This document shows positions 1 to 64,000 of a stretch of DNA of 64,000 nucleotides, one piece after another. The notes below the pieces were generated by a model. The model made no database searches. It was not told the DNA's origin and worked only from the letters and a program-made list of their open reading frames with translations. The stretch spans positions 1-64,000 of the forward strand of contig JBBFKQ010000005.1 of assembly GCA_037481935.1 (NCBI GenBank). Reading direction: 5' to 3'. The number at the start of each line of letters is the position of its first letter. Position 1 is the first letter of the stretch. The translations under genes and the position numbers were made by a program. The stretch comes from Aquificaceae bacterium. GTDB lineage: Bacteria > Aquificota > Aquificia > Aquificales > Aquificaceae.

Positions 1-4
1 AATC

Positions 5-38
5 CTCCCTATGGGTTTTCCATGGGGAGCTTTTTTTT
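5..38 (+). terminator. Intrinsic terminator of the unit upstream of the window
   Basis: Bases 5-14 pair fully with 20-29 (ten base pairs, one G-U wobble) around a five-base loop, followed one base later by eight T residues (31-38). This is a textbook rho-independent terminator for plus-strand transcription entering from the left. It is the only strong one I found in the window. Confidence 0.85.
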
Positions 39-112
39 ACCATAATTTCTTATAACTTGCAACTCGGGTTATTATAAGCCTTCTGGCAAGGTCTGCAGAT
101 ATTATATTTAGG

Positions 113-940
113 ATGAAGCCTACGCTGAACCTTTCCAGCACCCATCAGGTCAAAAAGCTTCTGAGAAGTCTAAAGCTCAACACGGTCTGTGAAGAATCAA
201 GATGCCCCAACATAGGAGAATGCTTTGGCTCTGGCACTGCAACCTTTATGATAATGGGGGATACATGCACACGCTCCTGCACCTTCTGCAACCTCCAGAG
301 GGGAAAACCTCTGCCCCCTGACCCACAGGAGCCATACCATCTTCTTCAGGCTGTAAGGGAGCTGGGGCTCAAGTATGTGGTTTTAACTTCACCCACCAGA
401 GATGACCTGTCAGATGGTGGCGCCTCGCATTTTTATAAATGTATAAGAATGCTCAAGGAAGGCATTCCTGATATAAGGGTGGAGGCTCTCGTGCCGGATT
501 TTAAGGGAAACATGAATTCTCTTGTGGCTGTCCTTTCTGCAAAACCCCATGTGCTTGCCCACAACGTAGAAACAGTCCCGAGACTGTATGAAAAGGTTAG
601 GACTGGCTCAAAGTATGAGAGAAGTTTGGAGATTCTGAAAAGGGCAAAGGAAATAGCCCCCCAAGTGCCGACCAAGTCAGCCCTTGTGCTTGGCTTTGGA
701 GAGGAGTGGGAGGAAATCATTCAGGTTATGAAAGACCTGTTCTCTGCAGGCTGTGAACTTCTTACCATAGGTCAGTATTATCAGCCATCAAGGAGCCACC
801 ACCCAGTCATAAAATACTACGCGGAGGAAGAATTCAGGGAGCTTGAGAAGATAGCATACAGCATGGGCTTTAAGAAGGTGGCGAGTGGTGCAAAGGTGAG
901 AAGCTCCTACAGGGCGTGGGAACTATCTCTGCTCCTCTAA
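113..940 (+). CDS. lipA: Lipoyl synthase LipA
   Basis: Radical SAM enzyme that inserts two sulfurs into protein-bound octanoyl groups to make lipoyl cofactors for 2-oxoacid dehydrogenases and the glycine cleavage H protein. The auxiliary iron-sulfur cluster cysteines C26, C31 and C37 (CEESRCPNIGEC) are visible, as are the radical-SAM cysteines C52/C56/C59 (CTRSCTFC) and the terminal RSSY (263-266) whose serine ligates the auxiliary cluster. At 275 residues it is shorter than many bacterial LipA proteins, missing part of the usual N-terminal extension. Its last 18 bases overlap the end of the converging metallo-beta-lactamase gene. A TATTAT hexamer at 100-105 lies seven bases before the start codon. 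Substrates could come from the lipoate-ligase-like protein at 42.6-43.2 kb. Confidence 0.95.
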   Translation: MKPTLNLSSTHQVKKLLRSLKLNTVCEESRCPNIGECFGSGTATFMIMGDTCTRSCTFCNLQRGKPLPPDPQEPYHLLQAVRELGLKYVVLTSPTRDDLSDGGASHFYKCIRMLKEGIPDIRVEALVPDFKGNMNSLVAVLSAKPHVLAHNVETVPRLYEKVRTGSKYERSLEILKRAKEIAPQVPTKSALVLGFGEEWEEIIQVMKDLFSAGCELLTIGQYYQPSRSHHPVIKYYAEEEFRELEKIAYSMGFKKVASGAKVRSSYRAWELSLLL

Positions 941-1897
941 AATTTCTTTTTCTATTTCGAAGTAAACATAATAGGCGTTTACCGGGTTGACCTCAAAGAA
1001 AACAGAAAGTTGAGAATATTCCGGGTTTAGTCTTAGCATATCCTCGTTAGCCCTGTTTCTTACCTCCTCAACACTGTAACCTTCCTCGTATAACCTTCTT
1101 ACCACAGACCTTATATCCCTTATGTAATCCCTGGTCCACTCCACCTGTCTGACTATGTTCTCTCTGCCGTATAGAGGCTCGCCATGTCCTGGGAGAAGGA
1201 TCTCAGGTGAAAGCTCCTTTATTTTTTCAAGACAGAGAAGCCATGTGCGGGAGTTGCCAGAGCCCAGAAAGGGGACACGCCCTCCAAAAACAAGGTCGCC
1301 GGCAAAGAGTATTTTCCTCTTGGGCATCCAGACTACAAGGTCTCCATCCGTGTGAGCCCTGCACCAGTGATGTATTTCAAAAATTTCACCACCCATTTTT
1401 ATTGTCATGCTGCTGGAGGTGGTTATGTCCGGTCCTATAAGTTTTGTGCCTCTAAGAAGTCTTTCTCCAAGAATCTCAAGCCTTGCAGTATGCATTCTTT
1501 TGGAGGCATCATCCGCAAGATATTCATCAGACCAGGGATGGGCTATTATGACTGCCCCTGCCTCCTTTAAGGCTCGCACTCCATAAAAATGGTCCGTATG
1601 GTAGTGTGTGATAAGAGCGTATCTTACAGGAAGCTTTGTTTTTGTCCTTATGGTCTCCACCAGCTCTCTGCCAAGTGTGTATGTGCTTAAGGCATCTACT
1701 ACAAACACACCATCCCTTGTTATTACAAAGTAGGCGTTGGATATAAAACCTCTGTTCTGCCTGCTTACCTGTTCATAGGTTCCGAAGACTCCATATACAC
1801 CGGGGGCAAGCTCCCGTAGAGTCTCCCTAACATGCCGTGGATAGGAAAGGGAAAGGAGAGGAAGGGCAAGGAGTAGAAAGGCAATTAACCTATTCAC
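923..1897 (-). CDS. Exported metallo-beta-lactamase-fold hydrolase, SoxH-like
   Basis: A 324-residue protein with an N-terminal hydrophobic signal peptide and a metallo-beta-lactamase fold. The metal site motif is THYHTDHFYGV, followed by a histidine in HHWCRAHTDGDLV, the aspartate of FAGDLVFGG and the final PGHGEP. It is the last gene of the sox operon. The start is a GTG overlapping the end of the DUF302 gene by 8 bp. Proteins of this type (SoxH or quinoprotein-relay-type hydrolases) occur in sulfur-oxidation clusters, but their substrate is not established. A role in hydrolysing a sulfur-thiol conjugate in the periplasm is inference from context. The fold is certain; the SoxH name is tentative. 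Confidence 0.8.
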   Translation of the reverse strand: MNRLIAFLLLALPLLSLSYPRHVRETLRELAPGVYGVFGTYEQVSRQNRGFISNAYFVITRDGVFVVDALSTYTLGRELVETIRTKTKLPVRYALITHYHTDHFYGVRALKEAGAVIIAHPWSDEYLADDASKRMHTARLEILGERLLRGTKLIGPDITTSSSMTIKMGGEIFEIHHWCRAHTDGDLVVWMPKRKILFAGDLVFGGRVPFLGSGNSRTWLLCLEKIKELSPEILLPGHGEPLYGRENIVRQVEWTRDYIRDIRSVVRRLYEEGYSVEEVRNRANEDMLRLNPEYSQLSVFFEVNPVNAYYVYFEIEKEILEEQR

Positions 1898-2765
1898 CCT
1901 TTGCCTCTTTGAGAGCCTGCTTTATGTCCTGGTCCGCCTTGCGGAATATTTCCGCATTTTCTCTGCTGAGGTGCCTTCCGTAGGTTTTCAGCAGGAAGGG
2001 TATGTTTATATAGCCCGTTACCACTTTGCCATCCTTTTCGTAGAGGTATACCCTGCAGGGAGCAAGGGTTCCAAACTGGGGTATGTCCTTTAGTATTGCC
2101 TCACCATAGCTCAGGTTGCAGGCAAGGAAGATGGAGAACTTTGGGCTCTGCTGTCTGATATCCATTATGTCCAGTATGTTCATGTTAACGCCGTCAAGGG
2201 CAGTCTTGTAAAGTGTCTTGAAGGTGTCAAAGTCAATGCCCTCAATTACATCCTCATGAACCAGGTTTTCCTTCATAGCAGGCACTTGAGGAATGGTAGG
2301 CCTGTTGGTGCTTATTGAAGCAAGTGCAGAATGAAGCCTGCGGTAGAGCTGGCTTATATTTCTTCTCTCGGAAAGAGTTAGATGGTTTCTGTAGCGGGTT
2401 AAGAAGACCTGATGGTTCACAACTGTGGCTTTTACCCTACCTTTCTCCTCGTATACTGCCACACTGCAGGGGACTATGTTGCTCAGGGCTGGGGCCTTTA
2501 AAAGAATGTCCCCCATGCCCTCAAACTCACATCCAAAGACAACATAGTAGTTTCTGAAGACTTCGTTTCCCCTTGCCCTTATGGCGTCGGATATGGTGAG
2601 GGTCCTGAGCACTTTCAGACCCTGAGCTTCCATACTCTTCCTTACCGACTCAACACCAGCCTTAAAATCCTTTTCCCTGAGGTTGTAAGTGATATACATA
2701 ACCCTGAGGGGGTCCATGGCAAAGGTAAAAAGTGGCAGGAGGAGAAGTAAAAAAAGCCTTAACAT
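1890..2765 (-). CDS. Periplasmic protein with two tandem DUF302 domains in the sox operon
   Basis: A 291-residue protein with a cleavable signal peptide (about residues 1-16) and two copies of a DUF302-like domain. Each copy carries one cysteine in its core (FGCEFEG, FLACNLSYGE) and one in a PC motif before a beta hairpin (PCSVAVYEEKG, PCRVYLYEKDG). DUF302 domains are common in sulfur-metabolism neighbourhoods, and their biochemical role is not known. It sits 3 bp downstream of soxB with a good GGAGGT ribosome site, so it is certainly co-expressed with the Sox proteins. The four paired cysteines suggest disulfide, metal or sulfur binding, which is inference. Confidence 0.75.
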   Translation of the reverse strand: MLRLFLLLLLPLFTFAMDPLRVMYITYNLREKDFKAGVESVRKSMEAQGLKVLRTLTISDAIRARGNEVFRNYYVVFGCEFEGMGDILLKAPALSNIVPCSVAVYEEKGRVKATVVNHQVFLTRYRNHLTLSERRNISQLYRRLHSALASISTNRPTIPQVPAMKENLVHEDVIEGIDFDTFKTLYKTALDGVNMNILDIMDIRQQSPKFSIFLACNLSYGEAILKDIPQFGTLAPCRVYLYEKDGKVVTGYINIPFLLKTYGRHLSRENAEIFRKADQDIKQALKEAKGE

Positions 2766-2768
2766 GCC

Positions 2769-4511
2769 TTACCTCCAGTAGCAGTCTGTGTTGTAGGGGT
2801 GGTCAAGGACTTTTACATTGGGCCTTCTGTCCACTTCAATGTTCTTCTTCTTCCTTATGTAGTCTACAACTATGTCCCTTATGTTCTTCTTCTCTGGCTG
2901 GACTCCCATGGGAGGTGGGCCACCGTAGACTGCAACCACATACTCTTTGTCCATCTCTATGGGCTTGCCCTTAATCTTTACGTTCCTTATCCTTTCGCCC
3001 TGCTTTGCGTTAATTTTCAGCTCATATTCCACTCCGTATATCCTCGACATGTCTCCACCCTGCTGATACAGGGGGTTGGGGTTAAACACGTTGTCCGCCA
3101 CATCTTCCCAGAGCACAAGAAGGTCTCTACCCTTTCTTTTCATTATAAATACTTCTGGGTAGGTCATACCCAGCACATCGTAGACATGTTCCACCGTTAT
3201 CTTCTGACCGGGGAGGACAGTTGTCCCCCATCTGAAGCCTGGAGATGTGCCCACATCAAGGGACATAACCGCATCCACGCCGTGGTAGTAGTCTGCAAGA
3301 GCTTCGCCTATAAGCCTGTCCCATGTGCTGAAAACCGTATCTCTCTTATAGAGCAAGGTGTTGGCAGTTCCTATGACGGTGTTGAACTCCTTTTCATAAG
3401 AAGCATACCATTTTCTAACCAGCTCCTTTGCTCCCTTATCCTCCGGCACCACATCAGAAAGAACTGGTATGAGCTTGAGCCTGTAGCCATGAAGTTTACC
3501 ATTTCTCACATCAAGGTCCATCCTTCCCACAAACTTACCATGTGAACCGGGTGAGATTATAAGTGTATCTCCTACCTTAACTGGAGTGGGTGTTATATCG
3601 TGGGTATGGCCGGATATAACTATATCAATACCCTTTACGATTTTCATCAGGGCTATGTCAAGGGGAAGACCATCGTGGGAAAGCAGTATAACAAGGTCAA
3701 CCTTGTGTTTTTCCCTGAGCTCATTCACATACTTCTGAAGCTCGTCGGGCCTGACGCCAAAGCTCCAGCCCTCTGTGTATACCCTCGGGTTTGCAAGGGG
3801 TGTGAAGGGGAAGGAGCTTCCTATTATGCCAATCTTAACGCCACCCTTTTCCACCACATCGTAAGGGGGAAAGACAAGGTCTCCAAAGGGCTCTTCTGTT
3901 ATGTTGTAGGAGATAAACTTTGCCTTGAGCTTGTTTTTGACTATGTCAAGAAACTTTTCCTTTCCAACGGTCACATCCCAGTGGGCCACCATATAGTCAA
4001 AGCCCACATAGTTAAGCCAGTCAACCACGGCCATCCCATCAGTTTTGACCGCAATACCAGAGGTCGCCCATGTATCACCTCCATCAAGCACCAGACACCT
4101 GTCCTTGCCCCTTTCGTTAACTATGGTTTTTATAACTGTGGCAACTTGCGGTCCACCACCGGTCATGCCGTATAGCTTTGCCAGTCTTATAAAACTCACA
4201 CATGAACCCATGTAGGCTTCCACAGAACCCGGCTTTATGTTGTAGAACTTCAAAAAGTCCGTGCCAGCAAGATATCCGGGAGTCCCCTTAAGGGCTTCTG
4301 GAGCAAGCAGGTTCATAGGCTCGGCAAAATACATGGGCTTGAGGTGGCCATGAAAGTCAGATATGAAGACAAGTGTAAGATTTCCATATGGCTTGAACTC
4401 CATCAGCTTTTCAAAGCTCACAGGTCTTTTTGCAAAAGCTTCTGGGGAAAAAGCCAGTGCAGAAAGAGCTAAGGCGGAGTATCCAAGGAATTCCCTCCTA
4501 CTAAGGCTCAT
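2769..4511 (-). CDS. soxB: Thiosulfohydrolase SoxB
   Basis: Periplasmic dimanganese hydrolase of the Sox pathway that removes sulfate from S-sulfonated SoxY. It has the 5'-nucleotidase fold: metal-site motifs near the N terminus (ISDFHGHLKP), LDGGDTW, a histidine in AHWDVTVG, LLSHDGL and SGHTHDI. The length of 580 residues is normal for the family. The N terminus has a twin-arginine signal, SRREFLGYSA, so it is exported folded. I place the start at the ATG at 4511, six bases after a perfect GGAGGT, rather than the upstream TTG. It lies between soxX and the DUF302 gene. Confidence 0.95.
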   Translation of the reverse strand: MSLSRREFLGYSALALSALAFSPEAFAKRPVSFEKLMEFKPYGNLTLVFISDFHGHLKPMYFAEPMNLLAPEALKGTPGYLAGTDFLKFYNIKPGSVEAYMGSCVSFIRLAKLYGMTGGGPQVATVIKTIVNERGKDRCLVLDGGDTWATSGIAVKTDGMAVVDWLNYVGFDYMVAHWDVTVGKEKFLDIVKNKLKAKFISYNITEEPFGDLVFPPYDVVEKGGVKIGIIGSSFPFTPLANPRVYTEGWSFGVRPDELQKYVNELREKHKVDLVILLSHDGLPLDIALMKIVKGIDIVISGHTHDITPTPVKVGDTLIISPGSHGKFVGRMDLDVRNGKLHGYRLKLIPVLSDVVPEDKGAKELVRKWYASYEKEFNTVIGTANTLLYKRDTVFSTWDRLIGEALADYYHGVDAVMSLDVGTSPGFRWGTTVLPGQKITVEHVYDVLGMTYPEVFIMKRKGRDLLVLWEDVADNVFNPNPLYQQGGDMSRIYGVEYELKINAKQGERIRNVKIKGKPIEMDKEYVVAVYGGPPPMGVQPEKKNIRDIVVDYIRKKKNIEVDRRPNVKVLDHPYNTDCYWR

Positions 4512-4565
4512 TATCAAACCTCCTTCTTCAGGAAATATTATACGGGGGCAGAGCCCCCTCTGAAG

Positions 4566-5249
4566 TTACTTGTTAACCGGGGAGTCGGGGTGAAGCAAGA
4601 AGGTCACTATGTTCATAACATCTTCTGGTGATAGTGCGCCGTTGCGTCCAAACCTTGGCATAGAGGAACAGGGGAAGGCGGACCAGGAGTCATAGACTAT
4701 GTTGTAAACGATTTTCAGGTTCTGAATTGCTTCCGGACTGTTCATGTTCTCTTTGGTTATGTTCCACCTCTTACCATACTGATACAGGTTTGGACCCATG
4801 GTTCCACCGGGAACACCCTTCTCTATCAGGTGGCAGGCATAGCAGTTTCCACCTCTATCGGTAGGGCTATCAGAGAAACCATAGCTGGCAAACCTTCCAC
4901 CCCTGGGGTTGTCCACTATCTTCTTACCCTCTTTCCAGTCCCCCCAGAACAGACCCCACTGAGGATACCTTATCTCGTTCTGACTCACCTGTATAACCTT
5001 CTGTATTGCGGGACCTGGCATGGCTTCCCTACTTGGGTATTGTGAGCATATCTTCTGAGCTTCGTCCTGTTCCACTTTCCATGCAAACCTAGGGTCTGTG
5101 GAAAGTCCGGACTTAAGCACCTGAATCACTTCTTCCTGTTTGACTGCAGGCTGTTGCTGTTTCTGAGGCTGTGCCTTCCTCTGCTGAGCTTCAACCACCG
5201 CACCTGTCAAAAGAGCGGAAACACCTGCTATAAGAAGCGCTTTTTTCAT
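4566..5249 (-). CDS. soxX: Cytochrome c subunit SoxX
   Basis: Small c-type cytochrome that partners SoxA in the SoxXA complex, which oxidatively couples thiosulfate to the SoxY cysteine. A single haem site CYACH lies at residues 136-140, followed by GPNL and a plausible Met ligand M197 in SSMPRFG. A signal peptide ends around residue 20. The 227-residue protein is longer than simple SoxX proteins, with a Gln-rich linker (about 22-38) and about 90 extra residues before the haem. The start at 5249 is set by a GGAGGT site; an open frame continues upstream into soxA but has no family similarity. It begins 5 bp after soxA. Confidence 0.92.
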   Translation of the reverse strand: MKKALLIAGVSALLTGAVVEAQQRKAQPQKQQQPAVKQEEVIQVLKSGLSTDPRFAWKVEQDEAQKICSQYPSREAMPGPAIQKVIQVSQNEIRYPQWGLFWGDWKEGKKIVDNPRGGRFASYGFSDSPTDRGGNCYACHLIEKGVPGGTMGPNLYQYGKRWNITKENMNSPEAIQNLKIVYNIVYDSWSAFPCSSMPRFGRNGALSPEDVMNIVTFLLHPDSPVNK

Positions 5250-5254
5250 CTCTA

Positions 5255-6094
5255 TTACCTCCCTATGCCTGGTGCTTTTATCTCTGTGCCGTTTGCTGTG
5301 CCGTAAAGGTATGTGGAGAGCGCCACCGCAAGGTCTGAATGGGGTATGAACTCGGGCCACCTCATCTGGCGGATGCATTCTGCATACCTGTAGTGCATGG
5401 TCATGGGAAGACCCCATCTCACGAGATATTTGGGGAATATGGAAACTGCCTGACCAGCCTCTCCAGGCCTGTCTGCACTCCAGAGCCTTGTGGCCCTTAT
5501 TCTCACCTCCTGCTTACCGGCATGACAGGTAGCACAGTTAAAGTCCCAGGGTCCAAGTCTTGCATAGTATACCTGCTTGCCTATATCATACATCTTTTTA
5601 ACCCTCGGGTCTTTGAGGTTAACGTTTATCTTCTGTCCATTGGACTCCATGGTTAGATACATGATTATGCCGTCATATTCACTCACGCAGTTACCCGTTT
5701 TGCCCCAGCACTGGCGAACAAACTTTAGAACCTGCTCCTGTGTCATACCTGCATGCTTCTGAAGACACCAGCCAACCCTCGTTTCAAGGTCCATAACCTT
5801 GCCAGCATCTGCAAAGTATCTGGGCAGCTGTGCAGCGGCTCCCTTAAAAACACCCGGACCCAGTCCAAGGTCGCATTTGTCAAGGTTATATTTCTTTATG
5901 GCATCCTTGCCTACTTCATACCATACCTCGCCTGGGTTTATGCCCTCTGCCAACATGCGGTTGAATTCCTGAACAAGTCTCATCTCTTCCTCTGGAGAGA
6001 GCTCTCCTTCAACTTGAGCAAAAGCCTTTGTAGACAAAAGGCCACCGGCGACAGCACCGGCGGTAAAAATCGCCAGAAGCAGCTTTTTTCTCAT
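5255..6094 (-). CDS. soxA: Monohaem-type SoxA, sulfur oxidation c-type cytochrome
   Basis: Catalytic subunit of SoxXA. A signal peptide is present (about residues 1-26). Only one haem-binding CXXCH is visible (CATCH, 187-191). The active-site cysteine that ligates this haem is C240 in RYAECIRQMRWP. The N-terminal half, where dihaem SoxA proteins have a second CXXCH, has only isolated cysteines (C74, C110, C129, C136), so this is a single-haem type. The start ATG at 6094 follows GGGAGGT. soxZ lies 13 bp upstream and soxX 5 bp downstream. Confidence 0.93.
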   Translation of the reverse strand: MRKKLLLAIFTAGAVAGGLLSTKAFAQVEGELSPEEEMRLVQEFNRMLAEGINPGEVWYEVGKDAIKKYNLDKCDLGLGPGVFKGAAAQLPRYFADAGKVMDLETRVGWCLQKHAGMTQEQVLKFVRQCWGKTGNCVSEYDGIIMYLTMESNGQKINVNLKDPRVKKMYDIGKQVYYARLGPWDFNCATCHAGKQEVRIRATRLWSADRPGEAGQAVSIFPKYLVRWGLPMTMHYRYAECIRQMRWPEFIPHSDLAVALSTYLYGTANGTEIKAPGIGR

Positions 6095-6107
6095 GTTATA
6101 ACCTCCC

Positions 6108-6434
6108 TTAAGAGACCTTTATGTCTGCGGTTCTTTCCCACTTCCCGCCCTTGTTATCTTCGTAGACTATCTTGACTACCCCGCTCTCATCCGCTTTTAG
6201 AGTCAGGGCTATAAAGGGATTGGCAGACACACCTGCACCCATGTTGATGGTGCTTACCAGCTTGTCGTTGAAGAGAAGGTCAAGCTTTGTAAGGGTATGG
6301 GGAGGAATCTCCTGACCTGTTTGTGGGTCTTTCCTTGGTGGGGACATGGGATGGGTTATCACCATCTGCACCCTTACGATTTCTCCCTTCTTTGCCTCCT
6401 TCGGCACACGCAGTATGCCCGCTCCTATTGCCAT
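6108..6434 (-). CDS. soxZ: Sulfur carrier complex subunit SoxZ
   Basis: A 108-residue immunoglobulin-like protein that binds SoxY to form the carrier on whose cysteine thiosulfate is oxidised. It has no signal peptide, as usual for SoxZ, which is co-exported with SoxY. Recognisable family features are the RVPKEAKKGEIVRVQ start, the THPM motif and the conserved PFIALTLKADESG region. A consensus AGGAGGT lies 5 bases before the ATG. It follows soxY by 44 bp in the same operon. Confidence 0.95.
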   Translation of the reverse strand: MAIGAGILRVPKEAKKGEIVRVQMVITHPMSPPRKDPQTGQEIPPHTLTKLDLLFNDKLVSTINMGAGVSANPFIALTLKADESGVVKIVYEDNKGGKWERTADIKVS

Positions 6435-6478
6435 ATTGCACCTCCTGTATGGGATTTTGGTATTGAAAATCTAAGGGA

Positions 6479-6925
6479 TTATCCGCATCCGCCAGCGGTA
6501 ACCTTTACCTCCTTGGTTGCCATTACATAGGAGCCATCCTTCAGCTTGAGTATTGCTCTTACGTTGGAGGTCTCTCCCATCTTTATCCTGGTGGAGAAAA
6601 AGACCTGACCGTTCATGGGTGTAAAGGTCACGTCTGCTATCCATGGAACGGGGTTTTTGTCCACAAACACCCATAGCCTCTCAACCCTGTCCACAGGTAT
6701 GGTGGACTCAACGGTTATGGGCACATTGGCTCCAGACTCTGCTATGGTGGGAGCGGTCAGCTTGATATCCGCCACTTCCTTAATCTGGGCAAGTTTGACT
6801 CCCAGCCTCTTCTGAAGCTCCTCCTCCAGCTTTGGAGTAGAAGCAAAGGCTGGCTGAACTGCTGGGACCAAGGTCAGCCCCATGACTGCCACTGCTGACA
6901 GTGCAAGAAACTTTCTCCTGTCCAT
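6479..6925 (-). CDS. soxY: Sulfur carrier protein SoxY
   Basis: Carrier protein of the Sox pathway. It ends with the diagnostic flexible GGCG (145-148), whose cysteine C147 carries the sulfur intermediates between SoxXA and SoxB. The N terminus has a twin-arginine signal (MDRRKFLALSA), consistent with folded export of the SoxYZ pair. The length of 148 residues is typical. A GGAGGT site precedes the ATG. It lies 23 bp downstream of the thioredoxin-like gene that begins the operon. Confidence 0.95.
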   Translation of the reverse strand: MDRRKFLALSAVAVMGLTLVPAVQPAFASTPKLEEELQKRLGVKLAQIKEVADIKLTAPTIAESGANVPITVESTIPVDRVERLWVFVDKNPVPWIADVTFTPMNGQVFFSTRIKMGETSNVRAILKLKDGSYVMATKEVKVTAGGCG

Positions 6926-6948
6926 AGTTTATACCTCCTTAGAAATTA

Positions 6949-7356
6949 TTAACATGCCTTTATATTGTGTCTTTTGCATATTCCCTGAATAAAATTCAGT
7001 ATATCACCCCTGGGCCTGTTTCCGAACAGAGCACCAAGAGTCTTATCCTGCTTGGGGTCATAGAAGACTATAGTAGGAACGCCGGGGGCTCCGAGCTTTC
7101 TCGCCCACCTGCTCCCCTCGTCGGAGGAGATGTTGAGGGATATTACAACAAAGTTTTCCAGTTTCTTCTGCACATCCTCCTGATTGAGGACAAACTCCTC
7201 CATCTGGGCACAGTAGGGACAATAGTTGCTGTAGAAATAGAAGGCAACAAGCTTATCCTGTTGCTGGGCATATTCAAGACCTTCCTTTGCCTTGTTAAAC
7301 CAGACCGCAAAGCTTGTAGATACCGCTAAAATCAAGCTTATTAGCACCTTCCACAT
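6949..7356 (-). CDS. Periplasmic thioredoxin-like protein, SoxW-like
   Basis: A 135-residue exported thioredoxin-fold protein with a signal peptide (about 1-17) and the redox motif CPYC at 46-49, plus the cis-proline in GVPTIVFYD. It is the first gene of the sox operon. Thioredoxins in this position (SoxW) are thought to keep Sox carrier cysteines reduced; that role is inferred from family and context. It also resembles DUF255/thioredoxin_7 proteins with AYYFYSNYCPYC-like cores. The C-terminal part has two further cysteines. Confidence 0.85.
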   Translation of the reverse strand: MWKVLISLILAVSTSFAVWFNKAKEGLEYAQQQDKLVAFYFYSNYCPYCAQMEEFVLNQEDVQKKLENFVVISLNISSDEGSRWARKLGAPGVPTIVFYDPKQDKTLGALFGNRPRGDILNFIQGICKRHNIKAC

Positions 7357-7487
7357 ACTATGTGTTTAATATAAGGGCTTTGAGAATGCTTAGCAATAGA
7401 AATTTTTTATGACAGGTATAAGCATGTCTTATATAAGAGGATAATTAAAACTGTAAAAGTCACTAACAGGCATAAAATATAAGTCTT
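7357..7487. promoter_or_regulatory. Divergent control region between the sox operon and lepA
   Basis: The 131 bp between the two divergent starts hold a TATATT box for sox on the minus strand (7368-7373), a TAAAAT box for lepA on the plus strand (7473-7478) and an inverted repeat TATAAG-catgt-CTTATA at 7417-7433, itself flanked by GACA/TGTC. The repeat is a plausible operator for a dimeric regulator of sox; the regulator is unknown. Confidence 0.45.
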
Positions 7488-9281
7488 ATGGAAAGAGTAA
7501 GAAACTTCTCCATAATAGCCCATGTGGACCACGGAAAGTCTACCCTTGCGGACAGGCTCTTAGAGTTCACCGGCTCTGTCTCAAGGAGGGAGATGAAGGA
7601 GCAAATGCTTGATACCCTTGAGATTGAGAGGGAGAGGGGCATAACCATAAAACTACAGGCGGTAAGGATGTTCTACAGGGCAAAGGACGGAAACCTCTAT
7701 ACGCTACACCTCATAGACACTCCCGGGCATGTGGACTTTTCCTACGAGGTCTCAAGGGCTCTCGCTGCCTGTGAAGGAGCTCTGCTCCTTGTGGATGCCA
7801 CGCAGGGCATAGAGGCTCAAACGGTTGCCAACTTCTGGAAGGCAGTGGAGCAGGACCTTACCATAATTCCCGTTATAAACAAAATAGACCTACCGGCCGC
7901 AGACCCGGAAAGGGTAAAAAGACAGATAGAGGATATACTTGGTCTTCCTTCAGAAGAGGTAATACTTGCTTCTGCAAAAGAAGGCATAGGTATTGAGGAG
8001 ATACTGGAGGCAATCGTAAAGAGAATACCACCACCCGAGGGAAACCCTCAGAAGCCTCTCAAGGCGCTTATTTTTGACTCCTACTACGACCCATACAGGG
8101 GTGCGGTTGCCTTTGTGAGGGTCTTTGACGGTGAGGTCAGGCCTGGCACGAGAATAAGGCTATTTTCCACAGGCAAAGAATTTGAAGTCACAGAGGTGGG
8201 TGCACAGACTCCTAAAATGACAAAGTTTGAAAGGCTATCTGCAGGAGATGTGGGATACCTGGCAGCCTCCATAAAGGACGTGAGGGATATAAGGGTTGGG
8301 GATACCATAACGGATGCAAAAAATCCAACAGGAGAACCTGTCCCCGGCTTCAGACCCGCAAAGCCTATGGTATACGCCGGCATATATCCCTCAGAGGGCT
8401 ACACCTACGAAGAGCTAAGAGATGCTCTTGAGAAATACGCCATAAACGACGCAGCGGTGCAGTTTGAACCAGAAACCTCACCAGCCCTTGGACTTGGCTT
8501 CAGGGTGGGGTTTCTTGGACTTTTGCACATGGAAATAGTGCAGGAAAGGCTTGAGAGAGAATACGGAGTGAGCATAGTGACCACTGCACCCAGTGTGGTC
8601 TACAGAGTAAGGTTTAAAAATGGAGAGGTAAAGGAAATAAGAAATCCCTCAGAGCTTCCCGAAAACTGGGGCGTAATAGAGGCTCTTGAAGAGCCCTTTG
8701 TGCTCCTTACCATAATCACGCCAAAGGACTACGTTGGCAGTATAATGAACCTCTGTCAGGAGAAGAGAGGAATTCAGAAAAAGTTCCTCTACCTTGACCC
8801 CAACACGGTCATGCTTGAGTATGAGATGCCTCTGAGTGAGGTCATAATGGACTTCCACGACAAGATAAAGGGTGTTTCAAAAGGCTATGCCTCCTACGAC
8901 TATGAGTTTCTTGGCTTCAGAGAAGAGGACCTGGTGAGGCTCAATATCTTTATAAACAATGACCCGGTTGATGCTCTTTCCTTCATAGTCCACAGGGACA
9001 AAGCCTACAGAAGAGCCCGTCAGCTTGTGGAAAAGCTCAGAGATGTCATACCCAGACAACTCTTTGAGGTCAAGGTTCAGGCTGGTATAGGGACAAAGAT
9101 AATAGCTTCAGAGAGAATTCCGCCTCTCAGGGCAAACGTGACCGCCAAGTGCTACGGCGGAGACATTACCAGAAAGAAGAAGCTCCTTGAAAAGCAGAAG
9201 GAAGGTAAAAAGAGGCTAAAACAGTTTGGGAAAGTGGAGCTTCCTCAGGAAGCCTTCCTTACAGTTTTGAAGGTTGATTGA
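7488..9281 (+). CDS. lepA: Elongation factor 4 (LepA), translational GTPase
   Basis: Ribosome-associated GTPase related to EF-G that acts on stalled or misassembled ribosomes. G1 is AHVDHGKST, switch [11 protein letters not shown]4 NKID. The LepA-specific C-terminal domain ends with the [25 protein letters not shown] region (shown in part: [11 protein letters not shown]), diagnostic for the family. The 597 residues are full length. No Shine-Dalgarno site precedes the ATG; a TAAAAT box lies 9 bases before it. It diverges from the sox operon. Confidence 0.97.
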
Positions 9282-9313
9282 AGGTCAAAGACCTCGGGCA
9301 TATAATTAGAAAC

Positions 9314-9805
9314 ATGAGAACTATTAGTGTGGAAGAACTCAAGAGGCTCTATCATGAAGACTTCCCCCTCTGGGCAGAGATAAACCACCAGCTTCTAAAA
9401 GAAAAGGCTTATGAGCTTGTGGACTGGGAGAACCTGCTGGAGGAGATAGAGGATATGGCACAGAAACATCTGGATAGCTGTATAAGCCAGCTCGCAAGAA
9501 TTCTGGAGCACCTATACAAATGGGATAACTTCAGAAGGCTGTCAGGTGGAGAGAAGGCGGGAATGGGTTGGATAAAAAGCGTGGAAAGTGCAAGATTAGA
9601 AATCCTTGCCATGCTCGATGTATACCCCAGCCTCAGAAACAGACTACCCTTAGAGATAGAAAAGGCGTGGAAGTTCGCAAGAAGAAGAATACAGAAATGG
9701 CTGATATTTAATGACCATAACCCAGAGGACTTCCCTATACCAGAAGATTGCCCTTACACCTTTGAGACCGCCATGAACAGAGACCTCAGGAGAGAGCTGA
9801 GCTGA
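9314..9805 (+). CDS. DUF29 family protein
   Basis: A 163-residue soluble protein. The core WENLLEEIEDMAQKHLDS, followed by a helical segment with HLYKWDN and a C-terminal FPEDCPYTFE-like motif (here IPEDCPYTFETAMN), matches the DUF29 family common in cyanobacteria and thermophiles. Function is unknown. I prefer the ATG at 9314 because family members begin shortly before the YxxDFxxWxxE motif (here YHEDFPLWAE); an in-frame TTG at 9278 overlaps the lepA stop. The last 20 bases overlap the converging panE. Confidence 0.7.
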   Translation: MRTISVEELKRLYHEDFPLWAEINHQLLKEKAYELVDWENLLEEIEDMAQKHLDSCISQLARILEHLYKWDNFRRLSGGEKAGMGWIKSVESARLEILAMLDVYPSLRNRLPLEIEKAWKFARRRIQKWLIFNDHNPEDFPIPEDCPYTFETAMNRDLRRELS

Positions 9806-10715
9806 AAATCTCTTTGGCTTTTATGAGCTTTACCACAAACTCGTTGACAGGAAGCTTTATTCCCTTTGCACCCGCAAGCTCAAGCAGAGCACCGTTGAGG
9901 GCTTCAATCTCAGTTCTTCCCTTCTTCACATCATGGAGCATGGAAGGATAATGCTCTGCAGTGGGCGGGATTAGTTTCTCGTAAAAGTGCTTTTTATATT
10001 CTTCCGCACTATTCCAGAAGGTGGGAATGGAGTTTGCTTTTATAGCCTCAAAGGCTTCCTCTAATATCCTGTCCATTATCTCCCTCGTATGGGGGTTGCT
10101 GGCAAGTTTGCCGTATGTGGTTTCAAAAAGGGCTCCCAGTGGGTTCAGGGCACAGTTGTAGAGAATCTTATCCCATAAATACTTGTATACATCCCTTTCA
10201 TATCTTGTGGGTATGCCTGCATGGCTGAAAATGCCAGCCAGTTCTCTCAGAAAAGCCTCCTCCAGAAAACCTGCAGGGTCCCCTATAACCACGTCATCGC
10301 CACAGACGGTTATCCTGACTCTTCCCCACTCTAACAGCTCTGCACCGAATATAACTCTTGCAAGAATTACTTTACCCCTGCCAAAGGTATCTACCGCCTT
10401 CTCATAGTTTCCGTAGCCGTTCTGTGCTACCATTAAAAGACTTTTGCCGCTTCTTAGAGGTTCTAAACTCCTGAGAGCCTCCTGTGTATCGTAGCTCTTT
10501 ACTGTGAGTATGACTATGTCAGGTTCAAAGTCAAGGGCTTCAAGAGAGTCCACAGCCAGAACTTCCTGCTCAAACTCTCCCCATATGCCTTCCACCTTTA
10601 TGCTTTCAAGCCTTCTACCCTTTTTTAAAAGTCCCACAGCACTATGACCTGCCCTGCTCAGAAAGGCGAGGTATGTGCTCCCAAGAGCACCAACTCCCAC
10701 AACCAGAAACCTCAT
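9786..10715 (-). CDS. panE: 2-dehydropantoate 2-reductase (ketopantoate reductase)
   Basis: NADPH-dependent reductase of pantothenate/CoA synthesis. The N-terminal Rossmann motif is VGVGALGSTYLA and the catalytic-domain lysine and asparagine region YKYLWDKILYNCALNPLGAL is present. Length of 309 residues is typical. The start overlaps the end of the NYN-domain gene by 4 bp, so it is translationally coupled. Some ApbA/PanE paralogues have other substrates, so the exact reaction is probable rather than certain. Confidence 0.85.
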   Translation of the reverse strand: MRFLVVGVGALGSTYLAFLSRAGHSAVGLLKKGRRLESIKVEGIWGEFEQEVLAVDSLEALDFEPDIVILTVKSYDTQEALRSLEPLRSGKSLLMVAQNGYGNYEKAVDTFGRGKVILARVIFGAELLEWGRVRITVCGDDVVIGDPAGFLEEAFLRELAGIFSHAGIPTRYERDVYKYLWDKILYNCALNPLGALFETTYGKLASNPHTREIMDRILEEAFEAIKANSIPTFWNSAEEYKKHFYEKLIPPTAEHYPSMLHDVKKGRTEIEALNGALLELAGAKGIKLPVNEFVVKLIKAKEIFSSALS

Positions 10716-11209
10716 TCCTTTTCCTCCAGTCTTATAAGAGGTAAAAGGTCCCTCAGGTCTATATACCTGTCGCAGGCGTTTACAAGCTCTACCGCAGTTG
10801 CTTCTCTTGCAGATACGCAGATTATTTCCTTTCCAAAGTTTCTCAGGGTCCAGACCAGCTTTTCAAAATCTCCATCTCCGGTGCAGAGGATTGCAGTGTG
10901 ATAGTTATCCTTGGTGAGAAGCGCATCTATGGTAAGGTTAACATCCAGGTCGCCCTTGTATGTGCCGTCTTTTAGCTGTTTTACAGGTTTTTTCACCACC
11001 GTTATTCCGCTGAAGGCAAGCAGTTTTATGAAATTCTCCTGTTTTTCGTCTCCTTCTCTGTAGGCGAGGTAGAAAAAGGTGTTGTAAATGTCAAACTCCA
11101 CCTTAAAATAATTAACCAGCTTTACAAGGTCAATCCTCTGATGCAGTATGTCTTTCTGGACAAAGTAAAAATTTGCCCCATCTATGAATATGCAGGCCCT
11201 TCTTTTCAT
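10712..11209 (-). CDS. NYN-domain (LabA/DUF88-like) putative ribonuclease
   Basis: A 165-residue protein with the PIN-like NYN fold. Acidic residues expected at the metal site are seen in FIDGANFYF, KGDLDVNLTIDALL and CTGDGDFEKLV. Such proteins are predicted RNA nucleases; no substrate is known here. The start at 11209 forms an ATGA overlap with the preceding 63-residue gene, which supports both calls. It is followed by panE with another 4-bp overlap and preceded in the unit by grpE. Confidence 0.8.
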   Translation of the reverse strand: MKRRACIFIDGANFYFVQKDILHQRIDLVKLVNYFKVEFDIYNTFFYLAYREGDEKQENFIKLLAFSGITVVKKPVKQLKDGTYKGDLDVNLTIDALLTKDNYHTAILCTGDGDFEKLVWTLRNFGKEIICVSAREATAVELVNACDRYIDLRDLLPLIRLEEKE

Positions 11210-11397
11210 TCTTGGATATACCATACCCTTATACCTGCGGAGACATGAGAATTTCTCTCCCAGATGGTTTCCACGCTTATGATTTTTGGTTTGTTGAGCT
11301 TAATCCACTGGTTTACCTGCTCCTCAAGGAGCTGCTCCATGCTCTCGTCTTTAAAAGGGGTCATCTTGCGGTGGAAGTCTTTGAAACGAATTTCCAT
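11206..11397 (-). CDS. Small 63-residue protein between grpE and the NYN gene
   Basis: Unrecognised small acidic/basic protein (begins MEIRFKDFHRKM, ends RVWYIQE). Its ATG overlaps the grpE stop by one base and its stop forms an ATGA with the NYN gene start, so its length and frame are framed by two tightly coupled neighbours. No signal peptide or membrane segment. A central EEQVNQWIKLN helix is followed by beta-like segments, a layout seen in small single-domain proteins. Function unknown; possibly tied to the NYN protein. Confidence 0.6.
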   Translation of the reverse strand: MEIRFKDFHRKMTPFKDESMEQLLEEQVNQWIKLNKPKIISVETIWERNSHVSAGIRVWYIQE

Positions 11398-11936
11398 CAA
11401 GTAATCTCCTCTTCCCAGTAGGAGACCACCACCTTTGCAGGTCTGAGCACTCTGTCGTGTAGCCAGTAGCCCTTCTTTTCCACCCGGAGAACCATGTTCG
11501 GCGCCATATCTTGCGTGTATTCTCTGTCTACCGCCTCTGAAAGGTATGGGTCAAACTCTTTGCCCAGCACCTCTATCTCTCTTATGCCGTGCTTTTCCAG
11601 TATCCTCAGAAGCTCTTTGTATATAAGTTCAAAACCCTTTTTCAAACCCTCTGCGTCCCCACCTTCATACTGGAAAGCCCTCTCAAAGTTGTCAACCACC
11701 TCCAGCAGGTCAAGGGCAAGATTCTCATGTCCGTATTTCCTTGCCTCTTCAAGGTCCCTTCTGTATCTTTCCTTCAGATAATCTGCCTCCCTCTGCAGGT
11801 CCACATACCTCTGATTTATAACCCTTGCAGTGTTTTCAAGCCTGAGCAATTTTTCCTCAAGCTCCTTTATTCTCTTGTCCTTCTGTTCTTCTGACTGCTC
11901 CTGCAATACTTCTTCCTGTTGCTGCTTCTCTTCCAT
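11397..11936 (-). CDS. grpE: Nucleotide exchange factor GrpE
   Basis: Co-chaperone that releases ADP from DnaK. The 179-residue protein has the long N-terminal coiled coil (about 15-75, starting EEKQQQEEVLQEQ) and the C-terminal beta domain ending in RVLRPAKVVVS, the family signature. It follows aspC by 9 bp; a TATAAT that contains the aspC stop codon precedes it. dnaK and dnaJ are not in the window. Confidence 0.95.
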   Translation of the reverse strand: MEEKQQQEEVLQEQSEEQKDKRIKELEEKLLRLENTARVINQRYVDLQREADYLKERYRRDLEEARKYGHENLALDLLEVVDNFERAFQYEGGDAEGLKKGFELIYKELLRILEKHGIREIEVLGKEFDPYLSEAVDREYTQDMAPNMVLRVEKKGYWLHDRVLRPAKVVVSYWEEEIT

Positions 11937-11944
11937 AAGGGTTA

Positions 11945-11950
11945 ATTATA
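11945..11950 (-). promoter_or_regulatory. TATAAT box before grpE, containing the aspC stop codon
   Basis: On the minus strand TATAAT occupies 11950-11945; the TAA stop of aspC is 11948-11946, and eight bases separate the box from the grpE ATG. No -35 or Shine-Dalgarno site is evident. If used, the mRNA would be leaderless or nearly so. Confidence 0.5.
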
Positions 11951-13133
11951 GCATGCCCTTCAGGCTTTCAAGTGCCTTGCTGAGCCTCCCTATACCTTCC
12001 TCAATTATGTTTTCAGAAATGCAGTAAGATAGCCTCATGTATCCCTCTGCACCAAAGGCTGAGCCGGGAACCCCAGCAACCCTTCCCTTTTCTATGAGAT
12101 AGTCTGCAAGTTTTATGTCAGAGCCAAGCTTTTCAGAATAGTGCCTCAGGTTGGGAAATATGTAGAAGGCTCCCTTTGGCTTTACTACGCTTATGTCTGG
12201 AATTTTTTTCAGGAGCTCGTATGCAAGGTCTCTCCTCCTCTCAAAGGCTCTTTTCATGTTATCTACAAAGGCTTTAGAGTGTGGGTTTCTGAGGGCTTCA
12301 AGGGCTCCATACTGGGCAAAGGTGGTGGCGTTGGATATGCTCTGGCTGTTGAGGTCTGCTATAACCTTTGCGTATCTCTCAGGGCAGGCAACATAGCCAA
12401 TCCTCCAGCCTGTCATGGAGTAAGTTTTTGAGAAGGCGTTGACGGTGAAGGTTATGTCTCTTATATCCTCTGAAAAACTTGCAGGACTTACGAATTTTTC
12501 CCCATCGTATAGGAAGGCCTCATAACATTCGTCTGAGACTATGAGTATACCATTTTCAAGGCAGAGCTGTGCTATTTTTCTCTGTTCTTCCTCCGGAACA
12601 ACTGCACCCGTAGGGTTTGAGGGTGAATTGAGTATAAGCATTCTGGTTTTTGGAGTGATGTGTTCTTTCAGGACCTCAGCCCTGAGAACAAAGCCTTCTT
12701 CTTCCCTTAGTGGCACTTCCACCACCTTTGCATCGCAGAGCATGATCTGCTCCGGATAGGTTACCCAGTAGGGAGATGGGAGGAGGACCTCATCACCCTC
12801 TTCAAGAACTGCAAGCATAACCAGAAAAAGTGCCATCTTTGCTCCGGCGGTGACCACAATCTCAGAAGGTTTGTATTCAACGCCATTTTCCCTGTGGAGC
12901 TTTTCTGCAAGAGCCTCTCTCAGCTGGGGAATTCCCGCAGAAGGTGCATACTTGGTTTTACCTTCCTTCAGTGCCCTTATACAGGCTTCCTTAACAAACT
13001 CTGGTGTATCAAAGTCCGGTTCTCCGGCACCAAAGCCTATTATGTCCACACCCTGAGCTTTGAGCTGGTTTACTTTGGCGGTGAGGGCAAGGGTGGGAGC
13101 CGGCTTTATGTGGGATACTCTTCTTGCAAGCAT
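11946..13133 (-). CDS. aspC: Aspartate/aromatic-type aminotransferase, class I
   Basis: PLP-dependent transaminase of 395 residues in subfamily I-gamma, typical of thermophilic aspartate aminotransferases. The PLP lysine is in NAFSKTYSMTGWRIGY, the pyridine-nitrogen aspartate in VSDECYEAF, and the substrate-binding arginine in MRLSYCIS. It links oxaloacetate to aspartate, feeding asd and lysA elsewhere in the window. Specificity towards aspartate over other 2-oxoacid partners or prephenate cannot be decided from sequence alone. It lies 8 bp after surE. Confidence 0.88.
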   Translation of the reverse strand: MLARRVSHIKPAPTLALTAKVNQLKAQGVDIIGFGAGEPDFDTPEFVKEACIRALKEGKTKYAPSAGIPQLREALAEKLHRENGVEYKPSEIVVTAGAKMALFLVMLAVLEEGDEVLLPSPYWVTYPEQIMLCDAKVVEVPLREEEGFVLRAEVLKEHITPKTRMLILNSPSNPTGAVVPEEEQRKIAQLCLENGILIVSDECYEAFLYDGEKFVSPASFSEDIRDITFTVNAFSKTYSMTGWRIGYVACPERYAKVIADLNSQSISNATTFAQYGALEALRNPHSKAFVDNMKRAFERRRDLAYELLKKIPDISVVKPKGAFYIFPNLRHYSEKLGSDIKLADYLIEKGRVAGVPGSAFGAEGYMRLSYCISENIIEEGIGRLSKALESLKGML

Positions 13134-13140
13134 AGGAGCT

Positions 13141-13146
13141 ATTATA
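13141..13146 (-). promoter_or_regulatory. TATAAT box before aspC, containing the surE stop codon
   Basis: Minus-strand TATAAT at 13146-13141 encloses the surE TAA (13144-13142); seven bases (13140-13134) lie between the box and the aspC ATG. No Shine-Dalgarno site. Confidence 0.5.
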
Positions 13147-13894
13147 ACCTGAACCTTTCCTTCAAATACTCCATTGCCCTGTAGTTTGTGAGGTCAAGCT
13201 GAAGGGGTGTTATGGAAACATAGCCATGATATACTGCCCAGTAGTCTGTGCCTTCTTCTAAGTGCCATCCAAATTCCTCCGCCGTTATCCAGTATAGGGG
13301 TCTCCCAGAGGGGTCCGAGAGCCTGAGCACCTTTTCCTTGTATGCCCTTCTGCCCTGGCGGGTGAGCATAAAGCCCTTTATGTCTTCACTTGGGAGGTTT
13401 GGTATGTTTACGTTAAGATAGGTATCTTCTGGCATTCCCCTTTCAAGAACCCTGAGGACAACCTCCCTTGCCACCCTTGCCACCTCAGAAAAGTCCACCT
13501 CATCCCTCCCAAAGGCGGAGAAAGCTACAGAGGGAATGCCCAGAATCCTGCCCTCCATGGCACCGGACACTGTTCCCGAGTAGGTTATGTCCTCTCCCAG
13601 GTTTGGTCCCTCGTTTATGCCAGAACATACTAGGTCTGGCTTTCTTCCCTCAAGGAAAAGATAATAGCCAAAATGAACGCAGTCCGCAGGAGTGCCACCT
13701 ATAACAGTCCAGAAGTCCTCATCCACCCTTCTTATTCTCAGAGGCTGAGTAAAGGTAAGAGAGTGTCCAACACCGCTGAGATTTCTGTCTGGAGCAACGG
13801 TTATCACCCTTCCGAGGTTTTTTAACTCCTCTCTGAGGGCTCTGATGCCTTCTGAAAAATAGCCATCATCGTTGGTGAGCAGGAAGGTTGGCAT
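13142..13894 (-). CDS. surE: 5'/3'-nucleotidase SurE
   Basis: Metal-dependent nucleoside-monophosphate phosphatase for survival and nucleotide housekeeping. The hallmark LLTNDDGYFSEGIRAL is at the N terminus, with the SGTVSGAMEG and CSGINEGPN loops that complete the active site. The 250 residues are full length. It diverges from the DnaC-like gene across only 17 bp, and its own start codon is seven bases from a TAAAAT box. Confidence 0.95.
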   Translation of the reverse strand: MPTFLLTNDDGYFSEGIRALREELKNLGRVITVAPDRNLSGVGHSLTFTQPLRIRRVDEDFWTVIGGTPADCVHFGYYLFLEGRKPDLVCSGINEGPNLGEDITYSGTVSGAMEGRILGIPSVAFSAFGRDEVDFSEVARVAREVVLRVLERGMPEDTYLNVNIPNLPSEDIKGFMLTRQGRRAYKEKVLRLSDPSGRPLYWITAEEFGWHLEEGTDYWAVYHGYVSITPLQLDLTNYRAMEYLKERFRL

Positions 13895-13911
13895 TGCCTA
13901 TATTTTATCCA
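13895..13911. promoter_or_regulatory. Overlapping divergent -10 boxes, surE / DnaC-like gene
   Basis: The 17-bp gap holds TATATT on the plus strand (13899-13904, seven bases before the ATG at 13912) and TAAAAT on the minus strand (13907-13902, seven bases before the surE ATG). The boxes overlap, so only one polymerase can bind at a time. Confidence 0.5.
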
Positions 13912-14559
13912 ATGGAGTGCCCAAAGTGTGGTGGAACGGGCTTTGTGGACAGGGGAGGTGTGCTTGAGCTCTGCAGTTGCAGGTATGAGGGGGTAAACCT
14001 TCAGAAGCACCTGAACATACCGCCAAGGTTCACAGAGGCGGAGTTTGAAAATTATGTCCCGGTTTCACCTTCACAAAAAAGGGCTCTTGAAGCCTGTATG
14101 CACTACGCCTATACCTTTGAGCCAGAGGAAGGTAAGGGTCTGACGCTGGTGGGACCTCCACAGATGGGAAAGACACATCTCGTGGTTGCGGTTCTGAAAA
14201 CAGTTTACAGAAATAAGAGGATAAGGGGCTTTTTCTTTGATACCAAGGACCTTTTCTACAGGCTTCAGAGCTATGCAAACACGGACAAATACCACCGCTT
14301 TATGAACCTTCTTCTGAATGCGCCCCTTCTTGTGCTTGATGACCTTGGGAGCGAAAGGCTTTCTGACTGGCGTATAGAAACCCTTTCCCACATAATCAGC
14401 CACAGGTATAACTTTTTGAAGAGCACCCTCATAACCACGAACTACCCACTTCTCAGACAAAGGGAGGATGAGGTGGCAAGAGCCATGGAGGAAAGGCTTT
14501 CTCCTGCCATAGTGGGGAAAATCCACCAAATGACTGAGATAATCTATCTGAGCAGCTAA
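13912..14559 (+). CDS. DnaC/IstB-like AAA+ ATPase (replicative helicase loader type)
   Basis: A 215-residue protein with an N-terminal zinc-finger-like segment (CPKCGGTGFVDRG, then CSCRYE) followed by an AAA+ core: Walker A GPPQMGKTHL, Walker B LLVLDDLGSE, sensor 1 TLITTNYPL and an arginine near the C terminus (EERLSPAIVG). This arrangement is that of DnaC/DnaI helicase loaders. No transposase is adjacent, which argues against an IstB transposition helper. The start at 13912 is chosen because a TATATT box lies seven bases upstream and the alternative at 13888 would overlap surE. Confidence 0.82.
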   Translation: MECPKCGGTGFVDRGGVLELCSCRYEGVNLQKHLNIPPRFTEAEFENYVPVSPSQKRALEACMHYAYTFEPEEGKGLTLVGPPQMGKTHLVVAVLKTVYRNKRIRGFFFDTKDLFYRLQSYANTDKYHRFMNLLLNAPLLVLDDLGSERLSDWRIETLSHIISHRYNFLKSTLITTNYPLLRQREDEVARAMEERLSPAIVGKIHQMTEIIYLSS

Positions 14560-15209
14560 AGGAAAAGCGCAAGCACCAGAGCCGGCATAAGGTTAAGAAC
14601 ACTTACATGCTTTAAAACCTCAAGAATTTTCAGAGAGGTAAGAACCATAAGACCACCTCCCGTGAAAAGGGCGTTTGCCATTGCTTGCTCCTTCAGAAAC
14701 TCACCATAAAAAAAGGCGAGAAGGGTTATAGAACCCTGAAAGAGGAGAACATAGAAAGCCGAAAGGGCAACGCCTTTGCCAAGGGAAGAGGAAAGAACTA
14801 TGGAAGAGAAGCCATCCATAAAGGCCTTTGAAAGTATCAGCGAGCTGTCACCCTTTGCTCCTTCAAGAATGCAGCCCATAAGAGTCATGGGTCCAACGGT
14901 AAAGAGCAGGGAAGCGGAAACAAAGCCCCTGGCAATATCCGATGGTCCCCGTGTAATCCCTTCGAGCCTTTCCTCAAGCCTGAGAAAGCTACCTATAAGA
15001 GAGCCCACCACAAGAAGGAAGAAAACCTTCAAGAGCTCTGGTTTGTTCTCTGAGATTAGCTTCAGCCCAAGAAGCAGTGTAAAAAGCCCTATACCCTGCA
15101 TTATAGATGTTCTGAGCCTCTCAGGAATGGCTCTTGATAAGCTAATGCCAACGAGACTGCCGGCGAGCACAAGCCCTGCGTTCACAAGGGTTCCAAAGGT
15201 GGGGAACAT
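14556..15209 (-). CDS. DUF554 family inner-membrane protein
   Basis: A 217-residue, very hydrophobic protein with about six or seven predicted membrane helices and the family's N-terminal glycine-rich segment (TLVNAGLVLAGSLVGI) and central GPMTLMGCILEGAKGD. It belongs to the DUF554 (YdfK/YqgA) family, of unknown transport function. The ATG overlaps the stop of the glycosyltransferase gene by one base, so the two are co-translated. The last 4 bp overlap the converging DnaC-like gene. Confidence 0.8.
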   Translation of the reverse strand: MFPTFGTLVNAGLVLAGSLVGISLSRAIPERLRTSIMQGIGLFTLLLGLKLISENKPELLKVFFLLVVGSLIGSFLRLEERLEGITRGPSDIARGFVSASLLFTVGPMTLMGCILEGAKGDSSLILSKAFMDGFSSIVLSSSLGKGVALSAFYVLLFQGSITLLAFFYGEFLKEQAMANALFTGGGLMVLTSLKILEVLKHVSVLNLMPALVLALFL

Positions 15210-16411
15210 CAGCCAGCGCCACTCTGCTGAGCCTGGGAAAGTATATCCTGGAACATGTTATACAGAAACTCAGCCCTCTCTTCGGGGGTGTAGTTCTGAA
15301 TAACCCTTTCTCTTGCCCTTCTGCCTATTTCTCTTGCCTCCTGAGGGTTCTCCAGATAATAGACCACCTTTTCCTCTATATCAGCCCTGTCAAGGGGAAG
15401 ATAGGTTATGACTTCCTGACCGGGGGTAAAGAAGCCTGGCAGGGTTGCCCTGAAGTCTATGAAGGGTGCACTACCCATAAAGGCAACCTCCAGGGGAACA
15501 AAGCCTATGCCGGTGGGAACTGCATGAGGGTAGCTGAGAATGGTCATGGACGACCTTCCAATGAGCTCAAGAGCTTCTTCCCAGCTCTGTATGGGGATGT
15601 GTTCATGACCTTCCCTGAGTTCACCCTCAAAGGCACCCACTATCCTGAGGTTTATGCCCTCGAGAAAGCTCAGAATATACCACCTCTTTCTTGCGGTTGC
15701 ATAGAAACTTATATCGTTGAGAAACCTTATGTAATCCTGAGGGTTTTCCTGACGCCACTTTGTAAACTCTTCCTGAAAGCTCTGGTTGAACATAGAAAGG
15801 ATGTATTCGCCTGCATACAGAAGGTGTGCCTCCGGGTTCCTGAAGAGAAACTCGCCCACTTCAAAGAAATAAGGGACAAAGCCCTCCTTGATGTTCTGGA
15901 CAACCTGCTGGGCGATTATGTTTGGGTCTACTACAGGCCCAAGGAATATGACTTCTATGTCCCTGTCCTCAGAAGGCTCTGGCATCTGCCCAGGGTCCAC
16001 AAAGGGGGTTATGTAATAGGTGCCCCTTTCATGACCCAGAAATCTTAGACTGTCCGCATACTTGAGGTCTGTGACTATAGGAAGGAAGTTGTTTGACTGC
16101 CGCAGGTCAAGAAGGACAGGGAAGTGAAAGAGAGGTTCGTCGGTAAAGAGGCTCACATGCACAAAGCCAAAGGCGTCAAAAACCGGAAGCTTCTGACCCT
16201 CTCTCTCTCCAAAGACCACACAGCTACCGTTAAGGTCAAGGGTAAAGAGGGGGGAGAATTCCAGAAGCCTATTTACCACATCCTGAAGCTCTCCTTCCAT
16301 AAGGTCAAAGTCCTGAACCTCTGCACCCCTCTCTCTGAAAAGCTCCATAAATGCCAGCATATGTCTGTTAATTCCAAGGTCCTTTCCCTGTCTCAGAAAG
16401 GCTATTCTCAT
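15209..16411 (-). CDS. CgeB-like glycosyltransferase-fold protein
   Basis: A 400-residue soluble protein. The N-terminal half opens with a Rossmann-like strand (MRIAFLRQG) and the C-terminal half resembles a GT-B donor domain (group 1 type), with PHAVPTGIGFVPLEVAFMG and a final helix typical of glycosyltransferases (NPQEAREIGRRARERVI). The overall form is like CgeB/DUF3880 proteins and proteins that glycosylate flagellin or surface structures. Acceptor unknown. It lies 10 bp after the c-di-GMP gene. Confidence 0.6.
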   Translation of the reverse strand: MRIAFLRQGKDLGINRHMLAFMELFRERGAEVQDFDLMEGELQDVVNRLLEFSPLFTLDLNGSCVVFGEREGQKLPVFDAFGFVHVSLFTDEPLFHFPVLLDLRQSNNFLPIVTDLKYADSLRFLGHERGTYYITPFVDPGQMPEPSEDRDIEVIFLGPVVDPNIIAQQVVQNIKEGFVPYFFEVGEFLFRNPEAHLLYAGEYILSMFNQSFQEEFTKWRQENPQDYIRFLNDISFYATARKRWYILSFLEGINLRIVGAFEGELREGHEHIPIQSWEEALELIGRSSMTILSYPHAVPTGIGFVPLEVAFMGSAPFIDFRATLPGFFTPGQEVITYLPLDRADIEEKVVYYLENPQEAREIGRRARERVIQNYTPEERAEFLYNMFQDILSQAQQSGAG

Positions 16412-16421
16412 GGTCTAAAAA

Positions 16422-19400
16422 TCATACCATAGAAATCAATTTCAAAGCCTCTTCCTCGGGCATGGGCTTGCCAAGCAGATAGCCCTGCACATAGGTGCAT
16501 CCCATATCCCGAAGAATCTTCAGCTGTTCCTGGGTTTCCACACCCTCTGCAAGGGTCTCAATGCCAAGGTCGCTGGCAAGCTTTATTAGATTACCTACAA
16601 CCGCCCTCTTTCTGGGGTCTTTTACTATCTCCCTTACAAAGGATATGTCAATTTTTATTTCATCCACCGGCAGGTTTGAAATATATCCAAGTGAAGAATA
16701 GCCTGTTCCAAAGTCATCAAGGGCTATCTTTACACCCGACTCTTTAAGTATAGTTATGTGTTCAATGGCCTTTTCCCTTTCATCTATAAAGACTCTTTCG
16801 GTTATCTCAACTATTACGCTGGATCCCTTTAACTGTTCTGCTATAACTTCTATAAAGCCTCTATCCTTAAAGCTCCTGGCAGATATGTTTATGGATACCG
16901 GCAGCTTGAACTTTTCAAAGAATCTCAGAGCCTCCCTAAGGGCAAAACCTTCAAAACTCCTAAGGTATTTGCTGCTTTCCAGATATTCAACAAAATGCGC
17001 TGGTCCATAAATTTTCCCATCCTTGTCTCTTATTCTCACGAGCGCCTCAAATCCTGCCAGACCAATATCCTCTCCTCTGAAGTATGGCTGATAGTAGAAG
17101 ATGAAGAGGTCTTCCTCCACAGCTCTACTCACAAGGCCTATAGCCAGAGCCGCCTCCTTGACCCTTTCCTCAAATGCTGATTCAAAGAACCTTCTCTCGC
17201 CCTCACCTGCTTTTTTTGCGGAAGACAGGGCTATGCTTGCCTTTTCGTGAAGCTGGTTGAAGCTACTGCCGTCCATAGGGTAGAGGGCTATACCCATATT
17301 CACAGATAACTTCAACCTTTCCCCTTCAAAGTATATGGGTTCGCCAATCACTTCCTCTATCCTGTCTGCAAGTATGATGGATTCCTCCTCTTTGACTATG
17401 GGCATAAAAAGGGCAAATTCATCGCTGGCTACCCTCCCCACCACACCACTCTCTCCAAGTTCATCCTGCAGCCTTTTAGCTATCAGTGAGAGCACCATGT
17501 CACCAACCTGAATACCATAGTTTTTGTTGATAAGAGACATGCCGTAAAGGTCTACAAGGAAGAGGGCACACATCTTCTTCTTATTTATAAGCTCCCCAGC
17601 TTTAAACCTTATGCCGTCAAGGTTCAGAATTCCAGTGGCGGGGTCGTAGAAGGTCAGCTTTTCAACTTCTGAAGAAAGATGAACCTCTCTGGTTATGTCC
17701 CTGCCCACGCTCATAAACTTTACAGTGCGGTTTGGCAGTTCTATGGGGTATATGGTCTGTTCAAGGTAGAATAGCTCACCATCCTTCCTTCTGTTGGCAA
17801 AGGTGGCATGAAATTCTTGTCCAGAAAGTATGGTTTCCCAGAGACTTCTGTAAAAATCCTGCGTGTGGTGTCCGGATTTAAATATTCTTGGATTCTGCCC
17901 GATAAGGTCCTGTCTTGAATAGCCAGAAATCTGGCAGACTGCATCATTCACATAGGTTATAGTTCCATCTCTTTCTGTTATGACAACCCATGATGTGGAG
18001 TTTTCAAGAGCGGACGCGATGAGCTTATTTCTCTGCAGGTCCTCCAGTCTATTCAAGGCAAACTCAAGGTCATGCCTCAGTTCATAAAGCACATCCTTCG
18101 TTTCCTCCTGAAAGTAATAGGGCTCTTCTGCATACATACCAAGAACGTAGACTGTTTCACCCTCCTTTGAAAGTGGAACGGCGCAGGAGGAAAGATAGCT
18201 CCTGCTGAGCATCTCCCTCTTCAGGGCCTCAGCCACATCCAGCTCTGTAGTATCAGGGTTTACGATTATTCTGTTCGCCACGTAAGCTCTGTAAGTTGGC
18301 TCCTCCTCAATAAAAGAGGCTACACTCTCAAGGTATTTTTCACCATCCCCACAATAAGTAACGGGTTTAAAATGCTCCTTTTTATCAGACGCCCCTATCC
18401 ACACAAATCTTATACCCATCTTGCCCACAAGACTATGGCATACTCTCTCAAGGAGCTCTTCCTCGAGAAGCACCTGCGTGATTATCTGATTGACCTCCTT
18501 CAAAAGACCATACAATCTTTCAAGTCTCTTCCTTTTTGTTATGTCCACGAAAAAAACTACACCCGCATAGCTACCTTCATAGAGTATGGTTGAGGAGCTG
18601 ACTATGGTCCATACCAGAGTTCCATCCCTTCTTAAAAGGGGTAGCTCTCCATAATCTATATTTAGCTCTTCTCCTGAAAGCCTTCTCTTTACCACTTTCT
18701 TCACAAACCCCCTGTAGTCTGGATGTATTAGCATATCCACCGCCTGGTAAACATCCATGCCTTTCAACTCTTCAGAAGTATAATCAACCATTTTTAGAAA
18801 GGTCTTGTTTGCGAAGAGCACCTGCTCGCCATAAACAAAAAACCCTATATGTGTAGCCTTTTCAAGAGCCTGAGCGAGGCTTACCCCTGACCAGAGCTTT
18901 AAAAACCTGTCAAAATCCATGTATAGTTTTATGGTTTTCCTTATGTCTTCCTCGTTAGAGGGCTCAAGCTCCTTAAAGGAGAGAAGTGCAGACCTGAGCC
19001 TCTCATACAGTCCAGACCTTACCATGAATATGTGGGATGTATCAAAGATATGGTCCTCTATAATATAGAAACCCTGTTTTTCCTCTTCATCTATCTCATT
19101 CCATGTTTCGTTATACATCACACCAGCATGAACATGACCTTCTTTCAGAAGTTGAAAGACCTCAGGAAAGTTCTTCGTGAAAACAAGTTTAACCCGCTCT
19201 ACATCAAGACCCATGATGGGATATCCTGCAGGCTTCAGGAAGGGTATAGCAACCAGTATGGGTCCCTCTTCTGGAAGTCTGTCTTTTACTACGAGAAAGA
19301 GTCTGTCCCTCTGACCCCTGAACTTTGCCACAGGAAGGTAACCCATCTGGTAAAGCCTTGGAGAGACCAGGGGTCCTGCATAGTAAACATCAAAAAAATC

Positions 19401-19553
19401 TCCCCTCTCTATCCTTATGTACTCTTCCTCATGCCCGCCCAGAACTTCAAAGTTTACCCCCTCTCCGAGCAAATGCTCAAGTTTTTTAGTAAACTCGGAC
19501 CATCTTTTCAGCCCCTTCTGCGTGTCGTGAGGACAAACGGAAAAACTAATCAC
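16422..19553 (-). CDS. PhnD-like sensor / PAS / GAF / PAS / GGDEF / EAL signalling protein
   Basis: A 1043-residue soluble protein. Approximate order: periplasmic-binding-protein-like PhnD domain (1-205, with VYYAGPLVSPRLY), PAS (230-345), GAF (345-500), PAS/PAC (505-625, ending VGRDITREVH), GGDEF (640-790) and EAL (800-1043). The GGDEF signature is degenerate (RVASDEFALF), while the EAL catalytic set looks intact: FEALVRI, NISARSF, EITERVF, IALDDFGTGYSSL, IKIDISFV, LAEGVET, QGYLLGKPMP. It therefore probably hydrolyses cyclic di-GMP, with the GGDEF part regulatory. There is no signal peptide or membrane segment, so the binding domain appears cytoplasmic. The GTG start follows GAGGT. Confidence 0.85.
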   Translation of the reverse strand: MISFSVCPHDTQKGLKRWSEFTKKLEHLLGEGVNFEVLGGHEEEYIRIERGDFFDVYYAGPLVSPRLYQMGYLPVAKFRGQRDRLFLVVKDRLPEEGPILVAIPFLKPAGYPIMGLDVERVKLVFTKNFPEVFQLLKEGHVHAGVMYNETWNEIDEEEKQGFYIIEDHIFDTSHIFMVRSGLYERLRSALLSFKELEPSNEEDIRKTIKLYMDFDRFLKLWSGVSLAQALEKATHIGFFVYGEQVLFANKTFLKMVDYTSEELKGMDVYQAVDMLIHPDYRGFVKKVVKRRLSGEELNIDYGELPLLRRDGTLVWTIVSSSTILYEGSYAGVVFFVDITKRKRLERLYGLLKEVNQIITQVLLEEELLERVCHSLVGKMGIRFVWIGASDKKEHFKPVTYCGDGEKYLESVASFIEEEPTYRAYVANRIIVNPDTTELDVAEALKREMLSRSYLSSCAVPLSKEGETVYVLGMYAEEPYYFQEETKDVLYELRHDLEFALNRLEDLQRNKLIASALENSTSWVVITERDGTITYVNDAVCQISGYSRQDLIGQNPRIFKSGHHTQDFYRSLWETILSGQEFHATFANRRKDGELFYLEQTIYPIELPNRTVKFMSVGRDITREVHLSSEVEKLTFYDPATGILNLDGIRFKAGELINKKKMCALFLVDLYGMSLINKNYGIQVGDMVLSLIAKRLQDELGESGVVGRVASDEFALFMPIVKEEESIILADRIEEVIGEPIYFEGERLKLSVNMGIALYPMDGSSFNQLHEKASIALSSAKKAGEGERRFFESAFEERVKEAALAIGLVSRAVEEDLFIFYYQPYFRGEDIGLAGFEALVRIRDKDGKIYGPAHFVEYLESSKYLRSFEGFALREALRFFEKFKLPVSINISARSFKDRGFIEVIAEQLKGSSVIVEITERVFIDEREKAIEHITILKESGVKIALDDFGTGYSSLGYISNLPVDEIKIDISFVREIVKDPRKRAVVGNLIKLASDLGIETLAEGVETQEQLKILRDMGCTYVQGYLLGKPMPEEEALKLISMV

Positions 19554-19642
19554 GATACCTCTTCCCCTTCCTTCTTGCGGGCATTGGTATAAATTTTAAA
19601 CCTTCCTGCCTCTGTCATATACCATCACAGTCATTTAGGTCT

Positions 19643-19648
19643 TATAAT
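19643..19648 (+). promoter_or_regulatory. TATAAT box before gap
   Basis: TATAAT at 19643-19648 lies 11 bases before the gap ATG, with a second AT-rich hexamer TAAAAT at 19651-19656. No Shine-Dalgarno site is seen, implying a leader of only a few bases. Confidence 0.45.
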
Positions 19649-19653
19649 AATAA

Positions 19654-20679
<1,026 letters not shown>

Positions 20680-20681
20680 GC

Positions 20682-20687
20682 TATAAT
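20682..20687 (+). promoter_or_regulatory. TATAAT box for the tRNA-Pro/tRNA-Arg pair
   Basis: TATAAT at 20682-20687 is ten bases before the first base of tRNA-Pro, giving an expected start a few bases before the mature tRNA. No clear -35 is seen. Confidence 0.5.
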
Positions 20688-20697
20688 TTTATATTTA

Positions 20698-20770
20698 CGG
20701 GGTGTAGCTCAGGTGGCAGAGCGTTGGCTTTGGGAGCCAAAGGCCGCAGGTTCAAGTCCTGCCACCCCGA
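20698..20770 (+). tRNA. tRNA-Pro (anticodon UGG)
   Basis: Seven-base-pair acceptor stem 20698-20704 with 20763-20769 (CGGGGTG/CACCCCG), including the C1-G72 pair typical of bacterial tRNA-Pro. D arm with AGCTCAGGTGGCAGAGC, anticodon stem TTGGC/GCCAA around loop TTTGGGA (anticodon TGG) and T arm GCAGG-TTCAAGT-CCTGC. Discriminator A at 20770; CCA is not encoded. The next tRNA begins at the following base. Confidence 0.96.
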
Positions 20771-20844
20771 GGGCCCGTAGCTCAGCTGGACAGAGCAAGG
20801 GATTTCTAATCCCTAGGTCGGGGGTTCGAGTCCCTCCGGGCCCG
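20771..20844 (+). tRNA. tRNA-Arg (anticodon UCU)
   Basis: Acceptor stem GGGCCCG (20771-20777) with CGGGCCC (20837-20843), D arm TAGCTCAGCTGGACAGAGC, anticodon stem AGGGA/TCCCT around loop TTTCTAA (anticodon TCT) and T arm with TTCGAGT. Discriminator G at 20844; CCA not encoded. It reads AGA, the dominant arginine codon in this window. It abuts tRNA-Pro with no spacer and is followed at once by eight T residues and the bioH reading frame. Confidence 0.96.
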
Positions 20845-21459
20845 CTTTTTTTTCTTCACGGATGGGGTTTCAGTTCAAAGGTTCTCAGTGGAATTCCCTC
20901 TGTAGACCTGCCCTATCATGGAAAAAGCCAGCTTTCTTACTCAGACCTCTGGTCCCTGGCAAGGTCTCTGGCTCTGAAGGCAGAAAGTGGTTCTGTTCTG
21001 ATTGGATGGTCTATGGGTGCAAGCCTTGCGCTCATGATGGCTTACCTTTTTCCCGAAAAGTTCAGGGGACTTCTGCTGATAGGTGCATCCCCATGCTTTG
21101 GTTGTGCATGGTCAGAGAAAAACTTGAGGGCCTTTCTGCTGAGACTTGAGAGGGAGAGGGAAGGGTTTTTAAGAGAGTTCAGGTCTCTTGCCTACCCAAA
21201 AGGCTTTGAAGACACTGTGGATATTGAAGGAGCAAAGAGAATTCTCAGGGAATACATGTATACTGACCTGAGACATATCCTTCCATACATAAGACAGAGG
21301 GTTTTAATCCTTCACGGCGAGAAAGACACCATAGTTCCCCTCTCCTCTGCACTTACCCTTTACAACATGCTGAAAAGGTCTAAATTAATAACCTTCCCAG
21401 GAGGTCATTTCCCGGAGTATGAAAATCTTATCTTTGAGGTTCTCAAGGGCTTGCAGTAG
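20845..21459 (+). CDS. bioH: BioH-like pimeloyl-ACP methyl ester esterase; start unresolved
   Basis: Alpha/beta hydrolase with oxyanion motif LHGWGF, nucleophile elbow GWSMGAS, acid in HGEKD and catalytic histidine in FPGGHFPEYE. Followed by bioC with an overlapping start, it fits BioH, which removes the methyl group from pimeloyl-ACP in biotin synthesis. The conserved core LFFLHGWG begins directly after the tRNA-Arg gene. No ATG, GTG or TTG exists between the start of tRNA-Arg and this motif in any frame; the nearest in-frame one is a GTG inside tRNA-Pro (20713), and an in-frame ATC lies at 20809 in tRNA-Arg. I list the frame from the first base after the tRNA. A rare start, or loss of the true 5' end, is possible. 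Confidence 0.8.
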   Translation, partial: LFFLHGWGFSSKVLSGIPSVDLPYHGKSQLSYSDLWSLARSLALKAESGSVLIGWSMGASLALMMAYLFPEKFRGLLLIGASPCFGCAWSEKNLRAFLLRLEREREGFLREFRSLAYPKGFEDTVDIEGAKRILREYMYTDLRHILPYIRQRVLILHGEKDTIVPLSSALTLYNMLKRSKLITFPGGHFPEYENLIFEVLKGLQ

Positions 21460-22075
21460 CTATGAGGAATGGGCGATTCCTCAGAGATACTCTGCACAGA
21501 GGCTCAAAAGACTTGAAAACTTAAGAGGACCTGTTCTTGACCTCGGCTGCGGAACAGGGCTTCTCAGCGAAGGTCTTGAGGATGTTGTAGGCGTAGACAT
21601 AGCCATTGGTATGGCCAAGGTATACAGAGAAAGGTTTGGCAGAGTGGTCATTGGCGATGCCCATGCCCTGCCTTTCAAGGACAGGAGTTTTGACTTTGTT
21701 ATAAGCAACTTTGCCCTTCACTGGACTGACCTTAAAAGGAGTATACCTGAAGCCCTGAGGGTTTGCAGGAGGCTGTTTCTCTGCGCCCTTCCCGTTGAAG
21801 GAAGCCTTCCTGAGCTCCTTTTCCCCTTCCCAGAAGTAAAGAGCATTCTCAGCCTGCTTGAAGGCAGGGCTAACATAAGGAGCTTTTTCCTTGAGGAGGT
21901 GAAAATACCCTTCAGCGGATGGGACCTGGTGAAGTTCTTCCACTACACGGGCTCCTCTTTCAATCCCCTTTTTAAAGGTGGTATAATCTCAAGGAAGAGG
22001 ATTGAAAGTATGATTTATGAGATTGACAGACCAGCCTTTAAAGTTCTATTCTTTTCCTGTGAGGTCAGAGAATGA
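21419..22075 (+). CDS. bioC: Malonyl-ACP O-methyltransferase BioC
   Basis: SAM-dependent methyltransferase of 218 residues that caps malonyl-ACP to start pimelate synthesis for biotin. SAM-binding motif VLDLGCGTGLLSEGL, acidic VVGVDIA, then DAHALPFKDRSFDFVISNFALHW, all typical of BioC. The C-terminal half carries the family's loosely conserved lid region. The ATG overlaps the end of bioH by 41 bp, and its stop overlaps the degP start (ATGA). Pairing with the hydrolase strongly supports the biotin assignment. Confidence 0.88.
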   Translation: MKILSLRFSRACSSYEEWAIPQRYSAQRLKRLENLRGPVLDLGCGTGLLSEGLEDVVGVDIAIGMAKVYRERFGRVVIGDAHALPFKDRSFDFVISNFALHWTDLKRSIPEALRVCRRLFLCALPVEGSLPELLFPFPEVKSILSLLEGRANIRSFFLEEVKIPFSGWDLVKFFHYTGSSFNPLFKGGIISRKRIESMIYEIDRPAFKVLFFSCEVRE

Positions 22076-23481
22076 GGAGGAGAAAGATGGTTATGTTTCT
22101 GACCTTTTTTCTGTGCCTTTCCCTTCTTATTGGCTGTAAGGCACAGCAGGTTCAGAGTGCCAACCCGACCCCAAAAGAGGAGAGAGTAATCCCCTCATCT
22201 GGCACACTTTCACAGTTTGAACAGGAGCTGACAGGTATAGTAGAGGCTGTTTCCCCCTCAGTTGTGACCATATTTGCTACTCAGGAAGTCACAGGCATTG
22301 AAACTCCCTTTCCCTTCCCCTTTCAGGTTCCCCCTCAGGAAAGAAGGTCTCTTGGCTCTGGCGTGATAATAGACTACAGAAAGGGAAAGTTCTACATACT
22401 CACCAACAGCCACGTAGTGCAGAATGCAAGGGCCATAAGGGTGAGGTTTGACAGGCACACAGAAAAAAGAGCAAAGATTGTGGGCATAGACCCAAAGACG
22501 GACGTGGCTGTGATAGAGGTGGACGACAAGGATATACCCAATCCTGAGGGCAGGGTGGCAAAGCTCGGTGATTCAGATAAGCTGAAGGTTGGACAGCTGG
22601 TGATAGCCATAGGAAACCCCTACGGGCTTGAAAGGACTGTGACGGTGGGCGTCATATCCGCCCTTAGAAGGGCGATAGGTATAACCCAGTATGAGAGCTT
22701 CATACAGACGGATGCCGCCATAAATCCGGGAAACTCTGGTGGACCGCTCGTAAACATAAGGGGTGAGGTTATAGGCATAAACACCGCCATACTGGCAGAG
22801 GGTCAGGGGCTTGGCTTTGCCATTCCCATAAACCTGGCAAAATGGGTGTCTGACCAGCTCATCGCAAAGGGAAAGGTTATAAGAGGCTGGCTTGGCGTGG
22901 TCATTCAGGATATAACCCCTGAGATGGCTGAAAGCCTTGGAGTCAGGGAAGGTGTAATAATTGCCCAGATAATGCCCGGGAGTCCAGCAGAAAAAGGTGG
23001 TTTGAGAGTGGGTGATGTGGTGGTTGAAGTAGACGGTCAGAAGGTGAGCGAAGTAAGGGAGCTTCAGTTCAAGATAATGAGAACAGAGCCCGGCAAGGAG
23101 ATAAATTTGAAGGTGATAAGGGAGGGGAAAGAAGTAAGCCTGAAGATACGGGTGGAGGAGATGCCTGAAGAAAGACGGGTGGCAGAGGAGGAGCTCGGTC
23201 AGGCGGAGCTGGGGCTTGTTCTCAGAGACCTTACCCCTGAAGAGGAAAGAAGGCTTGGAGTTAAAGGTGTTCTGGTGGTAAGAGTTACACAGAACAGCCT
23301 TGCCATGCAGAGCGGCATAGTTCCGGGTGATATCATCCTTCAGGTAGGAAACAGACCAGTTTCAAGCGTAAGAGAATTCCAGCAGAGCATAGAGGCCCTC
23401 AGACAGGCAGGAAGAGAAAATGCTCTTCTGCTCGTAAGGAGAAGGGGCAACAACCTCTTTCTTGTGCTGAGGCTGAGGTAG
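22072..23481 (+). CDS. degP: DegP/HtrA family periplasmic serine protease, lipoprotein form
   Basis: Envelope quality-control protease. The N terminus is a lipoprotein signal (LSLLIGC, lipidated C22), unlike the soluble E. coli DegP. The triad is H114 (TNSHVV), D144 (DPKTDVAV) and S222 (PGNSGGPL). Two PDZ domains follow (about 275-365 and 375-465). The 469-residue length matches DegP/DegQ with two PDZ domains. It overlaps bioC by 4 bp and is followed 4 bp later by the sigma factor gene, which would couple their expression. Confidence 0.93.
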   Translation: MRRRKMVMFLTFFLCLSLLIGCKAQQVQSANPTPKEERVIPSSGTLSQFEQELTGIVEAVSPSVVTIFATQEVTGIETPFPFPFQVPPQERRSLGSGVIIDYRKGKFYILTNSHVVQNARAIRVRFDRHTEKRAKIVGIDPKTDVAVIEVDDKDIPNPEGRVAKLGDSDKLKVGQLVIAIGNPYGLERTVTVGVISALRRAIGITQYESFIQTDAAINPGNSGGPLVNIRGEVIGINTAILAEGQGLGFAIPINLAKWVSDQLIAKGKVIRGWLGVVIQDITPEMAESLGVREGVIIAQIMPGSPAEKGGLRVGDVVVEVDGQKVSEVRELQFKIMRTEPGKEINLKVIREGKEVSLKIRVEEMPEERRVAEEELGQAELGLVLRDLTPEEERRLGVKGVLVVRVTQNSLAMQSGIVPGDIILQVGNRPVSSVREFQQSIEALRQAGRENALLLVRRRGNNLFLVLRLR

Positions 23482-23485
23482 GGAC

Positions 23486-24418
23486 ATGATACCCGATACT
23501 GAGCAGGAGATAATAAACCAGTATCTCAAAAAGGTCTCCAAAATACCTCTTCTCACGCCTGAGGAGGAAAAGGAGGTGGCAAAGAGGGCAAAGGAGGGAG
23601 ACCAGCAGGCTTTCAGAAGGCTCGTGGAATCCAACCTCAGATTTGTTATAAGCATAGCAAAGCAGTATCTGGGTTATGGACTACCACTCTCTGAGCTCAT
23701 AGCTGCGGGCAACCATGGTCTGCTTGAAGCTGCAAAGAGGTTTGACCCCGACAGGGGTGTAAAGTTCATATCCTACGCCGTATGGTGGATAAGGCAGGCA
23801 ATAATGCAGGCGCTCTCTCAGCAGACCGGTGCAGTGAGAATACCCATAAAGCAGTCCCATTTGATAAATCGCATAAGCAGTATATACAGCAGGCTATACA
23901 GAGAGCTTGAGAGAGAGCCCACATCTGAAGAAATCGCCCACGAATACACAAAGGAAGTGCTTCAGAAGGAGCTTGAGAAGGAGCTTGGTCGTGAACCTAC
24001 TGAGGATGAGATAGAAAAAAGAATTAAGAAAGAAGGTTACAGGATAAGCCCAGAAGATGTGGACAAATGTCTTCAGCTATGCAGGGTCCCCCTGTCCTTG
24101 GATGCGCCAGTGGGGGAGAACGAGGACACCTTCTTTGTAGACTTTCTGAGCCAGCATGGCACTGCAGATGTGGAGGAGAGGATAATAAGTGAGGTGCTGG
24201 AGAAGGAAATAGATGACCTTCTGGACAGGCTCCCTGAAAAGGAAAGGAGAGTCATAGAGCTACGCTTTGGTCTTAGGGGTGAGGAGCCAAGGACTCTGAG
24301 GGAGATTGGGGATATACTGCAGATTTCAAGGGAGAGGGTGCGTCAGCTTGAAACAAGGGCACTCAGAAAGCTGAGAAACATGGCAATGAAGAGACATCTC
24401 AAGGATTTTCTCAGCTGA
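23486..24418 (+). CDS. Sigma-70 family factor, group 2-like, with a partly duplicated region 3
   Basis: A 310-residue sigma factor. Region 1.2/2.1 lies near 1-60, region 2.2-2.4 at about 62-110 (SELIAAGNHGLLEAAKRFD, SYAVWWIRQAI), 3.0 at 115-130 (VRIPIKQSHLIN) and region 4 at 240-310 with a helix-turn-helix (TLREIGDILQISRERVRQLE). It lacks the large region 1.1 of a primary sigma and looks like an RpoS/group 2 factor. Odd point: region 3 contains two copies of a REPT-x-x-EI motif (EREPTSEEI at 142-150, GREPTEDEI at 168-176), about 26 extra residues. It overlaps truB (TGATG). Confidence 0.88.
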   Translation: MIPDTEQEIINQYLKKVSKIPLLTPEEEKEVAKRAKEGDQQAFRRLVESNLRFVISIAKQYLGYGLPLSELIAAGNHGLLEAAKRFDPDRGVKFISYAVWWIRQAIMQALSQQTGAVRIPIKQSHLINRISSIYSRLYRELEREPTSEEIAHEYTKEVLQKELEKELGREPTEDEIEKRIKKEGYRISPEDVDKCLQLCRVPLSLDAPVGENEDTFFVDFLSQHGTADVEERIISEVLEKEIDDLLDRLPEKERRVIELRFGLRGEEPRTLREIGDILQISRERVRQLETRALRKLRNMAMKRHLKDFLS

Positions 24419-25281
24419 TGCTCTCAGGTCTTCTTCTTGTAGACAAGCCAAGAGGAATTACCTCTATGGATGTGGTTGAATCAATTAAGAAGCGCTTTAA
24501 AGTCAAGGCCGGACATGCAGGCACCCTTGACCCGATAGCCACAGGACTTCTCCTGGTGCTTGTGGGGGAAGCTACCAAGTTCTCTCAGTTTTTTATCGGA
24601 CTTGACAAAACCTACATAACCACCGCAAAGCTCGGGGAGGTTACCAACACCTACGATGCTGAGGGTGAGGTCATTGAGACAAGACCTGTAGAAGTATCCT
24701 GTAATGATATTGAGAAAATTCTGGAAAAATTCACTGGAAGCCTGCTCCAGAAGCCTCCACCTTACTCGGCAAAGCGTCTTGGAGGGAAGCGAGCCTATGA
24801 GCTTGCAAGGAAGGGAGTGAGTGTGGAGATGAAACCTGTGGAGGTTCTCGTATACAAGGCTGAGCTTCTCAGATGCCAGTTACCCTTAGTTGAGTTCCTC
24901 TTTGAAGTATCCTCCGGCACATACATAAGAAGCCTCGTTCATGACATAGGAAGGGAGCTTTCCTGCGGAGCTCATGTGCTTGAGCTCAGAAGATTAAAAG
25001 CTGGAAGCTTCAGCGTGGATATGGCAGTAGTCTATCAGAGGCTTCTCCTTCTAGAGGATATAGCCGGGCTGTTAATCCCAGTGGGGGAAGCCCTCGCTTT
25101 TATGCCCAGGGTTAACCTTAGTGGTGAGCTGGCAAGAAGGATAAGGCACGGTTCTGCCGTAAGGCTCAGGGAAAGCCTTGAAAGAACCTTTGTCAGACTT
25201 TACGAGGACAGCAGCTTTCTTGGTGTGGGTCTGATTGAGAAAAACACCTTAAGGCCTTACAGACTCATGCAATCGCCCTGA
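24418..25281 (+). CDS. truB: tRNA pseudouridine-55 synthase TruB
   Basis: Makes pseudouridine 55 in the T loop of tRNAs. The catalytic aspartate is in [14 protein letters not shown]; the N-terminal [11 protein letters not shown] and the [16 protein letters not shown] segment are family signatures, as is [15 protein letters not shown] short C-terminal PUA-like region completes 287 residues. Its ATG shares a base with the sigma factor stop. The 3' end overlaps the converging prfA by 17 bp. Confidence 0.97.
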
Positions 25282-26337
25282 GTTTCTCCTCTATGTCATG
25301 CTCCATAAGAGCCTCTATAAGTTCATCAAGCTTTCCCTGGAGCACATCCCCCAGCCTGTAGAGGGTAAGGTTTATCCTGTGGTCCGTAACCCTGTTCTGT
25401 GGAAAGTTGTAAGTCCTGATCTTTTCGCTCCTTTCCCCCATGCCTACCTGCTGTCTTCTTTCCTTTGCAAGTTCTTCCTCCTTCTGCCTTTCGTAAAAGT
25501 CCCTGAGCCTTGCATACAAGATTTTAAGTGCCTTCTGCCTGTTCTGAAACTGGGACCTCTCATCCTGGCAGGAGACGGTGATACCGGTAGGAAGGTGAGT
25601 AACCCTTACTGCACTCTCGGTGGTGTTCACATACTGACCGCCAGCACCACTTGCCCTGAAGGTTTCAATCCTCAAGTCTTTCGGGTCTATCTGAACTTCC
25701 GTTTCATCTGTTTCCGGGAGGACTGCCACGGTGGCAGTGGATGTGTGTATTCTTCCACCCGCTTCTGTGACGGGCACCCTCTGAACCCTGTGAACCCCGC
25801 TTTCAAACTTGAGCCTTGAGTAGGCACCTTCACCCTCTATCAGGGCAACCACCTCCTTGTAGCCACCAAGACCTGTCCTGTTGGTGGAGAGTATGCTGAA
25901 CTTCCAGCCCTTTTCCTCCGCATACTTCTGATACATGTTCAGAAGGTCTGCCACAAAGAGGGCTGCCTCCTCACCACCAACTCCAGCCCTTATCTCTAAT
26001 ATCACGTTCCTGCTATCTCTCGGGTCCTTTGGAAGGAGAAGTATCCTTATGTTCTTTTCCACCTTTTCCAGCTCCTCTGTGAGCCTCTCAACCTCTTCCC
26101 TTGCAAGCTCCCTCAGATCCTCGCTCTTCAATAGCTCCCTCGCCTGCTCAAGGTCTGAGAGTAGCTTTTTGTAATTCCTGTATGCAGTGTAGACCTCTTC
26201 AAGGTCCTTGAGCTCTTTTCCAAGCCTTGTGAGCTTTTCTCTGTCTGAGACCACCTCTGGACTGCTGAGCTGATACTGCAGCTCTAAATACCTCTGTTCT
26301 ATAGCTTTTAGCCTCTCTTCAAGCTCAGGGCTGAGCA

Positions 26338-26338
<1 letters not shown>
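25265..26338 (-). CDS. prfA: Peptide chain release factor 1
   Basis: Recognises UAA and UAG stop codons. The peptidyl-hydrolysis motif is [14 protein letters not shown] and the codon-recognition PxT motif is PVT in [14 protein letters not shown], which marks RF1 rather than RF2. At 357 residues it is full length. It follows rpmE with a one-base overlap, a common arrangement (rpmE-prfA). Confidence 0.97.
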
Positions 26339-29165
<2,827 letters not shown>

Positions 29166-29688
29166 TCATTTGCTCAGCCACATGAGAAACCATTCTGTGG
29201 CAAGCCTCGCAACCTCCTCAAGCTTCCCCTCCTCTTCAAAAAGATGACTGGCCCCCTCAACTATCTCAAGCCTCTTCTCACATGTAAGAAGTTCGTAGGC
29301 ACGCCTGTTTAGCTCTATAACAGGGTAGTCTAGGCCCCCAACTATTAGCAAGACGGGAGAGCTTACTTGAGGAAGGTATTCAAAAGCAAGGTCTGGCCTG
29401 CCTCCTCTTGAAACCACGGCGTAAACCTCTTTTTTTCTTCTGGCATATGTTAAACCTGTATTGGGCAGTCCTGAGGTCCACTCTTTCTTCCCTTTCTGTA
29501 AGAAGGTCAAAGAGAAGGGTAGCGAGGCCGTTTCTGTTGAGATAACCTGCCACAAACCTGTTTCTTGGGCTGAATCTGCTGCTTCCACTGCCGTGAACGA
29601 AGATTACTATTGCCGCAGAACCCGGTGGTACGCTCAAATCTCCCCTTATAAATTCCCCATCTACGGGAATTTGCACTTCTTGGTGCAT
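29166..29688 (-). pseudogene. Alpha/beta hydrolase (dienelactone-hydrolase-like), broken by internal deletion and frameshift
   Basis: Two overlapping frames each carry part of one hydrolase. The 5' part (29688 down to about 29440) holds the oxyanion motif FVHGSGSSRFSPRNR and ends at AQYRFNI. The 3' part (from about 29440 to 29166, another frame) resumes at EVYAVVSRGGRPDLA and holds the acid region VGGLDYPVIELNRRAYE and the catalytic histidine ASHLFEEEG. Intact relatives have about 45-55 residues between these points, including the nucleophile elbow (GxSTGA). That piece is missing and the frame changes at the join, so no active enzyme can be made. It begins one base after the acyl-activating fusion gene. 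Confidence 0.8.
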
Positions 29689-32181
29689 CTACAACCCTCT
29701 CCTTAGATTATATTCAATGGTGTTCCTCGTCTCAGTAACTATCTCCTCATAGCTCTTACCTTCAGGGCTTACGGGCTTTCCAAAGACCACCCTTATCTTT
29801 CTGGGTCTGGGGAAGCGGTTGTATATGGACATGGACTCGTATGTTCCTATCAGAGCCACTGGCAAAACGGGCACACCGAGCTCTTTGCTGAGTATGGCAA
29901 AGCCCTTTCTGAAGGGGAGAAGATTTCCGTCTCTTGTTCTTGCGCCCTCAGGGAATATGACAACCACTCTGCCCAGTCTGAGAACCCATGCGGTTTTCTG
30001 GAGAGATTCTTTTAGCTTTCTGTCCAGATTTACCGTTATCACATGGGCAAGTCTGCCAAAGAGGGATGTGAGGGGATTTCTGAAGTATTCCTCTGCACCC
30101 AGAAAGTAGGTTTTCAGTGCTATTCTGGAGGGCAAGGCGCTGGCTAATACAAAGCCATCTAAATAGCTGGCATGGTTGGGGGCGAGTATAAAGGGTGGCT
30201 CAGGAAGGTTTTCCAGACCTTCTACCTGCAGACGGTTGTAAAGGCTGAAAAAGAGCCTCAAGATTAGCCTTCCAGCGCCGAAGGCAAGATTATGCTCTTC
30301 TGGAGAGTAAGGCACTCCCCCCAGGAGTATCTCCCTCCACTGGAGCTGTGTGCTTTCAAACTTCTCCTTTCTCTCCAGCACGAGCCTTGCCATGTCCTGC
30401 ACCGTGGGATTGCTTGCAAGGTCCTCCTCCGTAAGAGCCACTCCAAAGGCGGTCTCAAGAAAGCTCAGAAACTCCAACTTTCCAAGGGAATCAAGGCCCA
30501 GGTCAAGTTCAAGGTGATGGTAGCCTTTCACTTCCCTCTGTGTAAGCCTCTGGAGAAAGGCTCTTATGGTCTGGCCCTCCTGAGTGCTCATAATAGCCTC
30601 TTCTTCTCTCTTTTCTCCGTAGACCTCTGCAGACTGGTATATCTGGGGAAGCAGAAACCTTCTTATTTTTCCTAACCTTGTCTTCGGGAGTTCTTCCTTT
30701 ATGACCCTGAAGCCTGTTATCCTTTTCCATTCTGGAAGCCTCTGATTTACCCTGTCTATTACCTGCCATCTTACAAACTCCTCTATGTTAACGATGCCCT
30801 GTTTCTTCAGGCTTTCAAAATCTGGCAGAAGGAGGGCTTTCACAGCTCCATCCACCTCAAGCACTGCCACCTCCTTTACGCCCCTGCCTTCCGTAAGTAT
30901 CAGGCTTTCAAGCTCTTCAGGGTTTACCTTCTTCCCACCTGAGAGCACAAGGATTTCCTTCTTCCTGCCCGTTATGTAAAGATAGCCCTCTTCGTCAAGA
31001 TATCCCAGGTCTCCCGTCAAAAGCCAGCCATCTTTAAAAGCCTTCTGTGTCTCCTCTGGCTTTTTGTAGTAGCCCTGCATCACATTGACACCACGCACCA
31101 GCACCTCACCCTCTTCGTCAATTTTCACGTAGACCTCCTCTATGGGCAGTCCCACAGAACCCAGCTTTGGTCTGTCTGGTGGGTTAAAAGACACTATGGG
31201 TGAGGTTTCTGTAAGCCCATAACCCTCAAGAATTGTAAAGCCAAGCCTGTCAAGGTCAAGGGCAACATCGAGTTGAAGCTTTGCACCTCCACTTACCAGA
31301 TATCTTATTCTTCCGCCGAAGGCATTGTGAACTCTACCAAAGATGAATCTTCTGAGTTTCTTGTTCATGTAGGGCGAGAGCATGAAGAGTAGCCTGGCTA
31401 AGGGATTTGCTCTCACGCCTTCCATTATTCTCTGATGCAGAAGCTGGTAGAGTCTTGGCACACCAACAAGAATGGTTATACGATGCTCTCTCATTACCCT
31501 CAGGAGCTCTTCAGAACTCAGCCTTTCCAGAAAGACCACCGTGGCACCCAGATAGAGAGGCACAAGGAGGGTGACCATAAGGGGGTAGGAGTGATGAAAA
31601 GGAAGAAGGGCAAGAGTTTTATCCTCCCTTCCTGCAACGCCTACTTTTTCAATTGCCCTTATGTTGGAAAGCAGGTTCTTAAAGCTAAGCATGACGCCCT
31701 TGGGCTGTCCTGTTGTGCCAGAGGTGTAAAGTATGAGGGCGGTTTCCCTGAGCTCCCTACTCATAGACCTGTCATGGGGCCTGGGAATTATAAGACTGTC
31801 AAAGTTGTAAAGGGTTGCACCGGCTACAGACTTTTCAAGAGCTTCTTTGACAGCCTTTTCTGTTTGCTCTGAACAGAAAACAACTGCTGGCTCTGTTTCC
31901 CTCAATATGTAGAGAATCTCCTCCGGGCTGGACATGAAGTCCACGGGAACTGCTATTCCACCCCTCTGCCATGTTCCATAGAGGGCATAGACCCACTCAG
32001 GCCTATTTTCAGAGCATATGACCACCCTCTCACCGGGCAGTATGTCCACAAGGGTTGCAAAGCTGGATATGTTTTCTATAAGTTCTCTGTAACTTATACT
32101 CTGCCCACCCTTCACAAGGGCAGTTTTTCTGTGGTCATGTAGTTCAGGGAGAACAACCCCCTCCTCCGGCAACAGCTTCAT
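29689..32181 (-). CDS. Fused acyl-AMP ligase / acyl carrier / PlsC acyltransferase
   Basis: An 830-residue three-domain protein. Residues about 1-510 form an ANL acyl-activating enzyme (TALILYTSGTTGQPKGVMLS, EGYGLTETSP, TGDLGYLDEEG, and a C-terminal lysine in PKTRLGKIRR). About 525-610 is an acyl-carrier domain with the phosphopantetheine serine in LGLDSLGKLEF. About 630-830 is a PlsC acyltransferase with the HX4D motif NHASYLDGF and FPEGARTRDG. It could activate a free fatty acid, hold it on its own carrier and transfer it to a lysolipid. The E. coli Aas protein joins the same two enzyme types in the opposite order and without a carrier. Substrate specificity is not evident. Confidence 0.88.
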   Translation of the reverse strand: MKLLPEEGVVLPELHDHRKTALVKGGQSISYRELIENISSFATLVDILPGERVVICSENRPEWVYALYGTWQRGGIAVPVDFMSSPEEILYILRETEPAVVFCSEQTEKAVKEALEKSVAGATLYNFDSLIIPRPHDRSMSRELRETALILYTSGTTGQPKGVMLSFKNLLSNIRAIEKVGVAGREDKTLALLPFHHSYPLMVTLLVPLYLGATVVFLERLSSEELLRVMREHRITILVGVPRLYQLLHQRIMEGVRANPLARLLFMLSPYMNKKLRRFIFGRVHNAFGGRIRYLVSGGAKLQLDVALDLDRLGFTILEGYGLTETSPIVSFNPPDRPKLGSVGLPIEEVYVKIDEEGEVLVRGVNVMQGYYKKPEETQKAFKDGWLLTGDLGYLDEEGYLYITGRKKEILVLSGGKKVNPEELESLILTEGRGVKEVAVLEVDGAVKALLLPDFESLKKQGIVNIEEFVRWQVIDRVNQRLPEWKRITGFRVIKEELPKTRLGKIRRFLLPQIYQSAEVYGEKREEEAIMSTQEGQTIRAFLQRLTQREVKGYHHLELDLGLDSLGKLEFLSFLETAFGVALTEEDLASNPTVQDMARLVLERKEKFESTQLQWREILLGGVPYSPEEHNLAFGAGRLILRLFFSLYNRLQVEGLENLPEPPFILAPNHASYLDGFVLASALPSRIALKTYFLGAEEYFRNPLTSLFGRLAHVITVNLDRKLKESLQKTAWVLRLGRVVVIFPEGARTRDGNLLPFRKGFAILSKELGVPVLPVALIGTYESMSIYNRFPRPRKIRVVFGKPVSPEGKSYEEIVTETRNTIEYNLRRGL

Positions 32182-32188
32182 AGGGAAA

Positions 32189-32194
32189 AATTTA
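32189..32194 (-). promoter_or_regulatory. TAAATT box before the acyl ligase fusion, containing the yajC stop
   Basis: Minus-strand TAAATT at 32194-32189 includes the yajC TAA stop (32194-32192) and ends seven bases before the downstream ATG (32181). Confidence 0.35.
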
Positions 32195-32533
32195 TTCTTC
32201 CTTTTCCCTGTCTTCTTTCTTGAAGCCTGGCTGATAGTGGGATATGGCCTCTTTTGTAAAGGTTATCCTCGTGTTGGCATCCACCTTAAGCGTTACCGTA
32301 TCATCCCCTATCTCCACCACAGTGCCCCACACTCCTCCCGTGGTTACAACCCTGTCTCCCTTCTTGAGGTTTGCGAGAAACTCCTGATGCCTCTTCCTTG
32401 CCTTGCTCTGTGGCCTTATGAGGAGAAAGTAAAAGAGAGCAAAAAGGGCAATAAAGAAGAGTAGCTGAAAGAGAAGAGCTCCCACAGGGCTTCCACCATG
32501 TCCCGGTTGCTGGGCAAAGGCTATATCTATCAT
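32192..32533 (-). CDS. yajC: Preprotein translocase accessory subunit YajC
   Basis: A 113-residue single-pass inner-membrane protein: one N-terminal helix (about 20-42, FQLLFFIALFALFYFLLI) followed by RPQSKARKRHQEFLANLKKGDRV region (signature RPQ...K..LKKGD) and a beta-rich cytoplasmic domain. YajC binds SecDF in the Sec export machinery. It follows the LytM-like gene by 8 bp. Confidence 0.93.
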   Translation of the reverse strand: MIDIAFAQQPGHGGSPVGALLFQLLFFIALFALFYFLLIRPQSKARKRHQEFLANLKKGDRVVTTGGVWGTVVEIGDDTVTLKVDANTRITFTKEAISHYQPGFKKEDREKEE

Positions 32534-32540
32534 GGCTCTT

Positions 32541-32546
32541 ATTATA
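32541..32546 (-). promoter_or_regulatory. TATAAT box before yajC, containing the upstream stop codon
   Basis: Minus-strand TATAAT at 32546-32541 encloses the TAA stop (32544-32542) of the LytM-like gene; seven bases separate it from the yajC ATG. Confidence 0.5.
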
Positions 32547-33093
32547 GCACAAGCTCAAAGTTGATTGGTTTCCCTTCTGCGTCTCTCACCTCAAAAAGAA
32601 GCCCACAATCATCAGAAGCCTTTCCTACCCTGCCAAGAGGTTGACCCCTTTTTACATTCTCACCCCTTTTCACAAGCAGGCTCTCTGCATATCCGTATAC
32701 GTAAACAAGCCCATCACCACCATCCACCATAACAACCCAGGAGTAGTTTTTTATATCATCCCCTGCATACAGCACCCTGCCATCTCCCACAGACCTGAAG
32801 AACTCACCGCAGGATGTGGCTATAAAGTATCCCCTCTGTGTGCGTATCGCTCTGCCCTTCACCGGTGCCTGAACCCTCAGGACTTCTGCAAGCTTTGGCG
32901 GCTCTTCCCTTTTCTGTGGCATGTCCCCTCTTGGCTGTGTTTCTGCTTTCTGAATGGGCTCTGTGGTCTTCTGCGATGAGCTTTTACCCTCCATCCTTTT
33001 ACTGACTGTCTTCTGAGGCGTGCGGTCTCTGACCTCTATGTGGACTATACCACAGCCGCTGAGAAAAAGTAGAAGAAGGGCAAGAAGTCTCAT
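32542..33093 (-). CDS. Degenerate LytM (M23-like) lipoprotein
   Basis: A 183-residue lipoprotein: signal ending LLLFLSGCG (lipid cysteine 14), a charged low-complexity linker (about 25-70) and a C-terminal M23/LytM domain (about 85-183) with GDGRVLYAGDD, VMVDGGDGLVYVYGYAESLLVKRGE and FEVRDAEGKPINFEL. The zinc ligands of active M23 peptidases are absent: the usual first H/D pair is not present before GDGRV, and the final HxH is GLLFEVR. Such catalytically dead domains (EnvC, NlpD) activate amidases that split the cell septum; that role is inferred. TATAAT at 33107-33102 precedes it by eight bases. Confidence 0.82.
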   Translation of the reverse strand: MRLLALLLLFLSGCGIVHIEVRDRTPQKTVSKRMEGKSSSQKTTEPIQKAETQPRGDMPQKREEPPKLAEVLRVQAPVKGRAIRTQRGYFIATSCGEFFRSVGDGRVLYAGDDIKNYSWVVMVDGGDGLVYVYGYAESLLVKRGENVKRGQPLGRVGKASDDCGLLFEVRDAEGKPINFELVL

Positions 33094-33101
33094 TAGGTAT
33101 G

Positions 33102-33107
33102 ATTATA
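33102..33107 (-). promoter_or_regulatory. TATAAT box before the LytM-like gene
   Basis: Minus-strand TATAAT at 33107-33102, eight bases before the ATG at 33093; no Shine-Dalgarno site. Confidence 0.5.
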
Positions 33108-33332
33108 AGACCTACCCTGCTCCCCTCTTCTCTCTCCCTTGAAGGCGTGCATAAGTTTATACGCAGGCAACGCCTCCCTCAGTACAAACCACTGGATAGT
33201 TAAAGTCGCAAAGGTGCCCCGCTATAACAACCGGCGGTTGCCTGTTGCCAAAAATTTGTCTGCTTATTTCTCTTAATCTTTTTCCTCATGTCTGTTTGCT
33301 GTGTCTTTTCAGGAATGTTCATTTTCATGTCC

Positions 33333-33378
33333 GCTCTCCTCTATTCCTTAAGATGCTCTCCACTGCCATTCTTAAGAT
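33333..33378. repeat. Imperfect tandem direct repeat of 22/24 bp
   Basis: Copies at 33333-33354 and 33355-33378 both begin GCTCTCC and end TTAAGAT, with a two-base length difference in the middle. They sit just beyond the end of nnrDE. Purpose unknown; may be regulatory or the relic of a small duplication. Confidence 0.6.
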
Positions 33379-33408
33379 TTAAACTCCTGACTCTGTGAAT
33401 TTCTGACG

Positions 33409-34932
33409 CTACAGCAGATACTCAAAAGCCTGACTGTAGGCTCTGCTTTCTATGAGCCTGAAAGCGGACGGTAAGCTCTCCACGAGATCAAGGGCTTTTA
33501 AAGTTTCTCTGTGCTTTCTCTTCTCTGCCAGCTCCCCCGCAAGCCCGTGAAGGAAAACTCCAAGCTTTAGAGCCCACTCCACAGGCATGCCCCTTCCTAT
33601 AAGGGCGGTCAGTATGCCCGCAAGCACGTCTCCCACTCCCCCCTTTGCCATGGCGGGTGTGCCCCTCACAGAGAGGTATACTTTCCCTTCCGGCGTTGCT
33701 ATGGCAGTCCTTGAGGACTTGAGAACCACATAACAGCCATACCGCACCGAAAAGTCCACAGCCACATCCACAAGGTTTTCCACAATGTAGCTCTTTTCAA
33801 GACCTGAGAGCCTCTCAAACTCTCCCACATGAGGTGTAAGCACAGTAATGCCCTTCCGTTCTCTGAGAACCTCTACCCCAAGGTCCGCAAGGTTGTTGAG
33901 CCCGTCCGCATCTATGAGCAATGGCTTTTCTATACCTTCAATGAGTCCCTTTATTATGTGTCTCCCCTCTTCGTATCGGTCCATTCCCATCCCCACGCCT
34001 ACGGCAGAGCACTTTTCCTGCAATTCCAGCACCTGAGGAAGGCACTCCTTTGAGAGCCTTCGTTCTCCCCTGAGTGGGAGGCTCATCTCCTCTGTGAGAG
34101 CTATCTCAAGGATATGGTTCAGACCCTCTGGCACTCCCACACTTACGAGCCCAGCACCCGCCGAAGTGGCGGACTTTGCGGACATGATGACCGCACCCGT
34201 CTTTCCCACGCTCCCACCCATTAAAAGCACATGACCCATCCTGCCCTTGTGCACGTCAGGCTCTCTCTCTGGAAGCTCCGCTTCTGTGAGGACCTCCCTG
34301 TTTATTCCTTCTGCAAGCCGGTGGGGTATACCTATGTTTGCCACGTAGAGTTTCCCACACCTTTTGCTGGCTGGGTGCAGAAGATGGCATAGCTTGGGAA
34401 ACTGGAAGGTAACTGTCACCCGAGCCTTTACTGAAGGCTCAAACTCCCTTCCGCTGTCCGCAGATAGACCAGAAGGAATATCTACCGAGATTACAGGAAG
34501 CCCGCTCTGGTCTATGGCCCTTATGACCTCCACCGCCTGACCCTTTACCGGTGGCTCAAAGCCCGTGCCAAAGAGGGCATCCACCAGCAGGTCAAAGTCC
34601 TCAAAGTCCAGCCCTTTCATAGGCTCAAGCCCGAGGTTTCTGAGTATCTTGAGCTGAAGCTGTGCATCGCCTCTGAGTTCTTCACCCAGTGCCAGAAAGT
34701 AGCCAACCCTGTAGCCAAGCATGTGCAGATGTCTTGCCACCACAAGCCCGTCGCCTCCGTTGTTTCCCTTTCCTGCCACCACCAGCACTCTCCTCGCCTG
34801 CGGAAATTCCCTTCTTATGACCTCCACAACCGAGAGTCCTGCCTTTTCCATAAGAAGAAGGGAGGGAATCCCCAGCTCCTGTATGGCTTTTGTGTCCATG
34901 TCCTGCATCTCCCTGGCTTTTAGTAGTTTCAT
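33409..34932 (-). CDS. nnrDE: Bifunctional NAD(P)HX epimerase / ADP-dependent dehydratase
   Basis: Repairs hydrated NADH and NADPH, damage that is accelerated by heat. The N-terminal epimerase half (about 1-215) has VVAGKGNNGGDGLVVARHL and SVDIPSGLSADSG; the C-terminal dehydratase half (about 225-507) has KGRMGHVLLMGGS, LLIDADGLN, LTPHVGEFERL and the catalytic GTPAMAKGGVGDVLAGI. The 507 residues match fused YjeF-type proteins. A TAAAAT box at 34945-34940 (minus) lies seven bases before the ATG. Confidence 0.95.
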   Translation of the reverse strand: MKLLKAREMQDMDTKAIQELGIPSLLLMEKAGLSVVEVIRREFPQARRVLVVAGKGNNGGDGLVVARHLHMLGYRVGYFLALGEELRGDAQLQLKILRNLGLEPMKGLDFEDFDLLVDALFGTGFEPPVKGQAVEVIRAIDQSGLPVISVDIPSGLSADSGREFEPSVKARVTVTFQFPKLCHLLHPASKRCGKLYVANIGIPHRLAEGINREVLTEAELPEREPDVHKGRMGHVLLMGGSVGKTGAVIMSAKSATSAGAGLVSVGVPEGLNHILEIALTEEMSLPLRGERRLSKECLPQVLELQEKCSAVGVGMGMDRYEEGRHIIKGLIEGIEKPLLIDADGLNNLADLGVEVLRERKGITVLTPHVGEFERLSGLEKSYIVENLVDVAVDFSVRYGCYVVLKSSRTAIATPEGKVYLSVRGTPAMAKGGVGDVLAGILTALIGRGMPVEWALKLGVFLHGLAGELAEKRKHRETLKALDLVESLPSAFRLIESRAYSQAFEYLL

Positions 34933-34939
34933 GATGAGA

Positions 34940-34945
34940 ATTTTA
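34940..34945 (-). promoter_or_regulatory. TAAAAT box before nnrDE
   Basis: Minus-strand TAAAAT at 34945-34940, seven bases before the start codon at 34932. No Shine-Dalgarno site between them. Confidence 0.4.
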
Positions 34946-35059
34946 AATAAATTCTCACCCTCCCGTGTTATCCTTAACCCCCCATAATAAAAACTTATAA
35001 ACTTGGCTCTTCTGAAGGTTTATAATGCTATAAGAATAAGCTTAAAAGGAGGTTCAGTC

Positions 35060-35434
35060 ATGGAGCAGAAGGCACCAGACCTTGTGATAATCCTGCTCAC
35101 GGGTAAGGAGAATGCAAAAAGGCTTCCCTCTGCCTTTTTCCTTGCCTCCACAGCCGCCGCCGAGGACATGAATGTGGTGGTCTACTTTACCGGTCCTGCC
35201 ACAGAGCTTCTCAAGAAGGGCATGGCGGACAGTATCTACCCAATGGAGGGTGGACAGCCACTCTCTTACTTTATCAAGCTGGCACTTGACAACGGAGTGC
35301 AGATGGTTGCCTGCAAGCAATCCCTTGACCTCAACGGCATGAAGGAAGAGGACCTTGCCTACAACTTCCCGGTGCTGACTCCCACTCAGGCACTCCCAAC
35401 CCTAGGAATGGCAGGCAGAGTTCTAACCTGGTAA
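35060..35434 (+). CDS. DsrE/F-like small sulfur-related protein
   Basis: A 124-residue protein of the DsrE/DsrF fold (alternating strands and helices: LVIILLTGKENAK, AAAEDMNVVVYFTGPA, DNGVQMVACKQSLDL). One cysteine (in VACKQS) lies at the position where many DsrE-like proteins carry a sulfur-accepting cysteine. It may handle persulfide sulfur; this is inference. The start at 35060 is fixed by a perfect AAGGAGGT (35046-35053), in contrast to nearby genes that lack such sites. A TATAAT at 35021-35026 gives a normal leader. Its 3' end overlaps the GT9 gene by 12 bp. Confidence 0.8.
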   Translation: MEQKAPDLVIILLTGKENAKRLPSAFFLASTAAAEDMNVVVYFTGPATELLKKGMADSIYPMEGGQPLSYFIKLALDNGVQMVACKQSLDLNGMKEEDLAYNFPVLTPTQALPTLGMAGRVLTW

Positions 35435-36358
35435 TAGCCTGAGGGCAGTTTCAAAAACAAGATGTGGGTCTATACGCAGGCAGGGGTAGGGATAATCCCC
35501 GAGCCTGCATCCTCCCTTTCCGTGAAGGTCGCAGGGCTGGCAGTATAGACCCTTCAGAAGGTATGTCCCCTCTCCCTCACTGACCGCAAAGCCAAGGGTA
35601 GGGTGTGTCCCTCCGTATACCTGCACCGCAGGTGTGCCCACGGCCCTTGCTATGTGTAAAAGCCCTGAGTCGTTGCCTATAAAGACCGATGCCTTCTTTA
35701 TTACCGCAGAAACATCCAGCAGAGAAAGCTCACCGCACAGATTTATACCCTCCCAGCCCTCTGTCAGCCTTCTGTCCCTTGCATCACCCACTAACACCAC
35801 CCTGTAGCCTGCCTTCAGGAAAAGACCGGCAAGCTCCCTGAAGTAAGGATACCTTTTCTTTTCGTATCTTGCACCCGGACCTATGCACACATAGTCCTTA
35901 CCCAGTTTACTCTCCCAGCTTCTGAGCCTCTCTTCAGAAAGGACAATCCTGGGTTTTGCATCCTTTGCCCCGATAGCCTCCGCGTAAGCCTTTACTACGC
36001 TGTAAGGTTTCCTGAAAAATCCAGAGTAGACTGCCAGCCTTCTCCTTATGGACTCCTTGCGGTAAACCTCCCATCTTCCGCCCAGCCTGAGCCTGAGAAG
36101 GAAAGTCCTCAGGTTTCTGTGAAGGTCCACATACAGGTCAAAGCCTCTGAGTTTGTGGAGCAGCTCCTTGCTGAAAAGGGCTTCTCTACTTACCTGAATA
36201 ACTTCAAGCCTTGGGTCTTCTGCAAAGATATCCCCGTATGGTCTAAAGGTGAGCAGGTAAGGTTTATAGCCAAGTTCCAGAAGCGGGTCTATTACGCAGG
36301 ATGCAAGCACCACATCGCCCAAGGAAGAAAGCCTGACAACAAGAGCCTTTTTATCCAC
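35423..36358 (-). CDS. Glycosyltransferase family 9 (heptosyltransferase-like)
   Basis: A 311-residue GT-B enzyme for lipopolysaccharide core assembly. N-terminal VVRLSSLGDVVLASCVIDPLLE and C-terminal FIGNDSGLLHIARAVGTPAVQVYGGTHP are family hallmarks. A cluster of cysteines follows (LYCQPCDLHGKGGC), a common feature of the GT9 C terminus. The start overlaps moaD by 8 bp. The exact sugar donor and acceptor cannot be told. Confidence 0.88.
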   Translation of the reverse strand: MDKKALVVRLSSLGDVVLASCVIDPLLELGYKPYLLTFRPYGDIFAEDPRLEVIQVSREALFSKELLHKLRGFDLYVDLHRNLRTFLLRLRLGGRWEVYRKESIRRRLAVYSGFFRKPYSVVKAYAEAIGAKDAKPRIVLSEERLRSWESKLGKDYVCIGPGARYEKKRYPYFRELAGLFLKAGYRVVLVGDARDRRLTEGWEGINLCGELSLLDVSAVIKKASVFIGNDSGLLHIARAVGTPAVQVYGGTHPTLGFAVSEGEGTYLLKGLYCQPCDLHGKGGCRLGDYPYPCLRIDPHLVFETALRLLPG

Positions 36359-36584
36359 CGCTGACCGGAGGTATTATGGCTACCCTCTCTTCTCCCCTCA
36401 GCATGTATTCATCCTCCACATATTCCTCGTTGACCGCAAACTTTACCCTCTGGAGGATGGGTTCAAGCTCCGGGTATTTCTCAATCAGCACTTTTCTGAG
36501 CTCCGCCACCGTTCCCGTGAAGTCAATATCCTCCTCAGACCTTTTGAGCCTCTCCCTCACTATAGCAAAGTAAAGAAGTTTCAT
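36351..36584 (-). CDS. moaD: MoaD-like molybdopterin synthase small subunit / sulfur carrier
   Basis: A 77-residue ubiquitin-fold protein ending in VSGG, the diglycine that is thiocarboxylated to donate sulfur. The MKLLYFAIVRER start and VAIIPPVSGG end are typical of MoaD. No other molybdopterin gene is next to it: it sits between Uma2 genes and a GT9 gene with 4-bp and 8-bp overlaps, so its job could also be another sulfur transfer. Confidence 0.88.
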   Translation of the reverse strand: MKLLYFAIVRERLKRSEEDIDFTGTVAELRKVLIEKYPELEPILQRVKFAVNEEYVEDEYMLRGEERVAIIPPVSGG

Positions 36585-36799
36585 TCTTCCAGCACCTCGG
36601 AGAGTTTTATTTTCAGCTCTGGAAGGAGCTCAAACTCTTCATCAAAGGAGTAGACCTCCACAATGCCCTTTTTGTGAAGAAAAGCCTTTTTGAGCCTTGG
36701 GTCCACAAGCAAAACTCTGTCCACTCCAAAGTCCAGAAGCTCCTGCACTTTTTCCTCCATCTCCGTGTAGGTGTTGGAGGGAGATAGGATCTCTATCAC
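36580..36799. repeat. Direct repeat copy A (3' part of first Uma2 gene)
   Basis: 220 bp that match 37107-37326 at an exact offset of 527 bp with 12 mismatches by eye (about 94-95 percent identity), while the 5' parts of the two genes are much more divergent. Confidence 0.9.
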
Positions 36800-37111
36800 G
36801 AGCTCAGGTGGAGTTTCAAGAACACCCTCTGGCAATTCTCTTAGCCTGTCCCTGCTTATGTAGGCTATGTCCACACCTCGCAAAGTAAGAGGCTCTCTTT
36901 TCAGGACTAATCCCACTTCACCGCAGACTACATGAGCTTTTCTCTTAGCTTTTTGCTTGAGATAATATACCATGCTCGCTTCATACTCACCATGCCATCC
37001 ACCTGTAGGTGCCATTTCCACCACCTCACCCTTGACGATTTCGTAAAGACCATCCGGGAGGTTTCCCTGGACCAGGTCCTGATAGGTGTAGAGCCTCTCT
37101 GCCGTCTTCAT
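36581..37111 (-). CDS. Uma2 family (DUF820) putative endonuclease, copy 1
   Basis: A 176-residue protein of the Uma2/DUF820 family (restriction-endonuclease-like PD-(D/E)XK fold). Visible conserved parts: YEIVKGEVVEMAPTG, DIAYISRDRL, PPELVIEILSPSNTYTEMEEK and GVDRVLLVDP, which supply the acidic and E-x-K-like residues of the site. Biological role unknown; common in cyanobacteria and thermophiles, often in multiple copies. It is a tandem paralogue of the next gene and overlaps both it and moaD by 4 bp. Confidence 0.85.
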   Translation of the reverse strand: MKTAERLYTYQDLVQGNLPDGLYEIVKGEVVEMAPTGGWHGEYEASMVYYLKQKAKRKAHVVCGEVGLVLKREPLTLRGVDIAYISRDRLRELPEGVLETPPELVIEILSPSNTYTEMEEKVQELLDFGVDRVLLVDPRLKKAFLHKKGIVEVYSFDEEFELLPELKIKLSEVLEE

Positions 37112-37326
37112 TCTTCCAGCACCTCGGAGAGTTTTATTTTCAGCTCTGGAAGGAGCTCAAACTCTTCCTCAAAGGAATAAACCTCCACAATACCCTTTTT
37201 GTGAAGGAAAGCCTTTCTGAGCCTCGGGTCTACCAGCAAAACCCTGTCCACTCCAAAGTCCAGAAGCTCCTGCACCTTTTCTTCCATCTCCGTGTAGGTG
37301 TTGGAGGGAGATAGGATCTCTATCAC
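37107..37326. repeat. Direct repeat copy B (3' part of second Uma2 gene)
   Basis: Partner of 36580-36799. The encoded C-terminal 69 residues of the two proteins differ at only two positions, whereas their first 105 or so residues differ at roughly half. Confidence 0.9.
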
Positions 37327-37638
37327 TAAATCGGGAGGCACTTCAAGCATACCTTTGGGTTTTTCCTTGAGCCTTTCTTTGCTTATGTATAGCACATCCA
37401 CCGCCCTTATGGTGAGGGGGTTCTTTCTTATCACAAGCCCCACATCACCCACTGCATAGTAGCCCTTTGTCTTTAGCTTGAGGTTAAAAAGCCAGTAAAA
37501 CCTGCCCTCATAGTCTCCATGTTCAAAGCCCGTAGGTGCCATTTCCACCACCTCGCCCTTGACGATTTCATAGAGCCCCTCTGGAAGTCTGCCCTTTACA
37601 AGGTCTTCGTAAGTGTAAGATTTTTCCTTCACCTGCAT
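37108..37638 (-). CDS. Uma2 family (DUF820) putative endonuclease, copy 2
   Basis: A 176-residue paralogue of the downstream gene with the same motifs (YEIVKGEVVEMAPTG, DVLYISKERL, PPDLVIEILSPSNTYTEMEE). The N-terminal half has diverged (for instance around the FYWLFNLKLKTKGYYAVGD segment), while the C-terminal part is almost the same as in copy 1. It starts 10 bp after purH, behind a TAAATT hexamer that contains the purH stop. Function unknown. Confidence 0.85.
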   Translation of the reverse strand: MQVKEKSYTYEDLVKGRLPEGLYEIVKGEVVEMAPTGFEHGDYEGRFYWLFNLKLKTKGYYAVGDVGLVIRKNPLTIRAVDVLYISKERLKEKPKGMLEVPPDLVIEILSPSNTYTEMEEKVQELLDFGVDRVLLVDPRLRKAFLHKKGIVEVYSFEEEFELLPELKIKLSEVLEE

Positions 37639-37645
37639 GATTATA

Positions 37646-37651
37646 AATTTA
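37646..37651 (-). promoter_or_regulatory. TAAATT box before Uma2 copy 2, containing the purH stop
   Basis: Minus-strand TAAATT at 37651-37646 includes the purH TAA (37651-37649); seven bases separate it from the ATG at 37638. Confidence 0.35.
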
Positions 37652-39166
37652 GTGTCTGAAGTGCCTTGTGCCAGTAAGGACCATTGCCATACTGTATTCG
37701 TTCACTGCCTGAATGACTTCCCTGTCCCTTATAGACCCACCTGGCTGAATTATGGCTTTTATACCCGCAGAGTGGGCTATGTCCACGCTGTCTCTGAAGG
37801 GCAGAAAAGCCTCAGAGGCAAGCACACCACCCTCCATGTCAAAACAGAACCTCTGAGCCTTTGCTATAGCACACCTTAGGCTGTCCACTCTTGAGGTATT
37901 CCCCGAACCTATACCAAGAGTTCTGCCACCCTTTGCTATCACCATAGCGTTGGACTTCACATACTTACATACCTTCCAGGCAAAAAGGAGGTCTTCCATT
38001 TCCTCTTCTGTAGGATGTCTTTCTGAAACTATCTCAAGCCTCTCATAATCAAAACCGTCTTCTTCTTGCAGTAAATAGCCTCCGCTTATCTTCTTTACAT
38101 CAAAAGACCTTGAAAAGCCAAGAGCCTGAATGAGCCTGAGATTTTTCTTCTTTGAGAGCAACTCAAGGGCATATTCCGAGAACTCAGGGGCTATAACCAC
38201 CTCAAGGAAAACTTCACTGAGCCTTTCTGCCAGCTCCTTTTCCACCCTGTCGTTGAAGGCCACAATGCCTCCAAAGGAAGACTCTGGGTCTGAGGAAAAG
38301 GCTTTTTCGTAGGCTTCATGCAGGTTTTTGCCAAGTGCTACTGCGCAGGGATTGTTGTGTTTGACTATAACGCAGGCAGGCTTTGAAAACTCGCTCACAA
38401 GTCTGAGGGCTGAGTCTGCATCAAGATAGTTGTTGAAGGACATTTCCTTACCCTGAAGAATTCTTGAACGCACTATACCAAGCTCTTCAAGGGGGTTTTC
38501 AAAGAGCCATCCCCTCTGATGGGGGTTTTCTCCATATCTCAGGTTCTTTACAAGCTTCGAGGGCAGGGCTGAATACACAGGCACAGAGTCTATCTCAAAG
38601 ATATCCGCCAGAGCCCGGGATATGAGGGCATCGTAATAAGCAGTAAGCGAAAAAGCCTTCACTGCAAGCATTTTTCTATCTTCCAGTGTGAGCTTTCCCT
38701 CTTTTATCTTCTGTGCCACCCACCCATAATCTGAGGGGTCTACCACCACAGCAACCCTGTAGAAGTTTTTTGCGGAGGCCCTTATGAGGGTTGGTCCCCC
38801 TATATCTATAAACTCCATAAGCTCCTGCTCCGTGAGGTCTTCTCTCAGCTTTTCTTCAAAGGGATATAGGTTTACCACCACGAGGTCTATGGGCTGTATG
38901 CCCAGATTCCTTATCTCTTCCATGTCCTTTTCCACCCAGTCTCTGTAGAGTATTCCTCCATGCACCGCAGGATGGAGGGTTTTGACCCTGCCATCCAGTA
39001 TTTCTGGAAAGTTGGTGAGCTCTTCCACAGGTTTCACCCTGTAGCCAAGGCTCTGGATAAACCTTGCAGTGCCCCCTGTGGAGATTATCTCGTAGTCTTT
39101 CTCATGGAGAGCTTCAAGCAAATTCTCAAGCCCCTCTTTGTAGTAAACAGAAATGAGTGCCCTCAT
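37649..39166 (-). CDS. purH: Bifunctional AICAR transformylase / IMP cyclohydrolase
   Basis: Catalyses the last two steps of purine synthesis to IMP. The N-terminal cyclohydrolase half (about 1-190) has STGGTARFIQSLGY, DGRVKTLHPAVHGGIL and DIGGPTLIRASAKN; the C-terminal transformylase half has LRYGENPHQRG, the catalytic KHNNPC motif and ASEAFLPFRDSVD. Length of 505 residues is normal. A TAAAAT box at 39181-39176 (minus) precedes the ATG by nine bases. Confidence 0.97.
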   Translation of the reverse strand: MRALISVYYKEGLENLLEALHEKDYEIISTGGTARFIQSLGYRVKPVEELTNFPEILDGRVKTLHPAVHGGILYRDWVEKDMEEIRNLGIQPIDLVVVNLYPFEEKLREDLTEQELMEFIDIGGPTLIRASAKNFYRVAVVVDPSDYGWVAQKIKEGKLTLEDRKMLAVKAFSLTAYYDALISRALADIFEIDSVPVYSALPSKLVKNLRYGENPHQRGWLFENPLEELGIVRSRILQGKEMSFNNYLDADSALRLVSEFSKPACVIVKHNNPCAVALGKNLHEAYEKAFSSDPESSFGGIVAFNDRVEKELAERLSEVFLEVVIAPEFSEYALELLSKKKNLRLIQALGFSRSFDVKKISGGYLLQEEDGFDYERLEIVSERHPTEEEMEDLLFAWKVCKYVKSNAMVIAKGGRTLGIGSGNTSRVDSLRCAIAKAQRFCFDMEGGVLASEAFLPFRDSVDIAHSAGIKAIIQPGGSIRDREVIQAVNEYSMAMVLTGTRHFRH

Positions 39167-39175
39167 GGAATTAAG

Positions 39176-39181
39176 ATTTTA
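39176..39181 (-). promoter_or_regulatory. TAAAAT box before purH
   Basis: Minus-strand TAAAAT at 39181-39176, nine bases upstream of the ATG. A GGAGGTGTT lies just upstream of the box (39187-39181), too far from the ATG to be a normal ribosome site. Confidence 0.4.
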
Positions 39182-39233
39182 ACACCTCCTGAAGCTATGG
39201 CGAAAAAACAGCTAATGCATATGCTATAAAGTA

Positions 39234-40325
39234 ATGGACCTGCAGCAGAGAATAAGGCTTATGTCAAGGCTTGCCAGCTTTGAGAGGGATGGGGACTATC
39301 ACTTTGAAAGCTGTATTTTTCATGCTTCCACTCCCAGGGGGAAGGTTCCAATCCTGAAGCTCATGCAGACCACCATGTGTGATAAGAACTGCGTATACTG
39401 CGCCTTCAGAAGAGACAGGGAGGAAACTGTCAGAATAGCACTCAAACCTGAAGAGGTGGCAAAGGGCTTTATGGAGCTTCACAGGGCAGGAAAGGCAAGG
39501 GGCTTGTTTCTCTCTTCGGGCATCTTTGGAAACCCAGAGTTCACCATGGAGAGAATGATAGACACAGCAAAAATACTCAGAGAAAAACATGGCTTTAGAG
39601 GATACATACACCTCAAGCTGATGCCAGGAGTCTCTCTGCAGACGGTAGAGGAGGCTGTAAGGGTGGCAGACAGGGTCTCCATAAACCTGGAGACTCCAAA
39701 GGAAGAGCGTCTTATGAGCATAGCAAAGGGCAAGAGCATCCTCAGGGACATGTTACCCAAGATAGAGTATGTGGACAGGCTCATAAGAGAAAACAGAGGA
39801 AAGAGCCAGATTACCCAGATGATGGTGGGTGTTGGTAATGAAAAAGACGAAGAGATAATAAGGGCTGTTGAATACCTTAACAGACGATTCAGGCTAAGCA
39901 GAGTATACTTCAGTGCCTTTTTCCCTGTTAGGGGAACGCCCCTTGAAAACAGAACTCCAGAAAACCCACTCAGGGAGCACAGGCTATATCAGGTGGACTT
40001 TCTCATAAGAGAATACGGCTTCAGGCTGGAGGATTTGAGAAAAATTCTCAGGGATGGAAACCTCCCCCTTGAAAAGGACCCGAAGACCGCATGGGCTGAA
40101 GCCAACACTCACCTTTTCCCCGTTGAAATAAACACTGCAGATTATGAAACTCTTATAAGAGTCCCCGGGATTGGTAAGGCGACTGCGAAAGAGATAATAA
40201 AGAGAAGAGGAGAAAAGAAGATAAGCACGCCTGCAGACCTCAGAGGTATAAGAAACCTCTCAAAGATTCTTCGCTACACGCTGCTTAATGGAAGGAGCTT
40301 CCACCAGAGGGGGCTTATTGCCTGA
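39234..40325 (+). CDS. Radical SAM protein with C-terminal helix-hairpin-helix, putative DNA repair/modification
   Basis: A 363-residue radical SAM enzyme. The cluster motif CDKNCVYC follows TTM, and the protein ends in a ComEA-like helix-hairpin-helix DNA-binding region (INTADYETLIRVPGIGKATAKEI). This combination matches the putative DNA modification/repair radical SAM family (TIGR03916 type). In many bacteria it is paired with a uracil-DNA-glycosylase-like protein, which is not adjacent here. Substrate unproved. It diverges from purH and overlaps lysA by 11 bp at its 3' end. Confidence 0.85.
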   Translation: MDLQQRIRLMSRLASFERDGDYHFESCIFHASTPRGKVPILKLMQTTMCDKNCVYCAFRRDREETVRIALKPEEVAKGFMELHRAGKARGLFLSSGIFGNPEFTMERMIDTAKILREKHGFRGYIHLKLMPGVSLQTVEEAVRVADRVSINLETPKEERLMSIAKGKSILRDMLPKIEYVDRLIRENRGKSQITQMMVGVGNEKDEEIIRAVEYLNRRFRLSRVYFSAFFPVRGTPLENRTPENPLREHRLYQVDFLIREYGFRLEDLRKILRDGNLPLEKDPKTAWAEANTHLFPVEINTADYETLIRVPGIGKATAKEIIKRRGEKKISTPADLRGIRNLSKILRYTLLNGRSFHQRGLIA

Positions 40326-41559
40326 GTATGTAGGAGTAGTCTTCTCTTTCCCTTATAACCCTGTAGGAGCCTTTTTCCACAAGCACCTCGCATGCCCTTG
40401 GCCTTACGTTGTAATGGGAAGACATGGCAAAGCCATAAGCACCTGCTGAGAGCACCGCCAGATACTCACCCCTCTCCACAGAAGGTATTTCCCTGTCAAG
40501 GGCAAGAAAGTCTCCCGTCTCGCAGATGGGTCCCACCACATCTGTTTTTATGTATGGTCTGTCTTTTTTCTCTACTGGCACTATGTGATGATACGCTTCA
40601 TACATGGCAGGTCTCACAAGGTCGTTCATGCCTGCATCCACGATAACAAAGTGCTTGTGTCCCTTGTCCTTTATAAATTGGACCTGAGTCAGAAGCACGC
40701 CCGCATTGCCCACCACAGACCTGCCGGGCTCCAGTATGAGCCTCGCCTTTACATCCTTCAGCACCGGCAATATTGCCTCTGCAAGGTCTGAAGGCTCAGG
40801 GTTTGACTGCTCAGGCTTGTATTTTATGCCCAGTCCTCCCCCAAGGTCCAGATACTCTATCTCAAAGCCTGCCTTTAGAAGGTCGTAGTAGAGCTCTACC
40901 ACTCTTTGAGAGGCTTCAATGTAAGGAGAGGTGTCCAGTATCTGAGAACCTATGTGGCAGTGGACACCAACCACCTGAAGGTTTTTCAGTCTGGCTGCAT
41001 ATTCATACTCTGCCTTTGCAGTCTTTATGTCCACACCGAACTTGCTCTTTTTCATGCCCGTTGATATGTAAGGATGGGTCTTGGGGTCCACATCTGGATT
41101 AACCCTTATGGCGATGCGTGCCTTTTTGCCCAGCCTTCCTGCAATTTCGTTGAGCACATCCAGCTCCATAAAGGACTCCACGTTGAACATGAGTATGTCA
41201 GCCTTTATGGCATCCTCCAGTTCGCATACAGTCTTACCCACACCTGCATACACAATTTTTGAAGGTTCAACTCCAGCCCTGAGGCTTGCATAAAGCTCAC
41301 CACCCGACACTATGTCAGCACCTGCACCCTCTTCCTTTGCAATGGAGATAATGTGAGGATTGAAATTTGCCTTTACCGCATAGCAGATAAGAGCCTGAGG
41401 GAAGGCATCCCTGTATGCCCTTATCCTGTCTCTAATGTATGTGCCACTGTAGACATAAAGTGGTGTTCCAAACTCTTCTGCAAGTGCCTTAAGAGATACA
41501 CCCTCAAGGTAAAGCCCTTCCTTTCTGTATTCAAGATAGGGGTTGTATTCTTTTAACAT
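40315..41559 (-). CDS. lysA: Diaminopimelate decarboxylase
   Basis: PLP enzyme of fold type III that makes L-lysine from meso-diaminopimelate. The PLP lysine is K63 in ICYAVKANFNPHI; GAGADIVSGGEL, HCHIGSQ, EPGRSVVGNAG and the CETGDF motif near the C terminus complete the active site. Length 414 is normal. A TATAAT box at 41573-41568 (minus) is eight bases before the ATG. Confidence 0.96.
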   Translation of the reverse strand: MLKEYNPYLEYRKEGLYLEGVSLKALAEEFGTPLYVYSGTYIRDRIRAYRDAFPQALICYAVKANFNPHIISIAKEEGAGADIVSGGELYASLRAGVEPSKIVYAGVGKTVCELEDAIKADILMFNVESFMELDVLNEIAGRLGKKARIAIRVNPDVDPKTHPYISTGMKKSKFGVDIKTAKAEYEYAARLKNLQVVGVHCHIGSQILDTSPYIEASQRVVELYYDLLKAGFEIEYLDLGGGLGIKYKPEQSNPEPSDLAEAILPVLKDVKARLILEPGRSVVGNAGVLLTQVQFIKDKGHKHFVIVDAGMNDLVRPAMYEAYHHIVPVEKKDRPYIKTDVVGPICETGDFLALDREIPSVERGEYLAVLSAGAYGFAMSSHYNVRPRACEVLVEKGSYRVIREREDYSYILRQ

Positions 41560-41567
41560 GGTGGAGT

Positions 41568-41573
41568 ATTATA
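41568..41573 (-). promoter_or_regulatory. TATAAT box before lysA
   Basis: Minus-strand TATAAT at 41573-41568 with eight bases (GTGGAGTA on plus) to the start codon; no Shine-Dalgarno site in the gap that would fit. Confidence 0.5.
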
Positions 41574-41642
41574 ACCCAGAAGGTGAAGGGCTTGCATCTA
41601 TTGTAAAGTATACATATTTTTTAAAAGAAAGGAGGTATAGAA

Positions 41643-42068
41643 ATGAGCCTTAAAAGCTTCGCAAGAAAAGAGGTGATTACACTCAGGCCTGATAACATGG
41701 TTTATGATGCGGTCAGGCTCATGAAGGAGAAAAATGTGGGAAGTGTGGTCATAGTAGACGAGGATAACAAGCCGGTGGGTATAATAACGGACAGAGATGT
41801 GGTTATAAGAGTGGTTTATGATGGACTTGATGTAAAAACCACTCCCCTTGAGAGAGTTATGACAAGGGGGCTTTCCGTTCTTGATGAAGATATGGGACTC
41901 TTTGAAGCCCTCAGGTTCATGAAGGACGAGGGCGTAAGGAGGTATCCAGTGGTAAACTCAGAGGGGAAGCTGACAGGCTTCTTTTCACTGGATGATGTGC
42001 TTTTCCTGCTTGGTAAGGAGCTGGCAGCGGTTGCAGACATAATAGCCAAGGAAAGTCCAAACCTTTAA
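41643..42068 (+). CDS. Two-CBS-domain protein
   Basis: A 141-residue stand-alone pair of CBS domains (about 5-65 and 70-130), with VYDAVRLMKEKNVGSVVIVDEDNKPVGIITDRDVV and a matching second half. Such proteins bind adenosine nucleotides and regulate partner enzymes; the partner is unknown. A strong AAGGAGGT site precedes the ATG. The 3' end overlaps pgsA by 4 bp. Confidence 0.9.
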   Translation: MSLKSFARKEVITLRPDNMVYDAVRLMKEKNVGSVVIVDEDNKPVGIITDRDVVIRVVYDGLDVKTTPLERVMTRGLSVLDEDMGLFEALRFMKDEGVRRYPVVNSEGKLTGFFSLDDVLFLLGKELAAVADIIAKESPNL

Positions 42069-42565
42069 GCCCTTCTCTCAAAGGTGATATACCTGACCGT
42101 ATAGTCATACATGGAAAGGTATGCCAGCAGAAGGGAAATCCAGAGCAGGAAGTTTGCATAGCCGTAGCCAAAGCAGAGGGCTATTAGCGTTAGAAACTCA
42201 AAGAAGGCCTTTGCCTTTCCAATGTAAGATGCAGGCATGGCATAACCCTTTTCCACCGAAAGGCTTCTGAGAAAGGATACAGAGAGCTCCCTCACAAGGA
42301 GTAGAAGGAAGGGCAAAAGCCCAATCTCGTGGCTATAGAGAAAGTAAGAAAGCACACCAAGGACGAAGATTTTGTCTACTAGTGGGTCAAGAAGCATCCC
42401 AACCTTACTCGCCTGATTGTTTCTCCTTGCGAGCCCACCATCCAGCCAGTCGGATATGCCAGCAACTACTACAAGAACTCCAGCAAGGCTTCTTCTGTCT
42501 TCCTCAAGCAGGTAAAGGGTGGGAATGAGAAGAAAAAGCCTGAAAAGGGTTATAAGGAGAGGCAT
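42065..42565 (-). CDS. pgsA: CDP-diacylglycerol-glycerol-3-phosphate phosphatidyltransferase
   Basis: Integral membrane enzyme for phosphatidylglycerol synthesis. The CDP-alcohol phosphotransferase signature is complete: SDWLDGGLARRNNQ followed by GMLLDPLVDK. Four or five membrane helices in 166 residues; slightly shorter than E. coli PgsA. It follows the lipoate-ligase-like gene by 9 bp with a TATAAA box that contains that gene's stop. Confidence 0.9.
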   Translation of the reverse strand: MPLLITLFRLFLLIPTLYLLEEDRRSLAGVLVVVAGISDWLDGGLARRNNQASKVGMLLDPLVDKIFVLGVLSYFLYSHEIGLLPFLLLLVRELSVSFLRSLSVEKGYAMPASYIGKAKAFFEFLTLIALCFGYGYANFLLWISLLLAYLSMYDYTVRYITFERRA

Positions 42566-42573
42566 GCACTTAT

Positions 42574-42579
42574 TTTATA
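42574..42579 (-). promoter_or_regulatory. TATAAA box before pgsA, containing the upstream stop codon
   Basis: Minus-strand TATAAA at 42579-42574 encloses the TAA stop (42577-42575) of the lipoate-ligase-like gene and lies eight bases before the pgsA ATG. Confidence 0.45.
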
Positions 42580-43216
42580 GCAGATTTTTTACCCTATCCA
42601 TGGTGTGTAGCAGATAGCCTTCTGGCACATTCAACTCTCTGAAGGTTATGACCCTTTCCCTGAGCAGGCGGGCATCAATGCCGGTAATTTTCTCAAACTC
42701 CCTGTATTCAAAGTCAACAAAAAGACTTCCATGTACGAGAAAGGCTCTATTGAGCATTCTCATGGCACAGGCAAGAACCTTCCTGCCCCCGAAGGTAATC
42801 TCTCCAAGGGTAGGATAAAAGTAGCAGAAAAAATCTTCATATGCACCCCTGTATCTGCTCATCTCAAATCCCGGATTTATTTCTCTCAGTGCCTGGAGAA
42901 TAAGATTCATAAAGTTTTTGTATATCTTTGTAAAACTGCCACCCCAGCTCTCCCTAAGCCCTGCGTAAGAAAAGGAGATATCCCAGCCATGAAGTAGAGC
43001 ACCACCACCCGTGGGTCTTTTTACCACCGGGATTGGAAGTTGGGGTTCTTCCTGAGAATACCCTACGCTCAGGGTAGGCTCAGCCCATCTGTAAAGTCTA
43101 AAAGCTGGGCTTCCTGTTTTTTCAGCCATCAACAGATTTTCCCAGTCTTTCTCCATGTTCTCCCTTCCTCTCAGGGCTTCAACATAAGATAAATCATAGG
43201 TTTTGGACCTTTCCAC
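42575..43216 (-). CDS. Lipoate-protein ligase / octanoyltransferase family protein
   Basis: A BPL_LplA_LipB-fold protein. The substrate loop is RPTGGGALLHGWDISFSY, the strand GRKVLACAMR replaces the usual NGKKIxGSAQ, and HGSLFVDF follows. A cysteine in FFCYFYPTLGEITFGG resembles the catalytic cysteine of LipM octanoyltransferases, while the lysine of LplA is in GRKV. It could attach octanoate or lipoate, feeding LipA at the start of the window. I use the GTG at 43216 because a TAAAAT box lies seven bases upstream; a TTG at 43249 would extend it by 11 residues into the opposing gene. Confidence 0.75.
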   Translation of the reverse strand: MERSKTYDLSYVEALRGRENMEKDWENLLMAEKTGSPAFRLYRWAEPTLSVGYSQEEPQLPIPVVKRPTGGGALLHGWDISFSYAGLRESWGGSFTKIYKNFMNLILQALREINPGFEMSRYRGAYEDFFCYFYPTLGEITFGGRKVLACAMRMLNRAFLVHGSLFVDFEYREFEKITGIDARLLRERVITFRELNVPEGYLLHTMDRVKNLL

Positions 43217-43234
43217 GGTTAATATTTTAAAGTT
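43217..43234. promoter_or_regulatory. Overlapping divergent -10 boxes, lipoate-ligase-like gene / AAA+ gene
   Basis: Eighteen bases separate the GTG at 43216 from the ATG at 43235. TAAAAT on the minus strand (43229-43224) is seven bases from the GTG; TATTTT on the plus strand (43223-43228) is six bases from the ATG. The boxes overlap. Confidence 0.4.
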
Positions 43235-46042
43235 ATGCGTTTTGTTCAAAAGCTTCTTCGCAGAAAGGAAAGGGAAGAAGAAAAGCTGCTAAAGGTCACA
43301 AGTCCAAAGGGTGAGCTGACCCTCTACCCTGAAGACTTTCTTGAGAAGGACCCGGACGCACGCATAGAGGAGTTCTGGGTGGATGCCATGGATGTTTCCG
43401 AAGATGGATACTGGCTCCTTGTGGGGAGGAGGCACGGACTCCTGCAACTCTATGACTGGAGGGGCAGGATTCACAGACTGCCCTCAAGACCACCAGCTCA
43501 GGTCGTGACAGACATACTCTTTAGAGGCAGATATCTTGCACTCATAACGCCACCTTATCTGGTTGTTTACCTCCTTGAGGATACGAGGAACCCGCAGACA
43601 TGGAAAAGCTTCAGAACCACCCAGGAAGGGCTGAGAGCATCCGCAGGACTTGACCTTCAGGGAAATCTGCTGGCCTATGGCGTTGTGGGCGAGAGAATCT
43701 ATGTTATAGACATATCCGGAGGCTTCGGTTCGGAGGGTCTTGACTTCAAGAGCGCCTTTTCTTACTCAGATGCGCAGATAGGGGAGCTCAGGCTTCTGAG
43801 GTTTATAGGCGGGAATAGACTGCTTCTGTCTGGCACAAAAGGGGTTGCCCTTTATGACCTTGGGGGAAAGTTGCTAAGAAGGCTTGAGCATGCCTCAGGC
43901 AGGGCAGTTCTCCCTCTCAGGGACAGAGTTCTCCTCTCAGAGAACAGGAGCCTTTTCCTTTATGATACACAGCTTGAGGGGCCCCTTCAGAGCCTGAGCA
44001 CGCCCATAAACATAGCCCATGTGGATATGTCTCCAGATGGAGACTTTATCTTCCTTGCAGATGCAGAGGAGAACAGGATGGGGCTTGTTTATATGCCAGG
44101 TTTTGAGTTTATCCACACTTTTGATGGCTTTGGTTACTCGGTTGTGAGAGTGTCTCCTGACGGGACCATATACACCTGTGAATACAGGGATGAAGAGGAT
44201 AGAAGGCTTTACAGCCTGAGAAGTATAAGCACAAACCTTACAGACTATCTTTACGATAGAGACAGGCAGTCTCAAATGGTAAAGAGGGCAGAAGATGAAC
44301 TGAAAAGCCTGAAAAACAGGCTTAGAAAATCAAACAGGCAAGTAGACTTCAAGGAGCTTGAGGAATACAGAAGGCTAATCTCCATGGATGCACCCATAAG
44401 AAAGTTAAGGGAGCTGATACTTCAGGCACAGCAAATGGTGGAGGAGGCAAATTTTGAAGCCTTTGTTAGGGATGTGGAGGAAAGAATAAGGCAAGGCAGT
44501 GTGAGTGCGGAAGACCTGAGGGAGGTGGAGGCAAGGCTAAAACTGGAGGAAGAAGAAAGAGCCAAGAGGCTGAAAGCACTCAAAGAAAGCCTTGAGAACT
44601 ACTTCCAGAAAGCCATGCAGGAACACCTGCAGAGGGTAAGAGAAGCAATAAGCAATCTTCATAGCGATGATGTGAGGGACTTTGAAGCCCTTGAAGAGGT
44701 AAGAAAGGCAAGGGAGTTTATAAATAGACTACCGGGTGCTTTCAGCCAGCAGGGACAATCTCAGCTCCTCAAGATTTTTCAGGAAAAGATACTTCAGGAC
44801 AGGTTAAACAGATACAGAATAAGGATTGAAGATTCAAGGGTGATATTTGGTTCTGAGGACTTTCCCAGGTTTTCCGGGGAAAAAAGGAGGCTCAGGTGGA
44901 GAATAAAGGTGGAGGACAGAGTTATACTTCAGGAAAGGGTTTACGCAAGGGTAGCCTTTGAAAGAGAGGATGGTGTGCTGGTTGAACCCAAAAGATACCC
45001 TAACCTTATTCCTCAGGAGGAGCTGAAGACTCTTCCACTGTGGACAAGAAGATACCTGTCCCACCTTAACGGGCTTTTTTCTTATGAGCCCTACAGGCTT
45101 CCACTCTTTGTCTCCTATGAGGAAACTCCATGGTTTGTAAGGAACCTGGAAAGGTTTGCCTCTCTTTTAAAGGAACAGCTCATGTATTCTGAAGGTATTC
45201 TTATACTTGAAGGAGACGCCGGCGTCGGTAAGAACTTCCTTGTGGAGGTCTTCTCTGCTCTTACCAATAGACCTCTCTACATCATACCCTGCAATTCAAA
45301 AATGGAAAAGGAAGACATAACCTTTGTTTACGAGTTTGACCCCAGAAGGGGGACAAAGAGGGCATACTCAGACCTTGTGAAGGCGCTTCAGACTCCGGGT
45401 GCGGTAATATACTTTGACGAGATAAACACCCTTCCTGCAGGCATGGTAAAGCTCTTCAACCCCCTTTTTGATTACAGAAGATACCTCACCCTTCCCACCG
45501 GCGAAGTCATAAAGGCACAGAGAGAGGTGGTGCTCGTAGGAGGTATGAACCCTCAGCACTATCTTGGAGTTTCAGAGCTCCCGCAGGATATAAAGTCAAG
45601 GGCGGACATTATCTTCATAGACTATCCACCTTTTGAAGATGAGAGGGGTATTTTCCATCCTGACGAGGCAATAATACTCAAGGACCAGGTGCCTGAGCTT
45701 TCACGGCTCAGCCTTGAAGAGTTTCTATACCTCTGGCACTGGGTTGTAAACGGGCTCAGAGTCATGCCTGTTGAAGGACAGGAGGAACTGGAAAGACACA
45801 TCTGGAAAATCTTCGAGCTTCTGAAGATAGCCAATGCAATAAGAAGTGCCTACAGAAGCTACCAGACACAGCAGTCTGAAGAGCCCGTTGACTTTGTGTT
45901 TTCCATAAGGGACACTATAAGATGTGCCAGAAGGCTTAACAGGTATGAGAATGTAAAAAGCCTCGTGCTGGAAACAATACTGCCAAAGGTTGGCTCACCC
46001 CTTGAAAAGGAAATAATAAAAAGCATAGTGGAAAGAGTATAA
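43235..46042 (+). CDS. Beta-propeller / coiled-coil / AAA+ (MoxR-dynein-like) ATPase
   Basis: A 935-residue soluble protein without a known name. Residues about 40-345 look like WD40-type propeller blades (AHVDMSPDGDFIFLADAEEN, VVRVSPDGTIYTCEYRDEED). About 350-540 is a highly charged coiled coil. About 640-935 is an AAA+ domain of the AAA_5/MoxR-dynein type: Walker A GDAGVGKN (about 659-666), Walker B VIYFDEIN (about 722), sensor 1 LVGGMNPQHY and SRADIIFIDYPP. The Walker A lysine is followed by Asn instead of Ser/Thr, which is unusual. Such ATPases often remodel protein complexes with a vWA partner, but none is adjacent. It is followed 8 bp later by the RNase G gene. Confidence 0.75.
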   Translation: MRFVQKLLRRKEREEEKLLKVTSPKGELTLYPEDFLEKDPDARIEEFWVDAMDVSEDGYWLLVGRRHGLLQLYDWRGRIHRLPSRPPAQVVTDILFRGRYLALITPPYLVVYLLEDTRNPQTWKSFRTTQEGLRASAGLDLQGNLLAYGVVGERIYVIDISGGFGSEGLDFKSAFSYSDAQIGELRLLRFIGGNRLLLSGTKGVALYDLGGKLLRRLEHASGRAVLPLRDRVLLSENRSLFLYDTQLEGPLQSLSTPINIAHVDMSPDGDFIFLADAEENRMGLVYMPGFEFIHTFDGFGYSVVRVSPDGTIYTCEYRDEEDRRLYSLRSISTNLTDYLYDRDRQSQMVKRAEDELKSLKNRLRKSNRQVDFKELEEYRRLISMDAPIRKLRELILQAQQMVEEANFEAFVRDVEERIRQGSVSAEDLREVEARLKLEEEERAKRLKALKESLENYFQKAMQEHLQRVREAISNLHSDDVRDFEALEEVRKAREFINRLPGAFSQQGQSQLLKIFQEKILQDRLNRYRIRIEDSRVIFGSEDFPRFSGEKRRLRWRIKVEDRVILQERVYARVAFEREDGVLVEPKRYPNLIPQEELKTLPLWTRRYLSHLNGLFSYEPYRLPLFVSYEETPWFVRNLERFASLLKEQLMYSEGILILEGDAGVGKNFLVEVFSALTNRPLYIIPCNSKMEKEDITFVYEFDPRRGTKRAYSDLVKALQTPGAVIYFDEINTLPAGMVKLFNPLFDYRRYLTLPTGEVIKAQREVVLVGGMNPQHYLGVSELPQDIKSRADIIFIDYPPFEDERGIFHPDEAIILKDQVPELSRLSLEEFLYLWHWVVNGLRVMPVEGQEELERHIWKIFELLKIANAIRSAYRSYQTQQSEEPVDFVFSIRDTIRCARRLNRYENVKSLVLETILPKVGSPLEKEIIKSIVERV

Positions 46043-46043
46043 T
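46038..46043 (+). promoter_or_regulatory. TATAAT box before rng, containing the AAA+ gene stop codon
   Basis: TATAAT at 46038-46043 encloses the TAA stop (46040-46042) of the AAA+ gene; seven bases separate it from the rng ATG at 46051. This predicts a transcript starting at or within a base of the ATG. Confidence 0.55.
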
Positions 46044-46050
46044 AGAGTTA

Positions 46051-47409
46051 ATGGCAAAGAGGCTGATAGTTCTGTCCTCAGAGGAGCTGTTTATTTCCTT
46101 TTTAATAGATGGAGACACCACTTACAGGATAAGCGCTGAACCAAGGGGAGGGCAGAGGCTCTTAGAGAGCATATTCAAAGGCAGGGTAAAGAGGCTCGCA
46201 AGGGGTATGGACGGCGTCTTTGTGGACATAGGCATGGGTAAGGATGCCTTTTTACCACTCAGAGGCGAGAGCTACAGGGTGGGGGACAGCCTGATAGTGC
46301 AGATGGTGAGGGAAGTTGAAGGTGAAAAGGGAGCAAAGCTCACTACAAACATAAAGCTGGTGGGAAAATATCTCATTTACTTTCCCAGAGGCAGGGATAT
46401 AAAGTGCTCCAGCAAATTACAGGAGGAGGAAAAGGAAGGCCTCTGCAGCCTGATGGAAAGCGAGCTTAAAGAGGAGGGCGTCATAATAAGAAGCTCTGCC
46501 CTGAAGGCAGACCCGGAAAGCATAAGGGGGGAATTACATAAGCTCAGGGAGCAGTGGCAGTGGGTCCAGAAGAAGGCAAAAGCCCTCAAAAAACCCCAGA
46601 TAATCCTTGAAGAATACCCCAGCTACATAAAGCTCATAAGGGACTACTGGCAGGAGATAGAAGAAATTGTCTCAGACAACACAGTGGTATGGAACAACAT
46701 AGCCTCCTTTCTTGAAGAATTTGAACCGGAGTTGCTCAAGAAGAACCTTTACCTCAAGGACCCTACAGTCTATGTGCACAAATACAGGCTTTACGATACT
46801 CTTAAAGGTATATTTAACAAGGTGGTATGGCTCAGGGGTGGTGGATACATAGTGATAGAAGAAACAGAAGCCTTTACCATAATAGACGTGAACAGTGGAG
46901 AACCCGCCGGTTCATGCCATGAAGAGAACGCACTGAAGACAAACCTTGAAGCGGTAAAGGAAATAGCAAGACAGATAATACTCAGAGATATAGGTGGTAT
47001 AATTCTTGTTGACTTTATAGACATGAAAAAACAGGAGAACAGGAACCTTGTCATAAACAGTATGCTTTCAGCCTTTGGAGAGGAGGCATGCGGTATCACC
47101 ATATATGGCTTTACTAAGCTGGGTATTCTGGAGCTATCAAGGAGAAAAACAGGCAGAAGTGTAACAAAGACCCTTTCAGAACAGTGTCCTGTCTGTTCCG
47201 GCAGAGGCTACATAAAAAGTTCATCTCTTTTCCTGCTTGAGCTTCAAAAGGAGCTTCCCCCGCACCATCAGAGAACCATTGAGCTGCAGGTGCATCCCCT
47301 CAGATACGAAGGCGTGAGTAAAGCCCTGCAGGCAAAAGGACTCATGCACGTGCGGCTGAGTAAAAACCAGGAAACTGGTATAAACACATACAGCATAAGC
47401 CATGCGTAA
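46051..47409 (+). CDS. rng: Ribonuclease E/G family endoribonuclease
   Basis: A 452-residue single-strand-specific RNase for rRNA and mRNA processing. The N-terminal S1-like domain has GRVKRLARGMDGVFVDIGMGKDAFLPL; the catalytic aspartates are in TIIDVNSGEP and LVDFIDMKKQENR; the zinc-link motif is CPVCSGRGYI. The length and absence of a long C-terminal scaffold make it RNase G-like. It begins the tight series of overlapping genes that runs to rsmG. Confidence 0.92.
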   Translation: MAKRLIVLSSEELFISFLIDGDTTYRISAEPRGGQRLLESIFKGRVKRLARGMDGVFVDIGMGKDAFLPLRGESYRVGDSLIVQMVREVEGEKGAKLTTNIKLVGKYLIYFPRGRDIKCSSKLQEEEKEGLCSLMESELKEEGVIIRSSALKADPESIRGELHKLREQWQWVQKKAKALKKPQIILEEYPSYIKLIRDYWQEIEEIVSDNTVVWNNIASFLEEFEPELLKKNLYLKDPTVYVHKYRLYDTLKGIFNKVVWLRGGGYIVIEETEAFTIIDVNSGEPAGSCHEENALKTNLEAVKEIARQIILRDIGGIILVDFIDMKKQENRNLVINSMLSAFGEEACGITIYGFTKLGILELSRRKTGRSVTKTLSEQCPVCSGRGYIKSSSLFLLELQKELPPHHQRTIELQVHPLRYEGVSKALQAKGLMHVRLSKNQETGINTYSISHA

Positions 47410-48295
47410 ACTTCTGGTTCTTCTTCTACTCTTGCTGGTTGGCTGTGCCAAGATGACGGAGGAAAAGAGGGCAAGGCTTGCAGTAGAGAGCTATTCTCAG
47501 GGTATGTCTGCCTACGCAAGAAAGGATTACAGAGAAGCCATAAGCAAGCTCTCGGAAGCCCTCAAATATTTAGAAAACCTGACACCAGAGCAGATAAAGT
47601 CTGCAAAGTATGCCATAGGGGAGAGTTATTACCTCCGAAAGGATTACATAAATGCCATAGTTTACCTTGAGGATTTTCTCTTCTACTATCCAGAAAGTCC
47701 GGAAGCGGAGAAGGTATACTTTATGGTGGTGGAGAGCTACATGAAGGTAGCACCCGATGCATACAGAGACCAGAGCTACACCCTCAAAGCCATAGACAAG
47801 GCGAAGGAGTTTCTCAGCAAGTATCCAAACAGCCCTTACGGAGACAGGGTCATGGAGCTCATAGACAATGCACAGACAAAAATAGCAAGGCACGAATACC
47901 TTATAGGCAGGTTCTATGAAGACTTTGGCTACTACTATTCTGCCTCACTCAGATACAGAAACCTTCTTGTGAACTTTCCACAGCAGGTCTCCGAAGCAGA
48001 GGTTCTCTACAGGTATATAAAGTCCCTTCTCCTTACGAGAGAGCAGGCAAAAAGACAGGAGTTAAAATACAGAAAATGGATAGAATCTGCAAAAAAGGAG
48101 CTCAGCTCCACCAGGTCCGAGGATGACAGAAGGGCAATACAGAAGAGAATTGATTTCCTGACAGGGGAGATAGAAAGGTGGAAAAACCTGGCGGATACAA
48201 GCCGTCAGGAAGGGCTAAAACAACTGGAAACATACAGACAGGTATATGGAGAGAACCTTTACTATAGAGAACTTAAAAAGTATGCAGGACAGTAG
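47402..48295 (+). CDS. bamD: BamD-like outer-membrane assembly lipoprotein
   Basis: A 297-residue lipoprotein (signal ending LLLVGCAK, lipid cysteine about 15) made of TPR-like helical repeats (GMSAYARKDYREAISKLSEAL, GESYYLRKDYINAIVYLEDF, SKYPNSPYGDRVMELI). This fits BamD, the scaffold of the BAM complex that inserts outer-membrane proteins, though YfgC- or YbgF-like TPR lipoproteins are possible. The C-terminal third is a charged helix. It overlaps rng by 8 bp and rsfS by 14 bp. Confidence 0.82.
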   Translation: MRKLLVLLLLLLVGCAKMTEEKRARLAVESYSQGMSAYARKDYREAISKLSEALKYLENLTPEQIKSAKYAIGESYYLRKDYINAIVYLEDFLFYYPESPEAEKVYFMVVESYMKVAPDAYRDQSYTLKAIDKAKEFLSKYPNSPYGDRVMELIDNAQTKIARHEYLIGRFYEDFGYYYSASLRYRNLLVNFPQQVSEAEVLYRYIKSLLLTREQAKRQELKYRKWIESAKKELSSTRSEDDRRAIQKRIDFLTGEIERWKNLADTSRQEGLKQLETYRQVYGENLYYRELKKYAGQ

Positions 48296-48623
48296 GGAGC
48301 TCTTAAAAAGGTTGAAAAATCTGTTAGAGGAAAAAAAGGCTGAGGATGTAGTAATTCTTGATGTTTCAAAACAAACGAACATAGCAGACTACTTTGTGAT
48401 AGCCACAGCAAACTCTGCTGTGCATGCAAAAGCTCTTCTAAAACATCTTACCGAAGAGCTTGAAAAGATGGGTATCAGACCGGACCATGTGGAAGGTGCT
48501 GAAGATGCAAACTGGATACTTCTGGACCTTATTGATATAATAGTTCATGTGTTTTTAAGGGAGTGGAGGGAATACTATGACCTTGAATGGCTCTACTCCA
48601 GTGCGGAGAGGGTAAACCTATGA
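48282..48623 (+). CDS. rsfS: Ribosomal silencing factor RsfS (Iojap family)
   Basis: A 113-residue protein that binds ribosomal protein L14 and prevents subunit joining in starved cells. Core motifs: VVILDVSKQTNIADYFVIATANSAVHAKAL (part), HVEGAEDANWILLDLIDIIVHVF and REYYDLEWLY. I use the ATG at 48282 because family members begin just before the helix that precedes LDVS. It overlaps bamD by 14 bp and lapAB by 4 bp. Confidence 0.94.
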   Translation: MQDSRELLKRLKNLLEEKKAEDVVILDVSKQTNIADYFVIATANSAVHAKALLKHLTEELEKMGIRPDHVEGAEDANWILLDLIDIIVHVFLREWREYYDLEWLYSSAERVNL

Positions 48624-49759
48624 GTGTTGTAAAACTGCTCATACTTATAGCCCTTCTGATAATCTTCCTCCTCTTCATAGCTCAGAACGCTGCCTATGTG
48701 GAGGTCCGTTTTTTTTATATAACCTACAGCATACCAATGTTTGTGCTTCTGCTTTCCAGCTTTGCCCTTGGCTTCCTGTTCCCTTCCCTCTACTTTCTTC
48801 TGAGGGAAGCGGTGATAAAAAGGCGGCTTCATGGACTGGAAGAGGGCCTGAAAGAGCTATCAAGGGGCTATCTTGGCAGGGCGGAGAGACTGCTCCTTTC
48901 CGCCGGAAAATCCCTTGAGGCAGTAAGGTGGCTTGTGGCAGAGATTATGGGTGAGCAAGGAAGGCTTGAGGAACTCAGAAGCTTTAATGGTGCATCCTCC
49001 GCCAGCGTAGGGGAGATTATGCTTAAGGAGGGAAGACTGCAGGAAGCCGAAGAAAGGTTTCTTCAGGCACTTTCCAGGGATGCTGAAAACCTCAGGGTTC
49101 TTAAGGGGCTCAGAGATGTTAATGCCTTAAAAGAGGACTGGGAAGGGGCCCTTGAATATGAAGAAAAGGTATTTGACCTGTGCGAGCGATGGGAAAGGGA
49201 AAAACAGAAAGGTGTCAGGGCTGAGATTATGACCATGCTCTACCTTAAAAAGGGGGAGGAAAGGCTCATAGAAAAGGCCCTTGACCTTAACCCCTCACCT
49301 TTTGTCTACTCGGTTTACATAAGACACCTTCTGTCTCAGGACAGGCTAAAGGATGCCAGAAAAAGCTGGGAAAAGGTTTTTTCTCTGGGATATCAGGAAG
49401 AAGTGCTCTGGAACCTCCTTGAAGATGAAGAAGGACTCACAAAATTGCTACCTGTGGTGGAAGCAAAGGCAGAATCCATAGACCCCAACATTCTCTCCAT
49501 GGTTTACATTAGGCTCAACCTCTTCAGCAAGGCAAGGAGTCTGGAGGACAGGCTCAAAGCTCCATTAAAGGCCCTCCTTTACAGCTCTCAGTCTCACAGG
49601 GAACAGGACAGGTATTGCCTGCATAGCCTGAAAGAACTTTTAAGACCCTTTGTATGTTCTTGCGGAAGGGCTTATAATACTTACAGACCTTTGTGTGCCG
49701 GGTGTATGAAATGGGGAGAGATAAAGTTCAGGAGGGAACTGGATGCTGGTGGACCTTGA
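48620..49759 (+). CDS. Fused LapA-LapB lipopolysaccharide assembly protein
   Basis: A 379-residue inner-membrane protein. Residues 1-70 form a LapA (DUF1049) domain with two membrane helices around AQNAAYVEVRFFYITYSIP. Residues about 75-330 are TPR-like helices (EIMLKEGRLQEAEERFLQAL), and the C terminus is a rubredoxin-like metal knuckle (CSCGRAYN ... CAGCMKWGEIKF) as in LapB. In E. coli lapA and lapB are adjacent genes; LapB recruits LpxC to FtsH and coordinates LPS export. Here they appear to be one polypeptide. It overlaps rsfS (ATGA) and the GTPase gene by 17 bp. Confidence 0.82.
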   Translation: MSVVKLLILIALLIIFLLFIAQNAAYVEVRFFYITYSIPMFVLLLSSFALGFLFPSLYFLLREAVIKRRLHGLEEGLKELSRGYLGRAERLLLSAGKSLEAVRWLVAEIMGEQGRLEELRSFNGASSASVGEIMLKEGRLQEAEERFLQALSRDAENLRVLKGLRDVNALKEDWEGALEYEEKVFDLCERWEREKQKGVRAEIMTMLYLKKGEERLIEKALDLNPSPFVYSVYIRHLLSQDRLKDARKSWEKVFSLGYQEEVLWNLLEDEEGLTKLLPVVEAKAESIDPNILSMVYIRLNLFSKARSLEDRLKAPLKALLYSSQSHREQDRYCLHSLKELLRPFVCSCGRAYNTYRPLCAGCMKWGEIKFRRELDAGGP

Positions 49760-50315
49760 AAAGAGACTGATAAGACTCAAAGTAGTATACTACGGGGTGG
49801 CACAGTCCGGTAAGACCACAAACCTTGAAAAGCTTTCAGAAAGAGAGGGACTTAGCCTTATGAAGATAGATACGCAGGAGGAGAAGACACTTGTCTTTGA
49901 TTTTGCCACAAAGAAGGTAAAGGTTGGAGACCTAACCCTTTCCTTTGCCCTCTATACAGTCCCGGGTCAGGATATATACAAGGATATAAGGCTGACAGTT
50001 CTGAGGGGCGTTGATGGAGTGGTGTTCGTGGTGGACTCCCAGAAGGAAAGGCTCAATGAGAACATAAACTTCTACAGCCTGCTGAAGGCAGACCTTCTCC
50101 GTATGGGTAAGGACCCTTCAAGTGTCCCCGTAGTAGTCCAGTATAACAAGCTTGACCTGCCAGAAGCCATGGACTACAGGGAAATGGAGAAGACGATAAA
50201 CATAGAAAACTATCCATCTGTCTGTGCAAGTGCCATAAAGGGAGAAGGAGTGTTGGAAACCTTCAAGATTCTTGAAGATTATCTCATATCAAGGGTAGAA
50301 AGGATGCTCCTATGA
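49743..50315 (+). CDS. MglA-like Ras-family small GTPase
   Basis: A 190-residue small GTPase of the MglA type. G1 is GVAQSGKTTN (18-27), G3 is TVPGQDIYKDIRL and G4 is QYNKLDLPE. The arginine-rich switch (VLRGVDGVVFVVDSQ) and the N-terminal KVVYYG strand are typical. MglA sets polarity for motility in other bacteria and usually works with a roadblock protein MglB, which is not adjacent. Here the next gene encodes a PATAN-like protein, a known companion of such GTPases. Overlaps on both sides are 4-17 bp. Confidence 0.9.
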   Translation: MLVDLEKRLIRLKVVYYGVAQSGKTTNLEKLSEREGLSLMKIDTQEEKTLVFDFATKKVKVGDLTLSFALYTVPGQDIYKDIRLTVLRGVDGVVFVVDSQKERLNENINFYSLLKADLLRMGKDPSSVPVVVQYNKLDLPEAMDYREMEKTINIENYPSVCASAIKGEGVLETFKILEDYLISRVERMLL

Positions 50316-51715
50316 TATCCGGATACCTGAGGTCAGGGCAGGACCTTGTAGACCTTCTAAACGGATGCCTCTTTAACAGGGTCGGCACACTTGACCTTTT
50401 CCTCGGTGTAAAGGTAGTATCCCTATACACGGATAGGGGGCTAATAAAAGGTTTCAAACTAAGTGATGGAGATGAGGCAACTGCTGAGAATAAGAGGTCC
50501 ATGCTTCTTTATCACCTTTCTGAATTTATGGAAAATCCTGAAGCCTTTTTCACCTTCAGGGAGGGTAAGAGAGAAAACATCCTCCAGCTTGAAGACCCTG
50601 TATCGGTGGAGGAGCTTGTGCTTCAGCTTCAGCTGGTTCATGGTGAACTTAAATCCCTTATGGAAAGAGTAATAACCCCCATGGCCGTTGTCAGGATAGT
50701 AAAAAATTTTGAGGAGGCAGGTTTCTACGATGGCAAAAACATCTATCAGATACTTGCCAGTTCAAAGAACAACCTGGTTGAGGAAATAAGAAAGCTAAAA
50801 TCTCTCTTTTCAGGTGGTTATCTGGATATAAACCAGTTTTACAACCCTGAGCTTCTGAAAGAGGAAATAAAAATAGAATACCTCATGAAAGGCGTTGATG
50901 CTGATAGAGTAAACATCATAACACTTCTGGAGAGCTTTCATTTCAGCAAGTTCAGCGGTATTGTTCAGATAATGGGCGGTGATTTTGAGTTTGAACTCTA
51001 TTACAAGAAGGGCAGATTATCTGCTGTATATCCTTATAATTCAGAAGTCTTTGACTTTTTCCTGACGCCGAGAAGTAATTCCCTTCTGAATGTGATAAGC
51101 ATAAGCGGAAGCACTCTTGACCTGCTTATGCTGAAACATTCTGAGGAAAAGGTGGTAAGCGGGCTGTCCGGATGTTTCATAGAAACAGGAAAGATACTCA
51201 TAGGTATGGGTATGGAGGGCAGGACGGGTATGATAACCGTATATTCGGAAGGCTCCAGAACTCATATCATTTACAGGGATGGATTGCTTATGGGTATTGT
51301 GGAAGATGGCAGTGAAGGCTTGAGATTGGTCAAAAGTCTGCCAGTTGAAAGGATAGAATGGGTAGATATTGCCTTTTACCAGCCCATGGACAACATAAGA
51401 AATGTTATCCATCAATTTCTGCTCAATGCCATATACGGCATAATTTTAAAGCACGCAGGACATCTGAACCATCTAATACTGGCACAGTTAGCATCTTCGG
51501 ATGTTTTAAAATACCATGAGGGTGTTATACTCTACAGAAGAATGCCAAGAAGCGAAGAGGAAGTTTTTGGTTTTCTGCAGTTTCTACTGGACCTCAGCTA
51601 CAACATGCTGGGTAATGAAAGGTTAGAAAGGGAGCTGGAAATAGCTCTTGAGCCTTACAGGGATATATTGAAAATTCTGAAGGTAGAGGAGCATTTGGTG
51701 CTACCTGAAGTATGA
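50312..51715 (+). CDS. DUF4388/PATAN-like multi-domain signalling protein
   Basis: A 467-residue soluble protein with no signal peptide. Three segments repeat the pattern short strand - GxxxLxx - strand - YxxGxLxxxxP: CLFNRVGTLDLFLGV ... TDRGLIKGF (about 18-50), KFSGIVQIMGG ... YKKGRLSAVYP (about 210-245) and GRTGMITVYSEG ... YRDGLLMGIVED (about 300-340). This is the look of DUF4388/PATAN domains, which occur beside MglA-type GTPases and two-component systems. It may be the GTPase effector or regulator; that is inference. Exact fold to be confirmed. Confidence 0.6.
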   Translation: MISGYLRSGQDLVDLLNGCLFNRVGTLDLFLGVKVVSLYTDRGLIKGFKLSDGDEATAENKRSMLLYHLSEFMENPEAFFTFREGKRENILQLEDPVSVEELVLQLQLVHGELKSLMERVITPMAVVRIVKNFEEAGFYDGKNIYQILASSKNNLVEEIRKLKSLFSGGYLDINQFYNPELLKEEIKIEYLMKGVDADRVNIITLLESFHFSKFSGIVQIMGGDFEFELYYKKGRLSAVYPYNSEVFDFFLTPRSNSLLNVISISGSTLDLLMLKHSEEKVVSGLSGCFIETGKILIGMGMEGRTGMITVYSEGSRTHIIYRDGLLMGIVEDGSEGLRLVKSLPVERIEWVDIAFYQPMDNIRNVIHQFLLNAIYGIILKHAGHLNHLILAQLASSDVLKYHEGVILYRRMPRSEEEVFGFLQFLLDLSYNMLGNERLERELEIALEPYRDILKILKVEEHLVLPEV

Positions 51716-52392
51716 GGGTTCTGCTTGTTGAGGATGACCAGCATATTGGCACCATGCTTGTGGAGGGCTTGAGCCACGAAGGGTTTTATGTGGACTGGGT
51801 AAAGGACGGCTATTCGGCCATAAACAGCATACTTGAAAAGGACTACGACCTGGTGCTTCTTGACATCATGCTTCCAAAGATGGATGGGCTCAGAGTATGC
51901 AAAAGGATAAGGGAAATAAGAGATATTCCCATAATAATGCTGACGGCAAAGGGTCAGCTTGAGGATAAGGTGGAGGGACTTTCCGCAGGTGCGGATGACT
52001 ACATAACAAAGCCCTTTTCCTTCAAGGAGCTTCTGGCAAGAATCGGTGCAGTTCTCAGAAGGTATAGAAGAGAGGGGCCTGACCTTTTAAAGGTGGGTGA
52101 GCTGGAGCTAAGGCTAAAATCCTTTGAGGTCTACTACAGAGGGGAGAAAATACCTACCACCCAGAGGGAGTTCAGGCTTCTAAAGCTTCTTGCGGAAAGA
52201 GCAGACAGGGCGGTAAGCAGGGAGGAGATATATTCAAAAATCTGGGGCTACTCCTACGGAGAGGGGTCAAACGTAGTGGATGTTTACATAAAAAACATAA
52301 GGAACAAGCTAAAGGACAGGGAACACAGACTCATAAGGACGGTGAGGGGATACGGCTACATGCTTACCTCAGAGGATGTCAGTAAGGCTTAA
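51712..52392 (+). CDS. OmpR/PhoB-family response regulator
   Basis: A 226-residue DNA-binding response regulator. The receiver domain (1-120) has the phospho-acceptor D51 in LVLLDIMLPKMDG, acidic pair EDD at 7-9, conserved T in MLTAKGQ and K in YITKPFSF. The winged-helix domain (about 130-222) has REEIYSKIWGYSYGEGSNVVDVYIKNIRNKL (part shown: NVVDVYIKNIRNKL) and RTVRGYGYML. It overlaps the PATAN gene (ATGA) and the kinase gene by 17 bp. Target genes unknown. Confidence 0.95.
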   Translation: MRVLLVEDDQHIGTMLVEGLSHEGFYVDWVKDGYSAINSILEKDYDLVLLDIMLPKMDGLRVCKRIREIRDIPIIMLTAKGQLEDKVEGLSAGADDYITKPFSFKELLARIGAVLRRYRREGPDLLKVGELELRLKSFEVYYRGEKIPTTQREFRLLKLLAERADRAVSREEIYSKIWGYSYGEGSNVVDVYIKNIRNKLKDREHRLIRTVRGYGYMLTSEDVSKA

Positions 52393-53689
52393 GGCTCTAC
52401 TACTTTTCTTCAGCCTCTACCTTGGAAGCGTTGTCCTGCTTTCCTTTTTCAGCCTTATGGTGGTGAGGTCAACCCTCTACAGATACATACTTCACTACAT
52501 GGAGTATCAGATAAACCCCCTTATAGAGTTTTACAGAAACTACTACAAAAACCCAGATTACTACGCAAAGCTTCTTTCTGAGGATGTGGTCTCAAGGGAG
52601 ATAGCCAGCCTTCTTGTGGATAAGAAGGGTAGAGTGGTAAACATAGAGGGTTTCCTTGAAGGTGAAGTGCCAGAGGTGGACAGAAGAGAGATAGAGGACA
52701 TGTTAGGGTCAAAAAGAGGGATAGGAAAGGGCTACGCCTTTATAGTAAAGAAGGTTGGGGATTACCACCTAATCCTTCTTGGAAAGCTGGACAGTATAAG
52801 GGAAGTGGAAAAGCGTATCCTCCTTTTTACCACAGTGCTACTTCTCATGGTTTCCTTGCCTGCCTCCCTCCTTGCCGTTTATTTTATAAACAGGCTTCTG
52901 AAGCCTCTGTCTTATCTTACGGAGGTCTCAAGACGCCTCTCAAGAGGAGAGCTGGAACTGGAGATAAAAAGAAGCAACAGGAGGGACGAATTTGGTCTGC
53001 TTGAGGAAGCCTATGCCAGCATGGTGGAGAGGCTAAAAAACATAATTCTCTGGCAGAGGGAGTTCATAAGAAACATTGCCCATGCCCTAAAAACACCTCT
53101 TACCTACATAAAGGGACAGGCAGAGCTGTTGCAGATGGGTGCATACAAAGAGGAAGAGCTCAGAGAAGTATACCGCAATATACAGCTCCAGTCTGAAAAG
53201 ATGGCAAAGCTCATAACACAGCTCACCACCATAATGAGGCTTGAGTCTCAGGTTCCGCTCAGGGTAGAAGAGGTCAGCGTAAACCAGCTCTTTGCAGAGC
53301 TTGAGGAGGAGTATGAGTTTATCAAGACCGAAAGGAACTTCAGAGTAGAATACCTTGATGAGGACAGAGTTCTTCATGTGGATAAGGAATACTTCAAGAT
53401 GGCCCTCAGAAACCTGATAGAGAACGCATACAGATACACAAAGGAAGGTGGAAGTATAAGGCTTTACTTCAGCGAAGGTTGCGTGGTTGTTGAGGACAAG
53501 GGCATGGGCATGGAACATCCCGAAAGGGCGGGAGAGCTTTTCTACAGAGAGGCAACGGACAGAGAGGGTTCAGGGCTGGGGCTTTCCATAGTTAAACTCA
53601 TCGCTCAGAGGAGCGGCATGGACATGAGGGTGGAGAGCAAGAAGGGGGTTGGCACAAGGGTGAGCCTGTGCTATAATTTTAAATTATGA
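52376..53689 (+). CDS. Membrane sensor histidine kinase
   Basis: A 437-residue partner of the preceding regulator. Two membrane helices (about 8-30 and 148-170) bracket a periplasmic sensor of about 115 residues. A HAMP segment follows (RLLKPLSYLTEVSRRLSRGE). The phospho-acceptor is H236 in RNIAHALKTPLTYIKGQ; the N box is LRNLIENAYRYT, G1 EDKGMGM and G2 GSGLGLSIVKLI. The signal sensed is not evident. It overlaps sco1 by 4 bp. Confidence 0.95.
   Translation: MSVRLKALLLFFSLYLGSVVLLSFFSLMVVRSTLYRYILHYMEYQINPLIEFYRNYYKNPDYYAKLLSEDVVSREIASLLVDKKGRVVNIEGFLEGEVPEVDRREIEDMLGSKRGIGKGYAFIVKKVGDYHLILLGKLDSIREVEKRILLFTTVLLLMVSLPASLLAVYFINRLLKPLSYLTEVSRRLSRGELELEIKRSNRRDEFGLLEEAYASMVERLKNIILWQREFIRNIAHALKTPLTYIKGQAELLQMGAYKEEELREVYRNIQLQSEKMAKLITQLTTIMRLESQVPLRVEEVSVNQLFAELEEEYEFIKTERNFRVEYLDEDRVLHVDKEYFKMALRNLIENAYRYTKEGGSIRLYFSEGCVVVEDKGMGMEHPERAGELFYREATDREGSGLGLSIVKLIAQRSGMDMRVESKKGVGTRVSLCYNFKL
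53672..53677 (+). promoter_or_regulatory. TATAAT box before sco1, inside the kinase gene end
   Basis: TATAAT at 53672-53677 lies eight bases before the sco1 ATG and within the last codons of the kinase gene. It could give a separate leaderless sco1-rsmG transcript. Confidence 0.45.
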
Positions 53690-54273
53690 GGAAATTAACA
53701 ACTTTTATAGTTCTTCTGCTCACCTTTGTCTTTTCCTGCAAAAAGCAGCACGAGTTCTACGGCCATATCTTTGACCAGCCTGCTTACAACTTTGAGCTTA
53801 TGGATCAGAACGGGAAGAGAGTAAAACTTTCGGACTTTACAGGGCAGAAAAAGATAGTCCTACTCTTCTTTGGATATACCCACTGCCCGGATGTATGCCC
53901 GATGGCACTTGAAACCATGGCGAAGGTTATGAAAAACCTTAAACCTGAAGAGGCAAATAGAGTTCAGGTTCTCTTCATAAGCGTGGACCCAGAAAGAGAT
54001 ACTCCAGAGGTCCTAAGAAGCTATGTTCCCTACTTTAACCTCACTTTCATAGGGTTAACGGGAACTGAAGAAGAAATCAGAAAGACTGCAAAGGAATACA
54101 AGGTCTATTACAAAAAGGTAGAGGGCGAATCTGCTGGTGGATACCTTGTGGACCATACGGCAACCATATACCTCGTTACCCCTGATATGAAGATAAAGCT
54201 TCTTTACACACCGGCAAAACAGGAGCCTGAGAAGATGGCGGAGGACATAAGATTCCTGCTGAGGAGCTCATAA
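53686..54273 (+). CDS. Sco1/SenC family copper-binding lipoprotein
   Basis: A 195-residue thioredoxin-fold protein for copper delivery to cytochrome oxidase or periplasmic redox control. Lipoprotein signal ending TFVFSCKK (lipid cysteine about 18). The copper ligands are the CxxxC of GYTHCPDVCPMAL and the histidine in LVDHTATIYLV. No oxidase gene is adjacent. It overlaps the kinase gene by 4 bp and the proposed rsmG start by 22 bp. Confidence 0.93.
   Translation: MRKLTTFIVLLLTFVFSCKKQHEFYGHIFDQPAYNFELMDQNGKRVKLSDFTGQKKIVLLFFGYTHCPDVCPMALETMAKVMKNLKPEEANRVQVLFISVDPERDTPEVLRSYVPYFNLTFIGLTGTEEEIRKTAKEYKVYYKKVEGESAGGYLVDHTATIYLVTPDMKIKLLYTPAKQEPEKMAEDIRFLLRSS
54240..54254 (+). promoter_or_regulatory. 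Shine-Dalgarno site and ATT start of rsmG
   Basis: GGAGG at 54240-54244 is followed after seven bases by ATT at 54252-54254, in frame with rsmG. The frame is open from 54231 and contains no ATG, GTG or TTG until 54420, which lies inside a conserved motif. Confidence 0.6.
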
Positions 54274-54851
54274 GGGAAACCTTTGCCAGAAATGGCTTTG
54301 AGCTGTCCGAGGGGCAGGTTGAAAGCTTCAGGATTTACCTGAAAGAGCTAAAGAGGTGGAACAGGGTTCATAACCTTACCGCCATAAGAGAAGACAGAGA
54401 GATAGTCCTCAGGCACTTTTTGGATTCCCTTACACTGAGCCTGTGCTTTGAAGAGAAAGGCATAGAGGTTGACGGCCTTTCTGTGTGTGATGTGGGCAGT
54501 GGTGCCGGCTTTCCAGGAGTTCCACTGAAGATATACTATGGAGACAGAATAGAGCTTACCCTTGTGGAGGCTGTGGCAAAGAAGTGCTCCTTTCTGGAGT
54601 ATCTGAAGACAAGGCTTGGTCTTGAATACAGAGTGTTCTGCAGGGAGGCTCAGAAACTACAGGAAAGTTTTGACCTTGTTGTATGCAGGGCTTTTGGTAA
54701 ACTGGAGAATATAATGCCCCTTCTGGAAAGGCTATCCAGGAAATACATTATGGTGATGAGAGGGGCGGAGCCTGCTCATGGGTATGAGCACTGCAGAATA
54801 GAGCTTCCAGATATTAAAAGCTATATCCTTTTTCTTGCAAAGAGGAGATAG
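54252..54851 (+). CDS. rsmG: 16S rRNA (guanine-527-N7) methyltransferase RsmG, apparent ATT start
   Basis: SAM-dependent methyltransferase for 16S rRNA (GidB). Motifs: LKRWNRVHNLTAIRE (part), RHFLDSL, VCDVGSGAGFPGVPL, LVEAVAKKCSFLEYL and VVCRAFGKLE. The N-terminal helical region that every RsmG has (here PAEELIRETFARNGFELSEGQ) is encoded upstream of the first standard start codon: the only TTG, at 54420, falls in the RHFLDS motif and would remove about 56 residues. An ATT at 54252 has a good GGAGG seven bases upstream and gives 199 residues, the normal length. ATT starts are rare but known (infC in E. coli). The 3' end overlaps trmI by 31 bp. Confidence 0.85.
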   Translation: MPAEELIRETFARNGFELSEGQVESFRIYLKELKRWNRVHNLTAIREDREIVLRHFLDSLTLSLCFEEKGIEVDGLSVCDVGSGAGFPGVPLKIYYGDRIELTLVEAVAKKCSFLEYLKTRLGLEYRVFCREAQKLQESFDLVVCRAFGKLENIMPLLERLSRKYIMVMRGAEPAHGYEHCRIELPDIKSYILFLAKRR

Positions 54852-55561
54852 CCAGTGTGTGCAACCATGGTATCCTGAGGTCTCAGCCTTTCGGGATTTG
54901 CTTTGTAAGGTCTGTGAAGTATTTCTAAGACCTCAAGATTGCAGAATAAGCTTTGCATGACTCTCAGGAGAGCACCTACCTGATTGGCTGTAGGCAGAAT
55001 GGCTGCAAGGGGGGCACCTGGCTTGAGAACCTTCCAGACCTTCTGCACGTACTGAACTGGGTCTTTAACATCCACAAAGACTGCGTCAAAAAACTCTTCT
55101 TCAAGCTCTGCAAGCATAAAGTCAAGGTTTTCAATCCTCACATTTTTACAGAGACCAAACCTTTCCCAGTTTTTCCTTGCAAGCCTGTAAAAGTCCTCCC
55201 TTACCTCATAAGCCCATACCTCACCGGCAAGCTGAGAAAAGACCGCAGTAGATGCACCACTTCCCACGCCAAACTCAAGAAGTCTCTTCTCCTCTGAGAG
55301 TCCTAGCCTGAAGGCTATGTAAAAGCTGTCCTTGGGATACACTATCTGAGTTTTTCTCTGAAAGCCAAGAAGTATTATGTCCTCAAGAGCAGGGGCAAGA
55401 AGGCAGAAGCCGTTAACTACCTCACCTGGGCTCTTTCCCAGAAGGTCTTCAAATCTCACGCTCTTTTCCCTGAAGCTCAGACTTAAGCCCTTTGTGAGAA
55501 GTCTCAGATACCTCCTCTCTTCGTGAACAAGTAGAACATAGTCGCCTTCCCTGAAGGTCAT
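54821..55561 (-). CDS. trmI: tRNA (adenine-58-N1) methyltransferase TrmI
   Basis: A 246-residue tetrameric methyltransferase giving m1A58 in the T loop, a modification tied to thermostability. N-terminal beta barrel (GDYVLLVHEERRYLRLL), then the SAM fold with LLEFGVGSGASTAVFSQLAG and VFVDVKDPVQY, and the C-terminal RLRPQDTMVAHTGYLLFARK typical of TrmI/Trm61. It overlaps the secreted-protein gene at the start (4 bp) and rsmG at the end (31 bp). Confidence 0.92.
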   Translation of the reverse strand: MTFREGDYVLLVHEERRYLRLLTKGLSLSFREKSVRFEDLLGKSPGEVVNGFCLLAPALEDIILLGFQRKTQIVYPKDSFYIAFRLGLSEEKRLLEFGVGSGASTAVFSQLAGEVWAYEVREDFYRLARKNWERFGLCKNVRIENLDFMLAELEEEFFDAVFVDVKDPVQYVQKVWKVLKPGAPLAAILPTANQVGALLRVMQSLFCNLEVLEILHRPYKANPERLRPQDTMVAHTGYLLFARKRI

Positions 55562-56004
55562 CTCAGCTCCAGTATGGCCCTTCCCAGATTATAAGATGCT
55601 ACTGAGTATTTTAACGCATACTCGTAGTCTCCCACCCTGTAATTCTCTCTTGCAACCTGATAGAAAAGGAGCTGGTAGGCGTATAACTGAGGATGCTTTT
55701 TTGAATACTTTCCAGTTTCGTTTAGAAGCAAAGATGCTCTCCTCAGTCTCTTGCTGGCAACCACTCTGTCTTTTCCAAAGCCCTCAGGGAACCTTATGTT
55801 TTCAAGAGCCTGCAGTATCTTGTCCGCAGACCTTCCGGCTTTTCTGTCCCCTCTTTCGCAAGCCGCGTTTATCAGGCTTTCTGCTTCTCGCATCAGGTCC
55901 TCGTATATCATGTCCTCCTTGAGAGCAAGATACCTCACCCTTAGCAGTGGACATTCTTGAGCGTATACCTGAAAGAGCATAAAAAAAAGCAGTAGCCAGA
56001 ACAC
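55558..56004 (-). CDS. Secreted helical protein, function unknown
   Basis: A 148-residue protein with a signal peptide (about 1-15, ending VYAQE) and a mature part predicted mostly helical, with two cysteines (CPLL near the start, AACERGDRK). The C-terminal half has TPR-like spacing (YQLLFYQVARENYRVGDYEYALKYSVASYNLG). I recognise no family. It starts with GTG nine bases from a TATAAT box and is coupled to trmI by a 4-bp overlap. Confidence 0.65.
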   Translation of the reverse strand: MFWLLLFFMLFQVYAQECPLLRVRYLALKEDMIYEDLMREAESLINAACERGDRKAGRSADKILQALENIRFPEGFGKDRVVASKRLRRASLLLNETGKYSKKHPQLYAYQLLFYQVARENYRVGDYEYALKYSVASYNLGRAILELR

Positions 56005-56033
56005 GGTAGAGTTATTATAATATTAGCATAGGC
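56005..56033. promoter_or_regulatory. Divergent -10 boxes, secreted-protein gene / DUF503 gene
   Basis: TATAAT on the minus strand (56019-56014) is nine bases before the GTG at 56004. TATAAT on the plus strand (56016-56021) is 12 bases before the ATG at 56034, with TATTAG (56021-56026) seven bases before it. The two TATAAT boxes overlap as TTATTATAATATT. Confidence 0.5.
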
Positions 56034-56321
56034 ATGGTGCTTGGTTTGCTGAGGGTAGAGCTCTTCTTCCCTGAAAATGGGTCTCTCAAGGAGAAAAGGC
56101 ATCACCTCAGGTCCATAAAGGACAGGGTCAGGTCTTCTTTTAACGTATCCGTTGCAGAGGTGGACCATCATGACCTCTGGCAGAGGTCAAGTCTTGCCTT
56201 TGCATGCCTTGCCTTTGAAAGGTCTATAGCGGAGGATACTCTTATGGGAGTAAAGAAGCTTCTTGAAAGACACTACCCTGAATTCATAGTGGACTTGAAA
56301 ACCGAGTATCTGAAGTTCTAA
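56034..56321 (+). CDS. DUF503 (YlxP-like) protein
   Basis: A 95-residue small protein of the DUF503 family, recognised from VGLLRVELFFPENGSLKEKRHHLRSIKDRV-type sequence (here LFFPENGSLKEKRHHLRSI), VSVAEVDHHDLWQRSSLAF and the final hydrophobic strands. In other bacteria ylxP lies next to rbfA and truB, suggesting a ribosome link; here it stands alone. The last 4 bp overlap the converging Memo gene. Confidence 0.88.
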   Translation: MVLGLLRVELFFPENGSLKEKRHHLRSIKDRVRSSFNVSVAEVDHHDLWQRSSLAFACLAFERSIAEDTLMGVKKLLERHYPEFIVDLKTEYLKF

Positions 56322-57430
56322 AAACCCATACTGGCATAGGAAACTATGGAATCTGTGGGCTCTTCGTAGTATGCCCTGTAGTCAAAAAGCTCACCCTTCT
56401 GAAGCCCTGCTTTTCTGAGCATGTGTGAAAAAACCAGGTTTGCATAATGTCCGTCTATACGAGTGGGGTTGTTGGTGCTCTTGAGCAGTTCAAAGGCATC
56501 CTCAGCCCTGATATCCTGCAAAAGTCCAAGGTATTCCCTGTCCCTGAAGGAGGGGTCATAGCTCTCTGGGTCTCCAAACTTTCTTCCCACGTGGCTCAGG
56601 TCAACGCTTGAGATAATGAGCGTATGTGGAAGTTCTCTGTCTACTATCCTGAGGAGGTTTTCTGCAAGCCCCTTCAAAAATTCCTTTTCACCGTAGGAGA
56701 TAATCAGGGCTAACGCCTCTGCCTCTGGAAGGAGCATCTTTACATAAACTGATGCAAACTCTATGGAGTGTTCCTGCCTGTAAGAGAGAAGGTCATAGGT
56801 TATGTCAAAGTTGTAAAATTTCTGCAGTTTTTCAATGAGGTCTTTTCTCGTATGGAGAAGTCCGAAAGGGGTCTCCATATGTAAAGGCAGCGCAGAGAAG
56901 GGCATCTCGTGCCAGTAGTGAGATACACCCAGTATTATCACCAGTCTCTTATCAGCCCTGATCCTTCCGTAAGCTTCCCAGTAAGTTTCCTTTGCAACTC
57001 TTATGTCCATATGAGGCGCCATAAGACCCAGCATTTCCCTCTTTTCCCTTTCTCCTCCCGTTAGAAACCCTCTGCACTCTTCCATATCTGCAGGGTAGAC
57101 CTCGCCCACATGGGACATTGGCCTTATACCTCTCCCGAAAATCTCCCTACGAAGAGAATCAACAGCCCTCCTGAATCCAACCCCATCCAGAAGTAGACTT
57201 CTTTCGAGAGTCTGTATAAACTCAAGAAGCTCCTGCTCGCTGATGAGCACGCCCGTCTGCCTGAAAAACTCAGCCCTTATGTCTGCAAGCTCCCTTGAGC
57301 CATCCATTAGGGAAAGCAGAAGCAGGGCATGGTAAGATACAAGAAGACCTCCGGATATACCCAGCGGGTCTCTCAGCCAGAAAGCTCCATCATGGGGAAC
57401 AACTTCCAGTGCTCTGACTCTGGGCTTCAT
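56318..57430 (-). CDS. Memo family protein with N-terminal winged-helix-like domain
   Basis: A 370-residue protein. The C-terminal 260 residues are a Memo (AmmeMemoRadiSam system protein B) domain: GLMAPHMDIRVAKE, GVSHYWHEMPFS, LLSYRQEHSIEFASVYVKML (part) and IISSVDLSHVGRKFGD, with histidines of the metal site. The first about 90 residues look like a winged helix (GLLVSYHALLLLSLMDGSRELADI, RQTGVLISEQELLEFIQTLE). Neither the radical SAM nor the AMMECR1 partner is beside it. The start overlaps the JAMM protease gene by 4 bp. Confidence 0.85.
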   Translation of the reverse strand: MKPRVRALEVVPHDGAFWLRDPLGISGGLLVSYHALLLLSLMDGSRELADIRAEFFRQTGVLISEQELLEFIQTLERSLLLDGVGFRRAVDSLRREIFGRGIRPMSHVGEVYPADMEECRGFLTGGEREKREMLGLMAPHMDIRVAKETYWEAYGRIRADKRLVIILGVSHYWHEMPFSALPLHMETPFGLLHTRKDLIEKLQKFYNFDITYDLLSYRQEHSIEFASVYVKMLLPEAEALALIISYGEKEFLKGLAENLLRIVDRELPHTLIISSVDLSHVGRKFGDPESYDPSFRDREYLGLLQDIRAEDAFELLKSTNNPTRIDGHYANLVFSHMLRKAGLQKGELFDYRAYYEEPTDSIVSYASMGF

Positions 57431-57843
57431 CCGAATATGAAAATCTCTTCTTCCCTGAACTTTCCGTCAAGCATTTCCCAGCTTCTGTAAGAAACCACCT
57501 TGCCCTTGCTCACAGAGAGTATTATGTATGAAAAGCCCTCAAAAGCCCTCTCTTCATCAAACTGAGAGGGCCTGTCTGGATGGTCCGGATGGGAATGGTA
57601 AACGCCAACTATCTCAAGTCCGAACTCTCTTGCCTTTTTCTCCGCCTTCAGGTAGTCCTGGGGTGCTATCTCATATCGGTCTTCCTTCCTGTCAGGGTTT
57701 GCGTTGGGTGTTTCAAAGGCACCGAAGACAGTTCGCATATCCCCCTCCACCTTACCAAGAAGAAGCCCACACGTCTCATAGGGATAGTCCCTCTCCGCCT
57801 GTGCTATTATCTTCTGCAGTGCGGAGCCCTTAATCCTGAGCAT
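57427..57843 (-). CDS. JAMM/MPN metalloprotease (M67 family)
   Basis: A 138-residue zinc-dependent isopeptidase-like enzyme. The JAMM motif is complete: a glutamate in PYETCGLLLG and HSHPDHPDRPSQFDEE. Bacterial versions cleave sulfur-carrier or ubiquitin-like proteins, for example releasing cysteine from thiocarboxylated carriers. I place the start at 57843, two bases after the asd stop; an upstream extension within asd has no family likeness. A ubiquitin-like MoaD is encoded 21 kb away, but no link is proved. Confidence 0.9.
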   Translation of the reverse strand: MLRIKGSALQKIIAQAERDYPYETCGLLLGKVEGDMRTVFGAFETPNANPDRKEDRYEIAPQDYLKAEKKAREFGLEIVGVYHSHPDHPDRPSQFDEERAFEGFSYIILSVSKGKVVSYRSWEMLDGKFREEEIFIFG

Positions 57844-57845
57844 GC

Positions 57846-58862
57846 TCACACCATTGCATACTGGGTGAGAAGTTCTGCTATCTGAACCGCGTTGGTAGCC
57901 GCACCCTTTCGTATGTTGTCCGCCACAACCCATAGGGAAAGTCCTGGTTCAAAGACCATGTCCTTTCTTATTCTTCCCACAAAGACTTCATCCCTTCCTG
58001 CCACATCAACCGGTAAGGGGTATTCACCCTTCTCGGGGCTGTCCATGAGCACTACCCCCTTAGCCCCTCTGAGAATTTCCCTCGCAGCCTCTGGAGAAAG
58101 CTCGGACTTCAGCTTAAGGCTTACAGCCTCAGAGTGTCCGTAAAGGACTGGAACCCTCACGCAGGTTGCGGATACCCTTATATGAGGGTCATGGAGTATC
58201 TTTCTGGTTTCGTTGAGCATCTTGAGCTCTTCCTTCGTGTATCCGTTTTCCGTAAAGAGGTCTATCTGGGGCACCACGTTGAAGGCGATTCTCTTGGGCA
58301 GTGCCTTTGCTGGGGGGAGTTCTCTGCCTTCACACCATGCTCTGGTCTGTTCCTGAAGCTCCCTTATTGCCTTTGCACCTGCACCGGACACAGACTGATA
58401 GGTGGAGACCACAATAGCCTCAATGCCTGCCACATCGTATATGGGCTTGAGGGCAACCAGCATCTGTATGGTGGAGCAGTTGGGGTTGGCTATTATACCC
58501 CTGTGCTCCTTTATGTCATCAGGGTTTACCTCTGGCACCACAAGGGGCACATCCGGCTCAAGCCTCCATGCGGAAGAGTTGTCTATGACCACAGCACCGT
58601 CGGAGGCAAACCTCGGAGCATACTCCCTGCTTATGGAAGAGCCAGCAGAGAAAAGGGCTATATCTATCCCTCTGAAGTCTGACCTTTTGTTTAGAGCCTG
58701 AACCTTGAGCTTTTCACCCCTGAAGCTTAGCTCAAGCCCTTCAGACCTTTCTGAGGCAAAGAGCAGGAGCTCATCCACCGGAAAGTCCCGCTCTTCCAGA
58801 ACCCTGAGAAAAGCCCTTCCTACCTCACCCGTGGCACCAACTACAGCTACCCTATATCCCAT
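57846..58862 (-). CDS. asd: Aspartate-semialdehyde dehydrogenase
   Basis: NADPH-dependent step from aspartyl phosphate to the semialdehyde in lysine, threonine and methionine synthesis. NADP motif VVGATGEVGRAFLRVL, active-site cysteine in ANPNCSTIQ, and the histidine region HIRVSATCVRVPVLYGHSE. Length 338 is typical. It leads a three-gene unit with the JAMM and Memo genes and diverges from the GT39 gene over 17 bp. Confidence 0.96.
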   Translation of the reverse strand: MGYRVAVVGATGEVGRAFLRVLEERDFPVDELLLFASERSEGLELSFRGEKLKVQALNKRSDFRGIDIALFSAGSSISREYAPRFASDGAVVIDNSSAWRLEPDVPLVVPEVNPDDIKEHRGIIANPNCSTIQMLVALKPIYDVAGIEAIVVSTYQSVSGAGAKAIRELQEQTRAWCEGRELPPAKALPKRIAFNVVPQIDLFTENGYTKEELKMLNETRKILHDPHIRVSATCVRVPVLYGHSEAVSLKLKSELSPEAAREILRGAKGVVLMDSPEKGEYPLPVDVAGRDEVFVGRIRKDMVFEPGLSLWVVADNIRKGAATNAVQIAELLTQYAMV

Positions 58863-58879
58863 GAGTATAATTATAAGCC
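58863..58879. promoter_or_regulatory. Palindromic TATAATTATA with divergent -10 boxes, asd / GT39 gene
   Basis: The 17-bp gap holds TATAAT on the plus strand (58866-58871, eight bases before the ATG at 58880) and TATAAT on the minus strand (58875-58870, seven bases before the asd ATG). The two share the palindrome TATAATTATA. No room is left for leaders or Shine-Dalgarno sites. Confidence 0.55.
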
Positions 58880-60229
58880 ATGTTTTTAGTCTTTATCCTG
58901 CTTGCTCTCCTGAGCCTTCTGCCAAACCTCCACAGATATACCTTTAAGAACGAAGAGTCTCTACGCACGCAGATTGCCTTTGAGATGTGGCATTCCGGAC
59001 ATTACCTTCAGCCTACACTTTTTGGCGAGCCTTACTTTAACAAGCCCCCTCTTTTTAACTGGCTTATAGTTCTTTACTCCCATATAATCCCCTGGAGTGA
59101 GCTGACAGCTAGAGCTGTAAGCCTTACCTCCCTCACTCTCTTAACGCTGCTTGTGGGGGTTTTTTCCTACTACCTTTTCAAAAACATAAGGCTTTCCCTT
59201 CTCTCTTCCCTCATATTACTGACCTCTGGAAACATTCTTTTCTTTTACGGATATCTTGCGGAGATTGACATTACCTTCAGCCTTTTTGTTTTTCTCGGCA
59301 TGTTTTTTCTCTACCTGTGGTGGGAAAGGGCTTCCTTTATGTTTGCCCTTTCTGCAGGTCTTGTTTTTGGTATCTCCTTTATGTTAAAGGGGCTGCCCGC
59401 CTACGCCTTTATGGGTATATCCATGATATCCTTTGCTCTCTACCGCAGGGATATAAGATACTTGATGGGAAAGGGGGCAATAGCCATATATCTTTTCTCT
59501 CTGATAGTCCCCGCCCTCTGGCTGGTTCAGCTTGCAGAGCCAGTGGAATACATAAAAAGCCTCTGGAGGGAGAGCTTTAGCAGAGTGGGGGGTGAGTTTT
59601 CACGGCTAAGCCACATGCTTTTCTACCCCCTGATAAACTTCAAAGACCTTCTTCCGTGGAGCCTTCTGTTCTTGCTTTCCCTGTGGTATGGCAGAAAGGA
59701 GCTCACCTTTCCCTCTCAGATCCAGCTTCTCACCCTCCTTTTCTTGCTTAACTACCTTCCATACTGGATATCCGACTCTTCAGGAAGATACATAATGCCC
59801 CTTTATCCGCTTCTGGCAATAATTTTTTCCTACTACACATACAGGGCACTCAGCTCTGAGCTATTTAAAAGACTTCTGCTCTTTACTCTGGTCTCTGTAA
59901 TACTTCTCAGGCTTCTTTATGGAATTTTCTTCTTTCCCTACGCAGAGAATAGGGAGAGCTCAAGGAAGAGGATAGCAGAGAGTATGGCAGGATATGTAAG
60001 CATGAGAAGCTCCATAGCTTGCCAATGCCAGGAAGAAAAGTCAGTGTGTCTATACCTGGGCATATGGAAGGGTGAGCCTCTCAGGTTGCTCACAAAAACC
60101 AGGGACCCTGAATACTCCGTCACGTGCGGGGAGCATATGGGCATTCTTATTGCAGAATACAGGCTTAGGGGAAGGACCATAAGACTTGAAAAACTCAAAC
60201 ACTCTCTTTCGGCTGCGTTAAATTATTAA
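58880..60229 (+). CDS. GT39 (ArnT/PMT-like) membrane glycosyltransferase
   Basis: A 449-residue polytopic protein with about 10-11 membrane helices. The N-terminal loop KNEESLRTQIAFEMWHSGHY followed by LFGEPYFNKPPLFNW matches the dolichyl/undecaprenyl-phosphate-sugar transferase family, whose first periplasmic loop carries a catalytic acidic residue (NEESLR; usually DE). Substrate may be lipid A, an undecaprenyl-linked acceptor or a protein. It precedes mnmH by 3 bp. Confidence 0.88.
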   Translation: MFLVFILLALLSLLPNLHRYTFKNEESLRTQIAFEMWHSGHYLQPTLFGEPYFNKPPLFNWLIVLYSHIIPWSELTARAVSLTSLTLLTLLVGVFSYYLFKNIRLSLLSSLILLTSGNILFFYGYLAEIDITFSLFVFLGMFFLYLWWERASFMFALSAGLVFGISFMLKGLPAYAFMGISMISFALYRRDIRYLMGKGAIAIYLFSLIVPALWLVQLAEPVEYIKSLWRESFSRVGGEFSRLSHMLFYPLINFKDLLPWSLLFLLSLWYGRKELTFPSQIQLLTLLFLLNYLPYWISDSSGRYIMPLYPLLAIIFSYYTYRALSSELFKRLLLFTLVSVILLRLLYGIFFFPYAENRESSRKRIAESMAGYVSMRSSIACQCQEEKSVCLYLGIWKGEPLRLLTKTRDPEYSVTCGEHMGILIAEYRLRGRTIRLEKLKHSLSAALNY

Positions 60230-60232
60230 GAC

Positions 60233-61279
60233 ATGGACATTAAGCCGGAGCAGATATACAGCCTTGAAGATAGAGTGCTTGTGGACATAAGAAGTCCCTC
60301 TGAGTATGAGGAGTTTCACATACCGGGTGCTGTTAACCTGCCCCTCTTTGAAGATGAAGAAAAAAAGCTCATAGGGCTCGTATACAGAAGTGAAGGGGTG
60401 GAGAAGGCTAAAAATCTTGGATATGAGATAGCAGGCTCAAAGCTGGAAGTTCTATTAAGAAGGTTCAGGGAACTAAAGGAAAGGCACGGGCATGTGGTGG
60501 TCTACTGCTGGAGGGGTGGATTGAGAAGTCAGGAGCTTTGCAGGTTTCTCAGCTCAGTGGGCCTGGAAGTTCTCAGGCTGGCAGGAGGCTACAGGGCATA
60601 CAGGGAGTTTATACTGAGGGATATGGAAAGGCTGTTAGAAAACAAGAAGTTTGTGGTGCTTACTGGCAGGACAGGGGTGGGGAAAACGCTCCTGTTGAGA
60701 AGACTGAAAAAGGATGGCTACCCTGTTATTGACCTTGAAGGGCTTGCAAAAGACAGAGGCTCAGCCTTCGGAAGGGTGGGCATAGGAGAAAGGGTCAGTC
60801 AGAAGATGTTTGATGCCCTGCTTTATGAGAGCCTTCGCAAGATTAGCTCAGACCTCATCTTCACCGAGGATGAGAGCAGAGTAATAGGCAACATACATCT
60901 TCCACAGGCTTTCTGGAAGAAGAAGGAAGAGGGCATATACGTAGAGGTTCATGCCTCACATGAAAGGAGAGTTAAAACCCTTGTGGAGGAGTATACCGGC
61001 TTTGATGGTTGGCAGGAAGAGGCAAGAAGGTCTCTTCTCAAGATAAGGAAATACCTTGGAGAGGGTAAATACTCAATAGCTCTCGAGATACTGGAAAAAA
61101 ATATGGCAGAAGACCTTGCAGAGTTTCTCATAAGGGAATACTACGACAGAACTTACAAACTTCACAAAAATACCCTTTTCAGGCTTGATTGTAATGACTT
61201 GGAGAAGTGCTATGAGAATCTGAAGGAGCTATATTCATGCCTTCTTAAGGAAGGGGTAGCTCCTGAGCCTTGCAGGTAG
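60233..61279 (+). CDS. mnmH: tRNA 2-selenouridine synthase
   Basis: Replaces sulfur with selenium in 2-thiouridine at the tRNA wobble base (SelU/YbbB). The N-terminal rhodanese domain has the catalytic cysteine C92 in VYCWRGGLRSQ; the P-loop domain has TGRTGVGKT (144-152). The 348 residues are full length. It implies selenophosphate supply (SelD) elsewhere in the genome. Its 3' end overlaps the converging gcvT by 45 bp, the longest such overlap in the window. Confidence 0.93.
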   Translation: MDIKPEQIYSLEDRVLVDIRSPSEYEEFHIPGAVNLPLFEDEEKKLIGLVYRSEGVEKAKNLGYEIAGSKLEVLLRRFRELKERHGHVVVYCWRGGLRSQELCRFLSSVGLEVLRLAGGYRAYREFILRDMERLLENKKFVVLTGRTGVGKTLLLRRLKKDGYPVIDLEGLAKDRGSAFGRVGIGERVSQKMFDALLYESLRKISSDLIFTEDESRVIGNIHLPQAFWKKKEEGIYVEVHASHERRVKTLVEEYTGFDGWQEEARRSLLKIRKYLGEGKYSIALEILEKNMAEDLAEFLIREYYDRTYKLHKNTLFRLDCNDLEKCYENLKELYSCLLKEGVAPEPCR

Positions 61280-62254
61280 CCTTCTGTTTCTAACCTGCAC
61301 ATGGACCTCAAGACCTTCAATCCTGAAGTCCACAGACACAAAGCACAGGGCTATGCCTTTCTGAAGATTTGGGGAGAAGGTGCCACTGCTCACATAACCT
61401 ATTTCCCTGTCTTGGTAGAAAATTTTGTATCCTTCCCTTGGGACACCTCTCTGAAGAATTTCAAGACCAAAGAGCCTCCTTTCCACCCTCCTTCCGAGAA
61501 GTGCCTCTTTTCCGATGAAGTCCTTATTCAGGCTCACATACCTGTCAAGGTTCGCCTCAAAGGGGCTTATATCCTCAGAAATCTCGTGCCCGTAAAGGGG
61601 CATACCCGCCTCTATTCTCAAAACATCCCTTGCACCCAGCCCGCAGGGCATGCATTCCATAGATATCTCCATGAAGAGCTCTACCCCCTCCTTCAGGGGT
61701 GCATAGACTTCAAAACCGTCCTCTCCCGTGTAGCCCGTGCGTGATACTAGGGTGTTTCCAAAAAGCTGAAAGCTGTAGTATTTCATGTCCTTCACGGGAA
61801 AGTATCTGTCCAGCAGTGAAACTGCCTCAGGTCCCTGAAGGGCAAACTGCACCCACTCTTTGCTCATATCCTTTACAGAAAGACCATTTTCTTTCAACCA
61901 TGCCACCACCTTCTCTCTGTTGCCTGCATTTACACACATAAAAAACTCCTCTTCGGAGAGCCTGTAGAAGGTTATATCCTCCTTTATTCCACCCTCAGGA
62001 TTGAGAAAGAGATTGTAATGAACCTTTCCAACCTTTAACCCTTCTATGTTTCTGGAAGTCAGATACTGCAACTTGTCAAAGCCATCAAAAATCAACAGCC
62101 TTCCCATATGGGATATGTCAAAAAGACCACAGGAGTTTCTGACAGCTCTTGCCTCTTCTGCTATTGAGGTGTATTCCAGGGGCATCTCCCATCCTGCAAA
62201 CTGGAAAAACCTTGCACCAAGGGCTCTGTGCTGAGAGTAGAGGGGTGTTCTCAT
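61235..62254 (-). CDS. gcvT: Aminomethyltransferase, glycine cleavage T protein
   Basis: Transfers the aminomethyl carbon from lipoyl-H protein to tetrahydrofolate, and in autotrophs may run towards glycine. The start RTPLYSQHRALGARFFQFAGWEMPL (part: FAGWEMPLEY), LFDISHMG, RTGYTGEDGFEVY and GLGARDVLRIEAGMPLYGHE (part) are family signatures. Length 339 is slightly short but complete. It depends on lipoyl cofactors made by LipA. It shares a 16-bp divergent promoter gap with the lptF/G gene. Confidence 0.95.
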   Translation of the reverse strand: MRTPLYSQHRALGARFFQFAGWEMPLEYTSIAEEARAVRNSCGLFDISHMGRLLIFDGFDKLQYLTSRNIEGLKVGKVHYNLFLNPEGGIKEDITFYRLSEEEFFMCVNAGNREKVVAWLKENGLSVKDMSKEWVQFALQGPEAVSLLDRYFPVKDMKYYSFQLFGNTLVSRTGYTGEDGFEVYAPLKEGVELFMEISMECMPCGLGARDVLRIEAGMPLYGHEISEDISPFEANLDRYVSLNKDFIGKEALLGRRVERRLFGLEILQRGVPREGYKIFYQDREIGYVSSGTFSPNLQKGIALCFVSVDFRIEGLEVHVQVRNRRLPARLRSYPFLKKA

Positions 62255-62270
62255 ATTAAAATTTTAGCCT
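62255..62270. promoter_or_regulatory. Palindromic TTAAAATTTTAG with divergent -10 boxes, gcvT / lptF-G
   Basis: TAAAAT on the plus strand (62257-62262) is eight bases before the ATG at 62271. TAAAAT on the minus strand (62266-62261) is six bases before the gcvT ATG. The whole gap between the two start codons is 16 bp. Confidence 0.55.
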
Positions 62271-63329
62271 ATGCTCAACAGATACATTCTTCTCAACCAC
62301 ATGAAGACCTTTCTGCTCCTTCTTATGGTTCTCATGGGTATACTCTACGTCTATCTTGTAGGTGAGGTTCTGCTCCTTTTCAAGGACAAAAGCCCCGATG
62401 TTCTTCTCACTTATACGCTTAACTTTTTGCCTACGGCCTTCTTCTATTCAGGCGCTTTTGTGAATGCCCTTGCGCTGCTTGTGGCTTTCAGAAGACTTTT
62501 TCAGAAGAAAATAGACCTTCTCCTGCAGAGCTTTGGTATCTCACCTCTGAGATTTTTTCTCTGGGTTCTGCTTTTTTCCCTTTTTCTTTCATTTCTTAAC
62601 CTTCTGGGCAGTTTTCAGCTATACCCGGAAAGTCAGAGAAAGCTCTTCAGCATAGAGAAGGAATACAGGAAGGCAAAAGAAACGGAAAGCGGAATAGTTA
62701 GAAATCTATGGCTTACAGAAGAAGAGAAGGGAGGGGTAAACTTTTACAACTTTGAACTTGTGGACCTTTCCACGGGTAAGGTGCACGGGTTCTATCTCCT
62801 CAAGGTTAGGGAAGGGTCCATAAGGCAGATGGTTACTGCCAGCGCAGGAAGATGGGAAGGTAAAAGACTGGAGTTTTCTCAGGCGAGCCTTAGGGACCTT
62901 GCCACTGGAGAGGAGAAGGTTCAAAAGTTTACCACTGACTTTCTTGAGCTTTCCCAGATAAGGCCACTCGCTGAAAAGCCAGAACACCTTTCCATAGGGG
63001 ATGTTTTTATCCTGAGCCTTCTAGGCGAGAAAATAGGCATTAACTACAGACAGTATGCCTACGAACTGGCAAAAAGGGTGCTCACTTCCTTGCTTCCCCT
63101 CTCTATGAGTCTTATAGTTGGCTGGGTTTATATAAGATGGCGACAGCTAAGGCTTGGGCTCTTTGCCCTCCTTCTGTCTTTCTCCTCTCACTGGTTTTTT
63201 ATAAATGCCATGAGGTCCATCATAGAGAATACGGACCTGAACCTTTACCTCACATACCTCATATACGTGCCCATACCTCTTGTGGCTTTAAAAGCACTTT
63301 ACGATTTGGGAAAAGGCTTCAGGGTCTAA
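62271..63329 (+). CDS. LptF/LptG family LPS export permease
   Basis: A 352-residue inner-membrane protein with the YjgP/YjgQ layout: three N-terminal helices (starting LLNHMKTFLLLLMVLMGILY region, FYSGAFVNALALLVAF), a periplasmic beta-jellyroll domain (about 120-245, FYNFELVDLSTGKVHGFYL) and three C-terminal helices (LLPLSMSLIVGWVYI, LIYVPIPLVALKALY). It pairs with LptB ATPase to lift LPS. F and G types cannot be separated here. Its end overlaps tpiA by 42 bp. Confidence 0.88.
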   Translation: MLNRYILLNHMKTFLLLLMVLMGILYVYLVGEVLLLFKDKSPDVLLTYTLNFLPTAFFYSGAFVNALALLVAFRRLFQKKIDLLLQSFGISPLRFFLWVLLFSLFLSFLNLLGSFQLYPESQRKLFSIEKEYRKAKETESGIVRNLWLTEEEKGGVNFYNFELVDLSTGKVHGFYLLKVREGSIRQMVTASAGRWEGKRLEFSQASLRDLATGEEKVQKFTTDFLELSQIRPLAEKPEHLSIGDVFILSLLGEKIGINYRQYAYELAKRVLTSLLPLSMSLIVGWVYIRWRQLRLGLFALLLSFSSHWFFINAMRSIIENTDLNLYLTYLIYVPIPLVALKALYDLGKGFRV

Positions 63330-64000
63330 ACTGGCACCACCCACAAGCAGTCCATCCACATCCTTCATTTTCATAAAGTCCACTGAGTTTTTGGGGTTGA
63401 CGCTACCGCCGTAGAGAACCCTTGCCCTGTCAGAATGCTGGGGGTTTATCTGATAGAGCAGGTCTTTTATAAAGGCATGAACCAGCTGTGCATCCTCCGG
63501 GGTAGCGGGGTTTCCCGTGCCTATTGCCCACACGGGCTCGTAGGCTATATCTATGCTGTCCGTGTAGCCCTCAAGGCCAGAAAGGGCAAGCCTGACCTGA
63601 GCCTCCACCACCTTGAAGGTAAGCCCTGCCTCTCTCTCTTCAAGCCTTTCACCGACACAAAGCACAGGCCTTATGCCTGCCTTCAGGCAGGCAGTCAGCT
63701 TTCTGTTTATAAGCTCGTCAGACTCTCCAAATATCCACCTTCTCTCTGAATGTCCCACTATAACATAGGAGACTCCAAGTTCCCTAAGCATATCAAGAGA
63801 GACCTCACCTGTAAAGGCACCCTTAGGCTCATAATAGCAGTTCTGGGCGCCGAGCTTTATGTGGGTTTCTCTGAGCATATCCTGCGCCACGCAGAGGGAA
63901 GTAAAAGATGGACAGATAAGTATCTCCCTGTCTTTTATGTCTTCAACGAGGGGGATGAACTTCTTTAGATACTCCCCTGTTTGAGAGGGTGTGAGGTTCA
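63288..64000 (-). CDS. tpiA: Triosephosphate isomerase, 5' end outside the window
   Basis: Interconverts dihydroxyacetone phosphate and glyceraldehyde-3-phosphate. The catalytic histidine is in VIVGHSERR and the catalytic glutamate in AYEPVWAIGTG; LYGGSVNPKNS and VDGLLVGGASLDPEAF close the phosphate-binding site. The frame stays open to the right edge (NLTPSQTGEYLKKF...), where the family's KMN motif would come next, so about 10-15 residues are missing. Convergent with lptF/G, overlapping by 42 bp. Confidence 0.95.
   Translation of the reverse strand, partial: NLTPSQTGEYLKKFIPLVEDIKDREILICPSFTSLCVAQDMLRETHIKLGAQNCYYEPKGAFTGEVSLDMLRELGVSYVIVGHSERRWIFGESDELINRKLTACLKAGIRPVLCVGERLEEREAGLTFKVVEAQVRLALSGLEGYTDSIDIAYEPVWAIGTGNPATPEDAQLVHAFIKDLLYQINPQHSDRARVLYGGSVNPKNSVDFMKMKDVDGLLVGGASLDPEAFSQIVKCF

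Follow-up and report, generated by a model that had tools for sequence, protein, structure and literature searches.

Leaderless transcription in the Aquificae was anticipated by Zheng et al. (2011), who described a TAtaaT signal just upstream of start codons in Aquifex aeolicus (PMC3160421). In that study, where the leaderless signals are predictions, it accompanies 20.7-32.4% of genes among those Aquificae genomes in which it was found (PMC3160421). Data from dRNA-seq of A. aeolicus have been published (PMC4227106). In the Deinococcus-Thermus group, mutation and reporter experiments established that a -10 box located about 6-7 bp before the open reading frame (ORF) is a promoter giving a leaderless mRNA (PMC12340547); the text of that study mentions neither stop codons nor upstream genes. 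In Corynebacterium glutamicum, internal transcription starts give rise to sub-operons (PMC3890552).

Here, we analyse a stretch of 64,000 nucleotides from contig 5 of an Aquificaceae genome of 1.69 Mb in 26 contigs (hereafter the window), in which closely spaced tandem genes share a distinctive junction: the stop codon of the first gene lies inside a TATAAT-like hexamer that precedes the start codon of the second. Judging from sequence, these junctions are very probably compact internal promoters for leaderless mRNAs, in which the -10 box also provides the upstream gene with its stop codon.

Sequence sample and definitions

Genome-wide counts were taken in stretches that together cover 1.26 Mb (75% of the genome; 47% GC). 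In this sample, 1319 genes were called with a codon-context model that makes no use of upstream motifs, and all start codons are those of this gene caller, which was made for the present analysis. A strict -10-like hexamer was defined by T1, A2 and T6 together with at least two of the intervening t-a-a, and a stop was scored as embedded when the stop codon of the upstream gene falls within the hexamer, as TA[TAA]T or [TAA]AAT. The closest named relatives of the window aspC are Aquificaceae MAGs (81-84% amino-acid identity). Homologs of pgsA were left out of the homolog alignments.

Compact junctions in the window

The first-pass annotation had singled out seven tandem gene pairs with near-identical junctions. 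All seven lie where it had placed them, the upstream gene ends in TAA in each case, and the gaps are 8, 9, 8, 10, 10, 9 and 8 bp for surE-aspC, aspC-grpE, M23 peptidase-yajC, yajC-acyl-ligase fusion, purH-Uma2, LplA-like-pgsA and AAA_5-rng, respectively. Its statement that none has a Shine-Dalgarno (SD) site is borne out (0/7), and the gene names it gave agree with the Pfam matches of the junction genes, namely SurE, aminotransferase I/II, GrpE, peptidase M23, YajC, an AMP-binding/PP-binding/acyltransferase fusion, PurH, Uma2, LplA-like, CDP-alcohol phosphatidyltransferase, AAA_5 and RNase E/G. The hexamers are as follows.

13141-13146, minus strand: TATAAT, 7 nt before the aspC start (13133); surE stop TAA (13142-13144) inside
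11945-11950, minus strand: TATAAT, 8 nt before the grpE start (11936); aspC stop TAA (11946-11948) inside
32541-32546, minus strand: TATAAT, 7 nt before the yajC start (32533); stop TAA of the M23 peptidase gene (32542-32544) inside
32189-32194, minus strand: weak TAAATT, 7 nt before the start of the AMP-binding/acyltransferase fusion (32181); its first half is the yajC stop TAA (32192-32194)
37646-37651, minus strand: weak TAAATT, 7 nt before the Uma2 start (37638); its first half is the purH stop TAA (37649-37651)
42572-42577, minus strand: TAAAAT, 6 nt before the start of the pgsA-like gene (42565), with an alternative TATAAA at 42574-42579; LplA-like stop TAA at 42575-42577
46038-46043, plus strand: TATAAT, 7 nt before the rng start (46051); stop TAA of the AAA_5 gene (46040-46042) inside
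16421-16426, minus strand: TATGAT, 9 nt before the start at 16411 (gene 15209-16411); upstream stop TGA (16422-16424) inside

A -10-like hexamer had been claimed at all seven pairs. The claim holds in strict form for five of the seven, with TATAAT upstream of aspC, grpE, yajC and rng and TATAAA/TAAAAT upstream of pgsA. Upstream of the acyl-ligase and Uma2 genes there is only TAAATT, which falls short of the strict motif, and this sequence alone is unconvincing because TAAnnT after a TAA stop requires only one more T. Relatives of these two genes have TAAAAT or TATAAT at the right place: either form occurs in several relatives of the acyl-ligase fusion gene, and Uma2 homologs in other genera have TATAAT 7 nt before the start. 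The TATGAT in the last line had gone unlisted; it is conserved, with its TGA embedded, in a same-genus genome (G011). One more embedded case had been missed at the window edge (gene 63288-64028). Among window pairs with gaps of 7-10 bp, the hexamer is present in 6/8 versus 0.56 expected when the stop is fixed and the flanking bases are shuffled, and none of 5000 shuffles reached six.

Compact arrangements of other kinds also occur in the window. Two tandem Uma2 paralogs (36581-37638), which are 73% identical, overlap by 4 bp, and the genome contains 14 Uma2-like matches. The genes for tRNA-Pro(TGG) and tRNA-Arg(TCT) (20698-20845) abut with zero bases between them.

Genome-wide association of the hexamer with starts and stops

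In the 1.26 Mb sample, TATAAT-like hexamers peak at spacers of 6, 7, 8 and 9 nt before start codons (57, 90, 69 and 50 genes, respectively, versus about nine per position elsewhere). Divergent genes must have promoters, and 141 of the 338 genes with a divergent neighbour (42%) have the motif at this same spacing. At co-directional gaps of 7, 8, 9 and 10 bp the motif precedes 11/13, 8/10, 10/19 and 8/23 genes, a sub-peak within the distribution; it seldom occurs at overlaps or at gaps of 11-13 bp (4/50), where SD sites dominate. The dominant registers of the stop are TA[TAA]T (25 genes) and the [TAA]AAT type (14 genes). The same sub-peak is found in one same-genus genome and in one other genus; in genus g11 (35% GC) the leaderless peak is present, embedded stops are few and the sub-peak is weak.

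The first-pass annotation had proposed a check against shuffled sequence and had named, as a refuting outcome, an equal hexamer frequency at stops that are not followed by a gene; both comparisons came out in its favour. Stops are embedded at 36 of 65 junctions with 7-10 bp gaps versus 37 of 642 control stops having no co-directional gene within 13 bp (55% versus 5.8%, p = 1e-22); for convergent stops the figure is 3/66. The hexamer was observed at 37 of the 65 junctions versus an average of 3.3 over 1000 shuffles with the stop fixed, none of which exceeded 10. Starting from the stops and using no start prediction, we found an ATG 7-10 nt after 22/39 TA[TAA]T stops versus 46/419 other TAA stops (p = 2e-10); this agreement argues against a dependence of the embedded-stop result on the start calls.

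Two classes of initiation signal

The first-pass annotation had suggested two initiation modes in one genome from the contrast with the sox, DsrE-like and CBS genes, to which it ascribed near-perfect GGAGGT sites. Many window genes do have GGAGG-type SD sites, and the genome-wide counts agree with two modes: 288 genes have only the -10-like motif, 477 have only an SD site and none has both, although the two signals are in partial competition for one stretch of sequence. An SD site accompanies 0/38 embedded cases versus 48/67 other pairs with gaps of 7-12 bp (p = 1e-14). Mycobacterial leaderless starts have a preferred cytosine at -1 (PMC4633059); here the -1 base is a pyrimidine, mostly C, in 32/38 embedded cases. 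This resembles the remote leaderless (-10-motif) genes (148/181) and differs from the SD genes (290/477).

A canonical sigma-70 promoter would have a -35 hexamer about 17 bp upstream of the -10 box; no excess of TTGACA was found at embedded or divergent -10-motif genes, and no -35 consensus emerged in any class. A strong extended -10 element was considered and rejected, as TGn is weak (24% of embedded sites versus about 9% of controls). With no -35 consensus and only this weak TGn signal, promoter support beyond the -10 box is absent, although the -35 box is missing from divergent -10-motif genes as well. At 53664-53686, a TATAAT lies 8 nt before the start of the gene at 53686-54273, which overlaps its upstream neighbour by 4 bp; this -10-like box is wholly within coding sequence.

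Divergent pairs with overlapping boxes

The sample contains 31 divergent pairs that are 14-24 bp apart; 15 of them have hexamers for both genes, and three lie in the window.

13895-13911: two divergent start codons 17 bp apart; the -10-like hexamers of the two strands overlap, with no room for a leader or an SD site
58863-58879: two divergent start codons 17 bp apart, with GAGTATAATTATAAGCC in between; the -10-like hexamers of the two strands overlap
62255-62270: two divergent start codons 16 bp apart, with ATTAAAATTTTAGCCT in between; the -10-like hexamers of the two strands overlap

These 14-24 bp spaces hold little besides two overlapping -10-like boxes. Since there is no room in them for a leader, they provide an independent argument for leaderless initiation, and from their sequences they look like minimal bidirectional leaderless promoters.

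Conservation in relatives

Across the family, aspC, grpE, yajC and rng homologs keep the hexamer 6-9 nt before the start despite different upstream genes, and it is also kept where the upstream stop lies 14, 15, 74 or 106 nt away. In grpE relatives, the hexamer is still near the start with the upstream stop 15, 35 or 106 nt away, and in aspC relatives it is kept even if the upstream gene is another one or the stop is distant. The picture is the same for reciprocal best hits in three other genomes, where the hexamer often persists while the stop moves; in more remote genera an SD site is often found in place of the hexamer.

Wherever the two genes have stayed close together, the hexamer usually contains the stop. 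The yajC pair is embedded in 12/12 sampled genus members that keep the pair, with a last codon that is always NTA, and the rng pair is embedded in 9/9 species in which the genes are closely adjacent, with GTA or TTA as the last codon. Altogether, the upstream gene ends in NTA and the stop TAA is followed by T at 27/27 kept junctions, which come from related species and are not independent events. The last residue varies at these junctions through Leu/Ile and Val/Leu exchanges, and only 10% of Leu codons are CTA or TTA. Because the last codon is always NTA, and often a rare Leu codon, it is the DNA motif that is selected. The alignments thus indicate that selection acts on the hexamer as DNA, in which the stop would be a lodger.

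Why stop and box coincide

One account of the coincidence is a passive one, in which the promoter is real and any upstream frame that enters TATAAT or TAAAAT ends there, with neither selection for the fusion nor a joint function. This would explain only why stop and box fall together, and it is compatible with the promoter itself. When random frames are run into the hexamers of -10-motif genes that have no upstream gene nearby, 13% end as TA[TAA]T and 9% as [TAA]nnT, versus 24% and 13.5% observed, so that more than half of the stop-in-hexamer placement is explained by such trapping; in relatives, moreover, the hexamer is retained as stops are gained and lost. Nevertheless, an excess of about 1.8-fold is left for TA[TAA]T, the only register in which the excess is significant (p = 0.002), and, for both the yajC and the rng pair, every sampled relative in which the two genes have stayed close has retained the fused state over the long term. 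From these percentages, the recurrent fusion is mostly a matter of compact packing and a stop-bearing promoter, with a modest TA[TAA]T excess, and we regard the passive account as reasonably probable.

The fusion could instead be a selected regulatory unit, in which a terminating ribosome and RNA polymerase interact at one TATAAT; upstream transcription and translation might, for example, occlude or expose the internal promoter, so that the upstream gene would tune its leaderless downstream neighbour. We consider such coupling improbable.

The junctions might also be read without any promoter, as sites of termination and reinitiation on one operon mRNA, where the ribosome would end at TAA and restart at an ATG 8-10 nt further on, the AT-rich hexamer serving to keep the mRNA unstructured. 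Reinitiation has precedents where stop and start codons lie close together (PMC4633059), and the short stop-start distance would allow it on a longer mRNA. However, the same hexamer at the same spacing precedes divergent genes, which have no upstream ribosome, and it is present in relatives that lack the upstream gene or have its stop far off; furthermore, T1-A2 and T6 are maintained through rare codons. On this indirect evidence, we consider reinitiation quite unlikely as the explanation of the junctions. A composition artefact, by which TAA stops in AT-rich spacers resemble -10 boxes by chance, may explain the individual TAAATT junctions (acyl-ligase and Uma2) but is refuted for the set as a whole by the shuffles (3.3 versus 37 hits), the control stops (5.8% versus 55%) and the scarcity of the motif at gaps of 11-13 bp (only 4/50).

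Proposed mechanism and its significance

In the promoter reading that we favour, the housekeeping RNA polymerase would recognise a -10 box of the TATAAT type whose end lies 6-9 nt before the start codon, the -35 element being rudimentary or missing. The transcript would start at the A of the ATG or beside it, and the resulting leaderless mRNA would be translated without an SD site; initiation at the embedded box would be the main expression route of the downstream gene. Separate transcription of the downstream gene is indirectly supported by relatives in which the hexamer persists although the upstream gene is gone. Since TATAAT holds TAA in one frame and TAAAAT holds it in another, the -10 box would also supply the stop of the preceding gene. 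Stop and promoter would be fused in this compact genome in the manner of the stop/AGGAGG fusions found where the downstream gene is SD-led. For seven window genes, a leaderless promoter with the upstream stop inside it had been proposed; statistics, composition and conservation favour it for at least five of the seven, and two junctions are weak.

If so, co-directional genes with no spare DNA between them can keep separate promoters, a single hexamer serving as terminator codon and -10 box. Genes 8-10 bp apart, usually assigned to a single operon, could then be transcribed separately in leaderless-rich bacteria, so that distance-based operon prediction would be unsafe there. The sequence rule TATAATN(6-9)ATG offers a means of correcting start codons and operons in Aquificaceae.

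Comparison with known systems

A close match is to the TA-led leaderless genes of the Aquificae, in which the motif is the same as here and its position and frequency are similar (PMC3160421). The difference is that only operon-proximal genes were deemed able to be leaderless (PMC3160421), whereas here the motif stands inside co-directional runs and holds the upstream stop.

The Deinococcus-Thermus promoters resemble the candidate promoters at the present junctions in that the -10 box adjoins the ORF. Their motif is TANNNT, often TACACT (PMC12340547), rather than the TATAAT type found here. On the Thermus plasmid pTT27, a TAnnnT that begins with the stop is found at 4/8 junctions with 9 bp gaps versus 22/227 stops overall; these figures are suggestive and come from eight junctions only, and the stop/-10 fusion may also occur in Thermus. 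For the Deinococcus deserti plasmids, taken as an outgroup, tight gene pairs are too few to judge.

The sub-operons of C. glutamicum share with the present case the separate transcription of downstream genes in a co-directional run, the internal promoters here being candidates; in the passages of that report that were consulted, a fusion of stop codon and -10 box is not found (PMC3890552).

A further likeness lies within the genome itself. Stops fused to the SD site (TAAGGAGG, TGAGGAGG or TAGGAGG) occur at 41/49 SD-led co-directional junctions with gaps of 9-13 bp in the 1.26 Mb sample. There too, at a compact junction, the signal that initiates the following gene incorporates the stop, and the frequency of this stop/AGGAGG fusion fits the same economy as the stop/-10 fusion. 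The two differ in that the former is a translation signal on a shared mRNA, whereas the latter would be a promoter element.

The first-pass annotation called the stop-promoter-start unit one that it had not seen described. We found no description of stop codons overlapping the -10 boxes of leaderless genes in the literature searched, from which most subscription journals are absent; leaderless TAtaaT signals in Aquificae, however, were already published (PMC3160421). The distance from known systems had thus been overestimated, and the new part is the recurrent, conserved fusion of the stop codon with the -10 box.

Follow-up and report, generated by a model that had tools for sequence, protein, structure and literature searches.

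TA-led genes, in which the motif TANNNT lies about 12 bp 5' of the start codon, make up 20.7 to 32.4% of the genes in the two positive genomes among five Aquificae (PMC3160421). The main comparative paper on the Aquificales describes Shine-Dalgarno (SD) and Pribnow motifs, and the words leaderless and divergent are absent from it (PMC4227106). Symmetric -10 elements are known to drive divergent transcription from pairs of start sites that lie 7 to 25 bp apart, most commonly 18 bp (PMC12825309, PMC10268837). The preferred spacings listed for these bidirectional promoters are 18, 10, and 23 bp (Warman et al. 2021 and 2026, PMC12825309; Salmonella, PMC10268837). In a further study, both divergent mRNAs of the Mycobacterium tuberculosis prpD/Rv1129c pair are leaderless by transcription start site mapping, and closely juxtaposed divergent promoters are called common there (Cell Rep 2013, PMC3898074). 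Here we describe a 16-nt divergent junction of an Aquificaceae bacterium in which a TANNNT signal at each gene is combined with an overlap between the two signals.

Results

The window is the whole stretch of DNA that was analyzed, 64,000 nucleotides in length. Within it, positions 62255 to 62270 separate two divergent genes. The minus-strand gene is gcvT (61235-62254), encoding a glycine cleavage aminomethyltransferase of 339 aa that scores above the curated cut-offs of TIGR00528 and NF001567 and matches PF01571. The plus-strand gene (62271-63329) encodes a 352-aa LPS export permease of the LptF/LptG type, which matches PF03739 with 93 bits, above the gathering score, without reaching the NCBIfam equivalog cut-off of either LptF or LptG.

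The whole intergenic gap, 62255-62270, is a proposed bidirectional core promoter of 16 nt and reads ATTAAAATTTTAGCCT. An earlier note on this DNA had given its sequence and coordinates, which proved correct on re-reading, and had described a TAAAAT on each strand, overlapping, 6 and 8 nt from the two ATGs; both hexamers were seen as stated. The -10-like hexamer of the LptF/LptG-type gene occupies 62257-62262 on the plus strand, 8 nt from the ATG at 62271, and that of gcvT runs from 62266 to 62261 on the minus strand, 6 nt from the ATG at 62254. Positions 62261-62262 are common to both hexamers, a 2-bp overlap, so this junction has -10 hexamers on opposite strands that overlap with common base pairs, as bidirectional promoters do. 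The first T of the hexamer falls at -12 for gcvT and at -14 for the permease gene, and both genes thus have the TANNNT about 12 bp 5' of the start codon that defines TA-led genes. The palindrome named in the earlier note is exact over the 10-mer TAAAATTTTA (62257-62266), but the 12-mer is not fully palindromic, its outer T and G being unpaired. The sequence TTAAAATTTTAG occurs once in the window, against 0.04 occurrences expected.

We consider it probable (about 0.86) that 62255-62270 consists of two -10 elements, each giving rise to a leaderless mRNA, which overlap and are squeezed to the physical minimum. The gap would be a bidirectional core promoter with two overlapping sigma70-type -10 elements whose last two base pairs are common to both. 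RNA polymerase would bind and melt one AT-rich patch in either orientation, and in each orientation the start of transcription would coincide with the first base of the ATG or lie no more than about 2 nt from it. This prediction follows from distance: when a -10 box ends 6 to 8 nt before an ATG, transcription is expected to start at the start codon, and both mRNAs are therefore expected to be leaderless. The gcvT mRNA and the LptF/LptG-type permease mRNA would then be leaderless or nearly so, with no need for an SD site. On the permease side, the distance of 8 nt is 2 nt beyond the usual 6-nt discriminator, so that this mRNA could carry a leader of 1 to 2 nt. The predicted spacing of the start pair is 17 bp with starts at both ATGs and 15 bp with 6-nt discriminators (g1 register). 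The palindrome would be what remains of two hexamers, each fixed 6 to 8 nt from its own ATG, when they are forced into a near-minimal gap; it would result from compression, two boxes having been fitted into one 16-nt gap. Neither the leaderless mRNAs nor this origin of the palindrome had been mentioned in the earlier note. Only mutually compatible overlaps, of 2, 3, or 5 bp, would leave a good -10 box on each strand, and polymerase bound in one direction would exclude the other direction. We infer in this way that both hexamers are used, that both RNAs are leaderless, and that initiation takes place at both ATGs.

No SD site was found at a working distance in either upstream region of the junction. 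In the family sample described below, an SD motif was present at 3% of starts at gaps of 13 to 24 nt, versus 48% of operon-internal starts. SD and TAnnnT excluded each other almost perfectly (1 of 253); since the windows for the two motifs overlap, geometry accounts for part of this exclusion, and it was not taken as main evidence. A -35-dependent promoter at 62255-62270 was considered and rejected, since a search for a consensus -35 found no promoter-like -35/-10 pair at 61800-62700; in classical sigma70 terms, the junction has no TTGACA-like -35 at the 16- to 18-nt upstream spacing. With no consensus -35 present, promoter strength would rest on the -10 elements and their flanks alone. The -35 columns of the family alignment likewise held little information, with TTG at -23 in 9 of 125 g1 promoters.

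At leaderless-type promoters with longer gaps, an excess of G was seen family-wide four bases before the hexamer (31 to 43%). This G was often within a TG at -5/-4 of the hexamer (10 to 22%, versus about 5 to 6% elsewhere). Relative to the TGn of the Escherichia coli extended -10, such a TG is displaced outward by two bases, and it may be an extension particular to this family.

The gcvT|LptF/G junction was followed through 17 clean orthologous junctions, 13 from the genus and 4 from a sister genus, g7. Each of the 13 genus members examined has a gap of exactly 16 nt; their LptF/G-type proteins are 45 to 100% identical. Mean pairwise identity within the genus was 83% for the gap versus 44% at neighboring third codon positions. 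T1, A2, and T6 of both hexamers were invariant in 13 of 13 members; the few changes in the core fell at inner hexamer positions, and the remaining variation was in the gap flanks. In the four g7 genomes the pair is still divergent, with a gap of 24 nt. There the hexamers stand in a different overlap register (ATTTTACAAT, with a common TA), and their distances of 6 and 8 nt to the same ATGs are unchanged. The start-pair spacing that the g7 sequence implies is 23 bp. The earlier note had named divergent orthologous junctions without the hexamers as the outcome that would refute it, and 0 of the 17 clean junctions lack a hexamer on either side.

The hexamers were also found where the two genes have parted. 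In genus g6, in which gcvT lies away from the permease gene, TAAAAT or TACAAT precedes the ATG by 6 to 8 nt at 7 of 8 gcvT genes. In genome G047, the permease gene has TAAAAT 8 nt before its GTG start (locus L080, start near 3606). The hexamers thus stay with the gene in g7, g6, and G047, which argues that each of them tracks its own gene. A third genus, g3 (2 to 3 loci, L142-L144), has a divergent gcvT/permease pair with a gap of about 24 to 26 nt by the chosen starts; the gcvT-side hexamer is kept, and the permease start codon, and accordingly the hexamer distance there, is uncertain. In genus g4 (L018, L019, L022, L023), gcvT has no TAnnnT 6 to 8 nt before its start, unlike in g1, g3, g6, and g7. 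Two further observations were made at these loci. The gene called beside the permease gene in G047 now has the same orientation, and no close gcvT match was found in that genome. The gcvT match at L006 (G049:C8:12446-13459) has a single TAG in frame, which may reflect a pseudogene, a sequencing error, or readthrough.

These comparisons bear on whether one direction only uses the gap promoter, with the mirror hexamer being a side effect of -10 symmetry and the promoter of the other gene located inside its neighbor. Such an arrangement has precedent, in that symmetric -10 elements often fire nonproductively one way (PMC10268837), and in some family pairs with gaps of 14 to 20 nt just one of the two genes has a hexamer. 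We nevertheless think it unlikely here. T1, A2, and T6 are kept in both hexamers rather than in one, each hexamer of g7 shifts together with its own ATG, and neither gene has the SD site at working distance that would be expected if its transcript began upstream and carried a leader.

The window has 10 divergent junctions in all. At four of them (13895, 43217, 58863, and 62255) the gap is 16 to 18 nt and TAnnnT is present on both strands 6 to 8 nt from the start. The earlier note had counted five of ten as alike; there are indeed ten junctions, four of which have the strict design, but the fifth (56005-56033) is looser, with a 29-nt gap and TATAAT-like hexamers, one 9 nt and the other 10 to 12 nt from the start. 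The match that it drew between 62255 and 58863 holds, since both have two hexamers with a 2-bp overlap, in gaps of 16 and 17 nt. The latter gap (58863-58879, GAGTATAATTATAAGCC) separates asd on the minus strand from an ArnT/PMT-like glycosyltransferase gene on the plus strand, with TATAAT 8 and 7 nt from the starts. Between surE (minus) and an IstB/DnaC-like ATPase gene (plus), the gap is 17 nt (13895-13911, TGCCTATATTTTATCCA), with both hexamers at 7 nt and a 3-bp overlap. Between a lipoate-ligase-like gene with a GTG start (minus) and an AAA ATPase gene (plus), it is 18 nt (43217-43234, GGTTAATATTTTAAAGTT), with distances of 7 and 6 nt and a 5-bp overlap.

Orthologues of these other junctions were looked up in the sampled stretches of genome G026. 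The counterparts of 13895-13911 and 43217-43234 are still divergent, each with a gap of 19 nt (from 17 and 18 nt, respectively) and hexamers on both strands. The counterpart of 56005-56033 is divergent as well, with a gap of 27 instead of 29 nt and TATAAT-like boxes both ways.

A perfect 10-bp palindrome conserved across a genus could instead be the operator of a dimeric regulator of both genes, its likeness to -10 elements being secondary. The palindrome, however, varies by junction (TAAAATTTTA, TATAATTATA, and TAnnnTA forms), and the constant feature between junctions is a TAnnnT whose distance from each ATG is fixed. The paired genes are functionally unrelated (gcvT/lptF-like, asd/glycosyltransferase, and surE/ATPase), and g7 retains the ATG distances although its palindrome is disrupted. 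We hold this explanation to be very unlikely, and the palindrome probably does not serve a regulator as its operator.

A survey of close divergent starts, which the earlier note had proposed, was run on sampled stretches of nine family genomes (2.26 Mb, 2,400 genes, and 312 divergent pairs). Genes were called from their coding potential with upstream sequence ignored, and the starts are computed rather than experimental; two start-choice rules gave the same TAnnnT peak. As controls, the same caller was applied to E. coli, to the Thermus plasmid pTT27, and to two genomes that belong to the same order or class but to different families. Divergent gaps of 14 to 20 nt made up 36 of 312 in the family versus 1 of 92 in the controls (Fisher P = 8e-4), a family-wide pile-up, and gaps of 30 nt or less made up 94 of 312 versus 4 of 92 (P = 3e-8). 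Only 7 gaps of 7 to 13 nt were seen in the family sample. The distribution of gaps has its lower edge at about 14 nt, which equals a hexamer plus a discriminator; with a shorter gap, one box would run into the start codon of the other gene.

TAnnnT ended 6 to 8 nt before 41% of the approximately 620 divergent starts of the nine genomes. At control offsets the values were 9% (14 to 16 nt) and 11% (20 to 22 nt), and at operon-internal starts the value was 14%. Among the 36 family pairs with gaps of 14 to 20 nt, 28 had TAnnnT on both strands 5 to 9 nt from the start, and 8 were without a two-sided hexamer. In gaps of 13 to 20 nt, the main registers were the 2-bp overlap, TAnnATnnTA (11 pairs, including 62255-62270), and the 5-bp overlap, TAnnnTA (10 pairs).

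These data address the explanation that no element has been selected and that the hexamers reflect the chance AT-richness of short gaps when a genome is compact. Gap sequences are indeed AT-rich, and TAnnnT is frequent in them, to the extent that dinucleotide shuffles of the 36 gaps still gave 7.3 ± 2.4 two-sided pairs; the 28 observed, however, exceed the maximum of 14 reached in 200 runs. Chance also fails to account for the sharp positional peak of TAnnnT before divergent starts or for the excess of gap identity over third codon positions, and the AT-richer outgroups G083 (GC 0.32) and G099 (GC 0.36) have neither the TAnnnT peak nor the short gaps. Both the positional and the conservation tests refute chance AT-richness, which we regard as extremely improbable. 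The claim of the earlier note that this is a standard divergent-promoter element is upheld by the comparison with shuffles and by the persistence of the junction in relatives. Junctions of this kind are standard in the family.

The Thermus thermophilus plasmid pTT27 (L197, L199-L201) has a TAnnnT peak at 6 to 7 nt, yet only 1 of its 21 divergent gaps is 30 nt or less. In this small sample, leaderless use by itself may not yield compressed junctions.

Discussion

The junction at 62255-62270 would be close to the smallest possible divergent promoter, with about 16 bp acting at once as the spacer between the genes, as a pair of -10 elements, and as two translation starts. It belongs to a conserved natural set that could be used to study how polymerase chooses its orientation without a -35, and it also informs the placement of leaderless start sites and the limits of bacterial genome compaction. 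A practical use is in fixing gene starts during annotation of the family. A more tentative proposal, possible but short of an even chance, is that the family's doubly leaderless bidirectional -10 is a selected standard junction in which mutually exclusive orientations balance two unrelated mRNAs, in a TAnnATnnTA register outside the reported preferred spacings.

Both ingredients, leaderless genes and symmetric -10 elements, are known; the novelty lies in finding them routinely combined, and conserved in that combination, within one family. A search of open-access text found no description of a routine fusion into a minimal 14- to 20-nt junction, of strict genus-wide conservation, or of a switch of register between genera. 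These three features appear to have been undescribed so far.

Among the known systems, the EcoRV restriction-modification promoters are alike in that two divergent core promoters overlap and polymerase cannot occupy both. They differ in being regulated with a C protein, and the leaderless transcript described in the available part of that paper belongs to the convergent system AhdI rather than to EcoRV (PMC5333194). The prpD/Rv1129c junction differs in that it joins a regulator and its target in another phylum, and the accessible portion of its report describes no pile-up of minimal gaps and no overlap register. The signal of Zheng et al. (2011; PMC3160421) is the same as here, a TANNNT about 12 bp upstream (12 to 14 bp here) with no SD. 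Those authors scored single genes and not divergent pairs, whereas here two signals are interlocked.

The bidirectional promoters (PMC12825309, PMC10268837) are alike in that their -10 hexamers on opposite strands overlap and have base pairs in common. The 17-bp start pair predicted here falls inside their 7- to 25-bp definition and near the 18-bp mode, and the 5-bp overlap (TAnnnTA) found at about ten family junctions is their commonest register. The commonest register in this family, however, is the 2-bp overlap at the 3' ends (TAnnATnnTA), which is outside their list of 18, 10, and 23 bp. A further difference is that both RNAs are predicted here, from start sites placed by sequence, to be leaderless, so that the promoter would be the intergenic region itself.
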